The notes beneath the pieces are model-generated. The model saw only the letters and a program-made list of their open reading frames with translations, was not told the origin of the DNA and did no database searches. From Paenibacillus sp. FSL H8-0079 (GTDB lineage: Bacteria; Bacillota; Bacilli; Paenibacillales; Paenibacillaceae), in contig NZ_CP150300.1 of the NCBI RefSeq assembly GCF_037991315.1, positions 4,154,001-4,218,000 of the forward strand: a DNA stretch of 64,000 nucleotides. The letters are read 5' to 3'. The translations under genes were made by a program, and so were the position numbers. Positions 1 through 64,000 of this stretch are shown in pieces. The stretch's first letter is position 1, and each line of letters opens with the position of its first letter.

Positions 1-1
1 A

Positions 2-373
2 AAAATGTCTATCGCTGAGGCGGCAAAACAGGTTACAGATGTCCAAAAAATAGTGAAGGACACCATCGGTGAGGAACCGCAATTCTTCCGCCCCCCTTTT
101 GGATCGGGTAATGATGCACTAAAGACTACTGTGAAAAAAAATGGCATGTTATACATGACGTGGTCTAATGGTTCGCTTGATTGGGATAAAAGCACCAAAA
201 ACAAACCAGAAAAAGTTATTCAAAATGTACTGGACCAGTTAAATCCCGGTAGCAATATTTTGATGCACGAGTTGCCATGGACGGTTGAAGCATTGGATGA
301 GTTGCTAACCAAGCTCGAAAAGAAAGGCTATTCCTTTGTCGATCCGCGTGCAATTGAATTGGAAGCTCGTTAA
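2..373 (+). CDS. Polysaccharide deacetylase (NodB-type), 3' end only
   Basis: This is the C-terminal ~123 residues of a gene that starts before the window; the ATG at 5 is an internal Met codon. The segment RPPFGSGN fits NodB motif 3 (R-P-P-F/Y-G), and ILMHELPWTVEALDELLTKL fits motif 5 with its conserved histidine and the closing helix. By family knowledge such enzymes remove N- or O-acetyl groups from peptidoglycan, chitin-like or other cell-wall polysaccharides and act outside the membrane. The N-terminal signal and the metal-binding D/H-H motif are outside the window, so substrate and localisation cannot be judged. The gene is convergent with the next one and shares its terminator. Confidence 0.8.
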   Translation, partial: KMSIAEAAKQVTDVQKIVKDTIGEEPQFFRPPFGSGNDALKTTVKKNGMLYMTWSNGSLDWDKSTKNKPEKVIQNVLDQLNPGSNILMHELPWTVEALDELLTKLEKKGYSFVDPRAIELEAR

Positions 374-397
374 TTCTTAATTTTGCGCATCAAAATG

Positions 398-433
398 AAA
401 CAGCCTTGATCCAATGGATCAAGGCTGTTTTTC
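398..433. terminator. Bidirectional terminator between convergent genes
   Basis: A 15-bp perfect stem (AAACAGCCTTGATCC, loop AAT, GGATCAAGGCTGTTT) has a T-run on the right for the plus strand and an A-run on the left for the minus strand. It overlaps the 3' end of the minus-strand phosphoesterase gene, whose stop is at 419. Confidence 0.9.
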
Positions 434-1246
434 TATGAGTGCTTTTTTCGCAGGCACTCTTAACGTAATGATGTGCATCTCCGCAGGACAACCTAGTCGG
501 AGAGGAAGATGATTGGTCCCGTATCCTCTGCTAACAAGCATTTTGCCTTCTTGATGAACGTCATCCGGACTACGCTTAAGGGAATACCACCCATTCGATA
601 TGGGACGATACGCTCTGCTCAGGAACACAGGTCCGAAAAAAGGTAATACCAATTGTCCGCCATGTGTATGGCCGCTCAAGATTAGATCTGCATTTTGCTC
701 CAAGCGAAGAGCCTGCAAAGGATCATGCACGATGGCAATTTTGCAAAAACGGTCGCCGACCTGCTCTAGTAATACATCTCCCTGTTTGGAACGATAGTCT
801 ATACCGATCAAGCTCACTCTGTCTTTGCCCCTCCGCAAATATACGATGGTATCCTGCAAGAGCTGAACACCAGATTCCCGAAGGATTCGAGCAAGTTGAG
901 CGGTACCCGCCCTCTTGTCATGGTTGCCATACACCGTAAACGAAGGAGCAATGTTCGATAAGAGTTTCATATTATGTCTAACTATGGACCATGAGATTCC
1001 TTTTTCCGCAACGTCCCCACCGATCAGAAGCCAGTCCACCTTGTTTTTAAAGTTTTCCAAATTCTTCTGCTTCAGCTTACGTTTGTGCGTGTCGGATACA
1101 TACAAAATCATAGCCCCGTCAAAGGATGGTGGCAGATGAGGAACTTCAACCTCTTCTTCAATCATTTGATGAACATGGGCTTCACGCCACATATGAAAGA
1201 GTAGTACAACTCCCATCAAAATGATTAAACCTGCGATGAATAGCAT
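419..1246 (-). CDS. Membrane-anchored metallophosphoesterase (YkuE/YkoQ-like)
   Basis: This 275-residue calcineurin-like phosphoesterase carries the dinuclear-metal signature: D52-x-H54 (YVSDTHK), GGD ending at D78, GNHD at 107-110 and GHTHGG near residue 205. Residues 1-20 form one hydrophobic helix, so the catalytic domain is probably outside and tethered to the membrane. The ATG at 1246 is chosen because it overlaps the upstream stop codon (TAATG), implying translational coupling; an in-frame TTG at 1303 would force a 58-base overlap. Family members are phosphodiesterases or phospholipid pyrophosphatases; the substrate here is unknown. It is the last gene of a three-gene operon with a small membrane protein and a CPBP protease. 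Confidence 0.85.
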   Translation of the reverse strand: MLFIAGLIILMGVVLLFHMWREAHVHQMIEEEVEVPHLPPSFDGAMILYVSDTHKRKLKQKNLENFKNKVDWLLIGGDVAEKGISWSIVRHNMKLLSNIAPSFTVYGNHDKRAGTAQLARILRESGVQLLQDTIVYLRRGKDRVSLIGIDYRSKQGDVLLEQVGDRFCKIAIVHDPLQALRLEQNADLILSGHTHGGQLVLPFFGPVFLSRAYRPISNGWYSLKRSPDDVHQEGKMLVSRGYGTNHLPLRLGCPAEMHIITLRVPAKKALIEKQP

Positions 1247-1698
1247 TACCACGGCAAGGGAAGGAACGTATTCAGAGCAGGTGCCCCTTTTACCCCCCAC
1301 CAAACTAGACTAATCGTTAACATGACAAAAATAAAAATGAGTGAATTGACAAACCTCTTGCTCAATTTTAGTCGACGTGAAGGATGTAATTCTGTCCGCG
1401 TAGGAAGCGAACCCGCTTCGGGGATCGATTCTTCCGTTGATGTTGGCGTTTTTTTGTAGCGTGATGGTGCTCTTTGTGGTAGTACTGGACTTTCCAGCTT
1501 TTCTGTATAGGGCTTGCGCTGTGATCTAGGTATGGAAACGGAAGTTATTGGTGTGATAACTCCAACTTCAGCAGCGGCTGACGTTTCAGCAACCAGGCTT
1601 ACTTGAGAAGCCACCTTACGCTCGGATGTCTCTTTTTTATCCGATTGACGATGGCGCTGACTGCCATATGTCTTCATTCTGCTTAATGGCTGATTCAT
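1246..1698 (-). CDS. Single-pass membrane protein of unknown function
   Basis: 150 residues. I do not recognise a family. The first ~110 residues are polar, low-complexity, and rich in Ser, Thr, Pro, Arg and Lys. They are followed by one transmembrane helix (about residues 115-134) and a short hydrophobic tail ending LPLPW. A tail-proximal helix after a basic stretch (RRLKLSKR) predicts a cytoplasmic N-terminus. It is coupled on both sides: its ATG overlaps the stop of the CPBP gene (ATGA at 1695-1698) and its stop overlaps the phosphoesterase start (TAATG at 1244-1248). Co-translation suggests a shared membrane-related role but does not show one. Confidence 0.7.
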   Translation of the reverse strand: MNQPLSRMKTYGSQRHRQSDKKETSERKVASQVSLVAETSAAAEVGVITPITSVSIPRSQRKPYTEKLESPVLPQRAPSRYKKTPTSTEESIPEAGSLPTRTELHPSRRLKLSKRFVNSLIFIFVMLTISLVWWGVKGAPALNTFLPLPW

Positions 1699-2288
1699 GA
1701 TCCCCTCCGAAAACGTATCGCTAATCCGGACACCAAATCAATTATAAAGTGACATAATATAGGCGCCCATAATGTGCCGGATTGCATGTAAATCCAACCC
1801 AATCCATAACTTGAGACAAACACCCATCCTGTTGGAATCCAGTGCCGCAAATAACGAATGTGGATAACTGCAAATAAAATACTTGTCCAGTAAGGACCGA
1901 TGGCATGTTGAATGGCTCCACGGAATAATAATTCCTCACACACAGCAACAATGGCTGCTATACATACAATGTGCCAGATCGGACGCCCACGAAACAACAT
2001 CTCGTTAATTCCACCGTCATCCATACTTTCCTGAGGTATAACATACGACAGTACCAAGTCCATAACAAGCATTACGCCAGCAAGACCAAGACCCCACCAT
2101 ATAAATTGGTAATTGTCGGGCCATGCGAGTACATCTAACAAGTTTCGTTTCTGCAATAAAATCCATACAACCCCGATTATCAGTGTTAAACCTTGTGTAA
2201 AGTATAGATTGATTAAAAGCAAACGCTCGGTAAGCTGCTGTGGCTCAGCCTTCTGAATCTTGAACTTGGGAATCTTGAATTTTTTCAT
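1695..2288 (-). CDS. CPBP-family intramembrane metalloprotease
   Basis: A 197-residue polytopic membrane protein with the CPBP/CAAX-protease signature: EE-x3-R at E118-E119-R123, a histidine at 143 and a second motif H180-x3-D184 on the last helix. In this superfamily these residues coordinate metal for intramembrane cleavage; family roles include prenyl-protein processing, bacteriocin immunity and maturation. The ATG at 2288 is preferred over an in-frame TTG at 2330 because an AAGAGGAC ribosome binding site precedes it, although the spacing is long. It is the first gene of the three-gene operon. The real substrate is unknown. Confidence 0.8.
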   Translation of the reverse strand: MKKFKIPKFKIQKAEPQQLTERLLLINLYFTQGLTLIIGVVWILLQKRNLLDVLAWPDNYQFIWWGLGLAGVMLVMDLVLSYVIPQESMDDGGINEMLFRGRPIWHIVCIAAIVAVCEELLFRGAIQHAIGPYWTSILFAVIHIRYLRHWIPTGWVFVSSYGLGWIYMQSGTLWAPILCHFIIDLVSGLAIRFRRGS

Positions 2289-2575
2289 CGGATGCGTCTG
2301 TCCTCTTGAGTTAAATTTGATGGATAACAATTACGTTGTCCAATCGGATAGTATACTAAATGATAGCCAAAAAACCAAATAGGTTCAAGGCCTGCCCGAA
2401 GTCCCGGTTTTGAGTCAATGTCATTACTTCATTAAAGCAGTAAAATCCGGTTCATCAAACAGCATATATTCCATCTCGTTAGGGTATGTATAGTAACTGT
2501 TTCATGGCTTATGGTGACTTGGTTTAAGTATGAATCGCAAGACATCTGCAATCCAATTTAAAACATTTAAGCCTA

Positions 2576-2605
2576 TTGACATGCTCATGTCAGCCATGAT
2601 ACATT
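2576..2605 (+). promoter_or_regulatory. Probable sigma-A promoter of the serA leader
   Basis: TTGACA at 2576-2581 and TACATT at 2600-2605 with an 18-base spacer. It sits about 30-40 bases before the T-box leader. The rest of 2331-2575 shows no gene or clear signal. Confidence 0.5.
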
Positions 2606-2636
2606 ATGAAAAAATTAGTCACGTTAAACACGATGA

Positions 2637-2890
2637 TGGAAAAAAGACGTTGCTTCGTCTTCCAGAGAGCCGATGGTAGGTGTGAATCGGTGGCAGGCAA
2701 ATGGTCTTGAGCGCTCCTGAGTTATTGCATTGAAATTGGAGTAGGTGCAATCGGTTTAGACCCGTTATCCTCTTCGGTCTTCATTGACCGCTAAGACTGT
2801 CGTTGCGAAACGGCGGTGAATTAGGGTGGTACCACGACAACTCTCGTCCCTTATTGCGCAAGCAGTATGTGGATTGAGAGTTTTTTGATT
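2637..2890 (+). ncRNA. T-box leader upstream of serA (predicted tRNA-Ser sensing)
   Basis: The leader contains the T-box core AGGGTGGTACCACG at 2823-2836, preceded by a stem I region with AGAGAGCCGATGG and the GGTGTGAATCGG apical part. It is followed by a terminator stem (AACTCTC at 2839-2845 pairing with GAGAGTT at 2876-2882, then a T-run). In T-box RNAs uncharged tRNA stabilises an antiterminator instead of the terminator. The specifier region at about 2706-2720 (TTGAGCGCTCC) offers two serine codons, AGC at 2710-2712 and TCC at 2715-2717, agreeing with the downstream serine-biosynthesis gene. Which one is the specifier needs a covariance-model fold. Confidence 0.88.
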
Positions 2891-3052
2891 ATTTTAAAGG
2901 ATATCTGTGGGATCACTCTATTTGCTTCACCTTCCCCCTCTGTTGCGACACCGCGTTGTTGGGCGGAAGAATCAACCTGGTTTTAAGGAATACCTCTTCG
3001 CTGAGGTCAGACCTTGACGATATAGATACACATACCTAAGGAGGAAGAAACC

Positions 3053-4648
3053 ATGTACAAAGTGTTAGTGTCGGACCCAATCAGTGATCTGGGGATCCAG
3101 CAACTGGTGGATGCAAATGATGTTGTTGTTGAAAAGAAAACCGGTCTTAGTGAAGATGAACTTGTTGCCATTATTGGTGACTATGATGCCCTCTTGGTTC
3201 GCAGCCAGACTCGTGTTACAGATCGTATTATGACGGCTGGTACCAACCTTAAGGTGATCGGACGTGCAGGCGTTGGTGTAGATAATATTGATCTGGAAGC
3301 CGCTACACAACGTGGTATCATCGTTATTAACGCACCTGACGGCAATACCATCACAACCTGTGAGCACACGTTTGCCATGATGATGGCACTGGCACGACAC
3401 ATTCCTCAGGCATACGCCAAAACCATTCAAGGTACGTGGGATCGTAAAACCTTCCTGGGTGTGGAATTAAGAAATAAAACGCTGGGTGTACTGGGCATGG
3501 GACGGATCGGTAGTGAGGTTGCCAAGCGCGCCAAAGCATTCGGAATGGACATTCTTGCTTACGACCCGTTCCTCACGGAAGAGCGTGCCGAGAAGCTGCA
3601 AGTGAAGCTGGCTAGTGTAGATGATATCATTCGCAATGCGGACTTCATGACCGTTCACACTCCATTAACACCGGAAACACGGCACATGATTTCACGTCCA
3701 CAATTCGAAGTTATGAAAAAAGGAATGCGTATCATCAACTGTGCCCGTGGTGGTGTAGTTGACGAGATGGCACTTGTGGAAGCTATTGACGAAGGAATTG
3801 TTGCCGGAGCAGCATTTGACGTATTTGAAAGTGAACCACCTGCTCAGGACCACCCATTCCTGAATCATCCTAGCATTATTGTCACACCTCACCTTGGTGC
3901 ATCCACTGTTGAGGCACAAGAAAACGTAGCGATTGACGTATCCGAACAAGTTCTTCACATTCTGCGCAATGAACCGTTCAAGAACGCAGTTAACATGCCG
4001 GCTGTTGCACCAACGGTTATGAACAAATTGCAGCCTTATTTCAAACTGGGTGAAACATTGGGTAGTTTTGCAGCACAGATTACACAAAATGCAGTGCAGG
4101 AGATTCGGATCGACTACGCTGGTGACCTTTCTGAAGTAGATACGTCTCCTCTCACTCGTTACATCGTGAAGGGTATTCTAGCAAGACATTTGGGTGGAGA
4201 AGCTAATATCGTCAACTCCATGCATTTGGCCAAAATCCGTGATCTGAATGTGGTTGTAAGCCAAACCTCTGCAACTAAAGGATTTACTAACCTGATTACC
4301 GTAACCTTGGTTACGACCCAGGATGCTGAGGAACGTCGTGTAGCAGGTACTTTGCTTGCAGGTTATGGAGAACGTATTGTTCGCCTGGACAAATTCCCGG
4401 TAGATATCGCTCCGGAAAGTCATCAAATCTTGATCTCCCATAACGATAAACCAGGTATTATCGGACGTGTAGGAACTCTGCTTGGACAAAATGAGGTCAA
4501 CATCGCATCCATGCAAGTGGGACGGAAAATCATTGGTGGTGCTGCCATCATGATCCTGACCGTGGATAAAGCCGTTCCAAAAGATGTTCTTGTTCAGCTT
4601 GCTGCCCTTCCAGAAATTAATACAGCTGTTGAAATCGTGCTGGAATAG
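3053..4648 (+). CDS. serA: D-3-phosphoglycerate dehydrogenase (serine biosynthesis)
   Basis: A 531-residue enzyme catalysing the first committed step of serine synthesis, NAD-dependent oxidation of 3-phosphoglycerate to 3-phosphohydroxypyruvate, in the cytoplasm. It has the full long-form layout: split substrate-binding domain, Rossmann fold with GMGRIG at 148-153, catalytic residues R232, E261 and H280 (TPHLGAST), an intervening ASB-type domain (~320-450) and a C-terminal ACT domain (~455-531). Long-form enzymes are often serine-feedback regulated. A strong AAGGAGG precedes the ATG. Expression is controlled by the serine-type T-box just upstream. The gene stands alone and ends at a shared terminator. 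Confidence 0.97.
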
Positions 4649-4671
4649 TTACTTATCATTCAGTAGGAATC

Positions 4672-4707
4672 AAAAGAGACGAACCCCAAAGGGTCCGTCT
4701 CTTTTTT
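4672..4707. terminator. Bidirectional terminator between serA and the collagen-like gene
   Basis: The stem AAAAGAGACG/CGTCTCTTTT has a loop containing CCCAAAGGG and T-runs in both directions. It serves convergent serA and the collagen-like gene, whose stop is at 4712. Confidence 0.88.
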
Positions 4708-4711
4708 GTAG

Positions 4712-9709
<4,998 letters not shown>

Positions 9710-9832
9710 CTAACTCGCTTGTTTTTCAAGCTTATGTAACATAGTAGGGAAAATTATCTTGGACACTCTTTTTAGTCAAAATAAAACGATGATTCATGTT
9801 CCACGTTGAACAAGATTAAACGGTACTCTTCA

Positions 9833-9862
9833 ACAAAAAAACACCCTCCATAAGAGGGTGTT
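9833..9862 (-). terminator. Terminator of the resE transcript
   Basis: Stem AACACCCTC/GAGGGTGTT with a T-run on the minus strand, 26 bases beyond the resE stop codon. It isolates the res operon from the collagen-like gene. Confidence 0.88.
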
Positions 9863-9887
9863 CCCGCACTTTTTGTATGAAATCGGG

Positions 9888-11372
9888 CTATTTCGATGAA
9901 TCCACAGGAAATTGTAAAATAAACTCCGTACCTTCGCCAAGTACGCTATTCACATTAATGATGCCTTGATGGGCGTCTACAATATTTTTCACAATGGCTA
10001 AACCGAGGCCTGTGCCTACACTTTCACCCCGAACACGTGCTTTGTCTGCTTTGTAGAAGCGTTCGAAAATAAAAGGTAAGTCAGAGGAAGGGATACCTAC
10101 ACCCTGATCCTTCACAGATACCCTGGCGAACGGAGCGCGAAGATGCGTAACCAGTTCGGCAGAAATCATTACATTTTTGCCAGTAGGCGTATGCCTGAAC
10201 GCATTGTCCAGCAAATTCGTAAATACCTGCTCCAGTCGATCCTCATCTGCCTGTTGAAGTTCAATGGTGGGCTGTTTGCATTCAAACTGCAGTTGGATTC
10301 CCTGTTCTTTCGAGCGTACCGAGAACTTCCGATATACCCGTTCCAGCAGTTCTCCGAGGTCAACTTCCTTCATCACCATGTCCGTGTGTCCAGCTTCCAT
10401 CCGGGCAAGATCAAGCAAATCTTTGACCAATCTGCCCATCCGCAGGGACTCATCATGAATGACCTGAATAAGTTCTTCACTCTCTTCCGGTGAGGTTGCC
10501 ATGCCATCCAGAAGCGCTTCACTGTAGCCTTGCATCATGGATAACGGTGTCCGTATCTCATGAGATACGTTAGCCACGAAATCACGCCGCATTTTCTCCA
10601 GCCGTACTTCTTCTGTTACGTCTCTCAAGACAGCCACAGCGCCTCTGACAACACTATCAGCATACAATGGTGCCATCTGAACAGACCAGACACCTTGCTG
10701 TACATGAACATTGGAGCTCTGATCCCCGCCTTGCTCCATCACCAGTCTGAACAAAGGAAGGAGAGGCTCTGGTACATCACGCGAAGAATTTCCATACTGC
10801 TTGGAATCTTGTCCTTCATCCATCTGTGCCCAGTCCAGGTCATACCAAGCCTGCATGATCTTCTCTCCTGGCGGATTCGTCAGAATAACTTTACCTTCAC
10901 CATCAAAAGTAACCACCGCATCGGTCATGCTTCGAAGTACACTCGCTAAATGTTCTTTCTCATGGTTAAGGTTGCGAATGTTATCTTCCAGTTGGGCGGC
11001 CATATGATTAAATGTGTTGGCAAGTTCACCAATCTCATCACTTGTCACCAGAGAGAGACGTGTTCCATAGTTCCCTTTGCGAATCGCATTGGCTGCCTGA
11101 ATCAATTGCTGCATAGGCTGCGTAATTTTAGTGAACAGAAACAATGCAAAAAACGTCGTTAAGCTGAATCCGATAATACAGATATAGGTGAACAACCGCT
11201 TAATATCTCTGGATTCGGATTCTGCAAAGTTCGTATCAATGTAGGGCAGCAAAAAAAGACCCAGCGCTATAAGTACACAACCCACAAGGCAGATAATAGT
11301 GATCCATAACTTCCCGACCAGCGATCTCCAGAAATTAAAACTATTTCGGTACTTCCAGTTTATAACCCACAC
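9888..11372 (-). CDS. resE: Sensor histidine kinase ResE
   Basis: A 494-residue membrane sensor kinase: two transmembrane helices (about 22-42 and 62-80) flank a very short extracytoplasmic loop, then HAMP (~81-134), a PAS-like domain (~140-255), a HisKA domain with the phospho-accepting H271 in VSHEIRTPLS, and a HATPase with the N box and G boxes (GVGIP, GTGLGLAI). It partners with ResD encoded immediately upstream; in Bacillus subtilis the pair controls anaerobic and nitrosative-stress respiration and cytochrome biogenesis. The open frame starts at a GTG (11372) overlapping resD by 32 bases; there is no clear ribosome binding site, so coupling is likely and the exact start is uncertain. Confidence 0.93.
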   Translation of the reverse strand: MWVINWKYRNSFNFWRSLVGKLWITIICLVGCVLIALGLFLLPYIDTNFAESESRDIKRLFTYICIIGFSLTTFFALFLFTKITQPMQQLIQAANAIRKGNYGTRLSLVTSDEIGELANTFNHMAAQLEDNIRNLNHEKEHLASVLRSMTDAVVTFDGEGKVILTNPPGEKIMQAWYDLDWAQMDEGQDSKQYGNSSRDVPEPLLPLFRLVMEQGGDQSSNVHVQQGVWSVQMAPLYADSVVRGAVAVLRDVTEEVRLEKMRRDFVANVSHEIRTPLSMMQGYSEALLDGMATSPEESEELIQVIHDESLRMGRLVKDLLDLARMEAGHTDMVMKEVDLGELLERVYRKFSVRSKEQGIQLQFECKQPTIELQQADEDRLEQVFTNLLDNAFRHTPTGKNVMISAELVTHLRAPFARVSVKDQGVGIPSSDLPFIFERFYKADKARVRGESVGTGLGLAIVKNIVDAHQGIINVNSVLGEGTEFILQFPVDSSK

Positions 11373-12057
11373 CCCACACCGTCGTAATCATGGCCGCCGA
11401 TTCAGGCGATACCTTGTTAAGTTTCTCGCGAAGACGCTTCACGTGCGTATCCACGGTACGAAGATCGCCAAAGAATTCGTAATTCCATACATCTTTGAGC
11501 AATTCTTCTCTGGAGAAAACTTTGTCTGGAGATGTTGCCAAATAGTGCAGCAATTCATATTCTTTTGGTGTAAGACTGATCTCTTCGCCGCCAGCAGTTA
11601 CCCGGTGGGCATCATGCTCAATAACCAGATGCGGGAACACAATGTTGTTACTCGAATTGCTCTCCTTGGAGAGATATGCTGTTGCAGAAGATCGACGTAG
11701 AATCGCTTTTACGCGATAAATCACTTCACGCGGGCTGAATGGTTTCACAACATAATCATCAGCACCAACTTCGAAGCCCTGAACCCGGTTAATTTCTTCA
11801 CCTTTTGCAGTGAGCATCAAAACCGGCGTCGATTTCACCTGACGAAGACGGGTACACACTTCAACTCCATCCATACCCGGCAACATCACATCAAGCAAAA
11901 TCAGACCATAGTCACCTGCTGTTGCTTTACGCAGCGCAGTTTCTCCATCCTCGGCTTCATCGATTTCATAACCTTCTTTTTCAAGATACATTTTCAAAAG
12001 CCTGCGGATTCTCTCTTCGTCATCCACGACCAGTATTCGATTCTCATGTTCAGCCAT
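11341..12057 (-). CDS. resD: Response regulator ResD (OmpR/PhoB family)
   Basis: 238 residues. The receiver domain has acidic residues D12-D13, phospho-acceptor D56 in LLDVMLPG and the switch lysine in VKPFSP. It is followed by an OmpR-type winged helix with the typical EYELLHYLA and VDTHVKRLREKL segments. The ATG at 12057 is chosen over an upstream in-frame start at 12150 because it follows a GGAGAGG box and matches the normal start of the receiver domain. A 137-base gap to resC leaves room for a separate resDE promoter, as is known in B. subtilis. It likely regulates its own operon. Confidence 0.95.
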   Translation of the reverse strand: MAEHENRILVVDDEERIRRLLKMYLEKEGYEIDEAEDGETALRKATAGDYGLILLDVMLPGMDGVEVCTRLRQVKSTPVLMLTAKGEEINRVQGFEVGADDYVVKPFSPREVIYRVKAILRRSSATAYLSKESNSSNNIVFPHLVIEHDAHRVTAGGEEISLTPKEYELLHYLATSPDKVFSREELLKDVWNYEFFGDLRTVDTHVKRLREKLNKVSPESAAMITTVWGVGYKLEVPK

Positions 12058-12194
12058 GCCTCTCCAGCCCCTTTGCAATAACTCCTCATCACTTCTATTA
12101 TGTTCGATCTGGCGAACAATATTTGAATACCCTTCAATAAAAAGGTACATTTGTGTTTCCCGCTTCTAAACTGACCTTTACAATACGAGTTGTC

Positions 12195-13457
12195 CTAGTC
12201 CGCTCCAGCGTAAGAATGTAATCCGGCAATAATCAGATTCACCCCAACCAGCGTAAACATAACGACCAGGAAGCCAAGAACTGCAAGCCATGCAGACTTT
12301 TGACCTTGCCAACCTCTGGATAAACGCAAATGCAGATACACACTATAATATAGCCATGTAATTAATGCCCACACTTCTTTGGGGTCCCAGCCCCAAAAGC
12401 GACTCCAGGCAATCTGTGCCCAGATCATGGCAAAGATTAATGCTCCCAGCGTAAATATCGGGAAACCAATGGCAATCGCGCGATAACTAATCTCATCCAG
12501 ATCATCAGCATCGATTCCATCCATCATCGGTTGTAACGCTTGTCCAAGTGGTCTGCGCACAAGAAGTCGTACAATTCCATACAGGATCAGACCTACAATA
12601 AGTGACCAAACCACCGTATTAAGCTTGCGCCCGGCATTTACCCCGTTCATCCAGGAAGGCGTCTCAAGTAAAGGTTTTTTCATGCCAAGAAACGGTGTCA
12701 TGCTCTCCACTTCGCTATTATATGGTGCAAAAATCGGAGGCATGCGATAAATCACTTTCTCTATTGTACTATTTTCCTGTACCTCTGTGTCAATGCTGAC
12801 CGTTTTCTGTACGAAAACCGTCTCGTAACCAGCGGCACGAAAGGCAAATACCGTTCCGATAAATCCGATGACTACAACGATCGTGATCAGGGTGAATTCG
12901 ACCCATCCTCGTTGGCGTCTTGAAGACTTGTCTTTACCACTGAAATCAACGGTACGAAGCAAATACATGAATCCTGCGGCAAAACCGACGGCGAAGAATG
13001 CTTCACCAAGCGCGGCCAACGTCACATGAATTTTAAGCCAAATCGACTGAAGTGCCGGGATTAGTGGTTGTACCTCCTGAGGAAATACAGCGGCATACGC
13101 CATAATAATGATGGTAAGTGGTAAGGCAAACAAACCAAGTAATGACTTGCGGTATATGGCATATACGACAATAAATGCAACCATGATCATCATGGACAGA
13201 AAAGACATGAACTCGTACATGTTACTAACCGGGATATGACCTGCCCCAGCCCAACGGGTTACAAAAAATACGATATGTGCCGCCAAGGCGACAGTTGAAG
13301 CAATAAAAGCTCTTTTCCCCCAACGATTCATATGGTCCAGAGGATCACGATTACTCCATTTTTTGCCCATTACCGCGACAGCATATAACAAGAATGCAGC
13401 ACAATAGAGAAAGAAAGCCACGATAAATGCGTCGCTGCTGAAATCCAATAAACTCAT
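12195..13457 (-). CDS. resC: Cytochrome c biogenesis protein ResC (CcsA family)
   Basis: A 420-residue polytopic membrane protein with the tryptophan-rich haem-handling signature WGWDPKEVWALITWL near the C-terminus and the conserved histidines of System II CcsA/ResC proteins. With ResB it forms the complex that exports haem and ligates it to apocytochrome c outside the membrane. An extracytoplasmic insert (about residues 215-275) lies between helices. The start overlaps the resB stop by four bases (ATGA), so the two are translationally coupled. Confidence 0.95.
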   Translation of the reverse strand: MSLLDFSSDAFIVAFFLYCAAFLLYAVAVMGKKWSNRDPLDHMNRWGKRAFIASTVALAAHIVFFVTRWAGAGHIPVSNMYEFMSFLSMMIMVAFIVVYAIYRKSLLGLFALPLTIIIMAYAAVFPQEVQPLIPALQSIWLKIHVTLAALGEAFFAVGFAAGFMYLLRTVDFSGKDKSSRRQRGWVEFTLITIVVVIGFIGTVFAFRAAGYETVFVQKTVSIDTEVQENSTIEKVIYRMPPIFAPYNSEVESMTPFLGMKKPLLETPSWMNGVNAGRKLNTVVWSLIVGLILYGIVRLLVRRPLGQALQPMMDGIDADDLDEISYRAIAIGFPIFTLGALIFAMIWAQIAWSRFWGWDPKEVWALITWLYYSVYLHLRLSRGWQGQKSAWLAVLGFLVVMFTLVGVNLIIAGLHSYAGAD

Positions 13458-15127
13458 GCTTGGTTCCCCCCGTTATCCAACGACTTCTCTTCCACTTCCA
13501 GATTCATCTGTTTCAAGACGGCCGCAACTTCACGCCTGAAGCCAAACCAGTTTTTGTTGGTATGCCCACCCAAAGTGAGCTGTTTATCATCAAAACGAAT
13601 CCAGATGCGGCGATGATGCCAATAAAAACCCATGACCAAACCCAACATAACAATACCGGCTCCTACCCATACAAAAGGCATTGCTTTATCCACTCGTATA
13701 TTGAGATAACTTACGGACTGAATAATATCGACCTTGTCCATGCTGTCTACTTCAAGTTGTAAAGGAATCTCAGCTCCAATCAGCTGTTGGTTAATCGCAT
13801 CCTGTTGAAAGCGTTGTTTATCAATCTGCTTCGCAAAGTACAGATATTGTATCCCCTCTTCAGGCAGATCAGGTCCCTTGATGAGAAAGAGAAAAGCTGG
13901 TGCATTAGGTGAAGGCGATTTTGATTTGGGCTTACCATTCTCATCCAATCCAAAGTCCATAAACTTTTCTTTTACCGTGAGATTATAAGGACCAGCTTCA
14001 AATGTTCTTTGGGTATCTACCATATCGATCTTAATTGCCCCGTATACTTCACCCGTCTTCGTATTGACCAGATCAGGCGTTACGGACCGAATGGTGGGTG
14101 TTAGATCATAATCAAATTGATATGCCTTCAGACCGTTATAATTCATTGGATGATTCACCCGCACATCATGTCTTGCCACTTCAGCTAATTGAGGTTTCTT
14201 CGAGAGATCCGAACAATCTGCTGTACATTCATACAAAACAACTTTCGTTTCAAACAGTTTCGGAACAGTTTTATTCAGGTTACGGAATTGTTCAGGTACT
14301 TCTTCCTCACTGTAGAATTCAACATTAAACTGTTCATTTTGCAAATACATCGAAGTATTCGGGATCTTTTTGATCTCACCTTCTGGAAAAGCGACATGCT
14401 CATCCAGATTCAGGCCAGGAAGTCCTCGTGCGAGCACAGCCAGCAGAAATATAATGAGTCCAATATGGATGACATATGGCCCCCATCGACTGAATCTCTG
14501 TTTCTCGGCGAGTAATGCATCCCCCTGGGTGTGCACACGGTATCCTTTCTTTTTCAGCGGAGTAACCGCTTTCTTAATCCAGTCTTCTGGTGCCTCTTCA
14601 ATGGAACCTTGGTACACCAGACGCTGTCTAGTCAAAAATTGCGTATGTTTGCGTATTTTCTGTTTATTCAGTGCTTTGTAGAGCGGTAAGACGCGATCCA
14701 GACTGCATATCACCAATGATGCACCAATCAGCACCAGCAGTAGAATAAACCACCAGGATTCGTATGTATGGGACAGACCCAACAGATAATAGATATGACC
14801 CAACTGACCGTATGTTTCTTTGTAATACACGGAAGGATCAATATTCAAGAATGTACTTTCTTGCGGATAGATCGAGCCAAGCATAGAGCCTACAAGCGTG
14901 AAGACAATCATATAGACGGCAATTTTGACGGATGAAAAAAAGTTCCATATGCGGTCAATGATATTGGGATTACTCCGCTGTGAACGGCGCGCCATGCCAT
15001 CATAACGCATTTCCAGCACTTCATCCGATTTAGCTTCTGCCTCCAGTAGCGGTTTCCCACATGCTTCACATAATACAGTGCCTACCGGATTCTGATGTCC
15101 GCACTCACATTTGGTATTTTGGAACAC
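13454..15127 (-). CDS. resB: Cytochrome c biogenesis protein ResB (Ccs1 family)
   Basis: A 557-residue membrane protein with helices near residues 70-95, 125-145, 215-235 and 480-500 and a large extracytoplasmic domain between the third and fourth, as in ResB/Ccs1 of System II cytochrome c maturation. It has an additional N-terminal zinc-ribbon-like motif (C7-x-C9 ... C20-x2-C23) that sits in the cytoplasm. The GGAGG box is well placed. It lies 14 bases downstream of resA. Partner: ResC (haem channel); reductant for apocytochrome thiols: ResA. Confidence 0.95.
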   Translation of the reverse strand: MFQNTKCECGHQNPVGTVLCEACGKPLLEAEAKSDEVLEMRYDGMARRSQRSNPNIIDRIWNFFSSVKIAVYMIVFTLVGSMLGSIYPQESTFLNIDPSVYYKETYGQLGHIYYLLGLSHTYESWWFILLLVLIGASLVICSLDRVLPLYKALNKQKIRKHTQFLTRQRLVYQGSIEEAPEDWIKKAVTPLKKKGYRVHTQGDALLAEKQRFSRWGPYVIHIGLIIFLLAVLARGLPGLNLDEHVAFPEGEIKKIPNTSMYLQNEQFNVEFYSEEEVPEQFRNLNKTVPKLFETKVVLYECTADCSDLSKKPQLAEVARHDVRVNHPMNYNGLKAYQFDYDLTPTIRSVTPDLVNTKTGEVYGAIKIDMVDTQRTFEAGPYNLTVKEKFMDFGLDENGKPKSKSPSPNAPAFLFLIKGPDLPEEGIQYLYFAKQIDKQRFQQDAINQQLIGAEIPLQLEVDSMDKVDIIQSVSYLNIRVDKAMPFVWVGAGIVMLGLVMGFYWHHRRIWIRFDDKQLTLGGHTNKNWFGFRREVAAVLKQMNLEVEEKSLDNGGNQA

Positions 15128-15141
15128 GAATAGACCTCCTG

Positions 15142-15669
15142 TCAGGGCTGCTTCGCCAGTTGCGAAATTTGAGCGTCAAGCGTGTCCAAATCAAGTTGCC
15201 CGATATGAATGGTAGAGATTTTGCCCGTGTCGGATACAAAGAATGTCGTTGGCATCGGAGAGATCCCGAAATCACGAACCGATTTTTTCTCCCGGTCTAA
15301 CATGATTGGAAACGTAACCCCAACCTGCCGTACAAAATTATCCACGGTCATCTGGTCTTCCCCTACATTAATCCCGACAAATTGTACTCCTTGGTCCTTC
15401 CATTTGTCAGCTTGTGCCTGAAGTGCAGGCATTTCTTTAACACAAGGTTCACACCACGTGCCCCAGAAATTGATCACCATCGCTTTACCTTTGTACTCAT
15501 CAGACGTATGAACTTGACCATCCAGGCCCAGCAGTTCAAAAGAAGGAGACTTGTCCCCTTCCTTTGGCTTGCCATTCGAGCCGGATACCGATGTGGTAAT
15601 CGCGTATCCGCCCAACACCAGGATCAATAACAAAATGACGATTTGCACCGTTCTTCTTGATTTCCCCAT
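15142..15669 (-). CDS. resA: Thiol-disulfide oxidoreductase ResA
   Basis: 175 residues: an N-terminal membrane anchor (residues ~8-26) and an extracytoplasmic thioredoxin fold with the active site C73-E-P-C76 in WGTWCEPCVKEMP. The CEPC sequence is the ResA signature; ResA reduces the CXXCH disulfide of apocytochrome c before haem attachment. The ATG at 15669 follows GGGGAG and removes an unlikely 14-residue extension before the anchor. First gene of the resABCDE operon. Confidence 0.95.
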   Translation of the reverse strand: MGKSRRTVQIVILLLILVLGGYAITTSVSGSNGKPKEGDKSPSFELLGLDGQVHTSDEYKGKAMVINFWGTWCEPCVKEMPALQAQADKWKDQGVQFVGINVGEDQMTVDNFVRQVGVTFPIMLDREKKSVRDFGISPMPTTFFVSDTGKISTIHIGQLDLDTLDAQISQLAKQP

Positions 15670-15744
15670 GTGCTGCTCCCCTTTTAAGTGACTATAACAA
15701 TCGCATATCATTGATCTAAGACAACTGTGAACATCCTATGAACA

Positions 15745-15768
15745 ATTATAGCGAATTTCGTCACAAAA
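15745..15768 (-). promoter_or_regulatory. Candidate resA promoter with a ResD-like box
   Basis: On the minus strand a perfect TATAAT (15745-15750) is preceded by TTTTGTGACG (from 15768), which resembles the TTTGTGAA-type half-sites bound by ResD in B. subtilis. No good -35 hexamer is visible at 17 bases, as expected for an activator-dependent promoter. This supports ResD autoregulation but is only a motif match. Confidence 0.4.
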
Positions 15769-15803
15769 CTGCGGCGGTTTTATGAAAATTATGTGTCCTC
15801 ACA

Positions 15804-16562
15804 TTACCTTTTTTTCATTTTTTTGGCTGGTTCTGATTGTGCGAGGGTAATCAGGTTGTTGACTTCTTCTTTGGTCAGATTGCGTGTCAAACCACGTTTC
15901 AGGTTTTGTAGCAAAATACCACCAAACGAAATCCGTTTCAATCGAGTTACCGGATGGTTAATCGCCTCGAACATGCGTCTAACCTGACGGTTACGCCCTT
16001 CATAGATCGTAATGGAGATCACCGACTCATTGGCCGCTGTATCCACATCTTTGTACTCCACCTCTGCGGGAGCAGTCATGCCGTCATCCAGCATAATGCC
16101 TGTCTTTAATTTCTCCAGAGCTGTACCATGTGGCACACCTTTGACCGTTGCATGATACGTTTTGGGTACGTGATGCTTCGGATGCGTCAACAAATGTGCA
16201 AACTCACCATCATTGGTCAGGATCAATAAGCCCTCTGTGTCATAATCGAGACGACCCACAGGGTATACCCGTTCCTTGACACCTTTCAGGTAGTCGGATA
16301 CAATTTTCCGACCTTCGGGGTCAGATGCACTTGTGATTACGCCTTTTGGCTTATTCAACATCAGGTACACTTTTTTCTCACTGCGGATCGGTTTTCCATT
16401 AACCGTAATCATATCCTCTTCGGGGTTCGCTTTCGTACCCAGTTCGGTTACGACCTCCCCGTTAACTTCTACTTTGCCGGACAGGATCAGTTCCTCGCTC
16501 TTGCGGCGGGATGCAATGCCTGCCTGTGCGATAATTTTTTGTAATCTTTCCATGTTTGTCAT
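15804..16562 (-). CDS. rluB: 23S rRNA pseudouridine synthase RluB
   Basis: 252 residues: an N-terminal S4 RNA-binding domain (ERLQKIIAQAGIASRRKSEE, 5-24) followed by an RsuA/RluB-type pseudouridine synthase domain with the catalytic aspartate D106 in GRLDYDTEGLL. RluB modifies helix 90 region uridine of 23S rRNA. The location directly upstream of resA matches the B. subtilis order. The ATG at 16562 follows GAGGTGAC closely; the second ATG at 16553 has better spacing and could be used instead. Confidence 0.93.
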   Translation of the reverse strand: MTNMERLQKIIAQAGIASRRKSEELILSGKVEVNGEVVTELGTKANPEEDMITVNGKPIRSEKKVYLMLNKPKGVITSASDPEGRKIVSDYLKGVKERVYPVGRLDYDTEGLLILTNDGEFAHLLTHPKHHVPKTYHATVKGVPHGTALEKLKTGIMLDDGMTAPAEVEYKDVDTAANESVISITIYEGRNRQVRRMFEAINHPVTRLKRISFGGILLQNLKRGLTRNLTKEEVNNLITLAQSEPAKKMKKR

Positions 16563-16681
16563 GTCACCTCACACTAATGATACCCATCACGCAGGGAAAT
16601 CACAAGGATAATCCAAGGATTTTGTAAACTGGAGACACGAATATCCATTTCTGGCTACCTTCCTCCTTCAGATTGATGCAA

Positions 16682-16740
16682 AAAAAGGCTTACCCTTACA
16701 CAACCTGTTGAACACAGATGGCGTAAAGATAAGCCTTTTC
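16682..16740 (-). terminator. Terminator of the trypsin-like protease gene
   Basis: TAAGCCTTTT on the right pairs with AAAAAGGCTTA on the left; on the minus strand the stem is followed by a T-run (TTTTTTTGC). It ends the protease transcript 10 bases after its stop codon. Confidence 0.75.
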
Positions 16741-16750
16741 CTCAAATCAT

Positions 16751-17569
16751 TTAATTGGAAACTTTGCCGGCAACCGCAACCTGCTTTTTGGCAGGCGTGC
16801 TGCTATCTTTAATAAAAGTCTGCAATGTTTTGGAAGTAATATAATAGGTTCGTCCACCGTACACAAACGTCATCATACCGATCACCCTGTTGTTCTGATC
16901 CAGAACAGGACCACCTGAATTACCTTGTGCCATGGATTTCACAATACTACCGATTCCCTTCTTGCCTGGAACATCCGAAGCTTGGGAACTGAACACTCGG
17001 CTTTTGGCTATCGTATTGTAGGTTGAAGGGAAATCTTCATCCAGAATAACAAGATCACCAGCAGGATTTTTGGGGAATCCAATGGTGTAGACGACCTGGT
17101 TATCCCTTGCGTTTGTAAATGTGACCGGTTGGGCGTCTATCTCCTTGTCCAGCTTCAGTAGTGCCATGTCTGTCACCGGATCTGTTTTAATAATCTTCGC
17201 CTTTACAGGCTGACCCAAGGAACCCGGACTTGCAACAGTCAGTGTGCCTTCATCGCCATCAGACAGTTCAGCATAACTCTGAACGACATGATAATTCGTG
17301 AGTACTTCATCCTTGGAAATCAGTATCGAGGTACCAACATCATAATATACCATATCGGGTTCATCCTGCTTGACCAAACGTACATTCACGACCGGAAAAG
17401 AATCCGCTGTGACTGCCATTTGTGCACGCAGCTGTTTATCGAAGTAACCTGTAAAATGTATCGTCTGAACGGCTTGAGCCGCCGCCAGCCCCGTTGATCC
17501 TGCGAGCATTGCAATGGCAAGCACGCCTGACATTCCGACACGGAGCATTCGTTTCCAACTCTTCTGCAT
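16751..17569 (-). CDS. Secreted trypsin-like serine protease (S1 family)
   Basis: 272 residues with a signal peptide (basic start, hydrophobic core, AAAQA cleavage region near residue 32). A chymotrypsin-fold domain shows the triad H94 (TNYHVVQS), D134 (PVTDMALLKL) and S218 (QGNSGGPVLD). There is no PDZ or transmembrane domain, so it is not a typical HtrA; the compact size and GNSGGP motif fit a secreted degradative or regulatory protease. The substrate is unknown. A GGAGGAG box precedes the ATG. It interrupts the otherwise B. subtilis-like order between spmB and rluB and has its own terminator. Confidence 0.85.
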   Translation of the reverse strand: MQKSWKRMLRVGMSGVLAIAMLAGSTGLAAAQAVQTIHFTGYFDKQLRAQMAVTADSFPVVNVRLVKQDEPDMVYYDVGTSILISKDEVLTNYHVVQSYAELSDGDEGTLTVASPGSLGQPVKAKIIKTDPVTDMALLKLDKEIDAQPVTFTNARDNQVVYTIGFPKNPAGDLVILDEDFPSTYNTIAKSRVFSSQASDVPGKKGIGSIVKSMAQGNSGGPVLDQNNRVIGMMTFVYGGRTYYITSKTLQTFIKDSSTPAKKQVAVAGKVSN

Positions 17570-17632
17570 GTCTCACTCTCCTCCGCTATTATTCTAGCAT
17601 ATCTAATATATCGGAAGGAAAGGAGATATCTT

Positions 17633-18166
17633 TTAACCAAAAACGAGCAAACATATGGCGAGCGCTGCAATAAAACCAACGACATCGGAAAACAACCCCA
17701 CTTTGAGTGCGTATCGACCGTTTCGTATGCCTACAGCACCAAAGTAGACAGTCAGCACATATAACGTGGTATCTGTACTTCCCTGAATCGTAGATGCCAT
17801 GCGTCCAATCATGGAGTCAGGGCCATGAGTTTTGATCAGATCGGTTGTAAACGCAAGGGAGCCTGTCCCGGTCAATGGACGCAGAATCCCGAGTGGCAAC
17901 ACTTCCCCTGGTACACCCATCCAGGATACAAGCGGAGCTAATAGACTAATTACAAAATCCAGTGCACCCGAGGCACGAAATACGCTGATCGCGACCATCA
18001 TGCCTACGAGATGCGGAATAATGCTGATTGCAGTCGAGAATCCATCTTTGGCCCCATCAACAAAGGATTCGTATACCGGGACCTTTTTGGTAAACGCATA
18101 TAATGGAACAAACGCGATAATAACCGGGATGGCCCAGACGGAGATCCAGTTGATGAAGGTTAACAA
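17633..18166 (-). CDS. spmB: Spore maturation protein SpmB
   Basis: A 177-residue integral membrane protein of the nucleoside-recognition/Gate family. The conserved segment LTGTGSLAFTTDLI and the paired SpmA upstream identify it. In Bacillus, SpmA and SpmB are needed for spore core dehydration and heat resistance. It starts at a TTG seven bases after the spmA stop, with AAAGGATGAG overlapping the spmA end as ribosome binding site. Confidence 0.92.
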   Translation of the reverse strand: MLTFINWISVWAIPVIIAFVPLYAFTKKVPVYESFVDGAKDGFSTAISIIPHLVGMMVAISVFRASGALDFVISLLAPLVSWMGVPGEVLPLGILRPLTGTGSLAFTTDLIKTHGPDSMIGRMASTIQGSTDTTLYVLTVYFGAVGIRNGRYALKVGLFSDVVGFIAALAICLLVFG

Positions 18167-18172
18167 GGGTGC

Positions 18173-18799
18173 TCATCCTTTCATGCCGGGATTGCCACTT
18201 TTCGGTATGGGCGGCGGTTTATGTAATGCCCTGTTTCGATACCAGCGATCGGCCATTATAGCAGCAAGTGTAGCGACGATGGTAGCCATCAATGTTGTTC
18301 CCACAATCTCTGTAGCATTTGCGGAATGATAGTTTAACCGGATGGCGATCAGCGTTGTCGGAATAATGGTAATGCTCGCTGTATTCAGAGCCAGTAAGGT
18401 GCACATAGCAGGAGAAGCGGTTTGTTTGTCCGGATTAAGCTCCTGCAGTTGTTGCATAGCTTTGATTCCCATTGGAGTAGCCGCATTTCCTAACCCCAGC
18501 AGATTCGCACTCATATTAGAGAGAATATAACCCATCGCCGGGTGATTTTTGGGCACATCGGGGAACAGGAAACCAACTACCGGACCAAGCAGCTTAGCAA
18601 TCCGGGCCAGGAGACCAGCATCTTCAGCCATTTTCATCATACCCATCCAGAACACAAGCACACTGATCAGTCCAAAACAGACCGTTACTCCCGTTGCCGC
18701 GCCATCAAAAGCGGCTTGCGTGACCACTTCGATATTGCCGTTGATGGCTGCAAAAGCAAATCCGATCAAGATCATAAGTAGCCAAATTAGATTAATCAT
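18173..18799 (-). CDS. spmA: Spore maturation protein SpmA
   Basis: A 208-residue integral membrane protein with Gate-domain helices and the conserved LGLGNAATPMGIKAMQQL segment typical of SpmA. It acts with SpmB and the DacB carboxypeptidase in forming a properly dehydrated spore core. GGGAGGG precedes the ATG. It sits in the middle of dacB-spmA-spmB. Confidence 0.94.
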   Translation of the reverse strand: MINLIWLLMILIGFAFAAINGNIEVVTQAAFDGAATGVTVCFGLISVLVFWMGMMKMAEDAGLLARIAKLLGPVVGFLFPDVPKNHPAMGYILSNMSANLLGLGNAATPMGIKAMQQLQELNPDKQTASPAMCTLLALNTASITIIPTTLIAIRLNYHSANATEIVGTTLMATIVATLAAIMADRWYRNRALHKPPPIPKSGNPGMKG

Positions 18800-18830
18800 G
18801 GGTTACACCCTCCCTTCAACAAGATGTTAA

Positions 18831-20018
18831 TTAAGGAGATAACAGGTGACTTAACACGGCACGCCATGCAGCTGCCCAGGAAGAGACATTGCCGATGCCA
18901 CCCATCGTTGCATCTTCTGTCTTCGGTTCAGGAGGAATATAACTACCTTTGCGATACACCGGAATTGAGCCAACAAGTTTGCCGTCTAACTGCATATCAA
19001 TACGACCTGCCAATCCGAAGGAAGGATCGGTCGATGGCTCCTTGCCTTCCGTTTCCGACTGTGCTCGATTCTGGTGCAGAATCAACTTCTTGGTCAATGA
19101 GCTTTGTTCACTCTTAGCCAGTGGGTACCAAAATCCCCGGCCCGTAACGACATCTGTATTTTGCACAGGCTGTTCTTGTTTGGCCACTTCTACCAACGGG
19201 AAGTATTCAAACCCAAAATCGAGCATCCGAGCATGATCATTCCAGTCGTTACCATCGTTCAGCGTTACCGCGGCGAGCTGCTGTCCATTACGTGTAGCGG
19301 AGCTGACCAAACATCTGAAAGCTTTCTTCGTGTAGCCGGTCTTCACCCCATCTGCACCTTCATACATCCGCAGCATTTTATTTTTGTTGTGCCAGGAGTA
19401 TTCCCAGCTTTCATTGGGATTCGGTGCGGATTTGTCCTCCGTGGCTACGATGCGTTTGAACACCGGATTATGTAACGCATATGCTGTTAATCTGGCCAAA
19501 TCATTGGCTGTAGAATAATGACCTTCTGCATCCAAACCATGAGGGTTCCTAAAATGTGAATGCGTCAGACCAATTTGCTCCGCCTTTTTGTTCATTAACA
19601 GTACGAAACCTTCTTCCGAACCACCCACATGTTCTGCGATCGCAGAGGCCGCGTCATTGCCTGAACGGAGCATTAGCCCGTACAACATGTTTTCGAGCGT
19701 CATCTCTTCACCTAATTTGAGATAGATAGAAGATCCTTCTTTGGCAAAAGCCGAGGGAGACACTTTAACTTTCTCATCCAACTTGCTGTGTTCGATCGCT
19801 ACGATCGCCGTCATGATTTTGGTCAAGCTGGCAATTCGCAGTTCCTTATCCCCATCCTTGCTGTATAAGATCCGGCCTGATGTGACATCAATGAGAGCAG
19901 CGCTTTGCGCATGTGTTGACGGACCTTGAATCGTTGCCTGAGCTTGAGTAACTCCTAATGAAGACAGCAAGAAGACAGGGATAAGCATACATGCAATGAC
20001 TTTCGTTATTTTTCGCAT
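18831..20018 (-). CDS. dacB: Sporulation D-alanyl-D-alanine carboxypeptidase DacB (PBP5*)
   Basis: 395 residues with an N-terminal signal peptide (cleavage near AQA, residue ~28) and the peptidase S11 triad S64-x2-K67 (SLTK), S119-G120-N121 and K226-T227-G228, then a C-terminal PBP5-type domain. DacB trims D-Ala from peptidoglycan peptides during spore cortex synthesis to limit cross-linking. The ATG at 20018 is chosen because GGAGG lies nine bases upstream. First gene of the dacB-spmA-spmB operon. Confidence 0.94.
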   Translation of the reverse strand: MRKITKVIACMLIPVFLLSSLGVTQAQATIQGPSTHAQSAALIDVTSGRILYSKDGDKELRIASLTKIMTAIVAIEHSKLDEKVKVSPSAFAKEGSSIYLKLGEEMTLENMLYGLMLRSGNDAASAIAEHVGGSEEGFVLLMNKKAEQIGLTHSHFRNPHGLDAEGHYSTANDLARLTAYALHNPVFKRIVATEDKSAPNPNESWEYSWHNKNKMLRMYEGADGVKTGYTKKAFRCLVSSATRNGQQLAAVTLNDGNDWNDHARMLDFGFEYFPLVEVAKQEQPVQNTDVVTGRGFWYPLAKSEQSSLTKKLILHQNRAQSETEGKEPSTDPSFGLAGRIDMQLDGKLVGSIPVYRKGSYIPPEPKTEDATMGGIGNVSSWAAAWRAVLSHLLSP

Positions 20019-20054
20019 CAATTCATTCCTCCGGGTCACTTGGAATCTTGTACT

Positions 20055-20082
20055 ATCTTATGTCCGGACAACTTGGAGTATG
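20055..20082 (-). promoter_or_regulatory. Candidate sigma-E-type promoter of dacB-spmAB
   Basis: On the minus strand CATACT (20082-20077) is followed after 14 bases by CATAAGAT (20062-20055), close to the mother-cell sigma-E pattern (ATA-rich -35, CATACAAT-like -10). The B. subtilis dacB operon is known to be sigma-E dependent, which supports the assignment. Confidence 0.4.
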
Positions 20083-20102
20083 TCCCATAGGGCAAAAACA
20101 GC

Positions 20103-20135
20103 AAAAAAATCCCTCTCGCTGGGTTGCGGAAGGGA
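20103..20135 (-). terminator. Terminator of the 267-residue sigma factor gene
   Basis: Minus strand: TCCCTTCCGC, loop AACCCA, GCGAGAGGGA, then seven T residues. It marks the left border between the tail locus and the sporulation operon. Confidence 0.8.
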
Positions 20136-20182
20136 CGTTATGTATGAGACGCTATGTAAGTGATGAAGAGCTAGGTTAACGA

Positions 20183-20986
20183 TTACGCCTGATCCGGTTT
20201 ATCCAGCATTTTAGCCACTTTTCTCATAATTCTGGAGACTCTCATCTGGCTGATGTCTTCCATATCTGCGGTCTGGGTTTGGTTAAATCCGTCTACACGA
20301 TGCTTCAAAACAGTTACTTCTTTCTCACTAAGTTTGCGCTTGACCGAATCAATAACCGCATCAACGTATAACTTGTCCAGAACACCTTCTTCAATGTTCT
20401 CCCCACTATAGATGGTATCCAGCAACGTCACGGACTGGGTTTGTTGATCATCAGCACCTACAGGCTCATCCAGGTATTTCACACCTTTACCCACTTGAAG
20501 TGCTTTATTGATCTTCTCTTCTTCCTCATCAAGCAGCAATGCGATTTCATGTGCTGGTGGCAGGTAGCCCATATCGTGCTCAAGTCGATTGATTCGGTTG
20601 ATTAATTCCGTTGCTGTGCGAGTTGGACGAATAATGCTTGCACTATCTCTCAGAAAACATCTGATTTCTCTGACAATGGCAGTAACAGCAAACGAACTGA
20701 ATTTTACGCCACGCCCCGTATCAAATGCTTTAACCGCTTTGATGAATCCCAGACGACCCAGTTGAAGAATATCATCCTTCTCCACACAATGATTCTTAAT
20801 AATCATTTCGGGTTTTCCAATATACTTATGAACGGAATGCCAAATCAGGTTCTCATTGACCAGAATACAGTCCCCAAGGAAAAACTCATCGAGCTTACAA
20901 CGTTCAATATTTTCTACGTCATCCATTGTGTAATACTTTTTATCTGCCTGCAAATTCGTACTTATATGTTCTGGAAATTTTCCCAT
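20183..20986 (-). CDS. Sigma-70 family factor (SigB/SigF-like architecture)
   Basis: 267 residues with region 2 (DILQLGRLGFIKAVKAFDTG ... KFSSFAVTAIVREIRCFLRD), a region 3-like segment (RPTRTATELINRI ... PPAHEIALLL) and region 4 (LSEKEVTVLKHRVDGFNQTQ ... SQMRVSRIMRKVAK). This is the layout of alternative sigma factors such as SigB, SigF and SigG rather than an ECF factor. It lies at the promoter-distal end of the tail-like locus. Inference: it, or the second factor at 22985-23551, recognises the CG-TATAGA promoter family found only in this locus. AGGGAG precedes the ATG. Confidence 0.85.
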   Translation of the reverse strand: MGKFPEHISTNLQADKKYYTMDDVENIERCKLDEFFLGDCILVNENLIWHSVHKYIGKPEMIIKNHCVEKDDILQLGRLGFIKAVKAFDTGRGVKFSSFAVTAIVREIRCFLRDSASIIRPTRTATELINRINRLEHDMGYLPPAHEIALLLDEEEEKINKALQVGKGVKYLDEPVGADDQQTQSVTLLDTIYSGENIEEGVLDKLYVDAVIDSVKRKLSEKEVTVLKHRVDGFNQTQTADMEDISQMRVSRIMRKVAKMLDKPDQA

Positions 20987-21028
20987 TTGGATCTCCCTAT
21001 GTAAAATTGATAAACGATCTTATAGTAT

Positions 21029-21733
21029 TCAAATTCTATTGTTAAATGATGTTTGTTGACCTTTTTTGATTATTTCAAGCATCTTGTTATGATGTTCCTT
21101 CACTTGATTGTAGTACCAGGGGCGAGCCTTTCCCTTATCTACATTGCCCTCCCCCTGATTATAAGCAATGGTTGCGGTACGAAGATTTCCATCGTATTTA
21201 TCTATAAGATACTCCATGTACGTAATGCTTGTTCTGATATTCGTTTCAGGCTGATATAACGCATGCTTGCTCACACCGAATGACTTGGCTGTACTAGGAA
21301 GAATCTGAAGCAACCCAATCGCCCCATGAGATGATACACTATCCTCTAACATTCGGCTCTCCTGCCACATCATAGCCAGAATCCATACGGAATCGATATC
21401 CGTATCCTTCGTGTATTGAGATACCCACTTCACATACTTCAGTATCTTTGCTCGGCTCACTGTTTTCTCATGATGGAGTTCTATATATCGCTCAAGCATA
21501 TCCGTCATTTGTATGTGCGCAGGAGCAACGGATTTAACTTTAACTTTTTTCTCTTGCTTCTCTGGCTTTACTTGCTTAACCTGCTCTACTTTCGTTGCTT
21601 GCATTAATCTCTTGGAATCAAGTGCTTCTTCGTCGATCAATTTGTAATTTCCTAATGCCGATAGACTCCCGTATTGCGACACTAATACCACAACAGCAAT
21701 AACCATACCTATTGCTTTTTCTAAAGTGAGCAA
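21029..21733 (-). CDS. Membrane-anchored lytic transglycosylase (SLT family)
   Basis: 234 residues: an N-terminal hydrophobic helix (about 8-25), a charged Lys/Glu/Val-rich linker (~45-70) and an SLT domain with the catalytic glutamate in MMWQESRMLE, the GAIGLLQILPSTAK motif and the AYNQG motif. These enzymes cleave the glycan strand of peptidoglycan, making 1,6-anhydroMurNAc. Here it is anchored on the outer face of the membrane, so it is a candidate for wall opening at particle release or for ordinary wall turnover. It starts at a TTG behind GGAGGTGG; no holin gene is apparent nearby. Confidence 0.88.
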   Translation of the reverse strand: MLTLEKAIGMVIAVVVLVSQYGSLSALGNYKLIDEEALDSKRLMQATKVEQVKQVKPEKQEKKVKVKSVAPAHIQMTDMLERYIELHHEKTVSRAKILKYVKWVSQYTKDTDIDSVWILAMMWQESRMLEDSVSSHGAIGLLQILPSTAKSFGVSKHALYQPETNIRTSITYMEYLIDKYDGNLRTATIAYNQGEGNVDKGKARPWYYNQVKEHHNKMLEIIKKGQQTSFNNRI

Positions 21734-21796
21734 CAGATTCGCCCACCTCCTTAATGGAAACCTCTATATTATAGAAGGAATAATCTCATATCTAAG

Positions 21797-22012
21797 TCAG
21801 GATTGGTCTTGTTCACTTGGCTGATATACGATGATTGCAGCATATTCCAACGAACTGCTGATTGGATCAACGGTGGAGGTGAACTCCAGTCCGGTAACGA
21901 ATGTATGCGGTTTGGTTAACATCCAGGAATTGATCAATTCTTCCACACCTGGGGCGCTAGCGGATACAAACGTTTTTACAGCTAGATCTGAAGCATAGTT
22001 CAACACCTTCAT
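21797..22012 (-). CDS. Small protein of unknown function
   Basis: 71 residues, no family recognised. Mixed alpha/beta composition (NYASDLAVKTFVSAS ... EYAAIIVYQPSE), no signal or membrane helix. Its ATG overlaps the stop of the upstream gene (22009-22012), so the two are translationally coupled. It is in the transcript started by the locus-specific promoter at 22438-22466. Confidence 0.6.
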   Translation of the reverse strand: MKVLNYASDLAVKTFVSASAPGVEELINSWMLTKPHTFVTGLEFTSTVDPISSSLEYAAIIVYQPSEQDQS

Positions 22013-22383
22013 TTCTCTTTACCAGAAGAGTCTTGTTCCTCTTCCTTGTTCTCTTCAATGAGTTGATTAAACTCCTCTTCGGTCAGTTCATGAATCTCCA
22101 ATTCGAAAGCACTTGTCAGAATGTACCCCATACCATCCGTTAAATGAACGTTATAAAATGTTTGTGGTTCTTCATGAAAGGTACCCTCTTCGTAGTTGAA
22201 TCCAATAACGGCTTTTTCGTAACCAGCTACACTACCAGCAAACCATACGTTCGCCTGAGTTGTTGCACCAGTTGGCGTCTGTACCTCATGCATATTGGTC
22301 GGTGCGTGGATATACTTTCCAATCATACTGGCTACGATTTCTTCCGTTAATTTATCTTCTTTTGCTTTGATCATATGTGTCAT
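22009..22383 (-). CDS. Small acidic protein of unknown function
   Basis: 124 residues with a very acidic C-terminal tail (EEEFNQLIEENKEEEQ). No family recognised; the middle looks like a small beta-rich domain. The ATG at 22383 is preferred because GGAGG lies nine bases upstream; the longer frame from 22425 would put the start only a few bases after the promoter. Coupled to the 71-residue gene downstream. Confidence 0.6.
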   Translation of the reverse strand: MTHMIKAKEDKLTEEIVASMIGKYIHAPTNMHEVQTPTGATTQANVWFAGSVAGYEKAVIGFNYEEGTFHEEPQTFYNVHLTDGMGYILTSAFELEIHELTEEEFNQLIEENKEEEQDSSGKEK

Positions 22384-22437
22384 CGAATTATTCCTCCATT
22401 GAATTAAAGTCTGGCGAACATTCATGCCCTTACATTC

Positions 22438-22466
22438 TCTATACGTGTTATCCGATCGGCAGTTAA
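22438..22466 (-). promoter_or_regulatory. Locus-specific promoter A (TTAACT-17-CG-TATAGA family)
   Basis: Minus strand: TTAAAT-less exact box TTAACT at 22466-22461, 17 bases, TATAGA at 22443-22438 preceded by CG. The TAA of the -35 is the stop codon of the upstream gene (22465-22463). It drives the 124- and 71-residue genes. Confidence 0.7.
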
Positions 22467-22849
22467 ATTGGAGGTTCAGATGAAGTACTTGTTCCGCTGC
22501 TTAGGACCATATAGTTCGTACGCATATGGAGTACAGCCATGTCCAGATCAGCCACTCGTTTGGAAACAAATTCTTCAATCACAGGCTCCAACTGGGTGAA
22601 GCCTACGCCCAAGATCGGTTTCTTATGAATATAGGCACGATGCATGATCACAATATCAGTAGAAGTCAAATGATTCATATCCAGATTAACCAAGACTGCA
22701 TCGGCTTGTAGAACTACTTTCTCAATGATCAAGGTATACTCCCTGTTGCTTAAATCAGAAGCTGTCGAAGCATCATGACTAGCCCAAGCGATATCCGAAA
22801 ATCCCTCCAGACGTTCCATCGCAAATCCTAAAACCACCACACTAAGCAT
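22463..22849 (-). CDS. Possible nucleoside 2-deoxyribosyltransferase-like protein
   Basis: 128 residues. A Rossmann-like layout is suggested by a first hydrophobic strand (MLSVVVLGF), a central VLQADAVLVNLD and a following TSTDIVIMHRAY-x-HKKPILGVG. The D-A-V-L-V-N-L-D ... T-D-I ... A-x-x-x-x-K-P-I-L-G order recalls nucleoside 2-deoxyribosyltransferase-like (TIR-related) proteins. The similarity is by eye and short, so the function is tentative; the fold could instead serve nucleotide sensing or signalling. Preceded by promoter B and an AAAGGTGG box. Its stop codon is part of promoter A. Confidence 0.5.
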   Translation of the reverse strand: MLSVVVLGFAMERLEGFSDIAWASHDASTASDLSNREYTLIIEKVVLQADAVLVNLDMNHLTSTDIVIMHRAYIHKKPILGVGFTQLEPVIEEFVSKRVADLDMAVLHMRTNYMVLSSGTSTSSEPPI

Positions 22850-22880
22850 CTTGTTCCACCTTTCTTCCTGTACTAATCTC

Positions 22881-22910
22881 TCTATACGACATAAAAAAGC
22901 ACCCAGTTAA
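22881..22910 (-). promoter_or_regulatory. Locus-specific promoter B
   Basis: Minus strand: TTAACT (22910-22905), 18 bases ending GTCG, TATAGA (22886-22881). The -35 forms the loop of the terminator hairpin of the preceding sigma factor transcript. The 128-residue gene starts 32 bases downstream. Confidence 0.72.
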
Positions 22911-22919
22911 GGGTGCGCT
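22889..22919 (-). terminator. Terminator of the 188-residue sigma factor, with promoter B -35 in its loop
   Basis: Minus strand: GCGCACCC, loop TTAACT, GGGTGC, then a T-run. The loop sequence is the -35 of promoter B. Confidence 0.8.
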
Positions 22920-22984
22920 CTCTGTTCTATGTAGGTTACTGAATCTATCTTCATCAAACTTAGGCTATTAATTGCCATTTATGA

Positions 22985-23551
22985 CTACAATGCTTCGTAT
23001 TTCTCACGAATCGCTTTCCATAACTGGGATATACGTGCCTTGGATACACCTAACATTCCTGCAATCTCTACAAATTCATACCCCGAAGTTCGAAGTTTAA
23101 AGATTTGCTTCTCTCGTTCATTCAACTTCATATTCTCCATAATATCTGTTACAAACTCAAAATTCTCATACGCAAACCCAGCATGACCAAGCGCTAATGC
23201 GATATCTGAGCCTTCCGATTCATCGCCGCCTCCCTGATCCGTGCACATGATCTGTACAGCGTTAACCACACTGAGATTTTTCTCAGACATGCACTTGCGG
23301 TACATATCCTTGATTTTATTTTCGATAAGATGATCAACAAACGTCGACATTTTCGCTTTTTCTGCATCATACTTGTCCAGAGAGTTAACCAATTTGATCA
23401 TAATCTCCTGGGTCACATCTTCTTTTTCCATCCCGGCAAACGTTTTACCCCTAAGCTTGTAACGACACTTCTCCTGAGCTTTATTCAGGAACATGTCTAT
23501 ATCCCCAATCTCAAATAAATCATCAAAACCCATAGCAGTTGTAGCAGACAT
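22985..23551 (-). CDS. Small sigma-70 family factor
   Basis: 188 residues with region 2 (DVTQEIMIKLVNSLDKYDAEKAKMSTFV, ending in IKDMYRKC; 28 and 8 residues shown as two separate pieces of the domain) is seen near residues 45-90 and region 4 near 140-185 (LNEREKQIFKLRTSGYEFVE, then VSKARISQLWKAIRE). A region 3 is absent, so it resembles short phage or ECF-like factors. A LexA box lies about 240 bases upstream. Inference: it is the SOS-induced switch of the tail locus and may read the CG-TATAGA promoters. It starts behind GGGGG at good spacing and ends at a terminator fused to promoter B. Confidence 0.83.
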   Translation of the reverse strand: MSATTAMGFDDLFEIGDIDMFLNKAQEKCRYKLRGKTFAGMEKEDVTQEIMIKLVNSLDKYDAEKAKMSTFVDHLIENKIKDMYRKCMSEKNLSVVNAVQIMCTDQGGGDESEGSDIALALGHAGFAYENFEFVTDIMENMKLNEREKQIFKLRTSGYEFVEIAGMLGVSKARISQLWKAIREKYEAL

Positions 23552-23790
23552 TATACATTTCCCCCATTAACGATTTAATATCAGTAGTTCGTATACTTTC
23601 TTCACAATCTAGTAGCTATCCAGCATGATCTTACTCTACATTCTCGCTATTGCTCACAAATCTCATATTCCATATGTAGTCTTGTCACACAGAATTAAAG
23701 CTAAATAAGCCTTTTAGATACAACCGATCAGGAAACCTCGCCTTTGATCCGCCTCCTCATTCCCATCCTATTACATTCAGAATAACAAAT

Positions 23791-23806
23791 GCGAACTAAT
23801 GTTCGC
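23791..23806. promoter_or_regulatory. LexA (DinR) SOS box
   Basis: The palindrome GCGAACTAATGTTCGC contains CGAAC-N4-GTTCG, a full match to the Gram-positive LexA consensus. It lies in the 595-base gap (23552-24146) upstream of the 188-residue sigma gene. No gene is present on the plus strand nearby, so the minus-strand sigma gene is the likely target. Apart from this box, promoter-like site I and one hairpin, I see nothing else in the gap. Confidence 0.72.
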
Positions 23807-23847
23807 AACATTTATTTATTTTGTTCGCTTATATGCCTTTTACTGAC

Positions 23848-23876
23848 TATATACGAAGTATACGGTGAAAGGTAAA
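23848..23876 (-). promoter_or_regulatory. Weak member of the CG-TATA promoter family (site I)
   Basis: Minus strand: TTTACC (23876-23871), 17 bases ending in TTCG, TATATA (23853-23848). The -10 and its CG match the family, the -35 only partly. It is 45 bases upstream of the LexA box and could start the sigma transcript. Confidence 0.35.
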
Positions 23877-23895
23877 GAAGCATTTTTCACAAACA

Positions 23896-23962
23896 AAAAG
23901 ACCAACACAGAGCGCACCACTGGAAAATACCAAAATGGTGGAATGTGTCGGTCTTGGTCTGA
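23896..23962 (-). terminator. Large nested hairpin, probable terminator
   Basis: Outer 12-bp stem AAGACCGACACA/TGTGTTGGTCTT (one G-U pair) encloses an inner stem CCACCA/TGGTG; TTTTTGTTTG follows on the minus strand. It probably ends the transcript of the 138-residue gene, whose stop is 185 bases upstream. Confidence 0.55.
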
Positions 23963-24146
23963 CATCTATTTCGTCCCAATTACCGAAGATATGGCCTTCA
24001 AGTTCTTTAATAAGTTATAGGCTTCGTCAAGATTATTAATCTATTCAATCGCCATAAGGGTAGTATAAGGAAATATGTAGGATATTGTCAACAACAAAAT
24101 TAGTTCCCAAGAACCTGTCCAGTATTCAAACATTATTTAATAGGTC

Positions 24147-24563
24147 TTAAGGCATGTTTATCTCATCATTTTTCAGCAGCACTTCAACATCCTTGTTCAT
24201 CTTGAAGACTGTAATCTGTTCCGCAAAATCATGGCCGAAAAACGTTGTTTCGATGTCTTCAATCTTCAGACCCATGTTGATATAGGAGAAAACGGGGTTG
24301 AAATCTTCTCTCATCATAAGTGCAAGCTTCAACTTGTATTCGGCGAAAATTTGACTTGAGTGTGATTGCATATGTTCCAGCATGAATGCTTCAGGCTTAG
24401 TAAATTTTGCTGTAAATTTTAAGATGATAAAATGATTCATGATGGAGACTCTGGTGTCTACTGGCCCGCGTTCAGTAAAATCTTTTCTTATTCTGGATGC
24501 CAGCTTTGCGAGCTCTCTTTCCAAGTCCTTTATCTCAATGTCCCATCCCTCCTTGCCAATCAT
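24147..24563 (-). CDS. DUF2294/MpsC-like small cytoplasmic protein (tentative)
   Basis: 138 residues. The arrangement of an N-terminal helix (EIKDLERELAKLASRIRKDF), a GPVDTRVSIMNHFIILKFTA strand pair, TKPEAFMLEH, and a conserved arginine-containing middle followed by a final VFKMNKDVEVLL strand resembles DUF2294 (MpsC-type) proteins, which have been linked to membrane-potential generation in Staphylococcus. The resemblance is by eye. No signal or membrane helix. AAAGGGTCAGG precedes the ATG. Whether it belongs to the tail locus is unclear; it is separated from both neighbours by more than 200 bases. Confidence 0.5.
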   Translation of the reverse strand: MIGKEGWDIEIKDLERELAKLASRIRKDFTERGPVDTRVSIMNHFIILKFTAKFTKPEAFMLEHMQSHSSQIFAEYKLKLALMMREDFNPVFSYINMGLKIEDIETTFFGHDFAEQITVFKMNKDVEVLLKNDEINMP

Positions 24564-24679
24564 CCTGACCCTTTCTACTGCCCTTGAATATATGAATTCA
24601 ACCTAGTTTAATCAAAACTGCTTATACAAGACAAGTTTCAATGCATGCATTGAATCAAGTCACTATCATCTTTTCATGA

Positions 24680-24712
24680 AAAAGGAATAGACCCCAGAAC
24701 TAGGCTTGGGGT
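24680..24712 (-). terminator. Terminator after the 65-residue gene
   Basis: Minus strand: ACCCCAAGCC loop TGGGGT (24712-24691), followed by a T-rich but interrupted tract (CTATTCCTTTTTC). Moderate strength. Confidence 0.55.
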
Positions 24713-24802
24713 ATATCACTTTATTATCTATAGTTTACAATTATTAAAATAAATTCGCACTTGGTGTCGAAAAGCTAACACAAGTTAGCGTAAACGCTTT
24801 AT

Positions 24803-25000
24803 TTAATTTATCGTTTCATTGTTAAGTTCTATTTTGAGCAGGCTAAATGCAACCAGGTTCAATGCGACATTGGCACCGTAATCCCTTTCGATCAAATCGA
24901 ACGCTTCTTCCGTTGCTCCAACCAGGTCTCCCTTGTCCGAAGTCATCTCGGTAGTGACAATTTCCTCATTATTCAGTGCGAAGGTCAGCCTGTACAGCAT
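24803..25000 (-). CDS. Small protein of unknown function
   Basis: 65 residues, acidic, no membrane helix (YRLTFALNNEEIVTTEMTSD ... GATEEAFDLIERDYGANVAL). No family recognised. AAGGAGGGG precedes the ATG. The start overlaps the 3' end of the upstream 107-residue gene by 32 bases, so they are coupled. Confidence 0.55.
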   Translation of the reverse strand: MLYRLTFALNNEEIVTTEMTSDKGDLVGATEEAFDLIERDYGANVALNLVAFSLLKIELNNETIN

Positions 25001-25292
25001 CTGTGTTCCCCTCCTTAGAGGTCAATTCAATATTTCGCACATCGGTAAGATCAATGATATGAACCACATCATCTGTATCTTCCAGCGTAATCGATTTCCC
25101 TTCGTTCTTGTGTTTGGTGAAAAGTCGGCGATATTCTTGCTTAACCTCATCGGCAGTTAATGGGATTTCGCGTACGACCTTATCCGAATCTTTCTCTTTC
25201 TGTTGCAATCTAGGATTATCTTCCATCCAGTTTACCGTCTTCTTCTTCCCACTTCCCTTGAAATAGAAATGAGCAGTAAGTTCAATATTCAT
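24969..25292 (-). CDS. Small charged protein of unknown function
   Basis: 107 residues, rich in Lys, Glu and Asp. Begins with a beta strand (MNIELTAHFYFKG) and continues with a helical stretch (TADEVKQEYRRLFTKHKNEG) and ITLEDTDDVVHIIDLTDVRN. No family recognised. GGGAGGT precedes the ATG. First gene after promoter C. Confidence 0.58.
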   Translation of the reverse strand: MNIELTAHFYFKGSGKKKTVNWMEDNPRLQQKEKDSDKVVREIPLTADEVKQEYRRLFTKHKNEGKSITLEDTDDVVHIIDLTDVRNIELTSKEGNTDAVQADLRTE

Positions 25293-25335
25293 CGTTTAAT
25301 ACCTCCCGGAATAATTACGTTCTCACACTACTTTC

Positions 25336-25364
25336 TCTATACGTTTTGATCATCAAATTGTTAA
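25336..25364 (-). promoter_or_regulatory. Locus-specific promoter C
   Basis: Minus strand: TTAACA (25364-25359), 17 bases ending AACG, TATAGA (25341-25336). The 107-residue gene starts about 44 bases downstream. Confidence 0.7.
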
Positions 25365-25416
25365 TGTTAATCTTCATATGTAGATACGGGATTCACAAAC
25401 TATTTCGTTGTTACAA

Positions 25417-25461
25417 TAAAAACGGGCTGTCCCTAGCCATTATGACTTATGGAACAGCCCC
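25417..25461 (-). terminator. Terminator of the tail-fibre gene array
   Basis: Minus strand: GGGGCTGTTCC ... GGGACAGCCC followed by GTTTTTATT. It lies right after the stop of the 305-residue fibre gene and closes the long structural transcript. Confidence 0.85.
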
Positions 25462-25464
25462 TCT

Positions 25465-26382
25465 CTATTCATATTTCTTAACCGCTATGCGATTACCGAA
25501 TGAGTCATATATATATTGGAAGTTGGTTTGAACAGGTGTTGTTCCCAACCTGGTGATGGACTTGGCCACCAATCTTCCCTCTTCATCATACTGATAGATG
25601 ACATCAACCAAAGTAGGAAGCTGCACGAAGTCCAGACCGTCATATCGATATATCTCACCAATCGAAATGACCAAGAAGGAATCATCCTGTGCATAACCTT
25701 CTGGAGAAGCCGGCATGGTAAGTACAGGTTCTCTAACCAGCTGCTCAGTGTAGTTGTCTGTAACCACTTGTCGAATAACTCTTCCTTGCATGTCAAAAGC
25801 AAAATATGTAACCACATCTGTATAATCCACCAAGTCGCTGATCGATTCCCACGGATCAATGACATTCAGGCGTTTTCGTTCACCCCAAGTCATGCTCACA
25901 TGTGTTTCTCCATCACTGATCATATCGGCACTGTGTATATCAGGATGTGTGTAATGATTGGCCTCAAGCTCGATGTTGGACAACTTTTCACGTTCGTTCA
26001 GAGTCATGATAACGTTATGACTTCCATCTGTTAACATATCAGAACTGTGTGTATCAGGATGGCTATAGATCACCGTTTTGGTACCATTAAGATTAATCGT
26101 TCCATTCTCAGGATGGTTCGAAACTCGATCACCACCCACCTTTACATATTTCCCACCGCTGTATGTATAGGTCGTTGATTCATTTTGATTACTTGAGTCT
26201 TGGCGTACCAGATATAATCTTCCTGCTTCACCTACGGTTGGAAGTTCTGTTTTCAGTCTGACCGAGACCACGTTTCCTACTGACACTGCGTCCAGTCTGC
26301 CATCAAGTGAGGCATAAGAATCCCTGGCTTGTTTAACTTCACGTTCTACTTTGGCAGCTTTGCTGTATGTAACAATATCCAT
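25465..26382 (-). CDS. Tail-fibre-like protein with YD-type C-terminal repeats
   Basis: 305 residues. The N-terminal ~40 residues are helical (attachment or trimerisation). Two copies of a phage-fibre motif HPDTHSSDMLTDG / HPDIHSADMISDG, each followed by VxMTxxER, fill the middle (about 105-175). The last 110 residues carry three YD-like units (FDMQGRVIRQVV, YDEEGRLVAKSI, YDSFGNRIAVKK). I infer a minor fibre or receptor-binding subunit. Last gene of the structural array, with a strong terminator. Confidence 0.65.
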   Translation of the reverse strand: MDIVTYSKAAKVEREVKQARDSYASLDGRLDAVSVGNVVSVRLKTELPTVGEAGRLYLVRQDSSNQNESTTYTYSGGKYVKVGGDRVSNHPENGTINLNGTKTVIYSHPDTHSSDMLTDGSHNVIMTLNEREKLSNIELEANHYTHPDIHSADMISDGETHVSMTWGERKRLNVIDPWESISDLVDYTDVVTYFAFDMQGRVIRQVVTDNYTEQLVREPVLTMPASPEGYAQDDSFLVISIGEIYRYDGLDFVQLPTLVDVIYQYDEEGRLVAKSITRLGTTPVQTNFQYIYDSFGNRIAVKKYE

Positions 26383-26397
26383 GTGGTGGTCCTCCTC

Positions 26398-26793
26398 TCA
26401 CCTTGTAGTCAAACCAACGACCTCAATATCGAAGTTGGCCACATCTGTACCCAGATTTTTTAACGACAAGTGAAGTGTTGAAGTCCCATCTACGTCCTCA
26501 TATGGCAAATCGATCATATCGTAAATACCTTCCATAAAATTCCCCGTTGAGTATTGGGCATTGTTGAAATAGAGAACCTCTGGATGTGGACCCGCACTGT
26601 TCAAAACATGAACTTCCACATTCGTCTCTCTGGACGGAATGACCCTAATCGTTTTGATCATGAATCGAGGATGTTCCATGGGAATATTAATCATTGCCTT
26701 CGCCCCACCGCCAACATACTCTACTCTTTGGGCAAATGATACCGGCAATAGCACTTTTCTCATCTCCTCCATCAGTTTCCATGTCCTGTTCAA
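26398..26793 (-). CDS. Small beta-rich tail-associated protein, function unknown
   Basis: 131 residues, predicted beta sandwich (FMIKTIRVIPSRETNVEVHV ... LHLSLKNLGTDVANFDIEVV). No signal peptide. It starts at a TTG with GGAGGG seven bases upstream, and this TTG overlaps the upstream stop (TTGA). Position in the fibre array suggests a small virion-type subunit. Confidence 0.55.
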   Translation of the reverse strand: MNRTWKLMEEMRKVLLPVSFAQRVEYVGGGAKAMINIPMEHPRFMIKTIRVIPSRETNVEVHVLNSAGPHPEVLYFNNAQYSTGNFMEGIYDMIDLPYEDVDGTSTLHLSLKNLGTDVANFDIEVVGLTTR

Positions 26794-27350
26794 GAGTCTT
26801 CCCTCCTTCTAGGAATATGTGTATCCGGATACCGTCGTGGACGAAGATGACTGTCAGATGTGTTGCCACTTCCGCTGTAGGACCAATCCCCCCACGTTTT
26901 CCCCACTAACCCAGCCTGCTGGACAGGAATCTTGACCTTAATACACCAATCGAGCCCCGCATAATTTTGTTTCACTTTGAGGCCTCTTATGGTATCACGA
27001 ATTAAACCTACTCCACTGGACTGGGTCAAAAATTTATGCTTGAGTATCATATTTTTTTCATCAGGAACTCCCACTCTGGTTCGTGGCCCATAAATATATT
27101 TATCCGCAACGTATCCAATCAATTGATCATTATGGTTGTCCAGCATCCTCCATGTACCCCAACGGTAGATGTCAAATAATTCAGCCGTAGTGGATAACGT
27201 TCCTAATGAATAGGCTATTTCCTTACCTTCAATGGTTACCGGAACAGCATCAAGATTGTATCCAATGCCATGGGGAACTGCCGCCTTACTCTGGGTATAG
27301 AGAGAACCGCTCTCGGCGGTCCCTACAACTTTCCCTTGATGTATAGCCAT
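26790..27350 (-). CDS. Tail-associated protein of unknown function
   Basis: 186 residues, no recognised family; beta-rich with many Gly and Tyr and a basic C-terminal tail (LRPRRYPDTHIPRRRE). The ATG at 27350 is preferred because AAGGTGG lies upstream; an in-frame GTG at 27362 would be inside that box. Tightly packed between two other array genes. Confidence 0.55.
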   Translation of the reverse strand: MAIHQGKVVGTAESGSLYTQSKAAVPHGIGYNLDAVPVTIEGKEIAYSLGTLSTTAELFDIYRWGTWRMLDNHNDQLIGYVADKYIYGPRTRVGVPDEKNMILKHKFLTQSSGVGLIRDTIRGLKVKQNYAGLDWCIKVKIPVQQAGLVGKTWGDWSYSGSGNTSDSHLRPRRYPDTHIPRRREDS

Positions 27351-27363
27351 GTCCATCACCACC

Positions 27364-28155
27364 TTAATTCATCAGGACAGCAACCGTAGCGCCTGATAAG
27401 AAGCTCTGTCCACCAATCGACAGCGAGTATACCTTATATGTTTTAGTGCCCACTTTGATCTCATCTCCATGGGAAACTCCGGCAGAAGGTACCGCATAGA
27501 TATCAATAAGCTCTCCCCTAGGACCCTCCACACCATTACACATAATAACCGGAGCAAGATGATATAGAGACCCCCAGCCTGGATTAACAGGAAGCATGGC
27601 AGAGTAGGCATCATAAATGTTATTCACCATCTGTTTATCTTTATCACGCAACGTCCGGATGCCGTTATCCCCGTTGTAGCTGAGGCCGACACCCAAACTC
27701 GAGGAATCTGTCTCCGTGGCATACCTGTTTAGAATTCCGAAGTAGCCCAGATTGGATATACCGGTAACCGAGTTCACATCCCCCTGCAAATAAATAATAA
27801 TACGGTTTGGTTGTACTGAAACTTGGTAATCGATTAATAGATTCGTATCAACGACACTCGTATGACATAGGAAGTCCTTTTTCACTTCGGCTCTGCCCAA
27901 AGGAAGGCTACCATCTGTTGACAGTACATCTTCAGCCACACTCACGGTCAATTTGTTCCCCGTAGTTCCCTTCGTGTTTCCAACCTCAAGCCTGAAGAAC
28001 AGTTTATCTGTCCCCGTTGTTCCCACTGATTTGAGCACGATCACACTCGCTGTCTCGTATAATACGGACCAAGGAGAACCTGCAATCGTTTTAAAGCCTT
28101 GAACAATATTTGCGAATAATTCATTCATTTTAACTTTTCCTGTAAAATTAGCCAT
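27364..28155 (-). CDS. Paralogue 5 of the EG-x-RG virion-type protein family
   Basis: 263 residues. It shares with four other genes in the locus the order: N-terminal helix (NELFANIVQGFKTIAG), a central strand pair IIIYLQGDV ... LGYFGILNRY, then YHLAPVIMCNGVEGPRGELI. The shared EG-x-RG segment is the best family marker. It is the most diverged member. Probable surface or receptor-binding subunit of the tail; this is inference from context. GGAGGTG box upstream. Confidence 0.6.
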   Translation of the reverse strand: MANFTGKVKMNELFANIVQGFKTIAGSPWSVLYETASVIVLKSVGTTGTDKLFFRLEVGNTKGTTGNKLTVSVAEDVLSTDGSLPLGRAEVKKDFLCHTSVVDTNLLIDYQVSVQPNRIIIYLQGDVNSVTGISNLGYFGILNRYATETDSSSLGVGLSYNGDNGIRTLRDKDKQMVNNIYDAYSAMLPVNPGWGSLYHLAPVIMCNGVEGPRGELIDIYAVPSAGVSHGDEIKVGTKTYKVYSLSIGGQSFLSGATVAVLMN

Positions 28156-28171
28156 CCCTCATGAACACCTC

Positions 28172-29125
28172 CTATATTTGGAAAAGTAACGCTCTTTGCC
28201 CGCCACCAAGCAGTCTGGCACCGTGGAAGAACTTCGGCCTTGAATACACAGGAACTTGGTTCGAATTGTAGTAATAACGTCCATAGTCTGTATTCGGATA
28301 ATCCTGATCTACGACATGAAACACGTAATACTTGCCATCATTGCCAAGATCCAGGATCGATCCGTCCGGGTGCTGCGCACTGTTTTTAAATACAATGGAA
28401 CGCATACCCTTGAATTCACCCCTAGCTCCTTCAGATGGATGATAGACTATGAAAGGCGTAACATAGTATCTGGAACCTACACCTGGAGAAGGGATGGACT
28501 CTGTCCCAAAATTGTACAGTGCATACTCCGTTCCATTCCGTGAAGTCATCACGACACCTCTTGGTGTGTCATATTGATCTGATGTGTTGTTATCCGAAGC
28601 GGATAAAGGCATGTGTGGGAAAACGCCATAAAATTTATTGGCAATCGCCGGGTCTTCTTGCTCTAAAGCTTGGCATTTGCCTAGGAATATTCGTACTGGG
28701 TAAGCTCGTTCCGGGTAGTTCAGACTCTCTCCATGGATAAACAGGATTTCCTCATTCGTAATTACAGACCACTTATAGTTCACATTGTACTGCACGTTAT
28801 GACACAAAAATGGCGTTTCCAACATGAATTTATCCGTGTCCACGGGCGAATTCACGAATAGATCTGGTGATGCCACATTACCTCCCAAGTTCTTAAGTCC
28901 CCAGCGAATGTTGACTCCCCTGGCGTGGGCAATCACACACATGGTAAATCGCATGGATGTATTTTTTTTATTGGTAAGCAGCGCATTTCCCCAGTTGGCA
29001 TAGGTTGTTTCGGCCGTATGTATGCTATCCCAGTAAGGATCGAGTGCATCCTTCAATGTGTTAACAAGCGTTGAAGTAAACAAGCTTAGCGTACTGGTAA
29101 ACTCGTGTCTGCGAATCATGGTCAT
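28172..29125 (-). CDS. Paralogue 4 of the EG-x-RG virion-type protein family
   Basis: 317 residues. Clear sister of the next gene: both end with GARLLGGGQRALLFQI or DSALLLGGGQRVLLFEI and share EGARGEF, HPDGSILDLG and the PVRIFLGK / PFRMYLGR strand. An N-terminal helix (TSTLSLFTSTLVNTLKDAL) precedes a beta-rich body. Probable tail surface subunit. GGAGGTG box upstream; three-base gap to the neighbour. Confidence 0.65.
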   Translation of the reverse strand: MTMIRRHEFTSTLSLFTSTLVNTLKDALDPYWDSIHTAETTYANWGNALLTNKKNTSMRFTMCVIAHARGVNIRWGLKNLGGNVASPDLFVNSPVDTDKFMLETPFLCHNVQYNVNYKWSVITNEEILFIHGESLNYPERAYPVRIFLGKCQALEQEDPAIANKFYGVFPHMPLSASDNNTSDQYDTPRGVVMTSRNGTEYALYNFGTESIPSPGVGSRYYVTPFIVYHPSEGARGEFKGMRSIVFKNSAQHPDGSILDLGNDGKYYVFHVVDQDYPNTDYGRYYYNSNQVPVYSRPKFFHGARLLGGGQRALLFQI

Positions 29126-29128
29126 GCA

Positions 29129-30205
29129 CTACACCTCCTTCTCGATCTCGAATAGCAGCACCCGTTGTCCACCACCGAGTAGTAACGCTGAATCGAAGAA
29201 GTAGGGTTGACCTGCATACGCGGTACCGTTTGTTGCATAAAATTGCTGATTCGTAGCAGGATGAGCTTGGTCGAATGCATGAAAGACATAATATCTTTCA
29301 TCGCCCAAATCTAAGATTGATCCATCGGGATACTTACTAGCATCCTTAAGTACTGCAGTTCTGATACCTTGGAACTCACCTCTGGCACCTTCTGTTTCAT
29401 GCCAAACGTAAAATGGTGAAATAAAAAATCTCCCACCTACACCCGGTGAAGGTACTTGTGAACTCGTCGCAAAGTGATATAACGCATTTGGTGTTCCATT
29501 ACGTGAAGAACGCATGTACCCGCGTCCTGCCCGATATTTAAGTTCATCGTCGTTGTCAATTAAACCGTGGGGAAAATGAGAGAAAATACCCACGTTATCG
29601 TTAGCAATCAAAGGATCTTCTTCTTCGAATGGTTTTACTCTTCCAAGATACATACGGAATGGATATGCTAGATTTAAGTTTGTCTGAGGTTCACCAAAGA
29701 GAAATATATAGTTCTCCGTAATAAATAGACTCCATTTCCAGTAGATATTAACTGCCGCATTTATGTGACCAAAATTACTGCTATATACAGTTGTTGAATC
29801 CATCGTATGAAATGGAATCTCTGTAGCAGTTCCTATTTGTGTATAAAGATCAGGAAAAATAGACGATCCATTATTCTTTAACCCTGTTCTTAAAATATAA
29901 TTTTTGGATACTGCTGCAAAATTGTTATTATATTGGTACGAAGATGCATTCATGGAAAGCGTAAAAAACATATTCGGGTCTTTAAGATTTTTGGCTGTGA
30001 TCGTCCCTTGATTACCGATACTATTTACATTTGTATTCCACGATTTGGGCTGTGCGTAGCTATTATTATTACTATAAGACCACTCCCAGTGGACATCGCC
30101 ATACAAATCCTGTGTTACTGTGTCGTACAGGGTCTTAATGAACGTTGTACAATACGAGTAAAACTCATAACGACGCAGGGCACCTAACAAAATATTTTCA
30201 GCCAA
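29129..30205 (-). CDS. Paralogue 3 of the EG-x-RG virion-type protein family
   Basis: 358 residues. It shares EGARGEFQGIRTAV, YPDGSILDLGDE and the C-terminal LLLGGGQRVLLFEIEKEV with paralogue 4, from a recent duplication. The N-terminal half (about nucleotides 29,690-30,100) is noticeably AT-richer than its neighbours and is the region where the two paralogues differ most, suggesting replacement of the variable part. TTG start at 30205 behind AAGGAGGTG. Confidence 0.65.
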   Translation of the reverse strand: MAENILLGALRRYEFYSYCTTFIKTLYDTVTQDLYGDVHWEWSYSNNNSYAQPKSWNTNVNSIGNQGTITAKNLKDPNMFFTLSMNASSYQYNNNFAAVSKNYILRTGLKNNGSSIFPDLYTQIGTATEIPFHTMDSTTVYSSNFGHINAAVNIYWKWSLFITENYIFLFGEPQTNLNLAYPFRMYLGRVKPFEEEDPLIANDNVGIFSHFPHGLIDNDDELKYRAGRGYMRSSRNGTPNALYHFATSSQVPSPGVGGRFFISPFYVWHETEGARGEFQGIRTAVLKDASKYPDGSILDLGDERYYVFHAFDQAHPATNQQFYATNGTAYAGQPYFFDSALLLGGGQRVLLFEIEKEV

Positions 30206-30218
30206 CTACCTCACCTCC

Positions 30219-30572
30219 TTAGGCACCAAATCTAATTTTCATTTCGTGAAAGATGTTCTCTTTAAGTACGGTTAACAGAATTGATTTCAGCATGTCGCTT
30301 CTCTCTGTTATGAGATTCTCTTGATAAGACTGCTCTTTATCCTCAGCTCCATCCTCTGATTCCACACCACTAACAGCAGCCTCATGAATTTCAGGTAGCC
30401 CTTTAAGTGAAGGTAGAAACTTATGAGCCACATTATCAAACAGGATATTGCTTTCAAAAGCAAAGATCAGAATTTCAATTTCCTCTGTACTGAATGGCTC
30501 CGAGTGATTCCCCACTAATTTATCCATAATGGTATGTAGTGCAAACTTCACATCCTGCACGGTCCTCGTCAC
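30219..30572 (-). CDS. Small acidic helical protein in the fibre array
   Basis: 117 residues, largely alpha helical and acidic, with a central low-complexity acidic stretch (AVSGVESEDGAEDKEQ). No family recognised. GTG start one base after the stop of the upstream fibre gene, with GAAAGG before it. It could be a fibre-assembly chaperone, which is only suggested by size and place. Confidence 0.5.
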   Translation of the reverse strand: MTRTVQDVKFALHTIMDKLVGNHSEPFSTEEIEILIFAFESNILFDNVAHKFLPSLKGLPEIHEAAVSGVESEDGAEDKEQSYQENLITERSDMLKSILLTVLKENIFHEMKIRFGA

Positions 30573-30573
30573 G

Positions 30574-32340
30574 TCAAATCACGACCTTTCTAATTTTCAC
30601 TTGTTTGATGTTACCGCTAGCATCATATTCAAATCCCTTCTGAACTCCTTGGCCATCATAGATCAAGGTCTCAGTCTTAACGGTACCATCTGCATTGTAA
30701 GTAAACGATGTTTTCTTCAATAGCTGTGGAGTCAAATCTAATGAGAACACTTCTTCTGACTCAATGTCACCATTAGAGAAGTAGTTATATACGACATCCA
30801 GCTCAAGTGTACTTCCTTCAAGAAAGACAAGTCTCCTCCGGATGTCCGTGTCATCGAAGGTAGCACCTCCTTGAAGCACATAATACTCTGCACCATTGTT
30901 GATTTCGCGCAGTACTCTACCAGTAATGTCACGCTGATACTCAATGGACTTGATTTGTCCGTTACTCTCAGTAACCTCCTGTCGTTCCAGATTTCCATCC
31001 GGGCTATAGAAGTGCTCAATGGTGCGGTTGATCCCTCCATCAATCTTCTCCGTATGCACTTTTCCATCTGGATAATAGGTATATTCGGTTACCGAAGTGG
31101 TGTTAATAATTGACCCACGACCAATGACAGTTACTCGGGCTTCCTTGGGCACATCAAAAGTAAACCGTATAAGCGTATCATTATATTCAATGTAATCGTC
31201 TCCTGCATCCATGCGTATTCCATCCAGAAATACCTCTGCAGAATTTGAACCAATCACATATCTGGGCACTTGAAAATCTCTAGTCGTCGACAACCTGCTG
31301 TTAGGAGCAGAAGTGAAATGGAATACGGATTGATGCTCCATAGTGCCTGGACTCTCAGCGAGTTCAAGACGACTCTGCATGTTGTCGAGTCTGTCCTTGA
31401 GAGCATCATAGACGACTCCATTTTTATCTTCTTTTGAAGCCACAACTTCTTGAGCAGTTGCTTCTAAATGGGCCTCCATCGCTTTGATCGCCGTATGATG
31501 AGTAGCAATTGTTGTGGTTTGCTCACCAACGTTTTTTTCCAGATCATCTACACGAATTCCCAATGCTGACATGTCATTTTCAACAGAACCCTTTGTTAAG
31601 AAATACCTGAAATCTAAAGCCGTGAGTGAAGTTGTTGGAGAAACTCCAACATCGAGTCCACCTATGATCATGGCATCCTTGGGTTCTTCTTGATCTGAAC
31701 TGTACGAGTACTCCCCATTTTCATGAAGAAAAATATAATATGTTGTATTTGCCACAATGTCTGAAATGCTGAATGTCTGAGAAAACTGATCCACAATAAC
31801 TTTGTTAATACTGGCTCGTCCTGCATTAATCGTAACTTGAACACTGTTATTTGTATCTAGATACGTGGGGTTGGTAACGCTGAGATCCTGAATGGGTTGC
31901 TTCGATACAACTTCAATCGCTTTCTCCAACGTGCCAAATCGATTATCTATGGATGCCTCTGCTCCACGTGCTTCTTTAATTTCCGTCTCAGCCAGGCTCA
32001 ATCTCTTCTCATGGTCATCCTGACTCTTGAAAAGGGTATTAACATCTGCTCTTGCCGTCAGAATATCCTGCTGAACATCATCCAATCGTGAGCTGTTTGA
32101 AGTAACCTTAGTCTCGACATCGCCTAGTCTCTGCTCATGATCTTTTACTGCATCTCGGCTATAGTGTGCAGATTCTTCTACGAGTGTGATTCGGTCGCCT
32201 AGACTGAGTGCAGACCCTCTGGCTTCTTCCAACTCTGTAAGATAGGAATCAATCTCATCATGCGTACGGACCCCAATATCACTCAATTCCTTATGACTCT
32301 TGGCGGATGATCGATGAGACTGGTTAATTCTTACTGACAT
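30574..32340 (-). CDS. Tail fibre protein with coiled coil and YD-like repeats
   Basis: 588 residues. About 1-150 and 250-330 are heptad-rich coiled coil (EKRLSLAETEIKEARGAE and similar), typical of trimeric fibre shafts. A beta domain follows, and the C-terminal ~180 residues contain about six units of the form Y-x-Y-x-x-D/N-G-x-(V/L)-x-x-E, for example YYPDGKVHTE and FYSPDGNLER. The ATG at 32340 follows GGAGGT; the in-frame ATG at 32358 lies before that box. It is the first gene after promoter D. Confidence 0.72.
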   Translation of the reverse strand: MSVRINQSHRSSAKSHKELSDIGVRTHDEIDSYLTELEEARGSALSLGDRITLVEESAHYSRDAVKDHEQRLGDVETKVTSNSSRLDDVQQDILTARADVNTLFKSQDDHEKRLSLAETEIKEARGAEASIDNRFGTLEKAIEVVSKQPIQDLSVTNPTYLDTNNSVQVTINAGRASINKVIVDQFSQTFSISDIVANTTYYIFLHENGEYSYSSDQEEPKDAMIIGGLDVGVSPTTSLTALDFRYFLTKGSVENDMSALGIRVDDLEKNVGEQTTTIATHHTAIKAMEAHLEATAQEVVASKEDKNGVVYDALKDRLDNMQSRLELAESPGTMEHQSVFHFTSAPNSRLSTTRDFQVPRYVIGSNSAEVFLDGIRMDAGDDYIEYNDTLIRFTFDVPKEARVTVIGRGSIINTTSVTEYTYYPDGKVHTEKIDGGINRTIEHFYSPDGNLERQEVTESNGQIKSIEYQRDITGRVLREINNGAEYYVLQGGATFDDTDIRRRLVFLEGSTLELDVVYNYFSNGDIESEEVFSLDLTPQLLKKTSFTYNADGTVKTETLIYDGQGVQKGFEYDASGNIKQVKIRKVVI

Positions 32341-32369
32341 TTGACCACCTCCATTCATGCCTTACATGA

Positions 32370-32398
32370 TCTATACGTAATTACTCCAATACTATTAA
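32370..32398 (-). promoter_or_regulatory. Locus-specific promoter D
   Basis: Minus strand: TTAATA (32398-32393), 17 bases ending TACG, TATAGA (32375-32370). The -35 begins two bases after the TGA of the upstream gene. The predicted leader is about 23 bases. Confidence 0.68.
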
Positions 32399-32399
32399 G

Positions 32400-33533
32400 T
32401 CATATGTATGTCGAATACATCTGTAGCGAAAATTTGACCTGGGAAGCATACCTATCTTGAGATTCTTCCCTTTCCATTCGCAGCCAGAATGGATAGGACG
32501 CTCCTGGCAAAATGGTAAACGCGGTGATCGAGTAGCTGAAAGACCCAGGAACGCCTTCAACATCGGGCGCAATCTGCACTTTATCCGTTCCGCTTGTGAG
32601 CGCAAAGGTTACATTTTTAAAGTCTCCTGATATCATGGTATTCTTGGCAAACATTCGAACTTCTTGTGTAGCAGAACCAGCTGCCGTTAAATAGCCTAGA
32701 AACCGATCCGTGTTGGGATAAAGAAGCACATCGAAATCTTCTCCTGTTTCAGGATTCGACTCTTTGTAATATAAGTCTGGTGTAACCTCAAAGTACATTA
32801 GGTCTCCCTTGTATAACTTTATAGAATCCATGGCCTGAAACCGATTTTCATCCGGAAGCCTAATCCCAAAATTGCCCTCAAACGGATATGGATATGGATC
32901 CATGTTAAAATGTACAACCGTTTCTTCAGATCGGCATACCCTGGACTCAAGCACAACACCATTCTGATCGATTAGATCAACCACAGTTCCTTTGGTTAGA
33001 TTGTCTACGGTAATAGATGTTCCTTTGTTGATTCGAATATACTGAACATGCATGGGGTGCTCCCCTTCACCCTTCAGATAGAGACCAATTTTAGGAGCTC
33101 CCGCCAGTTCTACAGAACCAATGATGTTCCAAATCAAGCCATCATCCGACCAATACGCCGTATAATAGTTGTAATCTCGAATCAAACGAATCCAAGGGTA
33201 GGTCTTTAACAAAGGCGTTGGCAAAGACACATCCAGAAATTCTTCAATTTCCATGTAATTATGTTCGTCTACAAAAACAATAATCCCACCATAGCATCCC
33301 TCTGTATCGGGATTGTAACTGTTCTTCACATCCATGACGAATTGCTTCATATCTGTCAGAGGTTTATAGAACATATACAGCGGATCTTGACCATGTTTGA
33401 GCACTAGGCTGCCACTCCCCGCTTCATAGCGAGTAACATCGTTAGGGAGTACTTCCCATTTGGAATCCAGGTTGGAGCTTGCGAACGCATCCTCATAAAT
33501 CCTGCCTGACTCTTTCAATCTTGCAACACCCAT
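32400..33533 (-). CDS. Tail protein with a concanavalin-like (LamG-type) domain
   Basis: 377 residues. Residues ~15-170 have the sequence flow of a jelly-roll lectin domain: YGGIIVFVDEHNYMEIEEFL, WIRLIRDYNYYTAYWSDDG and PKIGLYLKGEG. The middle fragment resembles the C-terminal lectin-like domain of the 1932-residue protein (EHNYW). The remainder is beta-rich, ending SYSITAFTILPGASYPFWLR. A role in glycan binding is likely but unproven. AAAGGAGG box upstream. Second gene of the promoter E transcript. Confidence 0.65.
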   Translation of the reverse strand: MGVARLKESGRIYEDAFASSNLDSKWEVLPNDVTRYEAGSGSLVLKHGQDPLYMFYKPLTDMKQFVMDVKNSYNPDTEGCYGGIIVFVDEHNYMEIEEFLDVSLPTPLLKTYPWIRLIRDYNYYTAYWSDDGLIWNIIGSVELAGAPKIGLYLKGEGEHPMHVQYIRINKGTSITVDNLTKGTVVDLIDQNGVVLESRVCRSEETVVHFNMDPYPYPFEGNFGIRLPDENRFQAMDSIKLYKGDLMYFEVTPDLYYKESNPETGEDFDVLLYPNTDRFLGYLTAAGSATQEVRMFAKNTMISGDFKNVTFALTSGTDKVQIAPDVEGVPGSFSYSITAFTILPGASYPFWLRMEREESQDRYASQVKFSLQMYSTYI

Positions 33534-33549
33534 ACAGAACCTCCTTTCT

Positions 33550-36500
33550 TTACGTGAATAGCCAGATGCGTTTACCGATCACACACATCTTGGGCCTTGC
33601 TTTCCAAACTTCCAGCAAACATTTAATAAGCGCTTCAACACACTTGTCTCCCCCACCACCTTCGCAGTAAGGAATGACATAGACATCATCACAGATCCAG
33701 TTGGTCAGTTCCATCCAATCCAGATTAGCGTATTCGTAACTACGCGTACCCACTTCCTGAAGCGAGGTGAACACCCATTTGAACTCATGTTTGCCTTTGG
33801 GCACTGGATGTGAAAACGTATAGTAACCGCCCTCTTGGGTGAATGTTTTGATCAGCTCATTATCAATGAAGAAATCCAGTTGACAATCAAAAGGCACAGG
33901 CACCCACACCCATCTTTCGTAGGCTTTGAAGTCATGCAGCCGGAAGGTGGTCAGATATCGTTTTCCTGTCCAATCGCTGATCTGCCCCTTCTGATCTGTT
34001 GTAATCTCGACCTTATACTTGCTATAAGGCTTGGGAGCCAGATCATTCAGTTCAAAGCCACGATACCCTTCCCCGTAATACTTTTCATCCCATAACACTT
34101 TTCCATCCTCACGTGTAATTTTTACGCGCATATTGCTGTTATCACAGCCGCCCATCCAGATCGGTTTGTTATTCCAAACTTCAAAGTGAGTCACCTCAGC
34201 CCAGGATGGATCTAATTTGCTTATATCATCGAGTTGCATCGAACCCCCCCAGATCATTGCCCCATCTCCCGGACAGCCCTGTTCGAATTTAACACGAACC
34301 TCGTAATTCTTTTTCTGATCTGAGGTATTCTCGACTTCAATGGAGATGATCTGATCATCTTCATTTGTAACTTCTCGAGGTGGAATTAATAGTTGACCCT
34401 CCTCGTAAGTTTCAATGACAATTTTGGTTCCTCGACATACCCGATCTCTATTCTCGTACAATCGAATAACGTCGAGCCAGGCATGGCTGCCACCATCTGG
34501 TGCAGTCGTGCCTGGGCCAGGTGGATTCCATGTATCCTCCCCAGGATGTGGTGATTGTCCTTCCAAATACAAACGTCCCTGTGAATCTGTACAGTACGCA
34601 TTCCAGGATTCTCTAAAACGTCCTCCACTAAGTGTAAATCCTCCAGCATCCAAGCCACTACCTTCAGCTGCACCTGATGCTTTATGCAAACTGTATTGAA
34701 CTGTATATGCCTTCCCAGGTATTGTATAAGGAGTAAAATCCATATTATATGTCTGTATCTGTCCATTGCTTGCTGGATAACGATAGGAGTATAGCGTTGA
34801 ACCTGCTGTTTTATCGATCAAATCAACCAATACATACGTTTCACTATCCGTTCTGTTAGGATAAACCAGATTGCCGCCGTTCAATCCAGCAGAGTCTTTT
34901 GTTTTAATGGATAGATTCTTAATAGAAGCATGGTAGAGAAAACCTTCTTTATCTTGATCACTGTCATCAAAGGTATCCGTAATGCCAATGCAGATATAGT
35001 AATATCCTGCTTTCAGATTAGGAACTGTTTCAGAATAGGTTGCTGCTGTATTCCAGTCGGTAGAACTTATGTTTGTGTAATTTACTTTCCCGTTATTTTT
35101 ACCCCTGTTATTTTTTTCATTTAATATTATTCGTTTTGTACCAGATTCAGGATAAAAGTAAACTCTAAATCTCGCTTTTTGTTGATTCCCATCTTTTAGA
35201 TAACAAATATATCTAAAATCAATACTAAACTCGCCTTCACAGTAAAAACGTTTATAAATCATTTTTGTATGTGGACTATCAAACTCCGTTTTCGGATCCC
35301 CAGGAGATAGACTTTTCACATTTAATCCGTAATAATTATTTTCTTTATTTTGATAAATCGTACCTGGTTCCGCATAATACTGTCTCATCATGTCCGAAGT
35401 TCGAAGAGGTCGTAAACCCGTGTTGTTTAATTTCTTTATAGGATATACCTTTAGTGTCTCAACATAATCAATTTTACCAATGTGAGGAGCATAAAAATCC
35501 CGGGTAATATATTTACCTTCATCCAGAAGTCTATGACTACCGTCGTAAGTTGCTCCTTCATTTTTCCATCCCCACAGGCTCGTCTGGTCAGACCGTCCTG
35601 AATAAGAACTTTGTCCATACTGAATTTCATGATCTTTAATTCCACCAGGAAAACATACTTCTCCAAATGGACTTGTAGTCGAACCATTTGACGGACCATT
35701 TCCGGTACCGTTTCCGCCTGGATTTGCAGATCCGCTGCCAGATCCACCTGGGTTACCGTCGCTAGGCACATATGCCTTACCATCCCGGTAAATCCAGCGA
35801 AAACGGTGACTGCCTGAGGAAACTGGATACATACAGTTTGTTCCATCGTTTCCATTGGATCGATTTCCTGTCCAGACGGTAATACCATCTACCTGAAGTT
35901 CCAATTTCTCACCGGGATCGAAATCTCCACCATACTGCCAGAATATATAACCTGGCTTATTTAAATGAGCTTCGAGTTCGCAGATGAATTCCTGATTGTG
36001 TCCCTGAGCCCACATTACACCATCCCCAGCAATTAGCTCCTTCCATTGCCAGCTTCCTGTAAATCTTAATCTTGAACTAATTTTGTCTTCTTCATTAAAC
36101 AGCTCATAAAAAACCATTTCATCTCGATTTTCGCCCGTTTTCGGATCATAATTGTAGTCCATCGCGGGATAGATTCGCATGTGTTCTTTAATCGTCAGCT
36201 TCGCACCTGGATTTAACTCGGAACGATATATGATTGTGTCGTTATTCGTTTCCGTGGTTGCTCCAGCATCCGTTACATCCCACCCACGTGTCACATCAAC
36301 ATATGATCCAAGCGGAGACGTTGTGCGATATGTATTACCTGTGTTATTACCATAGGTAAACAACTTGTTCGACTGATATTTAAAGGGTTCTTCCGTTAAA
36401 CTATCTCTGATTCTGAATTGGATTATGTTGTTTCCAGCTTGCAAAGGAATACGTACTTGTTCGCCGTTACCATGCATTGTAGTATAATAAACGGACATAC

Positions 36501-38196
36501 CATTTACAGCGACCTCAAATGCTTCAGTAGGCCGTAACTGATGCTTATAGCTGAATATGAACCATCCCTCATCCGGCAAAGATACTATGGTTTGAGCAAT
36601 CATATCTCCCTGCTTCGGTTCATCCAGACGCAGCACATCCCCTTGATTCACCCAACTTGGATTTCCCAACATTAACCATTGATATTTTCCAATTCCTTGT
36701 CCATAGTGAAACGGTTCCCAATGATCAATCTCTCGCGGAGGACAAGTTACTTCGAGCGAACCTCTCAAGTCCACGGTCGTATCCGGCCCTGCAACAATTT
36801 CATATTCGATTTTAGCCTGGTTAGTCTCCGTTTCTGAATATTCCCCATTCAGTCTCCACTCCACACCATGCACTGATGTAGCATAACTGCCATGATCTCC
36901 ATCCCCGCGCTGAGTGCGTTCAAGCATTTTATCATCAAAAAATAACTGATAATCATGATCGGGATACGGCTCTTCATCCACCCCCATCTTGTAAGCAAAT
37001 GAAACCGTTCCATCACATTCGTTATCCAGATCCATCGTCATGGTTTTCTTACGTAAATCATCCGTAATGAACTGTCCTTTAAAATGGGCCTGTGCCACAC
37101 TTTGCGGTGATCTTACAACCCAGTTTCCATACTCATATACGTCCTCACCATCCAGATCGTAATCTTTCGGAGCAGGCGGCTTACGTGTATCCACAATTTC
37201 AACGACTTCTACATCCTTGATATAGATGCCATTGTTCTGCCATACTTCGGGTCTCATTTTGCGGATTAACCAGTCGAACTTGTACATCTGTCCTGGCTGC
37301 AACGTAAATGCAGCTTCCTGCCATCCGCTATTCTCGCTCCATTCGCCCCCAACTTGCTGCCCATTAATATAGAACAGCATGCCATTACCGCGCTTGGCAC
37401 TAGCCAGGTACTTGAACCTGATCTGTCCATAACGCTTCACACGCCAGTTAAATGTGATTTTGGATGAGTTGCCAATCTCCAGAAGCCCTAAATCCAGTTT
37501 TAAGATCATCTCTGATCCGGATTGTTCATTTCGGCCTACGGAGTGGACAGCTACCCATTCCTGATCCTCCGTCGATGATACATATCTGAAGAAATCAGGG
37601 AATTTATTCGAGAACGGGACGTCCTTTTTCATTGAAAAGAGCGGAATCTCATATACGGTTGCATCAAAATGATTAAAGTAATTCCCACTAAAATGATGGT
37701 AGTAGGGTGCCGGACAAACGGGCAATGATACACCATGATGACTACCGCCAGGCTTCTGAGCATTTTCAAGAATCTTGTGAATACAATCTTTAATCATCTG
37801 CAGTACTCGCTGATATTGTGTTTTATCTGGAGGCTGCTGTTGTTCTACCCACCATTCAATCCTGCGATACATATTCCACAGTGCTTCACGGCAGCGTACA
37901 CTCGCATACCACGACTTATCTTTCAGATATTGCTCAATGATTTGATCAATACTATTTTCCAGTGCATCCAATTGAACCGTCTGCCATCGTCCGATCTGAC
38001 CGTAACCTGGATCACCCAGAATAGGATTATTTTCTTCGCCATGCCGGTCCGTTTCACTCCTCGGTGCATTGGGACTCTGCGGTAAATACGCAGGGTTATT
38101 GGGGTTGCCGTAACTTTCGTCCGCAATCTTCGCTCTCATATTGGCGAACAATACACCTTTCTGTGATTTGGAGAACAAACCAAATGTATGACCCAT
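33550..38196 (-). CDS. Giant multi-domain tail protein with beta-sandwich modules
   Basis: 1548 residues, no signal peptide. It contains several repeated beta-sandwich units with the pattern strand-VNG/VDG-strand-G-x-F-x-W (for example FEVAVNGMSVYYTT, LELQVDGITVWTG, FRWIYRDGKAYVP, QLDFFIDNELIKTF), resembling carbohydrate-binding modules. A Gly/Ser/Asn/Pro linker lies near residues 810-850. The segment at nucleotides ~34,870-35,480 is clearly AT-richer and looks like an inserted domain. Start: ATG at 38196 behind GGGAGGTGAT. First gene after promoter E, with a leader of only about 15 bases. Probable long receptor-binding fibre. Confidence 0.68.
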   Translation of the reverse strand: MGHTFGLFSKSQKGVLFANMRAKIADESYGNPNNPAYLPQSPNAPRSETDRHGEENNPILGDPGYGQIGRWQTVQLDALENSIDQIIEQYLKDKSWYASVRCREALWNMYRRIEWWVEQQQPPDKTQYQRVLQMIKDCIHKILENAQKPGGSHHGVSLPVCPAPYYHHFSGNYFNHFDATVYEIPLFSMKKDVPFSNKFPDFFRYVSSTEDQEWVAVHSVGRNEQSGSEMILKLDLGLLEIGNSSKITFNWRVKRYGQIRFKYLASAKRGNGMLFYINGQQVGGEWSENSGWQEAAFTLQPGQMYKFDWLIRKMRPEVWQNNGIYIKDVEVVEIVDTRKPPAPKDYDLDGEDVYEYGNWVVRSPQSVAQAHFKGQFITDDLRKKTMTMDLDNECDGTVSFAYKMGVDEEPYPDHDYQLFFDDKMLERTQRGDGDHGSYATSVHGVEWRLNGEYSETETNQAKIEYEIVAGPDTTVDLRGSLEVTCPPREIDHWEPFHYGQGIGKYQWLMLGNPSWVNQGDVLRLDEPKQGDMIAQTIVSLPDEGWFIFSYKHQLRPTEAFEVAVNGMSVYYTTMHGNGEQVRIPLQAGNNIIQFRIRDSLTEEPFKYQSNKLFTYGNNTGNTYRTTSPLGSYVDVTRGWDVTDAGATTETNNDTIIYRSELNPGAKLTIKEHMRIYPAMDYNYDPKTGENRDEMVFYELFNEEDKISSRLRFTGSWQWKELIAGDGVMWAQGHNQEFICELEAHLNKPGYIFWQYGGDFDPGEKLELQVDGITVWTGNRSNGNDGTNCMYPVSSGSHRFRWIYRDGKAYVPSDGNPGGSGSGSANPGGNGTGNGPSNGSTTSPFGEVCFPGGIKDHEIQYGQSSYSGRSDQTSLWGWKNEGATYDGSHRLLDEGKYITRDFYAPHIGKIDYVETLKVYPIKKLNNTGLRPLRTSDMMRQYYAEPGTIYQNKENNYYGLNVKSLSPGDPKTEFDSPHTKMIYKRFYCEGEFSIDFRYICYLKDGNQQKARFRVYFYPESGTKRIILNEKNNRGKNNGKVNYTNISSTDWNTAATYSETVPNLKAGYYYICIGITDTFDDSDQDKEGFLYHASIKNLSIKTKDSAGLNGGNLVYPNRTDSETYVLVDLIDKTAGSTLYSYRYPASNGQIQTYNMDFTPYTIPGKAYTVQYSLHKASGAAEGSGLDAGGFTLSGGRFRESWNAYCTDSQGRLYLEGQSPHPGEDTWNPPGPGTTAPDGGSHAWLDVIRLYENRDRVCRGTKIVIETYEEGQLLIPPREVTNEDDQIISIEVENTSDQKKNYEVRVKFEQGCPGDGAMIWGGSMQLDDISKLDPSWAEVTHFEVWNNKPIWMGGCDNSNMRVKITREDGKVLWDEKYYGEGYRGFELNDLAPKPYSKYKVEITTDQKGQISDWTGKRYLTTFRLHDFKAYERWVWVPVPFDCQLDFFIDNELIKTFTQEGGYYTFSHPVPKGKHEFKWVFTSLQEVGTRSYEYANLDWMELTNWICDDVYVIPYCEGGGGDKCVEALIKCLLEVWKARPKMCVIGKRIWLFT

Positions 38197-38216
38197 ACCA
38201 ATCACCTCCCAATCTC

Positions 38217-38245
38217 TCTATACGACAAAAAGAGCACCGAGTTAA
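38217..38245 (-). promoter_or_regulatory. Locus-specific promoter E
   Basis: Minus strand: TTAACT (38245-38240), 17 bases ending GTCG, TATAGA (38222-38217). The TAA inside the -35 is the stop codon of the 1932-residue gene, and the same bases form the terminator loop. Confidence 0.78.
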
Positions 38246-38252
38246 TCGGTGC
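38227..38252 (-). terminator. Terminator whose loop is both stop codon and promoter E -35
   Basis: Minus strand: GCACCGA, loop TTAAC, TCGGTGC, then TCTTTTT. The stem encodes the last residues (Gly-Thr-Asp) of the upstream protein. Confidence 0.82.
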
Positions 38253-41200
38253 CCGTCAGATCATATTGCAATTTCGAATCTGTGTAGATCTGGAGTTTAT
38301 TTTTCATGACCGACACGGACAATGTATACCATTTTTCCTTCTCCCACTTAAAGGGTTGCATCGGAGAGCCCACTGCAGTTGGATTACCAGCAACGATTTT
38401 ATATAGCTGCATCGGCGTTCTCATATCCAGACTGTTATCGCTGTCTCCTCCGTGAACCATAAACATCCAATAATTATGTTCATCGAAGTATTTGAAAATA
38501 ATTCCTGCGCCATCCCCATCCGTACTTGTATCTACCTTGAAATCAATGGAGAATTTATACGTCTCAGCCAGGAAATTATTACGGTACCATCCACTGATGT
38601 CCTTCGTATCTTCCTTGGAATAAAACTTTCCAAGCAATGGATCCCGATCCCAATCACCTTGACCGAATTTAGTCCAATCGTCTGATTGGGATAATTCCAG
38701 CGCATCCATATCCTTGGAATACGGATAGTACACATTAAATGGATCATTCGGATCATAGTCCTCTGGAACACCCAAGCCACCTTCCCAATCTTCAGGATCC
38801 ATCCCTCGATCGAGCAGATCTTCCGAGTAATCGAATATGAGACCCTGTGCCATGGTATCCATCATCGGAATATAAGCATCAGCGGATTCACGTTCAGCCA
38901 CCGGATGATCATTCAGTGTGAAGCTCTCACGCGGTTCCATCTTGGCTTCGTGATACATTTCCATAAGATGAGCTGTTCTCTCGGGAAGGAACGCGTGCAA
39001 CTGTTCCAGATACTCTGCTCTTTTCTCAGGTCTTTCAGCGAAAATAAAACCTGTGATGACTTGAGAACAGCGTTCTTCAAATGAAGCCATGAGAGAATCA
39101 GGATCTTCGATTTCAGACAATCTGGCGTTCGCTATACCAGTTGGCAACTCTCTTTCTATACTGGATTCACGTTCCTCAATTATCCCTTTAAAATCATCTT
39201 CAATAAGATAACCCGGGTCTATTAACTTACTGCCAAAGCTCTCGCGGTCATTAACAATGTAACTTGTGTATGGAAGACTATTTCCGTAACTTAACTCCTC
39301 ACTGGAGAAAGCAAACCTCTGGAGTGTGGTACCATATATCCCATCAAAATGCTCACCGGCTCGCTCACCCCCAACGCCACTTTCCATTTCATGTGAATGA
39401 CCATATTGATCCATTTTCCCCGCTGCGAATTGCTCCCAATCCAGAGTCGTACTTCTTAACAAGTTCATTCCAGAATCCAATTGATGGTTATACGCGTCAT
39501 AAGAACTTCTGGAGCTCATGAACGAGTTATCTTCAATATGAACGTCTCTCGTTTTAAGGTAAGCATATTCGCTTTGGATCAGGTCTATCTGTTTATATTG
39601 GAAGCCAACCAGTTCCATGTCCATAATGGATTCTTTAAATTCCTTGTTTCCGTAGAACATGTCCTGATCCAACGATCCATTTCGCAGTTTCACTACATCA
39701 TTGATCGTCTCATGGGTATGCGCCCATCTTTCAGCTTTTACCCCAAAAAGGTTGTCATGCAGGAATGCTGACCTATCCTCTTTATTTAACTCAAGCGTTT
39801 GGATCAAATCAGCTTCATTACCGTTTTTAAACGCATGAATTTGCTCATCAATAGTGGAATCTTTGGCATTTTTCAGACCATACATGTTCTCTTCCAAATA
39901 TCCATATTGCGGTTTGTCGGCGAGCAGATTCTCTTCCATATTGCCGTACTGGGGTTTGTCCGCTGAGAGTACAATCTCTGTTGTTCCATACTTCAAGTTT
40001 GTTCCACCAACAATCTCAACTGGAACATCACCGTACTTCAGATTCGTTCCGCCAACAATCTCTACAGGTATGTCTCCATAACTGAGCCCCGTCCCACCCA
40101 CGGATTCCACTGGAACATCTGCATATTTCAAATTTGTACCGCCTAGTGGTAGCGTGAGGTCAAGGTAACCATATTGCGGTTTATCCGCTATAAGTTGTTC
40201 TTCAAGATTAGCAATCTTTTCAATCGTGCTATTAGTTGTCTCATGAAGGTAAGCGTCATGAGTAAGCTTGTAGGCAAGGAACACATCATGACCCAGTGCC
40301 GAATCCTTTCTACTCTTTATCGAATCATAGATCAGTTCGACCAAGTCAGTATCTCTGATACCTTTACCACCGTACCAACCCTCACCATGCAATTCACTCA
40401 AGCGTAACTTGACAACTTCACTCTCAATCTCATGGACTGATGCCTCTTTCACGATTCTTGTAGAATGGTTATCTTCAAGCATAAGAGATAATCTATTCAT
40501 GTTATCCGAAATGATTTCAACGTTCAATTGTCCTTTGCGCATGATTGAATGAGCCGTCAGCATATCGTCAAGATTCGCAGATTTCATTACAGTAGTGGCT
40601 AGAGATATCTCATCTTGCACCGATCCATATCGATCTACCCTAATCGCTTCAGAAGTAATATTTACCAACGTGGATTCCCATGCTTGCCGCGTACCTGCAT
40701 TAAACTCAATATCCATTGCACTATCTCTTGCCCACGATGAACCAAGCGTATATCCAATCTCAGCTACTCCATCTCGATATTTCGAGCTGCTTATGGAATA
40801 ATCCTCGCTGAACAGCGCAGATCTCCATTCCAAAGTCGCCAGTGAGTAATCGATATCAATAGCTGCGTGACGTGGTTCAATCATGCCAATAGAATAACTC
40901 TCATTCAAATACAACTGTCTGATCTTGGCTGTGCCTATGGAGTACTCACCACTGATTATACCTTCTCTTATTGGATTAGTAGCCATAAGTTGTTGATCAT
41001 ACAAGTATCCCTCACGAGTCTTTGACGTTCCAATAGCATATTCGCTGTTCAAAAGCATCTGGCGCAAGTTCGTGCCACCCATGGTGTATTCATCATCAAT
41101 TATTCCATGTCGATACCGGGAAACCCCGCCCATATTAAATTCGGTATGAATCACACTCTCACGGTTCATGTTGGAACTCACGATATGATGGTCGAGAGCC

Positions 41201-44040
41201 ATTCCGTCCCGTTTGTATTTTGCGCCTATCCCGTACTCATCAAAGGTTTGTCCTCTGCGTTCAACTTGACTTCCTTCATACGCTGGGTCATCCGGGAATA
41301 ATCCCCCTCCAGGATTCAGGTAACCGAATGAATCTTCAAACTCAATAATAGCCGGTCTTGCATTAAAATCTGCGCCGTAAATGACTTCCGTAATTTCGCC
41401 ATGCTGATCTTCCTTTACTTTCACTCCCTCGAAAACGTCTGTCTCTAGAGTAGAATTACGTCTGTTCAGTTCAGCCGATCGAGATTCATCCTCAAGTACT
41501 GTCATGCTCAGCTCTTTGGATGCTTCTGCGAGTTCCGTCCCTATATCACCAAGCTGAGGTTCCTTCGCACCTTCGAAATTAAATGAAATGATGCCTGATC
41601 TGCTTCCTTCTTTGTCAGCTGTTAAGATCCCGCAATCGACTAACGCATCTACCCGCTCTCTAACTCCCACCAAAAACGGTTCATCAAAATAAACCGAAGC
41701 GTCTGCATTATTTACAGCTTCCATCATCATTTCCAGAATGACTGCCGGGCTGTTCTCCAAGATCTCCCCTACGATAAATTCCTCGTCCAGATACCCAGGG
41801 TAGGCTTTATTCCCTAACCATCCTCCACCAACCAATTTGTCCAGAAGCTCGTCTCGAATCATGGTGGGTCGACTAAGATCTCGGATAGATTGCAGGATCC
41901 TTTCCAGATTTAGCTTTTTACGCTCTCTATGTAACATAAGTGGTTTCTCTGTCAGATGTACATGCTTCTGTTCGTCGTTCTTTCCAAACGAATTTAGCTT
42001 TTCGAGCATGGTAGAACGTAATAATTCTTTGTCAGCCAAATGGTCCTCAGACTCAGGTAACCACAAATCATGAGCAAACGCTCTTTCTGCCGTTGTTGAA
42101 CCATCCGTATAGCTTTCAAAGGATGCTTTTCTTTCTGCACCTTCTTCGCTGTTCGGGATGTACAAATTCTTTTTCTCTGTTTTTGCAGTATGGAAGTTAT
42201 CCTCAATATAGCTGTCTAATTTGTTTTCCCTTCCACCAAGTGATTGCTTGTTAAGTACTTCAAGAGCCTCTACAGTCACTCGTTTGCCTAGCCTACTTTC
42301 CCTCTCCACATACCCAGGGACCTTACTGATCCTTCTGCTCTCCTGCAAATCTCTGAAAACAAAACCGTGCTCCGTACTTTCACGATAAGCCTGTTCTGCA
42401 TGACGGTCTAACTCACTATGAACCACATAAATCCGTTGTGCCTTAGGACGCTCGTGCTCAATATACATTTTCTCCAAATAAACTCTTTGCCCCGTAGTCA
42501 GATCACCCATGACGTTCATATCTTCCGCTTGATCTCGAACAGCCCAAGGAAACTGTCGTTCCACATCCGTAATAGTCCCTATATCTCTGGATGCCAAAAT
42601 GATACCGGATGCTGTAGATGCCGGATGTTTGTCTATAATTCTGTGAGCTTGGAGCGGATGCCACAGGGTATCACTAGGACGAAAGACTAGCGCATTTCGA
42701 TATTGGTCACGGCTGCTTTGGCTGAGATCATCATGAAAGTAAAGTTGCTTGTCGACTTCTCGCGTACTTCTCATTTCGGTATGTAGAACAGTCGGGTACT
42801 GACGATCCTTCAGTTTGGCAAGTACATTCTCGTGAGTTGTCATTTCATTCTTAATAACCCTCGTAGCCTGATTCAGTTGTGAAAGAAACATATTCTCTTC
42901 GATGTCTCTGATTGCTTGAACAATTTTGCCTGTAGTCGTTCCACCAAACGTTGTTGCTCGCACAGCTGTTCCCAGTGTATGCATGAGTGTCAATTGTGAA
43001 ATGTTATCCACTCTTTGGGCTAACAGCAACGTCCGATCAAGGTGCATATACTTTATTTCCTGAAATCTACGAATATAAGCAGTCGACATATCAGAGAGAA
43101 CGGACAATTGCTGATGATCATCTACCCTTTTCCCAATCATGGCAGCTTGTTCAGCAAATGTTTCTTTATGAACATCACGTAAACCTAGCAGATCCTGATA
43201 TAGAATTTCCACGTCTTGTTTGCTTACCTTCCGAGATTGAAGGCTTCTCTCCAGTTCTGTACTTCTGAAGTGGTCTTGAATGGCTTCTAACAAAAAGTCA
43301 TTTTGTGCCCGGCGTCCAATGATCTTCTCCACTTTCTCGAAAACCTCTGCCACATCCATATCCGGTTTATCGTTTCGAACAGAGTGTATCAATTGTTTAA
43401 TCACCAGTTCAGAGCTGTTATCTTGCTCTGCACTATCTGCATAGTCCGCAATCATCCCAAATTCACTAACCCTGAAACTGATTCTTCCATGCTCCAGCTT
43501 ATCCAGATTCTTCACAAAGTTACGAGTTAAACCCAAATTACGGACAATCTTTAGCTCTTTATCGTTATCTACGCGCCAGCCCTCTGACATATCTTCAGGA
43601 ATGAATGAGTCCTTTAAACCTCCGGGTCTATGGCCCTCATCTTGATGATCCATCTCCAAAGCTTCAATTAAAGCAGACCGCTCCATTTCGAACGAAAATT
43701 CCATGACATCGCCTTGCTTGGTAGCTGAGCTCGATCCTTCCATGGAACTGTGTAAAAGTCCTTCTTTATCCTGTTCAGCATCACTTAGAACAATAAATCG
43801 TTCTTCTCCTTCTAGATCCTTGCGAATCGCTTCCACAAGTTGATGATTAAATCCATGTGAGATCGATCTTGCCATGTAAAAATCAAGCATTAGAACACTT
43901 GGATACCGGCTGTAAGGCATGTATATAAATCGATAATCCTCAGGCCTGCTTCCTGTAGTTCCGACTGTAAACAGGTAACCGTACTGAGTTGTCGTGTAAT
44001 CTATAACGGTGAAATCAAACTTATTGACTACTTGACTCAC
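38242..44040 (-). CDS. Giant repetitive tail fibre-like protein with C-terminal lectin-like domain
   Basis: 1932 residues, no signal. An N-terminal domain (~1-110; TGSRPEDYRFIYMPYSRYPS) is followed by charged helical sequence to ~900. Then come at least eleven 16-residue repeats (nucleotides ~41,212-40,672) of the form R-x-G-(I/L)-(I/L)-x-x-E-Y-x-(I/M)-G-x4, and further on 14- to 15-residue repeats with GGTNLKYG and ADKPQYG (about 40,200-39,880). The last ~150 residues are a concanavalin-like domain (KFSIDFKVDTST ... GAGIIFKYFDEHNYWMFM). GTG at 44040 is chosen because AAGGGGG lies upstream; the alternative TTG is at 44058. I do not recognise the full-length family. Probable long fibre with a glycan-binding tip. 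Confidence 0.7.
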   Translation of the reverse strand: MSQVVNKFDFTVIDYTTTQYGYLFTVGTTGSRPEDYRFIYMPYSRYPSVLMLDFYMARSISHGFNHQLVEAIRKDLEGEERFIVLSDAEQDKEGLLHSSMEGSSSATKQGDVMEFSFEMERSALIEALEMDHQDEGHRPGGLKDSFIPEDMSEGWRVDNDKELKIVRNLGLTRNFVKNLDKLEHGRISFRVSEFGMIADYADSAEQDNSSELVIKQLIHSVRNDKPDMDVAEVFEKVEKIIGRRAQNDFLLEAIQDHFRSTELERSLQSRKVSKQDVEILYQDLLGLRDVHKETFAEQAAMIGKRVDDHQQLSVLSDMSTAYIRRFQEIKYMHLDRTLLLAQRVDNISQLTLMHTLGTAVRATTFGGTTTGKIVQAIRDIEENMFLSQLNQATRVIKNEMTTHENVLAKLKDRQYPTVLHTEMRSTREVDKQLYFHDDLSQSSRDQYRNALVFRPSDTLWHPLQAHRIIDKHPASTASGIILASRDIGTITDVERQFPWAVRDQAEDMNVMGDLTTGQRVYLEKMYIEHERPKAQRIYVVHSELDRHAEQAYRESTEHGFVFRDLQESRRISKVPGYVERESRLGKRVTVEALEVLNKQSLGGRENKLDSYIEDNFHTAKTEKKNLYIPNSEEGAERKASFESYTDGSTTAERAFAHDLWLPESEDHLADKELLRSTMLEKLNSFGKNDEQKHVHLTEKPLMLHRERKKLNLERILQSIRDLSRPTMIRDELLDKLVGGGWLGNKAYPGYLDEEFIVGEILENSPAVILEMMMEAVNNADASVYFDEPFLVGVRERVDALVDCGILTADKEGSRSGIISFNFEGAKEPQLGDIGTELAEASKELSMTVLEDESRSAELNRRNSTLETDVFEGVKVKEDQHGEITEVIYGADFNARPAIIEFEDSFGYLNPGGGLFPDDPAYEGSQVERRGQTFDEYGIGAKYKRDGMALDHHIVSSNMNRESVIHTEFNMGGVSRYRHGIIDDEYTMGGTNLRQMLLNSEYAIGTSKTREGYLYDQQLMATNPIREGIISGEYSIGTAKIRQLYLNESYSIGMIEPRHAAIDIDYSLATLEWRSALFSEDYSISSSKYRDGVAEIGYTLGSSWARDSAMDIEFNAGTRQAWESTLVNITSEAIRVDRYGSVQDEISLATTVMKSANLDDMLTAHSIMRKGQLNVEIISDNMNRLSLMLEDNHSTRIVKEASVHEIESEVVKLRLSELHGEGWYGGKGIRDTDLVELIYDSIKSRKDSALGHDVFLAYKLTHDAYLHETTNSTIEKIANLEEQLIADKPQYGYLDLTLPLGGTNLKYADVPVESVGGTGLSYGDIPVEIVGGTNLKYGDVPVEIVGGTNLKYGTTEIVLSADKPQYGNMEENLLADKPQYGYLEENMYGLKNAKDSTIDEQIHAFKNGNEADLIQTLELNKEDRSAFLHDNLFGVKAERWAHTHETINDVVKLRNGSLDQDMFYGNKEFKESIMDMELVGFQYKQIDLIQSEYAYLKTRDVHIEDNSFMSSRSSYDAYNHQLDSGMNLLRSTTLDWEQFAAGKMDQYGHSHEMESGVGGERAGEHFDGIYGTTLQRFAFSSEELSYGNSLPYTSYIVNDRESFGSKLIDPGYLIEDDFKGIIEERESSIERELPTGIANARLSEIEDPDSLMASFEERCSQVITGFIFAERPEKRAEYLEQLHAFLPERTAHLMEMYHEAKMEPRESFTLNDHPVAERESADAYIPMMDTMAQGLIFDYSEDLLDRGMDPEDWEGGLGVPEDYDPNDPFNVYYPYSKDMDALELSQSDDWTKFGQGDWDRDPLLGKFYSKEDTKDISGWYRNNFLAETYKFSIDFKVDTSTDGDGAGIIFKYFDEHNYWMFMVHGGDSDNSLDMRTPMQLYKIVAGNPTAVGSPMQPFKWEKEKWYTLSVSVMKNKLQIYTDSKLQYDLTGTD
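39880..40200 (-). repeat. 14- to 15-residue coding repeats (GGTNLKYG / ADKPQYG)
   Basis: Consecutive units DIPVEIVGGTNLKYG, DVPVEIVGGTNLKYG and then shorter NMEENLLADKPQYG-type units. The nucleotide sequence is also close to repeated, suggesting recent tandem duplication. Confidence 0.82.
40672..41212 (-). repeat. Eleven 16-residue coding repeats (REGIISGEYSIGTAKI type)
   Basis: Units such as RHGIIDDEYTMGGTNL, RQMLLNSEYAIGTSKT, REGIISGEYSIGTAKI, RQLYLNESYSIGMIEP and RSALFSEDYSISSSKY follow one another with a strict 16-residue period (one 17-residue unit). Conserved Arg at position 1, acidic-aromatic pair at 8-9 and small residue at 12. Confidence 0.87.
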
Positions 44041-44060
44041 GTCACTGCCCCCTTCCAACT

Positions 44061-44100
44061 AAAAAAAGGGAACCCCTGAGTGGAGTCTCAGAAAGTTCCC
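44061..44100 (-). terminator. Hairpin terminator lying downstream of promoter F
   Basis: Minus strand: GGGAAC ... CTGAG loop CTCAG ... GTTCCC followed by seven T residues. It lies between promoter F and the start of the 1932-residue gene, so a transcript from F would meet it at once. Confidence 0.82.
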
Positions 44101-44110
44101 TCTCACTGAA

Positions 44111-44139
44111 TCTATACGACTCAGCTTTGATTCAGTTTA
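44111..44139 (-). promoter_or_regulatory. Locus-specific promoter F
   Basis: Minus strand: TAAACT (44139-44134), 17 bases ending GTCG, TATAGA (44116-44111). It begins three bases after the TAA stop of the 378-residue gene. Confidence 0.65.
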
Positions 44140-44141
44140 AC

Positions 44142-45278
44142 TTACGCCGTATAACGGACTTCCTTCAGAATAGCCACACCCATGCGTTGGTTGGCAGACA
44201 GATTCATGAAATTCTGTGCTGTATCGGTATCGAAGTAACGATACACTTCTTGATCCCAGGACTTGCCTTCCACATCAATAATCAACTCATCCAGGTGAAG
44301 AATATTATGCTTCGTAACCGCGATGCAGTTATCGAATTGACCGCGGTAGCCCTCGTAAGGATGAACCACGTAGATTGGAGACAAGTGATATTTGGATGTC
44401 CATTTGGATGCCTGGAAGCCTTGAGGCTCCAGTTCCAAACCCGTATCCCCCAATTCTGGATCTTGATAAGCTTTACCTTTCGGTGGAGCTTGCGTGATAA
44501 AGGAAGGATAGTGCTGCTGGAATTCAATACCCGATTTGGTTTTCAACATCTGAAGTGTGTTGTTACCTGCAGAAGTATATTGACCGTAGTAATACGTTCC
44601 TGTTGTTGCAATTTGAGAGATATCTGGTTCTTCGATTACCGCTCCAGCTGTCAGCATTACGTTTCCGTCTACGTCATTCAGGTTGTATTTGAACGGTTTC
44701 AATGCACCTGCGTACAGGAAGGATTTTTTGTAATCAAGGAAGTTTACTGCTGGGTCAGCGACGAGAACCATCGCCAAGCGATTGTTCATGACATTCACAT
44801 ACATATATACAGGTTTTTCTTTATTCCGATCCGTTGGTGTATAGTTTTCCAGTGCCCATTGGTAGAGTACCGGATGTCCTGTCAGCTTGAATGTTGGACG
44901 AGTGGTAACCGGTAGTGTGGTTGGTTCACTGCCTTCGAATCCTTCAAGCAGCTGAACAGTCAACGTACTATGCTCCTCATAGGCTGGAACTGGTGCAACA
45001 ACACGTGGTACCAGAGCATGATTGATGAAACTTACATAGAACTGCTTAATAATCGGAGTTGCTTGTGTTCCAATGGTCATGACTCCACGAAGAATAAGTT
45101 CCTGAATACGGTCACTACTGTCCTTTTCTTCGTAAAATACTTCCCACAGATTTTGTTCCTGAGACTCGCCTGCAGTGGATTCAAATGGGAAACTCTTAAA
45201 CCCTGTAACTTCCTCTTTCAGTTTTGTCAACACGTCCTGTGAAGTGGTGATTGTTTCTACATATCTAAAATTTGCCAT
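44142..45278 (-). CDS. Paralogue 2 of the EG-x-RG virion-type protein family
   Basis: 378 residues. It shares with the 651-residue gene upstream SPIYVVHPYEGYRGQFDN versus SPIYLVHQAEGYRGYMDG, a following DELIIDVE/DELIVDTE, and an upstream LVADPAVNFLDYKKSFLYAG / LVLEGDPSPNIHSYYRSFGY pair. It also has an N-terminal helical part with TSQDVLTKLKEEV. GGAGGATT box upstream. Probable tail surface or receptor-binding subunit. Confidence 0.68.
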   Translation of the reverse strand: MANFRYVETITTSQDVLTKLKEEVTGFKSFPFESTAGESQEQNLWEVFYEEKDSSDRIQELILRGVMTIGTQATPIIKQFYVSFINHALVPRVVAPVPAYEEHSTLTVQLLEGFEGSEPTTLPVTTRPTFKLTGHPVLYQWALENYTPTDRNKEKPVYMYVNVMNNRLAMVLVADPAVNFLDYKKSFLYAGALKPFKYNLNDVDGNVMLTAGAVIEEPDISQIATTGTYYYGQYTSAGNNTLQMLKTKSGIEFQQHYPSFITQAPPKGKAYQDPELGDTGLELEPQGFQASKWTSKYHLSPIYVVHPYEGYRGQFDNCIAVTKHNILHLDELIIDVEGKSWDQEVYRYFDTDTAQNFMNLSANQRMGVAILKEVRYTA

Positions 45279-45291
45279 TATGTAATCCTCC

Positions 45292-47247
45292 TTATTTTAT
45301 CTCTTTCAAAAATGCAATCGTAATTACATCTGGTGATGGGGAATGCTTGAATAGATTCAACGGACTCTTGATACTGAAAAACTTGTAAACCTCTGTCCAT
45401 GTACCCAATGCAGGTTTGGAAGGATCTTTCAGAATTTCTGTGTCTACGATCAATTCATCGCGATTGACCAAATTATGGTCGTATATCGCAACTACACCGT
45501 CCATATAACCTCGGTATCCTTCTGCCTGATGCACAAGGTAGATTGGACTCGCGTGATACTTTCCTGTCCAGAGGGATTTCTGGAACCCATTCGTATCTAC
45601 AATCAATTTCGAAAGGCCTGGGGGAAGTTTACCCACAGAAGGATAGTTCGGAAGATGCGAAATAAATGCCGGGTAATACCGCTGGAACAAGACATTACTG
45701 CGTGTCTTCAACATGGACATGGAGTCCATGCCATTTGAAGTGTACTCACCGTATTTGGCATAGATATCTGGATTAAGATCCGTGAGAATATCATTTTTCG
45801 TATAACCTGTCATATCTGTTCGCAGATCACCCATACCTACAGTGACACCAAAGTTTCCTCCATGGTCGTAATCATTGAACGGAACGATCTTGCCTATGTA
45901 TCCAAAACTGCGGTAATAGCTGTGAATATTCGGTGAAGGATCACCTTCCAGAACAAGAACTACTCGATCATTGTTTACCGATAAAGTGTAAGCTACCAGG
46001 TAATCCGGTCTGCGTTTTTTGTTAGGCAACCATGACGTGGTAGAATGTCGTCCGTGGAAAAAGCGAGCTGCCGGACTTACGATCTCTGTCTTGCCGTCAT
46101 AATCCAGCTTCCACTTCGTGGACGGAGGGATGAAAGGTTTAATGGCTGATGAATCATTCCATGTTAAATACATATAATGAGCCTTTAATTGGTCGATGAC
46201 TGTAGGTGCCTTACCAATCGCAATAGTTGTAGGATCGCAGATCGCATCATACGTTTCGCTCTGGCTCCCTTGAGCAACTTTCCCCTCAAAACCTTCTCCA
46301 TAGTAGATGTTAATGTAATTCCAGTCATGGGCTGGCTGCTCAAACATGACATAATAATCTCGAACCTGAATCCCTGTGGGAACTGTAGGAGTTGATTTCA
46401 CTACTGTCTGAGCAGTTACATTGTTCAGTACATCAGCTGTATAGAATAGTTCATCAAACTTGTAAAGTTGCTTTACAGGTTCATAGTAATAATCCACAAT
46501 ATTACCCCAAGCCCAGTAAGGATGATATTGATAGTCGTTAACTCTTCTGGTTAAGTTGTATTGATACTTGCCTTTAGACACTAGCTTGATTGCATATGCC
46601 CAATCGGTAGGCATCTCTGTGACAATCTCAAACTGATTCCATTCATTCGATGGTTTTGTTGTGCCATCCAGGTTTCCAATCACCTGTCGTACCAGGTATG
46701 CTCTGTACCCATCCGGAACTGAATCATCTACAACAACGGTTACCAAACAACCAGGAACATCAACATATTTTGTTTCATTTGTCTGAGCATCTTTGTAATC
46801 GAATTGTACAACCTGGATTTTACGTCCTGTCTTATAATTGCCGTAAGTTTTTCCGATGTTTGCTGTGCCAGGTTGAGTCATACCTTCAGCTGATTCGTCA
46901 AAATAGGTTTGTCTTACTTCCCATAAACACCCATCCGCATCTAAGGCAGATTCTCCTGTGTAACTTTTGGCTTCGGTCCAATCCGGAATTTTGTATACTT
47001 CATATTGATTTCCATCCGAATGCGCATACATGCCAACAATGCCTTTGTGATAACTTTTACTGTAAGTCACCCACTCAGCTCCGCTAGATTCATATACCTT
47101 CTCCCAGCGATTGGCATCAATTCCGCCCTCTACTTTGGGAATATCAGCACCTACGATTTCATCGGCCAGCGTGTTAATCAATTTTTGTGCTTCCGACTCT
47201 CCGTCAATATAAGCAGCAAAGTTCGTCTGCGGTTTTTGCAGTGCCAT
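45292..47247 (-). CDS. Paralogue 1 of the EG-x-RG virion-type protein family, long form
   Basis: 651 residues, the longest member: it has an additional ~250-residue N-terminal beta-rich part (VTYSKSYHKGIVGMYAHSDG ... LVTVVVDDSVPDGYRAYLVR) before the shared C-terminal region (TGKYHASPIYLVHQAEGYRG, then DELIVDTE). Start ATG at 47247 follows GGAGGGTGACG; the frame could be extended to a GTG six bases earlier. The extra part may attach the family to the baseplate; this is inference. Confidence 0.67.
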   Translation of the reverse strand: MALQKPQTNFAAYIDGESEAQKLINTLADEIVGADIPKVEGGIDANRWEKVYESSGAEWVTYSKSYHKGIVGMYAHSDGNQYEVYKIPDWTEAKSYTGESALDADGCLWEVRQTYFDESAEGMTQPGTANIGKTYGNYKTGRKIQVVQFDYKDAQTNETKYVDVPGCLVTVVVDDSVPDGYRAYLVRQVIGNLDGTTKPSNEWNQFEIVTEMPTDWAYAIKLVSKGKYQYNLTRRVNDYQYHPYWAWGNIVDYYYEPVKQLYKFDELFYTADVLNNVTAQTVVKSTPTVPTGIQVRDYYVMFEQPAHDWNYINIYYGEGFEGKVAQGSQSETYDAICDPTTIAIGKAPTVIDQLKAHYMYLTWNDSSAIKPFIPPSTKWKLDYDGKTEIVSPAARFFHGRHSTTSWLPNKKRRPDYLVAYTLSVNNDRVVLVLEGDPSPNIHSYYRSFGYIGKIVPFNDYDHGGNFGVTVGMGDLRTDMTGYTKNDILTDLNPDIYAKYGEYTSNGMDSMSMLKTRSNVLFQRYYPAFISHLPNYPSVGKLPPGLSKLIVDTNGFQKSLWTGKYHASPIYLVHQAEGYRGYMDGVVAIYDHNLVNRDELIVDTEILKDPSKPALGTWTEVYKFFSIKSPLNLFKHSPSPDVITIAFLKEIK

Positions 47248-47258
47248 CGTCACCCTCC

Positions 47259-47669
47259 TTATCTCAAAAATTTGATGTTGTACCAGACCGACTTGGCTTC
47301 AGCCACCGCGTTGAAGAAGTCAAACTTGATGGTCGTTCCCGCCGGAATCGGGTAGACAATTCCGAAACTGTTACCCATGGAAACCGACTCGGGAAGTTCC
47401 TTCGTATAGATGGTATGACATACCTTCTCCGTCCCGATCATCAGCTCCCAGTAATCGCCGACACAATAGTGGCTCGCAGCAAACGCAATGCTCAGAAACT
47501 CTGTGTCATACGCCAAGGTGAACGTATCAGACTTGGTGGTCTTCGCCGCCGGAATGTCCAACATCTGTCCCCGAATGAACGGGATCGTCTTTTTACTGAA
47601 GTGTGGGTACGGCAGCTCGCGCACTTTGTCGATGACGCCACCCGCGATGTAAGATACATTAAATGCCAT
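47259..47669 (-). CDS. Small beta-rich tail protein
   Basis: 136 residues, no recognised family. Mostly beta: SDTFTLAYDTEFLSIAFAAS ... YPIPAGTTIKFDFFNA. Excellent GGAGGTGG box. It is the first gene of the promoter G transcript, with a leader of about 13 bases, and is followed by the long paralogue 1. Possibly a connector between hub and fibre proteins. Confidence 0.58.
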   Translation of the reverse strand: MAFNVSYIAGGVIDKVRELPYPHFSKKTIPFIRGQMLDIPAAKTTKSDTFTLAYDTEFLSIAFAASHYCVGDYWELMIGTEKVCHTIYTKELPESVSMGNSFGIVYPIPAGTTIKFDFFNAVAEAKSVWYNIKFLR

Positions 47670-47687
47670 GGAACCACCTCCTACATG

Positions 47688-48104
47688 TTATATACGACTT
47701 ACGCTCGTTCCAGTTAAGCGTCCTTCGTCATCATAATTTAGACCAATATTGTAAGTGAACATCGACTCTCCACTCGGATCATATGTACGGGCCGTCACCT
47801 GCGTTAGCCTGAAATACTTGTAATACTCATAATCCGGGTGGGAATAGCCCACTCCGGAAGGAAAGTCTTCCTCATCCTCTGAGCCGAACTTCATCCAGAT
47901 CGAAACCTTCCATGCCGATTCATACAAGAGGTCTGCTCCAGTCACCCTGTCCGGGTCCTGCATGTGCTCCCGATATAATGTAACAGAAGGCTCACCTTCA
48001 AGAGGAGAAACATTCGAATTGGAGATACTGCTATATTTGCGAAGCTCCCGGTGGATTAGATCCAGCACGGGAAATACAATATTTTCATTCACAATGCCGG
48101 CCAT
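47688..48104 (-). CDS. Baseplate-region protein, function unknown
   Basis: 138 residues. N-terminal helix (NENIVFPVLDLIHRELRKYS), a beta middle, and a C-terminal NYDDEGRLTGTSVSRI that resembles the YD-like units of the fibre proteins. The ATG at 48104 overlaps the hub stop codon (TAATG). The last nine codons contain the whole of promoter G, so the coding sequence is also a promoter. Confidence 0.62.
   Translation of the reverse strand: MAGIVNENIVFPVLDLIHRELRKYSSISNSNVSPLEGEPSVTLYREHMQDPDRVTGADLLYESAWKVSIWMKFGSEDEEDFPSGVGYSHPDYEYYKYFRLTQVTARTYDPSGESMFTYNIGLNYDDEGRLTGTSVSRI
47689..47717 (-). promoter_or_regulatory. Locus-specific promoter G, inside coding sequence
   Basis: Minus strand: TTAACT (47717-47712) encodes Leu-Thr, 17 bases ending GTCG, TATATA (47694-47689) overlaps the Ile and stop codons of the 138-residue gene. 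Confidence 0.7.
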
Positions 48105-51100
48105 TACACCATCACTCCCTTTCTTGCCCACATCATATCAATGACCTGTAACATGCCACGGTCAACCGAATAACTGGTTTTAATACTTTTAATCGTATAT
48201 ACAGCTCGTGTGGTGGTCGTTTTATCCGTCACAATGACGTTGTCGAGCAGATCAAGCGCAGGATTCGCAGGTATGGATACCTGTAGCGTACGGCACATCC
48301 GTTTCATATCAAAAAAAGCTCGCTCTGCCACCTGTCTTTTGGCTTCAACCGTCTTCGCCCAAGGAACGGCCAGCACCATGGTTCGGATCTCTCCTTTGAG
48401 TTCGAGCAAAATCTCCTTGTCTACGAAACTGCTCTGACTATCATTCGAGTCGATAACAACAATGTGGCTTCTTCCTCTGGACCAATCCGTGGATTTGGTA
48501 ATGGAGATCAGATTGTCATTCTCGGAAAACTCTGCCACGACCGATTTGTCATAATTCAGGCGCTCCAATCGGTATGTACCATAACGGTCACAGTAGCTTC
48601 GATACGGAATCTCCGAGATCACCTCCTGTACGGCCTCCGTAACTTTGGCTGACCATTGCTCAAACGTCCTGCCATACTCCTCAATAAATGGATTAAGCCA
48701 TCCGTTCGGTGTCAGCACTGTACTTGCATCCTTAACTTCAAACTCACCTTCTTGACCTGGTACCGGGACAATGACCCTACCCGTCTTCTGGTTCACCTCA
48801 ATCAGATAGGTCTCGTCAATCACGTAGTCAGGATAAGAGCGATCCTCACTGGTTGCCCTCCAACCCACCATACCTGCATGTTTAACCAGATCTAGTACAA
48901 CCGTTGATTTGACCCAGGCCGGCTTTTCAAATTCTACAGGCTGAGCTGGTGTTGGTGTAACTGCGGGAGTGGAGGTTGCTGTAATGGTCCAGCTTGCTGG
49001 GTCTGCAAGCATCTCCTGATAATTGGTCCATACCTTGTCCACCCAATTCTCCCGATCCTGACTCCAGGTCATCGGAGCAATGTCTCCTCCATTGTGGAAA
49101 TAAAGTACATCGGCTTTTGAAGTCACTTTTTTCCCTCTGGAAGCCAGTGCTCTGGACATCCGTTCTGCTCCGCGCTTCATCTGCTCCTGAATTCCCTTGT
49201 AAAGAGGATTGCAAGCACTTGTACTAGGGCAACCATATCCAAGAATAAAGCTGCCGTTCTCATCTTTGCCCTTACCTTGTGTTCCGAGAACGGTCTCATG
49301 CCTGCATATCGCAAGCAAAAACTTATGATCAGGTACACCATACGTCGCAGCTTGGGCCTGTGCAGCCTGAATAATGGATGATGTCCGGTCCGTGCCAACT
49401 GCTGCAGACGGCAATGGATCTGGCACATTATCAATCTCATCTACCTCTGGATAGGCTTTTTTCTCAGAAATGACTTTCTCGATAATACGCTTGTACATAT
49501 CTCGAGCCGTGATCTCTAGCGTGGAGCCTTCGCCATTGATATCCACCTTGTCAATCAGTCCCGTAAATACCCGCATCATGTGCTGACCATATCCCATATA
49601 TATGCGTATCGGTGTGTTTTCACTCAGAACCCCGATATGGAATCCGTTTGCGAAATAAGACCATGGAGACGGTACGCCCCCAAGCTCAGGAAAGTGAGCA
49701 GGATTATAATCGGGGGAGAAGAATCCTCTCGGATTCGAGATGGTCAGCCGTGCCTCCCGGGCTTCAGAATCAAACTGATCATCGATTTCGGCACTAATGA
49801 TATTATGAAGAACCTGCGTGTCCATATAGACAAAAGACCCGACCTGAATAACATCCGTCTCTGTCCTTCTATTATTGATAAAATCTCCGTAGCTGTTCGT
49901 TTGATAATATCCTTTAGACGGATCGAGCCCTTCTTCACTCTTTTGATTCTTCAACGGAGCAGGCAACAACTCTTGTATGCGAATATAATCGATGGCGAAC
50001 TTTTTATACTTCTTACTCGAAGCAGGAACAGACCCGGTTGGGATAGTGGGGTTTTGTTTGCCCCCATACGTCACCTTAATTTTGATACTCTTGGCTTTTG
50101 CAGGAACCACGATATTATTTAATTCCGTGAGTTTGGTAAGATCATATGCCCCGTTAAACTTATTGACATAGGCATACGTTTTACCATCAATCACCACAGC
50201 GAAAGAATCCCCTTCCGCTTCACTAAAATTAGTCCCCATTCCAATACTAAGCAGCCCTTGCGTCGGCATACTCAGTTTCGTTACGTTAATCTCGAATTCA
50301 GCTACAGCAGCTTTGCCTTCAAACGTATACAGCAACTTGCCTCCTGAATCAAACATAGTCCAGCCCGATTCAATCTTGGCATAATCCAAAAATTTCAATC
50401 CGGTTGTATAAACGTTTTTCTCATGCCAGTTTCGTTTGTCGAACTTCTCATTCAGTTTAATCTCTCCGGGATAACCTTCGACTTGAACCGGCTTTACATC
50501 AGTAAATGTTGTTTTCGCATTTCCGTGCAACTTGCGCTGTCCCTTGAAATACAATTCAGGATTAACTGCCTTACCACCTTCTCCAGTTCTCGTTGTTGGA
50601 TTGACTCCTTCCCAAATTTCAAAATGTAGATGTCTTCCCTTGCCCGCTGCACGTTCAGCCGCGGAAACCTTATGCCCACCGGTATATACACCGCCCGTAT
50701 TGCCTAGTGTTCCAATGACAGCACCTTGAGCTACTTCATCATCCACCGAACAGAGAATTTCTTTCAGATGAAAATACTTGGTGATTACACCATTGGCATG
50801 TCTTATATTTACGGCATTACCAGCACCTTCTGTTTTATTCTGGGATATTCGAACTACCTTTCCTGACCAAGCAGCCAGAATTGGCGTTCCAATCTCATCA
50901 AACAAATCGATGCCTCGATGACTTCGAGAACCGCCATCTCTGGCTGCACCAAAATTATCTGTAACTTTAATCGTGAAAAATGTTTTACCCTTAACCGGAA
51001 AAAAAATCTCCTGGGTATTCGCTTGAGTCGAACCGTTATATATACCATTACTCGACTCATCCACCCACACGGATTCTGTACTGATGATGGGTACCTGCTC

Positions 51101-51244
51101 GGTTACAATATGCCTGAACTCTTCCGTCCGTCCAGGGATAAATGCTAACCGATCTACTTCGACACGGATATTGGGAAGCGCCCCTTCCCCCAGCTTCAGA
51201 CGCTGGGATAGCACATTCATAACCTCATCCGAAATTGGAATCAT
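48104..51244 (-). CDS. Tail hub / tail-associated lysin with M23 peptidase and lysozyme-like domains
   Basis: 1046 residues. An LytM/M23 peptidase domain (~85-230) has H109-x3-D113 (SHRGIDLFDE) and H205-L-H207 (GRHLHFEIWE), the zinc ligands. After a beta linker there is a hub-like segment (~480-600: EARLTISNPRGFFSPD, IRIYMGYG). A lysozyme/SLT-like stretch (~615-745) contains FLLAICRHETVLGTQGKG and NPLYKGIQEQMKRGAER. The last ~250 residues resemble phage gp27/late-control-D-like tail hubs (RGRSHIVVIDSN ... DLLDNVIVTDK). It would cut both peptide and glycan during wall penetration. It starts behind GGGGGAG. Confidence 0.85.
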   Translation of the reverse strand: MIPISDEVMNVLSQRLKLGEGALPNIRVEVDRLAFIPGRTEEFRHIVTEQVPIISTESVWVDESSNGIYNGSTQANTQEIFFPVKGKTFFTIKVTDNFGAARDGGSRSHRGIDLFDEIGTPILAAWSGKVVRISQNKTEGAGNAVNIRHANGVITKYFHLKEILCSVDDEVAQGAVIGTLGNTGGVYTGGHKVSAAERAAGKGRHLHFEIWEGVNPTTRTGEGGKAVNPELYFKGQRKLHGNAKTTFTDVKPVQVEGYPGEIKLNEKFDKRNWHEKNVYTTGLKFLDYAKIESGWTMFDSGGKLLYTFEGKAAVAEFEINVTKLSMPTQGLLSIGMGTNFSEAEGDSFAVVIDGKTYAYVNKFNGAYDLTKLTELNNIVVPAKAKSIKIKVTYGGKQNPTIPTGSVPASSKKYKKFAIDYIRIQELLPAPLKNQKSEEGLDPSKGYYQTNSYGDFINNRRTETDVIQVGSFVYMDTQVLHNIISAEIDDQFDSEAREARLTISNPRGFFSPDYNPAHFPELGGVPSPWSYFANGFHIGVLSENTPIRIYMGYGQHMMRVFTGLIDKVDINGEGSTLEITARDMYKRIIEKVISEKKAYPEVDEIDNVPDPLPSAAVGTDRTSSIIQAAQAQAATYGVPDHKFLLAICRHETVLGTQGKGKDENGSFILGYGCPSTSACNPLYKGIQEQMKRGAERMSRALASRGKKVTSKADVLYFHNGGDIAPMTWSQDRENWVDKVWTNYQEMLADPASWTITATSTPAVTPTPAQPVEFEKPAWVKSTVVLDLVKHAGMVGWRATSEDRSYPDYVIDETYLIEVNQKTGRVIVPVPGQEGEFEVKDASTVLTPNGWLNPFIEEYGRTFEQWSAKVTEAVQEVISEIPYRSYCDRYGTYRLERLNYDKSVVAEFSENDNLISITKSTDWSRGRSHIVVIDSNDSQSSFVDKEILLELKGEIRTMVLAVPWAKTVEAKRQVAERAFFDMKRMCRTLQVSIPANPALDLLDNVIVTDKTTTTRAVYTIKSIKTSYSVDRGMLQVIDMMWARKGVMV

Positions 51245-51259
51245 ATTGTAATCTCCCCC

Positions 51260-52672
51260 TTACTTGAATCGCTCAATGGTCCATTTCATGAATCGGTCCA
51301 GGAAAGCTGCGGCTTCAGCCCGAGTCATAGCAGAATTTCCAAGGAACCATACCTCTGCCTGTTCTGTGCCATTTGTAGGTCTCCCCATATCTGTTACTAT
51401 TGCTGCACCATCCAGCTTGTTATTGATAGGAATTCCATTAATTAGTGGATCATTGTTCGCAAATGTTTCGTCTTCCATTTCCGAGACAGCTATTTTCCAG
51501 AAGGCATCCTTGTTCTGTACGACTCTTTCCTCTTTGTCACGATAAAAAATGGCTGAATCTTTGCCGACGTCTGCGAACCTCTCGCTCACACCTTTGAGAT
51601 AATAGAACGTCACTTCGTCGCCCTCTGACAAAGGTTGATTAAAAACAACCGTATGGTTGTCAATTTCCGAATAACCCGGTGTTTCTTGGACTTTATCTTT
51701 TTTTGGTTCTTTGAATTTCACTGTAACTTTAAGTTTCTTTTTACCTGCCGGATAATTGCCGTTAAGTCTAAACACCCGTTGCCCTTGAAAAGCAGAAATG
51801 GTTTGATTAAGCTCCGTCGTTGGTGCTTCCTTGTCCGTAAATCTGGCATAGAACACCTTGCGTAACTTGTTAATCAGATGAAATGCTTCTCCACGCTGTA
51901 TAATGGCATTAGGAAAAAAACAATTGTTGTATGCTGGTTTGAGGGTTGTGGCTTTGATATTTTCACTCATGAACTTGTTATTCTTCGTCCAATAATTGAA
52001 CTTGCAGGTAACACCGTTCAGATTAAAAGGAAGAAACACCGAGCCCCCCGGGCTGACACAATATACATCCGTTCGGTAACCAATTGCCTTTGTTGCAATT
52101 TTGGTTACCGCCTCTGCATCTCCCATGGTGTCTGCCCATACCTCGGAAGGAATACTGAGTCTGCGAAGCGGCTGGCCTGCTGCATACAGATATTCCTGAT
52201 GATTACGACTAAATGGATCGTAGAAATAGGTTGTCGCTGCACTAAGTACAGCTCTGGGCAGATCTCCAGTCCAGGACACAGGTGGCCTTTTCCAAGCACT
52301 GTCCAGCAACGGTTCTCCATAACTACAAAAGGACACCACCTGACCTGCTTTCACACCGGTATACAACTCCACATCGGTTAATCCCTTACTATTGGTTTCA
52401 GCCGTTTGATAGATCGTTTGAACACCATCAATAAACACATACAGTGGATTGTCATCTGTCGGTTTAATCAGCACAGGCAGACTAAATGAGGTTTGCCCCG
52501 CTTTCCCTTTGACTTCCTCATATACAAAAGGCTTGCCTTCCTCAAACTTGTTATAGTTGATCCCGGCCACAAAGACTTCACCATCTTCCAAAACCATATT
52601 CGTGGCTTCCATAACATCGTTATAGAACCAGTCCCCTTCGTTTACATCAACCCATTTTCGTATGATAAACAC
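51260..52672 (-). CDS. Tail protein with several SLH-like motifs
   Basis: 470 residues. SLH-like pieces occur at the N-terminus (WVDVNEGDWFYNDVMEATNM), near 265-285 (NAIIQRGEAFHLINKL) and at the C-terminus (NSAMTRAEAAAFLDRFMKW); the TRAE motif is the SLH hallmark. A beta-rich body lies between. SLH domains bind pyruvylated secondary wall polymer in Paenibacillus and Bacillus. The frame opens with GTG at 52672, which lies inside the AGGAGGTG box, so a non-standard start a few codons on cannot be excluded. Placed between the tail protein and the hub in the gene order. Confidence 0.72.
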   Translation of the reverse strand: MFIIRKWVDVNEGDWFYNDVMEATNMVLEDGEVFVAGINYNKFEEGKPFVYEEVKGKAGQTSFSLPVLIKPTDDNPLYVFIDGVQTIYQTAETNSKGLTDVELYTGVKAGQVVSFCSYGEPLLDSAWKRPPVSWTGDLPRAVLSAATTYFYDPFSRNHQEYLYAAGQPLRRLSIPSEVWADTMGDAEAVTKIATKAIGYRTDVYCVSPGGSVFLPFNLNGVTCKFNYWTKNNKFMSENIKATTLKPAYNNCFFPNAIIQRGEAFHLINKLRKVFYARFTDKEAPTTELNQTISAFQGQRVFRLNGNYPAGKKKLKVTVKFKEPKKDKVQETPGYSEIDNHTVVFNQPLSEGDEVTFYYLKGVSERFADVGKDSAIFYRDKEERVVQNKDAFWKIAVSEMEDETFANNDPLINGIPINNKLDGAAIVTDMGRPTNGTEQAEVWFLGNSAMTRAEAAAFLDRFMKWTIERFK

Positions 52673-52693
52673 CTCCTATCTTTAGAATAGACA

Positions 52694-52720
52694 GAAAAGA
52701 GAGTAGGTCACCCTACTCTC
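52694..52720 (-). terminator. Hairpin terminator overlapping a stop codon
   Basis: Minus strand: GAGAGTAGG, loop GTGA, CCTACTCTC, then TTTTCTG. The TAG stop codon of the 216-residue gene is in the left arm. It divides the tape-measure side from the hub side of the locus, although partial read-through is likely. Confidence 0.7.
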
Positions 52721-53363
52721 GAATTGTTCGTTCCAGCAGACGCTTGGTGCGCATCAGGAAAGTAACAAACTCTGCTCTGGTTATATAGTTTTCCGGTCTG
52801 AAATATAGAATTGGGGTGCCATCCAATTGTGTTACAACCGTCAGCCCCAAATCAGCCATGCGTTCAATGGAATCTCTTGCCCAGTGATCCTTCCCTTCGG
52901 TCGTCTGTAAATCCTGAAACTGTATTGCACTCTTACGGTCATATCCATCTTTTTTGATCAGGGTCATGGTCAATTCGACCTTGTACCCCTTCTGATCTTT
53001 ATCCATCGTATCCTGATGGTAGAAAATAGGGTCCACTTTGATGGATTCTACTACACCAACATAGATATTGCCCTTCTCATCATAAAATTTGTGTGTCCAG
53101 CCTACGTACATGGCGTAGTCGTGATAGGATTGCTTATCTTTAAACAGGATGTTAATGATCGCCTTGTACGAAGATACGCCCATCTGATGAAAATGCGAGG
53201 GAGCATTAATCATTTTAATTTCCCTCACTTGCGGATTGGGCGAAGGTGAAGAGTACGGATCAATAATTCTTCCGTTCACTGGCTCGAACTTCATGCCTGT
53301 ATCTACTAACAGCTTTCTTTTATACCGGTCATTAACTAAGCCAAACGGGTCTTGCTGAGTCAT
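52713..53363 (-). CDS. Tail protein with a C-terminal SLH domain
   Basis: 216 residues. The first ~150 form a beta-rich tail-type domain (SSYKAIINILFKDKQSYHDY ... YKVELTMTLIKK). Residues 157-216 are an SLH-like domain: DHWARDSIERMADLGL, an aromatic position before RPENYITRAEFVTFLM and a basic tail. A tail protein directly after the tape measure is usually a distal-tail or tube-end protein; here it carries a wall-polymer-binding module. AAGGAGGG box upstream. Confidence 0.75.
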   Translation of the reverse strand: MTQQDPFGLVNDRYKRKLLVDTGMKFEPVNGRIIDPYSSPSPNPQVREIKMINAPSHFHQMGVSSYKAIINILFKDKQSYHDYAMYVGWTHKFYDEKGNIYVGVVESIKVDPIFYHQDTMDKDQKGYKVELTMTLIKKDGYDRKSAIQFQDLQTTEGKDHWARDSIERMADLGLTVVTQLDGTPILYFRPENYITRAEFVTFLMRTKRLLERTIRE

Positions 53364-53386
53364 ATCAGATGCCCTCCTTACCTATT

Positions 53387-56300
53387 TTATCTGAAGATAT
53401 GATTACTTCCCATTCTCGCACCAACATTGCTTGACATTCGATTTGCAATTCCAGGACTGTTCTGCCGTAGTGTCTTGTCCAACGTAGATGTCAGTCTCTC
53501 CACATCTTTTGTGCTGCCTGTCATATTGTCGATGTTCACGTGAACCGTGACATCACCCGAGCCAACCATCACACTTTTATGTGTATTGTTCGTCGTTATG
53601 TAGTCAAAGTAATCCATAACCTTAAGACCTGCCGGAATATTGAATGTGGATACCGGTTTCTCCATTTTTTTACTGATTTCGGCCAAATTCTTAGACTGTT
53701 CCACTCCAATGGAGCTAATCTCTTTAAGCACCGTCATATACTCATCCGAGTTAACGTTGAACCCCCCGTTGTTCAGAAGGTTTTTCCATTGCAGCTTGTA
53801 ATCGTTCATCTTGATATTCATCTCTTGGGCACGAGCCCTGTTCAATGCTACAACTTCCGGTGCATCTTCCTTACCACCATTGGCGGCCAGGAGATCATAC
53901 ATTCGTTTGTCATAGTCCATCTGTGTTAACTCCAGTTGGTCACTCATCTTGCGTTTCAACTCATCAATTTGGCTATTTTTAACACCATTCAGTTCAAGTT
54001 CTGATTGAGCCTTTTGCTGTTTCTTCTCATTAATCTCCAAGCCCAGTTCGTCTTTCTCCTTGCCTTCAGCCATCTTATCGTACGTCTTCTGTAAACTTGC
54101 GATGGCCTTATCGAAGAACTTGATATTCTCTTGCAAATATTTCTCCATTAGCGCGCGCATCTGACCAGAATCTTCGCGAACACCACTAATCAACAGACGG
54201 GATCGAGTGACTTGGTAATTGGTTTCGTTATCACTTGTCGATTTATTAAGCTGCCGATTAATCTTGGCGATCATTTCATCAATGCCATTACTCTGTGGCT
54301 GAGGCGTATAACCGTTGGCAATAGTGCCTATTCCGCCCGCAGCAGGTATGTACTGCATTTGAGGTTGAATGTATTGTATCTGCGGTTGTTGTTGTGTTTT
54401 ATCCCCAGGCGGCTTCCCAGACTCTTTATCCATTTGAATCTGGGCCTCTTTTTTCTCCTGCTCATAGTTGTACACTTTAGCCAGTTTCTTCTCGACTGCA
54501 TCGCCGCCATCTTCCGACCATAAAGCCTTGAATCCTTCTTTGTAATCCCCAAATTTGTTATTGGTAGCATTGTTACCAAATAGGCTGCTGATTCCTCCCT
54601 TAACAACTGCGTCCATCCCAAGGTTAAGACCTTTCCACACTTTGCCTACAAATGAAGACTGCTCCATATCTTTAAAATCCTTGGCCAGTTCCTCTTTATT
54701 CGCTGCACGAATACTCTGCTTCTCCGCTTCCGACTTCCCCATATTACTCAGTGGATCAACTAAACCGGATACCACATCTACAGCAGTCATAGCCATGCCA
54801 AGATAAGGAACGGCTTTTAGCGGTTTCAGTATGGACTTACCTAACTTACCTAGCTTCGCCAGTTTACCGGGTATTTTCTCACCCCGTGCCACTCTTTCAG
54901 CATTAATCTCACGCTGAGTGATAATCTGATTACCGGTTCCACTGCTATTCTGCTGAGTTCTAAGTACATTACCGTTTGAGTCACGAATAGGTGCATCGTT
55001 GTTAAAAAAGGCTTTGCGATTACCGGTTTCCTTCATATCCCTGAATCTTTGAATTAATCCTCTCCTCTTAGGTTTGTCCTTCTTTTTATCCGAACCGAAA
55101 TCCATAACTTCCTCGATCTTTGATGTCGCCATATCCTTGATTACATCATTGATAAGATCTTGATGTCTCTCTATAAAAGGTTTGTTTGCTGAATCTTTCT
55201 TCTCGTCCTCTGTGCCAGCTCCAACGCTTCCCGCAATACCAGGAGTAACTAGCAATCCACCTGAGCCATTCATCATACTCGCGAGCTGAACCTGTTCGAG
55301 TTCTCTCAGTTTGGATATGTATGCTGTAGCATCAATCATGCCCTGTCTAAAAGAAGCATTTAACTCATTGACTTCGGTTCTCAGTGTGGAGAGAACATCA
55401 TTCAATAGAGCTGACTGCTTACGTAGCTTCTGGATCTCGGATTCGTACCGTTGAACATCGGTTGAACCGTATTGAAACTCAGCGTTTAGAAAATACAACT
55501 TATTTCGTAGTTCAACCGCATCGAGGTCCATGTCATCCATCGCCATCATCAAAACTCTAGATTGGTGTTCAAGTTGCATCATTGCTCTACTCGTGTCATC
55601 CAGTTCTTGTCCTAGAAACTCAAGACTTCGCTTCGTCTTTGCGATCTGAATATCGAGAGAATGCATCTCTTCTCGCAACAGAAGAAGTTCTCGACTATAC
55701 GTTTTGACTCGCTTCTCAGCTTCGTCACGTTCTTCCGCATGAACGGAAGAAGCCGTTGTATTCCCATCTTGTATAGCCTGATTGTACATTTCATGTTGAT
55801 GATCTCGGTTAGTCCGAGCCTGAAGTACATCATTTTGCTTGGCTGCGGCCCTGCTTTGAATTTCTGTTTTGCGATGATCCAGAGTCTGTAAACGACTCTG
55901 CTGTCTGCTCATTTCCTGCGTTACACCAGCACGCTGCACATCCGTGACTCCAAGTCGCTCGGGAACATCGCTTCCCGTATTTCCGACTTTCCCCGGCTCT
56001 GATTTTGTAGTAGCATACTGTTTCTGATCGCCTTCATTCATCACTTCACCGAACTTGTCCCACGCAACCTGAACACCGACTTCATCCATAATTCGGTTAA
56101 GCAGTTCCATATGATCAACAATGCCACCCGTACGATCTCCAATTAACCGCATGACTGCGATAAGATAATCGCCCAGCTCGGCAAATTCCTCTTTCAACCC
56201 TTGCATCGCCTCATGTGTTGCAATCTGAAATGCGATTTCGATCTCTCGTTGTCGGAATTGAAGGTTGTCTCTACTACCGGTGCGCTGATGAATCGACGCT

Positions 56301-57238
56301 TCTGCATCCGCAGTCTTCAATTGTTCAGCAAGAAGATCGAACATGACTCGATTTGAAGCAAAAGCTTGCTGCGGAGCCATATCTCCGGTTGCCTGAACCG
56401 ACATAGCTGCCTTACTAATCCAGTTGGCTAATGCATCCTCTTGTGCAAGCGTTCCATCAATGTTACCAGCCATCGGAAGGGTCTGACGCATCATATCCAT
56501 CAAGTCCTGAATGCCGACATCCAACATCGTTGAAGCCCTGATCATCATGTCTGTGACTTGGGACAGATCAAAGCCACTGCTTCCCCGTACCGAAGTAACA
56601 GCTTCCAGACCTGTTGCCATCTGTTCTACATCTGTATTGCCCGCTGAATGCAGCTTGGCTACTTCTTCAGCAAACGCGACAGCTTCAGATGCATGATCAT
56701 AATTACGAGAACCAATGCGATAGGCAAGACCTACATCTTCCTGGTCCATACCATGTTGCAGTGCAATTCGTTGCAGGTTTTTAACTGTTCCCGTTTGTGT
56801 GTATTGCCTACTATCATCCGATGTTCCAGACCATCTAAGCTCGAAATTCTGGTTGGCCCGGGTCATCTGTTGATCCATCTGTTGCGACGAGTCAAGGGAT
56901 TTCTTGAGTAGTGTTGATGAATACCCCTTGGTTTCACCTGATGAAATATATTTCATCATATTCATAACGGAGTCTAACAACTCCTGTGATCCAGCTGCCG
57001 ACACATCCTTCATTTCACTGAAAGCTTCACGATAAAAGTGCTCCAAATCAGTAGTCAGCGTTTCAATCATTTGCGACTGCATATCACTTCTGATTGTTTC
57101 CACACGTCTAACCAACGTGCTAACACCTGAAGGGGATCTCCCTTTCAGCGCTGCGTTTTGTCCAGTTAATTGATCCATATCCGTTAATATTTCTTGTGTT
57201 AAGGAGTGTTTCTCTCCTTGTCCTTCTGTTTCAGTCAA
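53387..57238 (-). CDS. Tail tape measure protein
   Basis: About 1283 residues. Long helical and coiled-coil regions (~1-130, 420-640), a TP901-like segment (~170-300, with QTGTVKNLQRIALQHG and LSQVTDMMIRASTMLD), a hydrophobic stretch (~770-800, VPYLGMAMTAVDVVSGLV) and a C-terminal strand (DVTVHVNIDNMTG). Its length would set a tail of roughly 190 nm by the usual 0.15 nm per residue. TTG at 57238 is chosen because AAAGGCGGTG lies just upstream, whereas the ATG at 57280 lies within a hairpin (57263-57296). Confidence 0.88.
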   Translation of the reverse strand: MTETEGQGEKHSLTQEILTDMDQLTGQNAALKGRSPSGVSTLVRRVETIRSDMQSQMIETLTTDLEHFYREAFSEMKDVSAAGSQELLDSVMNMMKYISSGETKGYSSTLLKKSLDSSQQMDQQMTRANQNFELRWSGTSDDSRQYTQTGTVKNLQRIALQHGMDQEDVGLAYRIGSRNYDHASEAVAFAEEVAKLHSAGNTDVEQMATGLEAVTSVRGSSGFDLSQVTDMMIRASTMLDVGIQDLMDMMRQTLPMAGNIDGTLAQEDALANWISKAAMSVQATGDMAPQQAFASNRVMFDLLAEQLKTADAEASIHQRTGSRDNLQFRQREIEIAFQIATHEAMQGLKEEFAELGDYLIAVMRLIGDRTGGIVDHMELLNRIMDEVGVQVAWDKFGEVMNEGDQKQYATTKSEPGKVGNTGSDVPERLGVTDVQRAGVTQEMSRQQSRLQTLDHRKTEIQSRAAAKQNDVLQARTNRDHQHEMYNQAIQDGNTTASSVHAEERDEAEKRVKTYSRELLLLREEMHSLDIQIAKTKRSLEFLGQELDDTSRAMMQLEHQSRVLMMAMDDMDLDAVELRNKLYFLNAEFQYGSTDVQRYESEIQKLRKQSALLNDVLSTLRTEVNELNASFRQGMIDATAYISKLRELEQVQLASMMNGSGGLLVTPGIAGSVGAGTEDEKKDSANKPFIERHQDLINDVIKDMATSKIEEVMDFGSDKKKDKPKRRGLIQRFRDMKETGNRKAFFNNDAPIRDSNGNVLRTQQNSSGTGNQIITQREINAERVARGEKIPGKLAKLGKLGKSILKPLKAVPYLGMAMTAVDVVSGLVDPLSNMGKSEAEKQSIRAANKEELAKDFKDMEQSSFVGKVWKGLNLGMDAVVKGGISSLFGNNATNNKFGDYKEGFKALWSEDGGDAVEKKLAKVYNYEQEKKEAQIQMDKESGKPPGDKTQQQPQIQYIQPQMQYIPAAGGIGTIANGYTPQPQSNGIDEMIAKINRQLNKSTSDNETNYQVTRSRLLISGVREDSGQMRALMEKYLQENIKFFDKAIASLQKTYDKMAEGKEKDELGLEINEKKQQKAQSELELNGVKNSQIDELKRKMSDQLELTQMDYDKRMYDLLAANGGKEDAPEVVALNRARAQEMNIKMNDYKLQWKNLLNNGGFNVNSDEYMTVLKEISSIGVEQSKNLAEISKKMEKPVSTFNIPAGLKVMDYFDYITTNNTHKSVMVGSGDVTVHVNIDNMTGSTKDVERLTSTLDKTLRQNSPGIANRMSSNVGARMGSNHIFR

Positions 57239-57262
57239 AAGAATCACCGCCTTTATGCATAA

Positions 57263-57296
57263 ATCCCGTTCTACCTGCATTTAGGCAAAACGGGAT
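57263..57296 (-). other. Intergenic hairpin before the tape measure gene
   Basis: ATCCCGTT pairs with AACGGGAT around an 18-base loop; no clear T-run follows (TTTATG). Probably a processing or attenuation structure. It supports the downstream TTG as the tape measure start. Confidence 0.5.
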
Positions 57297-57305
57297 GTCT
57301 CTCTC

Positions 57306-57638
57306 TTATCCTCCGAGCGCTTGTGCAAGCATACCGATATCATCTTCTGATATCTCAGTGTAATCCTCATCATTGAAGGTTCTTTTACGTCTGACGGTGC
57401 CATCTTCTTCGACTTCCTCGCCTCCACCGCCACCGAACATGCGGAAAGGTGCTGTCATAAGTTCAATTTCAAATTGAATATATTTCTCGGCTGACTTGCA
57501 CAGCTCCGCAACCTGAGGGAGTGTGTACTCCCAAATCTCCCACTTGTTCAGCCCACAGTGTTTATGGAGGGTGAAGAAGATTTCTCCCCAGTGAACGGGT
57601 TCCTGTGTTTCCGTATCACGGATTTCGGTTCCCTCCAA
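57306..57638 (-). CDS. Tail assembly chaperone extension (gpT-like), made by -1 frameshift
   Basis: The open frame of 110 residues is in the -1 frame relative to the gene before it and remains open back through the slippery site, so the product is most likely the C-terminal part of a fusion of about 277 residues (58138 to 57306). The sequence has the chaperone look: a helical PVHWGEIFFTLHKHCGLNKW, aromatic QFEIELMTAPFRMFGGGG, and an acidic end. No convincing start codon of its own is present (a TTG at 57638 overlaps the box region). It lies immediately before the tape measure, as in lambda-type phages. Confidence 0.75.
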   Translation of the reverse strand: MEGTEIRDTETQEPVHWGEIFFTLHKHCGLNKWEIWEYTLPQVAELCKSAEKYIQFEIELMTAPFRMFGGGGGEEVEEDGTVRRKRTFNDEDYTEISEDDIGMLAQALGG

Positions 57639-57658
57639 AGACTCCCCCTCAGTGCGTT

Positions 57659-58138
57659 CTACTTTTTTAAACCATTGAGCCCTATGAGCATATCAATGAC
57701 TTTGCGAGCTGTGTTCAGATCAAGATACTCATCCAGATATTCTCGATTGATGATATACTCACCGTGCTCGTCTTTGGTCACGATATGAGGATAATTTTTG
57801 AACGCCATTGCCAATACATCAAATAAATCCTGCTGCCGCTTTTCGTCCAGTTCATCATTCTCAGTCGGAATGAAGTTAAGAATAATGGCATCAATATTCA
57901 CCGTCTTCAGTAACTTCATCAGACGACGGGCATCCTTCAGGTTACATGGCGGAATACGATATTTCCGTCGATCCCGCAGCGTAATAATTTCATCATCTTC
58001 AAAGAATGCACGCTCAGCAGCTTCCACTTCCTCCGGAGTAACCCGTTTGTTTTCCGGATCATCTTTGATTCGTTTCGCCGCTTCCTCATTCAGCTTTTCC
58101 GCAAGTTCACGCTCGGCTTTTTCTTGTTCTGTTTCCAT
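57659..58138 (-). CDS. Tail assembly chaperone (gpG-like)
   Basis: 159 residues, acidic and helical (METEQEKAERELAEKLNEEA ... INREYLDEYLDL), ending GLNGLKK then TAG. The ATG at 58138 follows GGAGGTC; the longer frame to 58249 would run through a hairpin. Position between tube-like and tape measure genes, size, and the slippery TTTAAAAAAG at its end identify it as the upstream member of a G/GT pair. The two forms normally bind the tape measure while the tube polymerises. Confidence 0.8.
   Translation of the reverse strand: METEQEKAERELAEKLNEEAAKRIKDDPENKRVTPEEVEAAERAFFEDDEIITLRDRRKYRIPPCNLKDARRLMKLLKTVNIDAIILNFIPTENDELDEKRQQDLFDVLAMAFKNYPHIVTKDEHGEYIINREYLDEYLDLNTARKVIDMLIGLNGLKK
57662..57671 (-). 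other. Programmed -1 ribosomal frameshift site
   Basis: Minus strand TTTAAAAAAG read as GGT-TTA-AAA-AAG-TAG. Two classical heptamers overlap in the zero frame: T-TTA-AAA and A-AAA-AAG. Slipping back one base bypasses the stop and continues GTA-GAA-CGC into the 57306-57638 frame without a stop. Confidence 0.82.
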
Positions 58139-58184
58139 GAATTTAAAGACCTCCCCAGGACATTCTCCCCCATATAATAAAGAA

Positions 58185-58244
58185 CCTGGCAAGGCAAGGC
58201 TCTGTGAAGGGGAGGACACAGATGCCATTTGATACCTTGCCAGG
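58185..58244 (-). terminator. Hairpin after the tube-like gene, probable partial terminator
   Basis: CCTGGCAAGG pairs with CCTTGCCAGG around a 40-base loop, then TTCTTTATTAT on the minus strand. It could reduce expression of the downstream genes relative to the tube, matching the excess of tube subunits needed. Confidence 0.5.
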
Positions 58245-58266
58245 AGCAATCAACCTTATTTAGATA

Positions 58267-59088
58267 TTAGATCTTGCTTGGTGCACTAAAACGTTTAATA
58301 CTGCCGATTTTTCCGTCAGCACGTTCAGGATCAAGAATCTGCAAGGAGATTGCAGATGCAGAAGCGGCAGCGCGCTGCGCATTGATGCTGAATGTTCCTT
58401 TTGCACGGCACATGTACAGCTCGGTTTCAACACCTGCATACGAACCATCTTTTTGCTGGAACGTACCGTGATGAATGACAGAGATCGGGAATGGTACTTC
58501 GTCAACCAACAGATCAACCATGTCTACAATTTCTTCACGTTTGTAGTTCAGTACAATCTCCTTGTCGATATGGGCAGCATTCAGAATGACTACACCTTCC
58601 GCTTCATCGTAGAAGAACGCATTAGGTGCCACCGCCGTTCCTTTGGTGCTGAGTTGTTTCAGCAACGTGTTGGAATCTTTGAGACGAACTGTAATACCGC
58701 CGTTCTTGTCATAGATTGTACTTGCGTATTTCGGCTTGGCTTCAGCAAATCCAGAATTGGATACACCTGCAGCCACTGTAGACTGCTCATTCAGCACCCA
58801 TACATAAGACTTCACTTGTTCTTGTACCGTTGAACCCATCATCAGCTGGATCGCATCCAGATCGAATTTGGCGTCTGTTGCCGATACTTCGATCGATTTG
58901 GACTTCACCAGTACATCAATGGCGAACAGACCGTCGCCACCAAAGATGTCCTCAAGCTCCACGTTAAGGTCAATTTTCAGATCTTGCAGGGTACCCAGGG
59001 TAACTACCTCAATTTCGCCCATCGGATCTTTGGGAAGGCGTTTAGCCATAAAAGTACCTACACCTTTGATAATCATTTTTTTAGCCAT
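58267..59088 (-). CDS. Putative major tail (tube) protein
   Basis: 273 residues, beta-rich with no signal: KMIIKGVGTFMAKRLPKD, then LGTLQDLKIDLNVELEDIFG and a C-terminal ASAISLQILDP. Tube proteins have this size, and the gene order tube, G/GT chaperones, tape measure is standard in long-tailed phages. No sheath gene is adjacent, so a non-contractile tail is likely. The ATG at 59088 follows AAGGAG at 11 bases. It is expressed from the weak promoter H or read-through. Confidence 0.72.
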   Translation of the reverse strand: MAKKMIIKGVGTFMAKRLPKDPMGEIEVVTLGTLQDLKIDLNVELEDIFGGDGLFAIDVLVKSKSIEVSATDAKFDLDAIQLMMGSTVQEQVKSYVWVLNEQSTVAAGVSNSGFAEAKPKYASTIYDKNGGITVRLKDSNTLLKQLSTKGTAVAPNAFFYDEAEGVVILNAAHIDKEIVLNYKREEIVDMVDLLVDEVPFPISVIHHGTFQQKDGSYAGVETELYMCRAKGTFSINAQRAAASASAISLQILDPERADGKIGSIKRFSAPSKI

Positions 59089-59313
59089 TGAACAGTCCAC
59101 TCCTTAGGATATTATGTATTTTTAGCTACGGAGACTTGCTTAAGTCTGTACCAGGTTAAAAGACTTCATGATCGGGAGATCCTTCTTTAACCCGTCTGGC
59201 TGTTCGCTGTCTCTGCTTTTTATAGTGTAGAACGCTATCTTCATTCCCTAACGATAATGCAAACGAAATATATTGAAGCACGAATATGCCTGTCATTGCA
59301 AAAGGAAAAGGCC

Positions 59314-59345
59314 TATATACGATCAAAGAAAAGACCCCTACATTA
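59314..59345 (-). promoter_or_regulatory. Weak member of the CG-TATA promoter family (site H)
   Basis: Minus strand: TATATA (59319-59314) preceded by ATCG; the nearest -35 is TAATGT with a 20-base spacing, in the loop of the terminator just upstream. The rest of 59101-59337 shows no gene; the long leader before the tube gene may contain other control. Confidence 0.35.
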
Positions 59346-59351
59346 GAGGGG
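59328..59351 (-). terminator. Short terminator after the glycosyltransferase cluster
   Basis: Minus strand: CCCCT, loop CTAATGT, AGGGG then TCTTTTCTTTG. The left arm is inside the last codons of the 212-residue gene. Confidence 0.6.
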
Positions 59352-59976
59352 CCATTCTGTTTGGCAAAGCATCTATAATTTGGGCTACCTGTTCTGCTCG
59401 TTCTTTGATCTCATATTCATCGGCAGTAACCAGATGAACATGTGAGCAGTATTTGCCATGCTCATAGATTCTCTCAGGTGTAATGAAGACAACGTCAGCA
59501 ACTGCTTCCATCTTGTGTTTGTGCTTCTCATATTGATCGGGATCGGTCAACGAATCGAATACGACCAGATCAGGATATGCTGTCTCGACAGAACTTGCCA
59601 GCCGACTATCGTTCACCCAGTAGATCACGCGATCACCTTGAAACAGCGTACGGACATTCTGTCCTACACGGGCCACGACAAAGTTTGGAAGCGCCGGATG
59701 AGGATACTCCAAGGCATCTACCTGATAGAATTCATCACTGGAATTGATATATATTACATTGTAGCCTACTTCCGCGAGTGCCTTTAACAGCCGCTGTGGT
59801 CGACGCCCAAATCTTTCACTATGAAAATCGATCGCAGGCAGATATACAATCGTTGTATCCGTGTTTGGGATGTATGTCGTAACATTGAACTCCGTCGTGT
59901 CAATCTTTATTTCTTCAAGTTCAATTGGCGGTGGTGTAGATTGGCTACCAAACATTCGCTTAAATATCTTTTTCAT
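59338..59976 (-). CDS. Glycosyltransferase-like protein, N-terminal GT-B half (TuaH-like)
   Basis: 212 residues. The sequence TIVYLPAIDFHSERFGRRPQ closely mirrors TIVYPPALDWNLLFQRPQQL of the next gene, so this is a paralogous N-terminal GT-B domain; the C-terminal nucleotide-sugar-binding half is missing. A basic start (MKKIFKRMFG) may touch the membrane. It could be a truncated paralogue or an accessory subunit. It overlaps the upstream gene by 17 bases. Confidence 0.65.
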   Translation of the reverse strand: MKKIFKRMFGSQSTPPPIELEEIKIDTTEFNVTTYIPNTDTTIVYLPAIDFHSERFGRRPQRLLKALAEVGYNVIYINSSDEFYQVDALEYPHPALPNFVVARVGQNVRTLFQGDRVIYWVNDSRLASSVETAYPDLVVFDSLTDPDQYEKHKHKMEAVADVVFITPERIYEHGKYCSHVHLVTADEYEIKERAEQVAQIIDALPNRMAPLM

Positions 59977-61051
59977 TTTTTCTGCCTCCCATGACCTGAT
60001 TAATCATCTTCACTGCATCCAGTGCCCTGCCATCCCAGCTATTAGACTTTGCCACTCTTACTCGTGCTGCAATTTTGGAAGCACTATTCTCACGAATCGC
60101 TTTCTCCAACATCAATCCACAATTATGCTGATCCATAAAGTAAGTTACATCGCTGTATTTATGAACAATTTCCTCCATACGAGTCGTCAACACAGGCTTG
60201 CCCGCAGACAAGTATTCGTAATATTTGATTGGATCGCAGCCACGGATCATCTCTGTCAGCTTGAATGGAACGATACAGACATCAAATTGGGCAATGTAGG
60301 CGGGAAGCACTTTGTAATCTTTGTGCGGAAGACAAGTCACATTGGGATGCACAATATTTTTTTGATAGAGGGCATTGTTTCCAATTAGAACGACACGATA
60401 ACCTTTATCTGCAATAGCGGTAATCAGTGAATAATCCACCCACGATGCCATTGCCCCATGGAAACCCACGATCTTTTGCCCATCATGAACATCGGGAAAG
60501 TCCGCCGGTTTGGGTAGAACTGCCCGTGCTTTCTCAAAATGATGAACATCTGCCCCGTTCGGGCACATAAAAATCGGTTTGCCGTCATGTTTGTGGGCTT
60601 CATACATCACCTTGGCAGTCGTAGCAATAAGATCCGCACGGTCAAAACATTTCGGGATATAGGATTTCCACACAGCAAACTCGTCAGCCGAATTATCAAG
60701 GTAATCAAATACGGTAAAATCAAACTTCCTTCCATTCGAATAATTGTACTGACCTGGATTCGAGAACCAGAGTACCTTCTTTCCTTTGACCAGGTGATCG
60801 TAGTTCACACCTTTTTGCACAAGGAACAGATCCTCATTTAACCTTTCAATCGGGCGGCTCTGCTTTCTGTACGTTTCTTCATTGATAAAGATAGCCCGTA
60901 TACCTGGAATTTTGGAGAAGGCGGTCATCAATTGCTGAGGACGTTGGAACAAGAGGTTCCAGTCAAGGGCGGGCGGGTAGACAATGGTCATTTCTAAACT
61001 TTCAAAAACCGGATTTTCTCGTTTCTTTCTACGAAGCAGCCAATTGAGCAA
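59960..61051 (-). CDS. Glycosyltransferase, GT-B fold (TuaH-like)
   Basis: 363 residues with two Rossmann halves: an N-terminal acceptor domain (TIVYPPALDWNLLFQRPQQL) and a C-terminal donor domain with GFHGAMASWVDYSL and DPIKYYEYLSAGKPV, the E-x7-E-like motif of GT4/GT1 families. No transmembrane segment, basic start (LRRKKRE). It starts with TTG overlapping the next upstream gene by 23 bases. Likely substrate: a wall polymer or the tail proteins themselves; the sequence does not decide. Confidence 0.82.
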   Translation of the reverse strand: MLNWLLRRKKRENPVFESLEMTIVYPPALDWNLLFQRPQQLMTAFSKIPGIRAIFINEETYRKQSRPIERLNEDLFLVQKGVNYDHLVKGKKVLWFSNPGQYNYSNGRKFDFTVFDYLDNSADEFAVWKSYIPKCFDRADLIATTAKVMYEAHKHDGKPIFMCPNGADVHHFEKARAVLPKPADFPDVHDGQKIVGFHGAMASWVDYSLITAIADKGYRVVLIGNNALYQKNIVHPNVTCLPHKDYKVLPAYIAQFDVCIVPFKLTEMIRGCDPIKYYEYLSAGKPVLTTRMEEIVHKYSDVTYFMDQHNCGLMLEKAIRENSASKIAARVRVAKSNSWDGRALDAVKMINQVMGGRKNEKDI

Positions 61052-61688
61052 TCAACTCCACCCCTTCCGCATAGGCATGAACGGGACGCAACCGAGTATC
61101 TACAAACAGTTCAAACCCCAATCTTCGAGCTTGCTCACAGAATGGTGCATCTTCACCTGTTGGATGAGAACCATATCGAACGCCTGCTTCGATCACTTCA
61201 CGCTTAATTAAATACACGGCACCTGTCAGTTCTACCGGGAACAAACCCGCTTTGAATTCAGGCATATGTTTTCCGCCGATCATGGCATTATGAGCCTTCA
61301 ACTTTGGATGATTCCGTATAAGCATGGCGCATACATCCTTGTCATTATCCATTAACTGCTGCAAGCTGTGCTCCGGAATGATGATATCCGTATCAATCGA
61401 GAACAGATAATCACAGTCCGATTTCAGAAACTCATCCAGCAGCATATTTCTCAACAACGCCAGATTGTGGTAGGAATATTGCCCACGCATATGACCGTAT
61501 GTTCTCCCCAAATTGTGAGTCAGATAAGGAATCTGATAATGATCAAGGATGTGCTCCGTCTGATCTTCACTATCATTCAGGATGTACATATAATGCTTCT
61601 GCACAGCTTGTTGCTCAAGTGATTGCAAGTGCCGTTCCATAATCCAAGCCCGGTTTCGCACAGGACTACCTATAAATACGTTTTTCAC
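61029..61688 (-). CDS. Glycosyltransferase family 2-like protein
   Basis: 219 residues with a GT-A fold: N-terminal VFIGSPVRNRAWIMERHL, a D-x-D metal site in LFSIDTDIIIPE and a later HPTGEDAPFCEQARR acceptor or base motif. This resembles the Anp1/glycosyltransferase 2 class. GTG start at 61688 behind GAGAGGGG. It is the first gene of the overlapping three-gene glycosyltransferase cluster upstream of the tail tube. Confidence 0.8.
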   Translation of the reverse strand: MKNVFIGSPVRNRAWIMERHLQSLEQQAVQKHYMYILNDSEDQTEHILDHYQIPYLTHNLGRTYGHMRGQYSYHNLALLRNMLLDEFLKSDCDYLFSIDTDIIIPEHSLQQLMDNDKDVCAMLIRNHPKLKAHNAMIGGKHMPEFKAGLFPVELTGAVYLIKREVIEAGVRYGSHPTGEDAPFCEQARRLGFELFVDTRLRPVHAYAEGVELIAQLAAS

Positions 61689-61829
61689 AGTCCATCCCCT
61701 CTCCCTTTTTACCTAGTCTAGACTGTTCCTCAATAACCTTCGCACGTTGAACAAAAAAGGAATGATTCCTCAAAAGAAGAGAGAGAACGAAGCATTTTTC
61801 CTATCCTAGTACAGAAGGAGTTGATGAAT

Positions 61830-61907
61830 ATGTATACCGAAGAAACTATTATTCACACATGGGAAGAAGGTGACATGCATGCTCGGAAGTGTCGAATTAA
61901 TCCGTAA
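61830..61907 (+). CDS. 25-residue leader ORF overlapping the GT-D gene
   Basis: ATG at 61830 follows AAGGAG at nine bases and opens a 25-codon frame (MYTEETIIHTWEEGDMHARK ...) that ends at TAA 61905-61907, overlapping the next gene by 29 bases in another frame. The excellent ribosome binding site compared with the weaker one of the main gene suggests translational coupling. It may have no function as a peptide. Confidence 0.4.
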   Translation: MYTEETIIHTWEEGDMHARKCRINP

Positions 61908-62619
61908 CTGGTTCCAAATGGCCTCTGATGGAGAAGCCCATGCTTCTGTTCGATTTGGAGATGCTTCCAATACCATTCTGGCTCACGATACCGTTCTAAC
62001 TATGGATTTCATTAAGTCTCATTACGGCTGGTTGAACGATCCCACCTACTGTGGCATAACCTTACCCAATGCGAGTGCGAGAGAAATTATCGTACACTGC
62101 CTGCGAAAAGCGGATTACGTCGGACATCTGATTCAGACAGATCACTGGTATTTCAAGCCGTTGTTCGATATGTGTCTTGCATATTACAAGGTTGAACCCA
62201 AGGAAACCTTCTATGCTTTTGAGAATAATTACATCGCCCGATTCAAGTTATTCTATGAAACATTCAAGAATATGCCTATTCTAATCTGCGGAGCCAAGGC
62301 CGAGCAATATCGAGAAGTTCTGGAGCGGAGATACGGGTGGACAAGCATCGTGGGAACGGTGGACTGCCCCTCGTGGTCTCATGTGAGCACGGCATCCAAA
62401 CAAATGGAACATATATACCAACAGACACCGTGGAAGCTCGCTCTGGTGTGCGCAGGTGCACCCGGTAAAGTACTCGCTATTAAGGCGAAAAAACTGCAAA
62501 CCGTGGGTGTGGATTTCGGCTCTGGAGCAGATGTTGCCATTCAAGCTGACATCGAAAATCTGAATGCCTGGGATTACAACGGATTTCCCGACTATTGGGA
62601 AGGCAGACCCAAAAAATGA
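61879..62619 (+). CDS. GT-D-fold glycosyltransferase
   Basis: 246 residues resembling the GT-D (DUF1792) domain: an N-terminal ASVRFGDASNTIL, which holds the RxGDGE-like motif, a central VGHLIQTDHWYFKP, then ILICGAKAEQYREVLERR, LALVCAGAPGKVLAIKAKKL and the terminal VDFGSGAD. GT-D enzymes transfer glucose in protein glycosylation pathways such as Fap1. The ATG at 61879 follows AAGGTGAC; a GTG at 61870 is in frame. It diverges from the other glycosyltransferases and may form a glycosylation module with them. Confidence 0.82.
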   Translation: MLGSVELIRNWFQMASDGEAHASVRFGDASNTILAHDTVLTMDFIKSHYGWLNDPTYCGITLPNASAREIIVHCLRKADYVGHLIQTDHWYFKPLFDMCLAYYKVEPKETFYAFENNYIARFKLFYETFKNMPILICGAKAEQYREVLERRYGWTSIVGTVDCPSWSHVSTASKQMEHIYQQTPWKLALVCAGAPGKVLAIKAKKLQTVGVDFGSGADVAIQADIENLNAWDYNGFPDYWEGRPKK

Positions 62620-62638
62620 CCCTCTCCGGGTCTTTTTT
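62618..62638 (+). terminator. Terminator of the GT-D gene
   Basis: GACCC, loop TCTCC, GGGTC, then TTTTTT. The TGA stop codon touches the left arm. Confidence 0.85.
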
Positions 62639-62802
62639 ACTGGGTAAAACTGTGATTCTATTCCGATTTCATCGCCTTAGTGGCTGTTGATAATTTAAAC
62701 TATCTGCCTTATTATTGTTAAGATAACTCCTAATCTAACCTGGTTTAAACTTGCATGAAGAGGAGCTCTGCTAAGATATTCAAACCGTTGGAGGGAAATG
62801 TA

Positions 62803-63072
62803 ATGGCGTACTCGCAGTCAAAGACCGAAATAGTAGCAACTCATTTACGAACAAGATTTATGGAAGGTAACGTAGAGGGACATGAGATCGTTGTTGCCTT
62901 GATCAGTATGGTCAAAGCTGAGAAGATTAATTTAGATGAGGTTGCCCCTATTCTCTCTACAGTCTTTTTTGAACAACCGCAAGGTATTCTGTTGGCACTC
63001 GAAAAAGCTAGCACTCTGATTGATGATGAATTAATTGATTCCATTCTCCACGAAGTAAACGAAAAGGCTTAA
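62803..63072 (+). CDS. Small helical protein of unknown function
   Basis: 89 residues, all-helical (TEIVATHLRTRFMEGNVEGH ... DDELIDSILHEVNEK), no signal or membrane helix and no recognised family. The ATG at 62803 follows GGAGGG; an earlier in-frame ATG at 62755 lacks such a box. It is a stand-alone gene after the GT-D terminator. Confidence 0.62.
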   Translation: MAYSQSKTEIVATHLRTRFMEGNVEGHEIVVALISMVKAEKINLDEVAPILSTVFFEQPQGILLALEKASTLIDDELIDSILHEVNEKA

Positions 63073-63247
63073 TCTTACATACAAGGGGAGAGCTTATCAT
63101 CTGATTTTAATTTACATCAATCAATTATTCTCTCCACACTTTTAGATTGAATAGATTCATCACTGAGAAATTGGACTTTCTCGTTATTTTCCGTCCTTCT
63201 CCGCTTATTCTAGTAGTATTACGAAGGAGGGGACACCGATCGAGACA

Positions 63248-63475
63248 GTGAATAAAGCCATTTTATTTCTAGCAGTTATTGAAACCATGCTTGAAGCGCT
63301 CCACCATACTGAAGTAGATCAGACCGAACTTGTGGATTCGCTGGTCATGTTAGGCTTTGATCCTATTGAGATGTTGTACGAGACAAATACGATTAGATCT
63401 TTCCAAAAGATATGCAGGGCTTTCGCAGAACTTCATCTTACAGATGAGGCCCTGAACACGTTCTCAAAAGAGTAG
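63248..63475 (+). CDS. Small helical protein of unknown function
   Basis: 75 residues, helical (KAILFLAVIETMLEALHHTE ... ICRAFAELHLTDEALNTFSK), no family recognised. The track of the frame begins at GTG 63248, but AAGGAGGGG ends 17 bases earlier; an ATC codon at 63239 is spaced better, so the true start is uncertain. A strong terminator follows. Confidence 0.55.
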   Translation: MNKAILFLAVIETMLEALHHTEVDQTELVDSLVMLGFDPIEMLYETNTIRSFQKICRAFAELHLTDEALNTFSKE

Positions 63476-63483
63476 TTACATAG

Positions 63484-63523
63484 GCAGAACCCCACATCAC
63501 AATGACGTGGGGTTCTGCTTTTC
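63484..63523 (+). terminator. Strong terminator
   Basis: GCAGAACCCCAC, loop ATCACAATGAC, GTGGGGTTCTGC, then TTTTCT. It ends the 75-residue gene. Confidence 0.88.
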
Positions 63524-63658
63524 TATATTTTAATTTTCAACCCGGTTTGACCAGTTCAGCTTAACCTTCTCCATCCTGCCTCGTATAGGTCATCTAGGGA
63601 CCATGGACATCTCCATCGCCCCTGTTGACTCTGACTTAATTAACGAAAGGATGGTTGT

Positions 63659-63847
63659 ATGAGCCCAGCCAAACCAACACATGTGATCGAAACGAATCAA
63701 CTCGCTGTTATTGGAGTCATCGATGCATCCTCGATTCAGACCCAATATGAACTTGAGTATCCTGATCATATCGTGATAATACAACATTATTATTTTTTAA
63801 AAGATCCAGCTCACTTTAACTCCTGGTTAACAAGCAGGCAGGCATAG
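63659..63847 (+). CDS. Short protein of unknown function
   Basis: 62 residues (THVIETNQLAVIGVIDASSI ... YPDHIVIIQHYYFL). No family recognised; alternating strands suggest a small beta protein. GAAAGGATGG precedes the ATG. Support is only the ribosome binding site and plausible composition. Confidence 0.45.
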   Translation: MSPAKPTHVIETNQLAVIGVIDASSIQTQYELEYPDHIVIIQHYYFLKDPAHFNSWLTSRQA

Positions 63848-63866
63848 CCCCTTTTCAAGATGCACT

Positions 63867-64000
63867 TTAGGTCAGGCTTTTTTTGCGTCTGCGCTCATCA
63901 ATTAAGACCTTCAGCAACAATAACTCTCCATAAGTCAACTTCTTCTTACGTGCCTTCTCTACCCATGCCCAATCGTCAATTACTTTGTCGTTGTAGGCAT
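63867..64000 (-). CDS. 3' end of an unknown gene entering from the right
   Basis: An open frame of 43 codons runs from the window edge to TAA at 63869-63867. The translation is basic and helical (DDWAWVEKARKKKLTYGELL, then VLIDERRRKK), with typical protein-like composition. No family can be named from the fragment. Confidence 0.45.
   Translation of the reverse strand, partial: AYNDKVIDDWAWVEKARKKKLTYGELLLLKVLIDERRRKKSLT

Follow-up and report, generated by a model that had tools for sequence, protein, structure and literature searches.

A phage-tail locus in Paenibacillus sp. FSL H8-0079 carries a repeated promoter-like motif, which raises the question of what reads it and whether it is used anywhere else in the cell. 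The window that we analyzed is a 64,000-nt stretch of this genome, and the sites lie in a 41-kb interval of it (22440-63587). An initial annotation had described seven minus-strand sites as a private promoter family, and all seven are present. The form TTAAC-N16-CGTATAGA is found at 22438-22466, upstream of 22009-22425, 21797, 21029 (lytic transglycosylase), and 20183 (a second sigma factor gene); at 25336-25364, upstream of 24969-25292; and at 38217-38245, upstream of 33550-38205, where the −35 box falls within the loop of a terminator-like hairpin. The site at 22881-22910 (TTAAC-N17-CGTATAGA) is upstream of 22463-22849 and has its −35 box in the loop of a hairpin resembling an intrinsic terminator, while that at 32370-32398 (TTAAT-N16-CGTATAGA) precedes 30574-32358. 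At 44111-44140 we found T-TAAAC-N16-CGTATAGA, upstream of 38242-44058 and with a terminator-like hairpin coming next. The last site, TTAAC-N16-CGTATATA at 47689-47717, sits within the 3′ end of 47688-48131, upstream of 47259-47669. The distance from TTAA to CGTATA is 17 at five of the seven sites and 18 at two (22881 and 44111); at 44111, the usual N16 is restored if TAAAC is read as the −35 box. A downstream element, GAG..A.GTR.G, is likewise common to the sites.

Two weaker sites had also been proposed, one of which is real. TTTAC-N16-CGTATATA at 23848-23876 (minus strand) lies upstream of a small sigma factor gene, and the form TT(T/A)AC-N16-CGTATA occurs at the same place in 19 of 19 other genus loci. 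The other, at 59314, was dropped: conservation of its −10 columns reaches 58%, against 94 to 100% at the other nine sites. The ninth of these is a plus-strand site that the initial annotation did not have, TTAAC-N16-CGTATAGG at 63561-63587. It points away from the tail genes, facing a 62-amino-acid open reading frame (63659-63847) and then convergent endolysin and holin genes past the end of the window. This site was found in 12 of the 12 other loci that have the homologous stretch (8 loci are without one), and a plus-strand site stands elsewhere in the corresponding interval in at least G026, G010, G029, G067, and G097.

How closely is the motif confined to the locus? The window holds seven copies of the core CGTATAGA; shuffled sequences average 1.13, and none of 100 reached seven. 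Six of the matches belong to the sites described above; the seventh (47403, plus strand) lies on the strand opposite to a coding region and lacks a properly spaced TTAA. Genome-wide, there are 32 matches to the pattern TTAAN17-18CGTATA and 47 to its reversed control, and outside the locus there is no enrichment. The locus nevertheless holds 8 of these matches in 41 kb versus 24 in the remaining 6.67 Mb, where the density predicts 0.15 for positions 22440-63587; the Poisson probability of at least 8 is about 5e-12, for a pattern and a region picked after the sites had been seen. The strict form TTAACN16-17CGTATAGAG occurs four times in the whole genome, every time within the locus, which is the restriction of genome matches that the initial annotation had put forward as its check. 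Its claim that the motif is used only in the tail locus holds for these strict matches but does not extend to full-length phage relatives, described below, which also have the motif before replication genes.

In alignments made without requiring the motif, the −35 and −10 boxes were 98 to 99% conserved and the spacers 78%. The boxes invite comparison with the sigma-A consensus, TTGACA and TATAAT. Each matches it at four of six positions, at the ideal spacing of 17, and the sites might accordingly be sigma-A promoters (TTAACT-N17-TATAGA) that share an activator touching the CG and a downstream GT element. We consider this hardly probable, however, as the conserved letters include those that differ from the sigma-A consensus, the C of TTAAC (which was not selected for) is retained in 40 of 45 sites picked by TTAA and CGTATA, and the rest of the genome shows no enrichment of the motif. 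Furthermore, conservation in the 20 bases upstream of the sites is 75%, which does not exceed that of the spacer, and thus no upstream activator site was seen. Between the dedicated sigma factor and the activator that had originally been suggested, the strong conservation of the boxes and the lack of a visible upstream activator site argue for a dedicated sigma factor.

The motif is closely tied to the small sigma gene. In a sample of 75 genomes from the genus, all 20 that carry the gene have 2 to 16 strict sites, every one in the locus, and 1 of the 55 that lack it has a strict site (one); the gene was found in 20 of the 21 genomes that have a strict site. The gene (22985-23551, minus strand) encodes a 188-amino-acid ECF-like sigma factor consisting of sigma2, a linker, and sigma4, and Pfam, a structure model, and co-occurrence point to it as the candidate reader of the motif. 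Pfam recognized Sigma70_r2 (residues 39 to 86) and Sigma70_r4 (142 to 180) above cutoff and no region 3. The predicted model has helices at 9 to 87 and 137 to 187 in two helical domains (pLDDT 69.9, pTM 0.41), with a low-confidence linker of 43 residues (92 to 134).

The hallmarks described for ECF sigma factors are AAC at −35, CGT at −10, sigma2 and sigma4 only, a linker of fewer than 50 residues, and autoregulation, and a cotranscribed anti-sigma factor is no longer counted as defining them (PMC8103513). The linker here is within that limit, the motif AAC-N16-CGTATA has the ECF promoter form (32370 has AAT instead), and in 19 of 23 loci a self-site match lies no more than 700 nt ahead of the gene. 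Autoregulation from 23848 is probable. No anti-sigma family match was found among the neighbors scanned, namely, 22463 (PHROGs only), 22009, 24147 (MpsC), and 24969. The ECF assignment is nonetheless a loose one. TIGR02937 (sigma70-ECF) scores 61.8 bits against a cutoff of 42.9 but is nondiscriminating, since the second sigma factor passes too (57.4); the Pfam ECF-type models are subthreshold (PF08281 Sigma70_r4_2, 19.5 against 25.7; PF07638 Sigma70_ECF, 16.3 against 21.1); and the PDB sequence that ranks first is that of a sigma-H, SigW coming far lower. Among 50,697 phage records, the protein has no match at E <= 1e-5.

The second sigma gene (20183-20986, minus strand) encodes a SigF/SigB/SigG-like protein of 267 amino acids with regions 2, 3, and 4 and probably belongs to the unit starting at 22438. 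It could itself be the reader of TTAAC-CGTATA, leaving the ECF-like gene another role, since it too is tied to the locus and kept in the same phages: in viral records besides that of G009, it is matched at E <= 1e-50 in six of seven and weakly (7e-5) in the seventh. Because the two sigma factors travel together, co-occurrence alone cannot separate them, but deletions can. G090, G067, and G093 each retain the ECF-like gene and four sites, and none of seven tail proteins is matched in the stretches examined there. In one strain, G095, the tail cluster is absent and the ECF-like gene is reduced to a remnant, while the second sigma gene is intact (about 82 to 83% identical); 60 kb of it contain zero TT(A/T)AN17-18CGTATA, the self-site beside its retained LexA-type box included. 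In addition, the second sigma gene lies downstream of a site and not behind a self-site, and SigF and SigG boxes are not known to resemble TTAAC-N16-CGTATA. We judge it improbable that the second sigma factor reads the motif. Of the two, the ECF-like gene is the better candidate, given the ECF grammar of the motif, its occurrence ahead of the gene, and the deletions that separate the candidates.

What might switch this gene on is suggested by a LexA/SOS-type box, CGAACATTAGTTCG (23792-23805), between the self-site and the ECF-like gene. It was scored against CGAAC-N4-GTTCG, the published form of the Bacillus subtilis LexA box (PMC4551915), which may not equal the host's own lexA and recA operators. 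The box is the sole match in the window at one mismatch or less; as shuffled sequences average 1.41 matches at that tolerance, it is the exactness and position of the box that matter and not the count. In 19 of 23 loci, the 700 nt preceding the ECF-like gene include an exact box, and one further locus has it with 1 mismatch. In the genome, CGAACN4GTTCG has 3 exact places versus 26 reversed-control matches and is thus rarer than its control, and CGAACN4GTTYG has 14 versus 48; none of these places is upstream of a recognizable lexA or recA gene, as judged by eye from neighboring open reading frame starts. The box and the self-site also stand together upstream of a primase-sigma operon in G009 and G165, and the self-site of G009 has the TTAAC form, not TTTAC.

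The reading that we favor, and regard as likely, is that the sites are promoters of the phage ECF-like sigma factor, itself LexA repressed, damage induced, and self-activating. In the resting cell, LexA bound to the 23792-23805 box would keep the ECF-like gene off. DNA damage would remove LexA, and the sigma factor would be made from a putative sigma-A promoter. It would then activate the site upstream of its gene (23848), closing a positive loop, and its holoenzyme would fire eight more promoters of the TTAAC-N16-CGTATAGAG type in the locus, with predicted transcription starts at each. The small sigma factor is probably turned on by DNA damage, and its private set of about nine promoters appears to serve the phage-tail cluster and hardly anything beyond it in the cell.

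Full-length relatives of about 112 to 125 kb have the same motif throughout, before replication genes as well as tail genes. We compared TTAAN17-18CGTATA with its reversed control in viral records of this size. A record whose ECF-like sigma factor is 76% identical has 19 matches against 0 in the control, one at 49% identity has 5 against 2, and G420, at 45%, has 11 against 0, all of them TTAACT. It could be argued that the sites reflect chance or plain inheritance, related by descent and without function, and the flanks too are common to close genomes. Yet the boxes have stayed unchanged while the spacers and flanks drifted, and the G420 matches persist at 45% sigma identity; we regard a functionless origin as extremely improbable. 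There is no clear enrichment of the motif at 40 to 43% sigma identity (G205/G421, G422) or at about 30% (G293), no enrichment of the shorter CGTATAG is seen in G420, G421, G422, G423, or G424, and TTAAC-CGTATA did not emerge from dyad and 8-mer counts on G205 and G293. The tail loci of G205 and G293 have TTAAN17-18CGTATA in two and zero places, respectively, and show a CTAYNCTA box instead, for which no consistent −35 partner was found.

G009 carries an integrase and a ribonucleotide reductase. At E <= 1e-5, its portal and its terminase were matched neither in 100 kb around the window nor in stretches of 12 to 100 kb from 19 other loci, G205, G293, and G095. The tail genes of the locus, with no capsid or packaging match in the stretches searched, would fit a tailocin, a putative phage tail-like particle. 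Judged by gene content, the window is the headless remnant of a large phage. In the fuller ancestral phages, the ECF-like sigma factor would have been a lytic master switch over replication and structural genes; in the window, with the head and replication genes lost, it would now serve a tailocin-like tail particle.

The tail operon that is both first and longest (59100 to 47688) lacks a TTAAC-CGTATA-type site. Upstream of it is a conserved element that is not of the ECF type, GTTAGGG-N15-CTACACTA (59223-59252, minus strand). A two-tier, damage-triggered relay can be imagined, in which LexA would repress the ECF-like sigma factor, the latter would activate its own gene, the CGTATA promoters, and the operon ending in the SigF-like second sigma gene, and the second sigma factor would read the GTTAGGG-N15-CTACACTA class driving the major tail operon. 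The CTAYNCTA boxes of the diverged clade would then be related to this element. We offer the relay tentatively and think it rather unlikely; if true, it would mean that a lineage of large temperate phages captured a sporulation-like sigma cascade and retained it during decay into a tail weapon.

The ECF-like sigma factor and its sites would make a testable sigma-promoter pair. The promoters form a confined set, and how they change can be traced across sigma factors from 100% down to about 45% identity. The pair suggests how a large temperate phage that has no polymerase of its own may link DNA damage to lysis and how a damage circuit may outlast domestication into a tail particle, and it could become an orthogonal expression tool in Bacilli.

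Among known systems, SP-beta, a large temperate Bacilli phage, is described as having LexA boxes, the serine integrase SprA, and a ribonucleotide reductase (PMC8270828); an integrase and a ribonucleotide reductase are also present in G009. SP-beta differs in that its own single-subunit RNA polymerase, YonO, and not a sigma factor, serves to transcribe the structural cluster (PMC8270828). Eldridge g169, a SigF/SigG-like forespore-type sigma factor in a phage of a spore former, resembles the second sigma factor here (PMC9429907). The work on it concerns host sporulation, and the sections of that report used here describe no private phage promoter set (PMC9429907). A literature search for the combination gave, among the matches listed, no account of such a system in titles or abstract openings.

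The nearest named phages by two tail proteins (30 to 37% identity) are Brevibacillus phages Jenst and SecTim467 and Bacillus phage EZ-2018a, which differ from the present lineage in having no ECF-like sigma match (E <= 1e-5, 50,697 phage records). No multipromoter ECF-type motif is known for Xpf of the B. subtilis prophage PBSX. By its description, Xpf is similar in being a sigma2-plus-sigma4 positive control factor with ties to both that prophage and DNA damage (PMC10141391). Turning to Clostridium perfringens, where a bacteriocin locus is borne on a plasmid, UviA is described as likewise an ECF-like sigma factor of a mobile element that drives adjacent bacteriocin promoters, and TcdR, a relative of UviA, is autoactivating (PMC4885068). 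By description, UviA is set apart as a TcdR-type group V sigma factor, of another family. UviA is inducible by UV/SOS, and its promoters differ from TTAAC-CGTATA. Compared with UviA, the sigma factor here would command about nine scattered promoters for a tail cluster and, in the fuller phages, replication genes as well.

The initial annotation had described seven minus-strand promoter-like sites (22438, 22881, 25336, 32370, 38217, 44111 and 47689), and all seven are present there, each with a TTAA −35 box followed after 17 or 18 bases by CGTATAGA, which is replaced by CGTATATA at site 47689. CGTATAGA occurs seven times in the window (six of these being the described sites), whereas shuffled sequence averaged 1.13 occurrences and never reached seven in 100 shuffles. 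Genome-wide (6.71 Mb), the relaxed pattern TTAAN17-18CGTATA gave 32 matches versus 47 for its reversed control and is thus not enriched across the genome as a whole. Eight of the 32 fall within window positions 22440-63587, where 0.15 would be expected from the rest (P ~5e-12, pattern and region both having been picked after the fact); the eighth is an additional, plus-strand ECF-type site (63561-63587) that had been overlooked. A weaker site at 59314 was rejected from the family, its −10 letters being conserved at just 56 of 96 positions in aligned stretches. Ten minus-strand copies of CGTATA at 6621-8772, within a 1659-aa gene (4712-9691), are probably coding repeats rather than promoters.

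Conservation at nine sites was measured in alignments made without reference to the motif, each setting the window against homologous stretches of 12 to 20 other loci. Letters identical to the window made up 750 of 765 in the −35 box and 905 of 918 in the −10 box, as against 1794/2314 (78%) in the spacer, 2305/3060 (75%) in the 20 bases upstream and 1794/2142 (84%) in the 14 bases downstream, with other constraints at three sites (the 22881 and 38217 spacers lie within terminator-like hairpins and 47689 within coding sequence). A fixed-distance scan at 25336 found no site in 5 of 18 stretches; four of those loci (G026, G070, G078 and G097) do carry one, and it is absent from G067. The regularity of the sites had been taken to point to a dedicated sigma factor or an activator. 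Sigma-A promoters served by an activator are the less likely explanation, because nothing upstream of the −35 box is conserved above background. A logo of 45 sites (21 from the related genome G009 and 24 from this genome, genome G165 and viral record L173), all found by the relaxed pattern in its 27-base layout only and with those letters therefore fixed by selection, read cTTAACT-N14-TCGTATAGAG, plus an A..GTR.G element near the expected start; one G009 site (24101) appears spurious.

Of 75 Paenibacillus genomes searched, 21 carry the strict pattern TTAACN16-17CGTATAGAG and 20 the small sigma gene (22985-23551, minus strand; E <= 1e-20). Each of the 20 genomes with the gene has between 2 and 16 strict sites, none of them outside this locus, and a single site was found among the 55 genomes without it (in G023). 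Since the pattern was derived from sites of this genome, and locus and gene travel together, this co-occurrence speaks for confinement and linkage, not recognition. Across the family, the gene was found in 23 of 394 genomes (E <= 1e-12). Seventeen loci lay in named genome contigs, 15 of them from Paenibacillus (30-100% identity) and two remote (26-28%); a protein search added Brevibacillus laterosporus (76%) and Peribacillus frigoritolerans (52%).

When the motif is read as AAC-N16-CGTATA, it agrees with ECF hallmarks in excerpts of a review (PMC8103513); the deviating sites are 44111, which fits only as TAAAC-N16, 32370 (AAT) and 22881 (N17). We call the small sigma protein ECF-like mainly because it has regions 2 and 4 only. 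Profiles do not settle the assignment: it passes the sigma70-ECF superfamily model, as does the SigF-like second sigma, and falls below the cut-off of the Pfam ECF-type models, and the PDB entry closest to it in sequence is a sigma-H (4.9e-12; SigW, 0.0017). An AlphaFold model (mean pLDDT 69.9, pTM 0.41) has two helical domains joined by a loose 43-residue linker. Foldseek gave nine matches at E <= 1e-3, six titled ECF sigma-H complexes and two, including the top one, integrative models under other names; TM-scores were ~0.3, so this support is weak.

The second sigma gene (20183-20986, minus strand) occurs in 21 of 75 genus genomes at 79% identity or more and in six of seven viral records other than that of G009 at E <= 1e-50. 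The two sigma genes travel together; deletions set them apart. Strains G090 (L146-L148), G067 (L161) and G093 (L162), of which 50, 20 and 12 kb were examined, gave no hit there to any of seven tail proteins (27364 to 53387) but keep the ECF-like gene at 90-91% with four sites each: the self-site preceding that gene, the 22881 and 22438 sites, and either the plus-strand site (G090 and G067) or a 25336-type site (G093). In strain G095 (C30, L110:11754-13359), which has lost the tail cluster, the second sigma gene is intact and the LexA box is kept, the ECF-like gene is reduced to a remnant, and no TT(A/T)AN17-18CGTATA was found in the 60 kb examined. Across these strains the motif is kept where the ECF-like gene is kept and tracks neither the second sigma gene nor the tail; with a single strain for the broken-gene case, this supports the ECF-like sigma as the dedicated one but does not prove it. 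The original observation is confirmed and its interpretation supported and narrowed: the dedicated sigma is probably the ECF-like one. A 138-aa protein with no family assigned (22009-22425) adjoins both sigma genes even in the compared genomes G205 and G293 and is a candidate regulator.

Upstream of the small sigma gene lie, in order, the self-site (23848-23876, minus strand; TTTAC-N16-CGTATA) and a LexA-type box (23792-23805) of the B. subtilis form CGAAC(n)4GTTCG, as given in an excerpt of PMC4551915. The box is the sole match with at most one mismatch in the 64 kb, where shuffles average 1.41. The exact form occurs at three places in this genome versus 26 matches for the reversed control, the other two being in a gap between genes and in a gene judged by eye to be enolase-like; genome scans for the form did not place it at lexA or recA. 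Within 700 bases upstream of the small sigma gene, 19 of 23 loci have an exact box, one has a one-mismatch box and three (G009, G165 and G293) have none; in G009 and G165, a box lies ~1.2 kb upstream, preceding a primase-sigma operon. An ECF-type site lies within the same 700 bases in 19 of 23 loci, and one stands directly ahead of the LexA-type box also in G009, G165 and L173.

The −35 boxes of sites 22881 and 38217 form the loops of terminator-like hairpins (−14.7 and −15.4 kcal/mol), so that the end of one unit is the beginning of the next. At 44111, such a hairpin lies downstream of the start. Within 44093-44140, the −10 of this site sits in a palindrome, CTGAATC-GTATA-GATTCAG, perfect in 8 of 18 loci compared, though not in the window itself; palindrome and hairpin are a possible operator or leader attenuator. 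Gaps in the unit from 22438 (genes at 22009, 21797, 21029 and 20183) are at most 63 bases, and the second sigma would come under ECF control through it.

The first of the tail operons (59100 to 47688) lacks an ECF-type site; upstream of it lies instead a conserved promoter-like element of a second class, GTTAGGG-N15-CTACACTA (59223-59252). Searches with G(T/C)TAGGG-N13-17-CTANNCTA, exact or with one mismatch, found it upstream of the same gene in all 18 loci in which that region is present (15 exact matches, and one mismatch each in G010, G009 and G165), plus six one-mismatch matches elsewhere in the scanned loci; the G205 form is GTTAGGG-N15-CTACTCTA. The second sigma may read this element. 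Akin to it are CTAT(T/C)CTA boxes upstream of 61870-62619 in several relatives.

In Paenibacillus sp. FSL H7-0326 (G009), the same chromosomal place holds a ~115-kb element (C18, ~340-457 kb; L102-L106, L082-L084), apparently a full-length prophage with the same promoter motif. It encodes a serine integrase, ribonucleotide reductase, UvsX-like recombinase, DNA polymerase, primase, helicase, portal and terminase, and has 22 places matching the relaxed pattern, including ones preceding the DNA polymerase, ribonucleotide reductase, primase-sigma and helicase genes. Its tape-measure-like protein has 3050 aa versus 1297 aa in the window. Matches to the G009 portal and terminase were absent from the 100 kb surrounding the window and from the examined stretches of the other loci; G165 has kept the polymerase and primase, not the portal and terminase. 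The window is therefore a remnant, its locus tail-only and tailocin-like.

The relaxed pattern and the shorter CGTATAG were each run against eight viral records. Hits over reversed control for the two were 22/0 and 28/8 in G417 (the G009 prophage), 19/0 and 27/10 in G418 (ECF identity, 76%), 5/2 and 25/16 in G419 (49%), 11/0 and 5/18 in G420 (45%), 2/0 and 2/5 in G421 (40%), 1/0 and 12/21 in G422 (43%), 0/0 and 2/2 in G423 (33%), and 1/0 and 2/4 in G424 (27%). CGTATAG is thus enriched in G417 and G418, slightly in G419 and not in the other five. All 11 long matches in G420 start with TTAACT, and the five in the 20 kb examined run on as CGTATAAGT; CGTATAG fails there because the core is kept while the following bases change. 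G205 (ECF, 40%) and G293 (ECF, ~30%) did not show the motif set.

Systems of this kind are already known, and in that respect ours is not new: excerpts of two papers describe UviA, a mobile-element sigma of ECF-like make-up that drives bacteriocin genes (PMC4885068), and Xpf, a prophage positive control factor with sigma2 and sigma4 (PMC10141391). As far as literature searches show, the new features are ECF-type grammar combined with a multi-promoter set that is confined, the layout of LexA-type box plus self-site, and the spread of the system over large phages.
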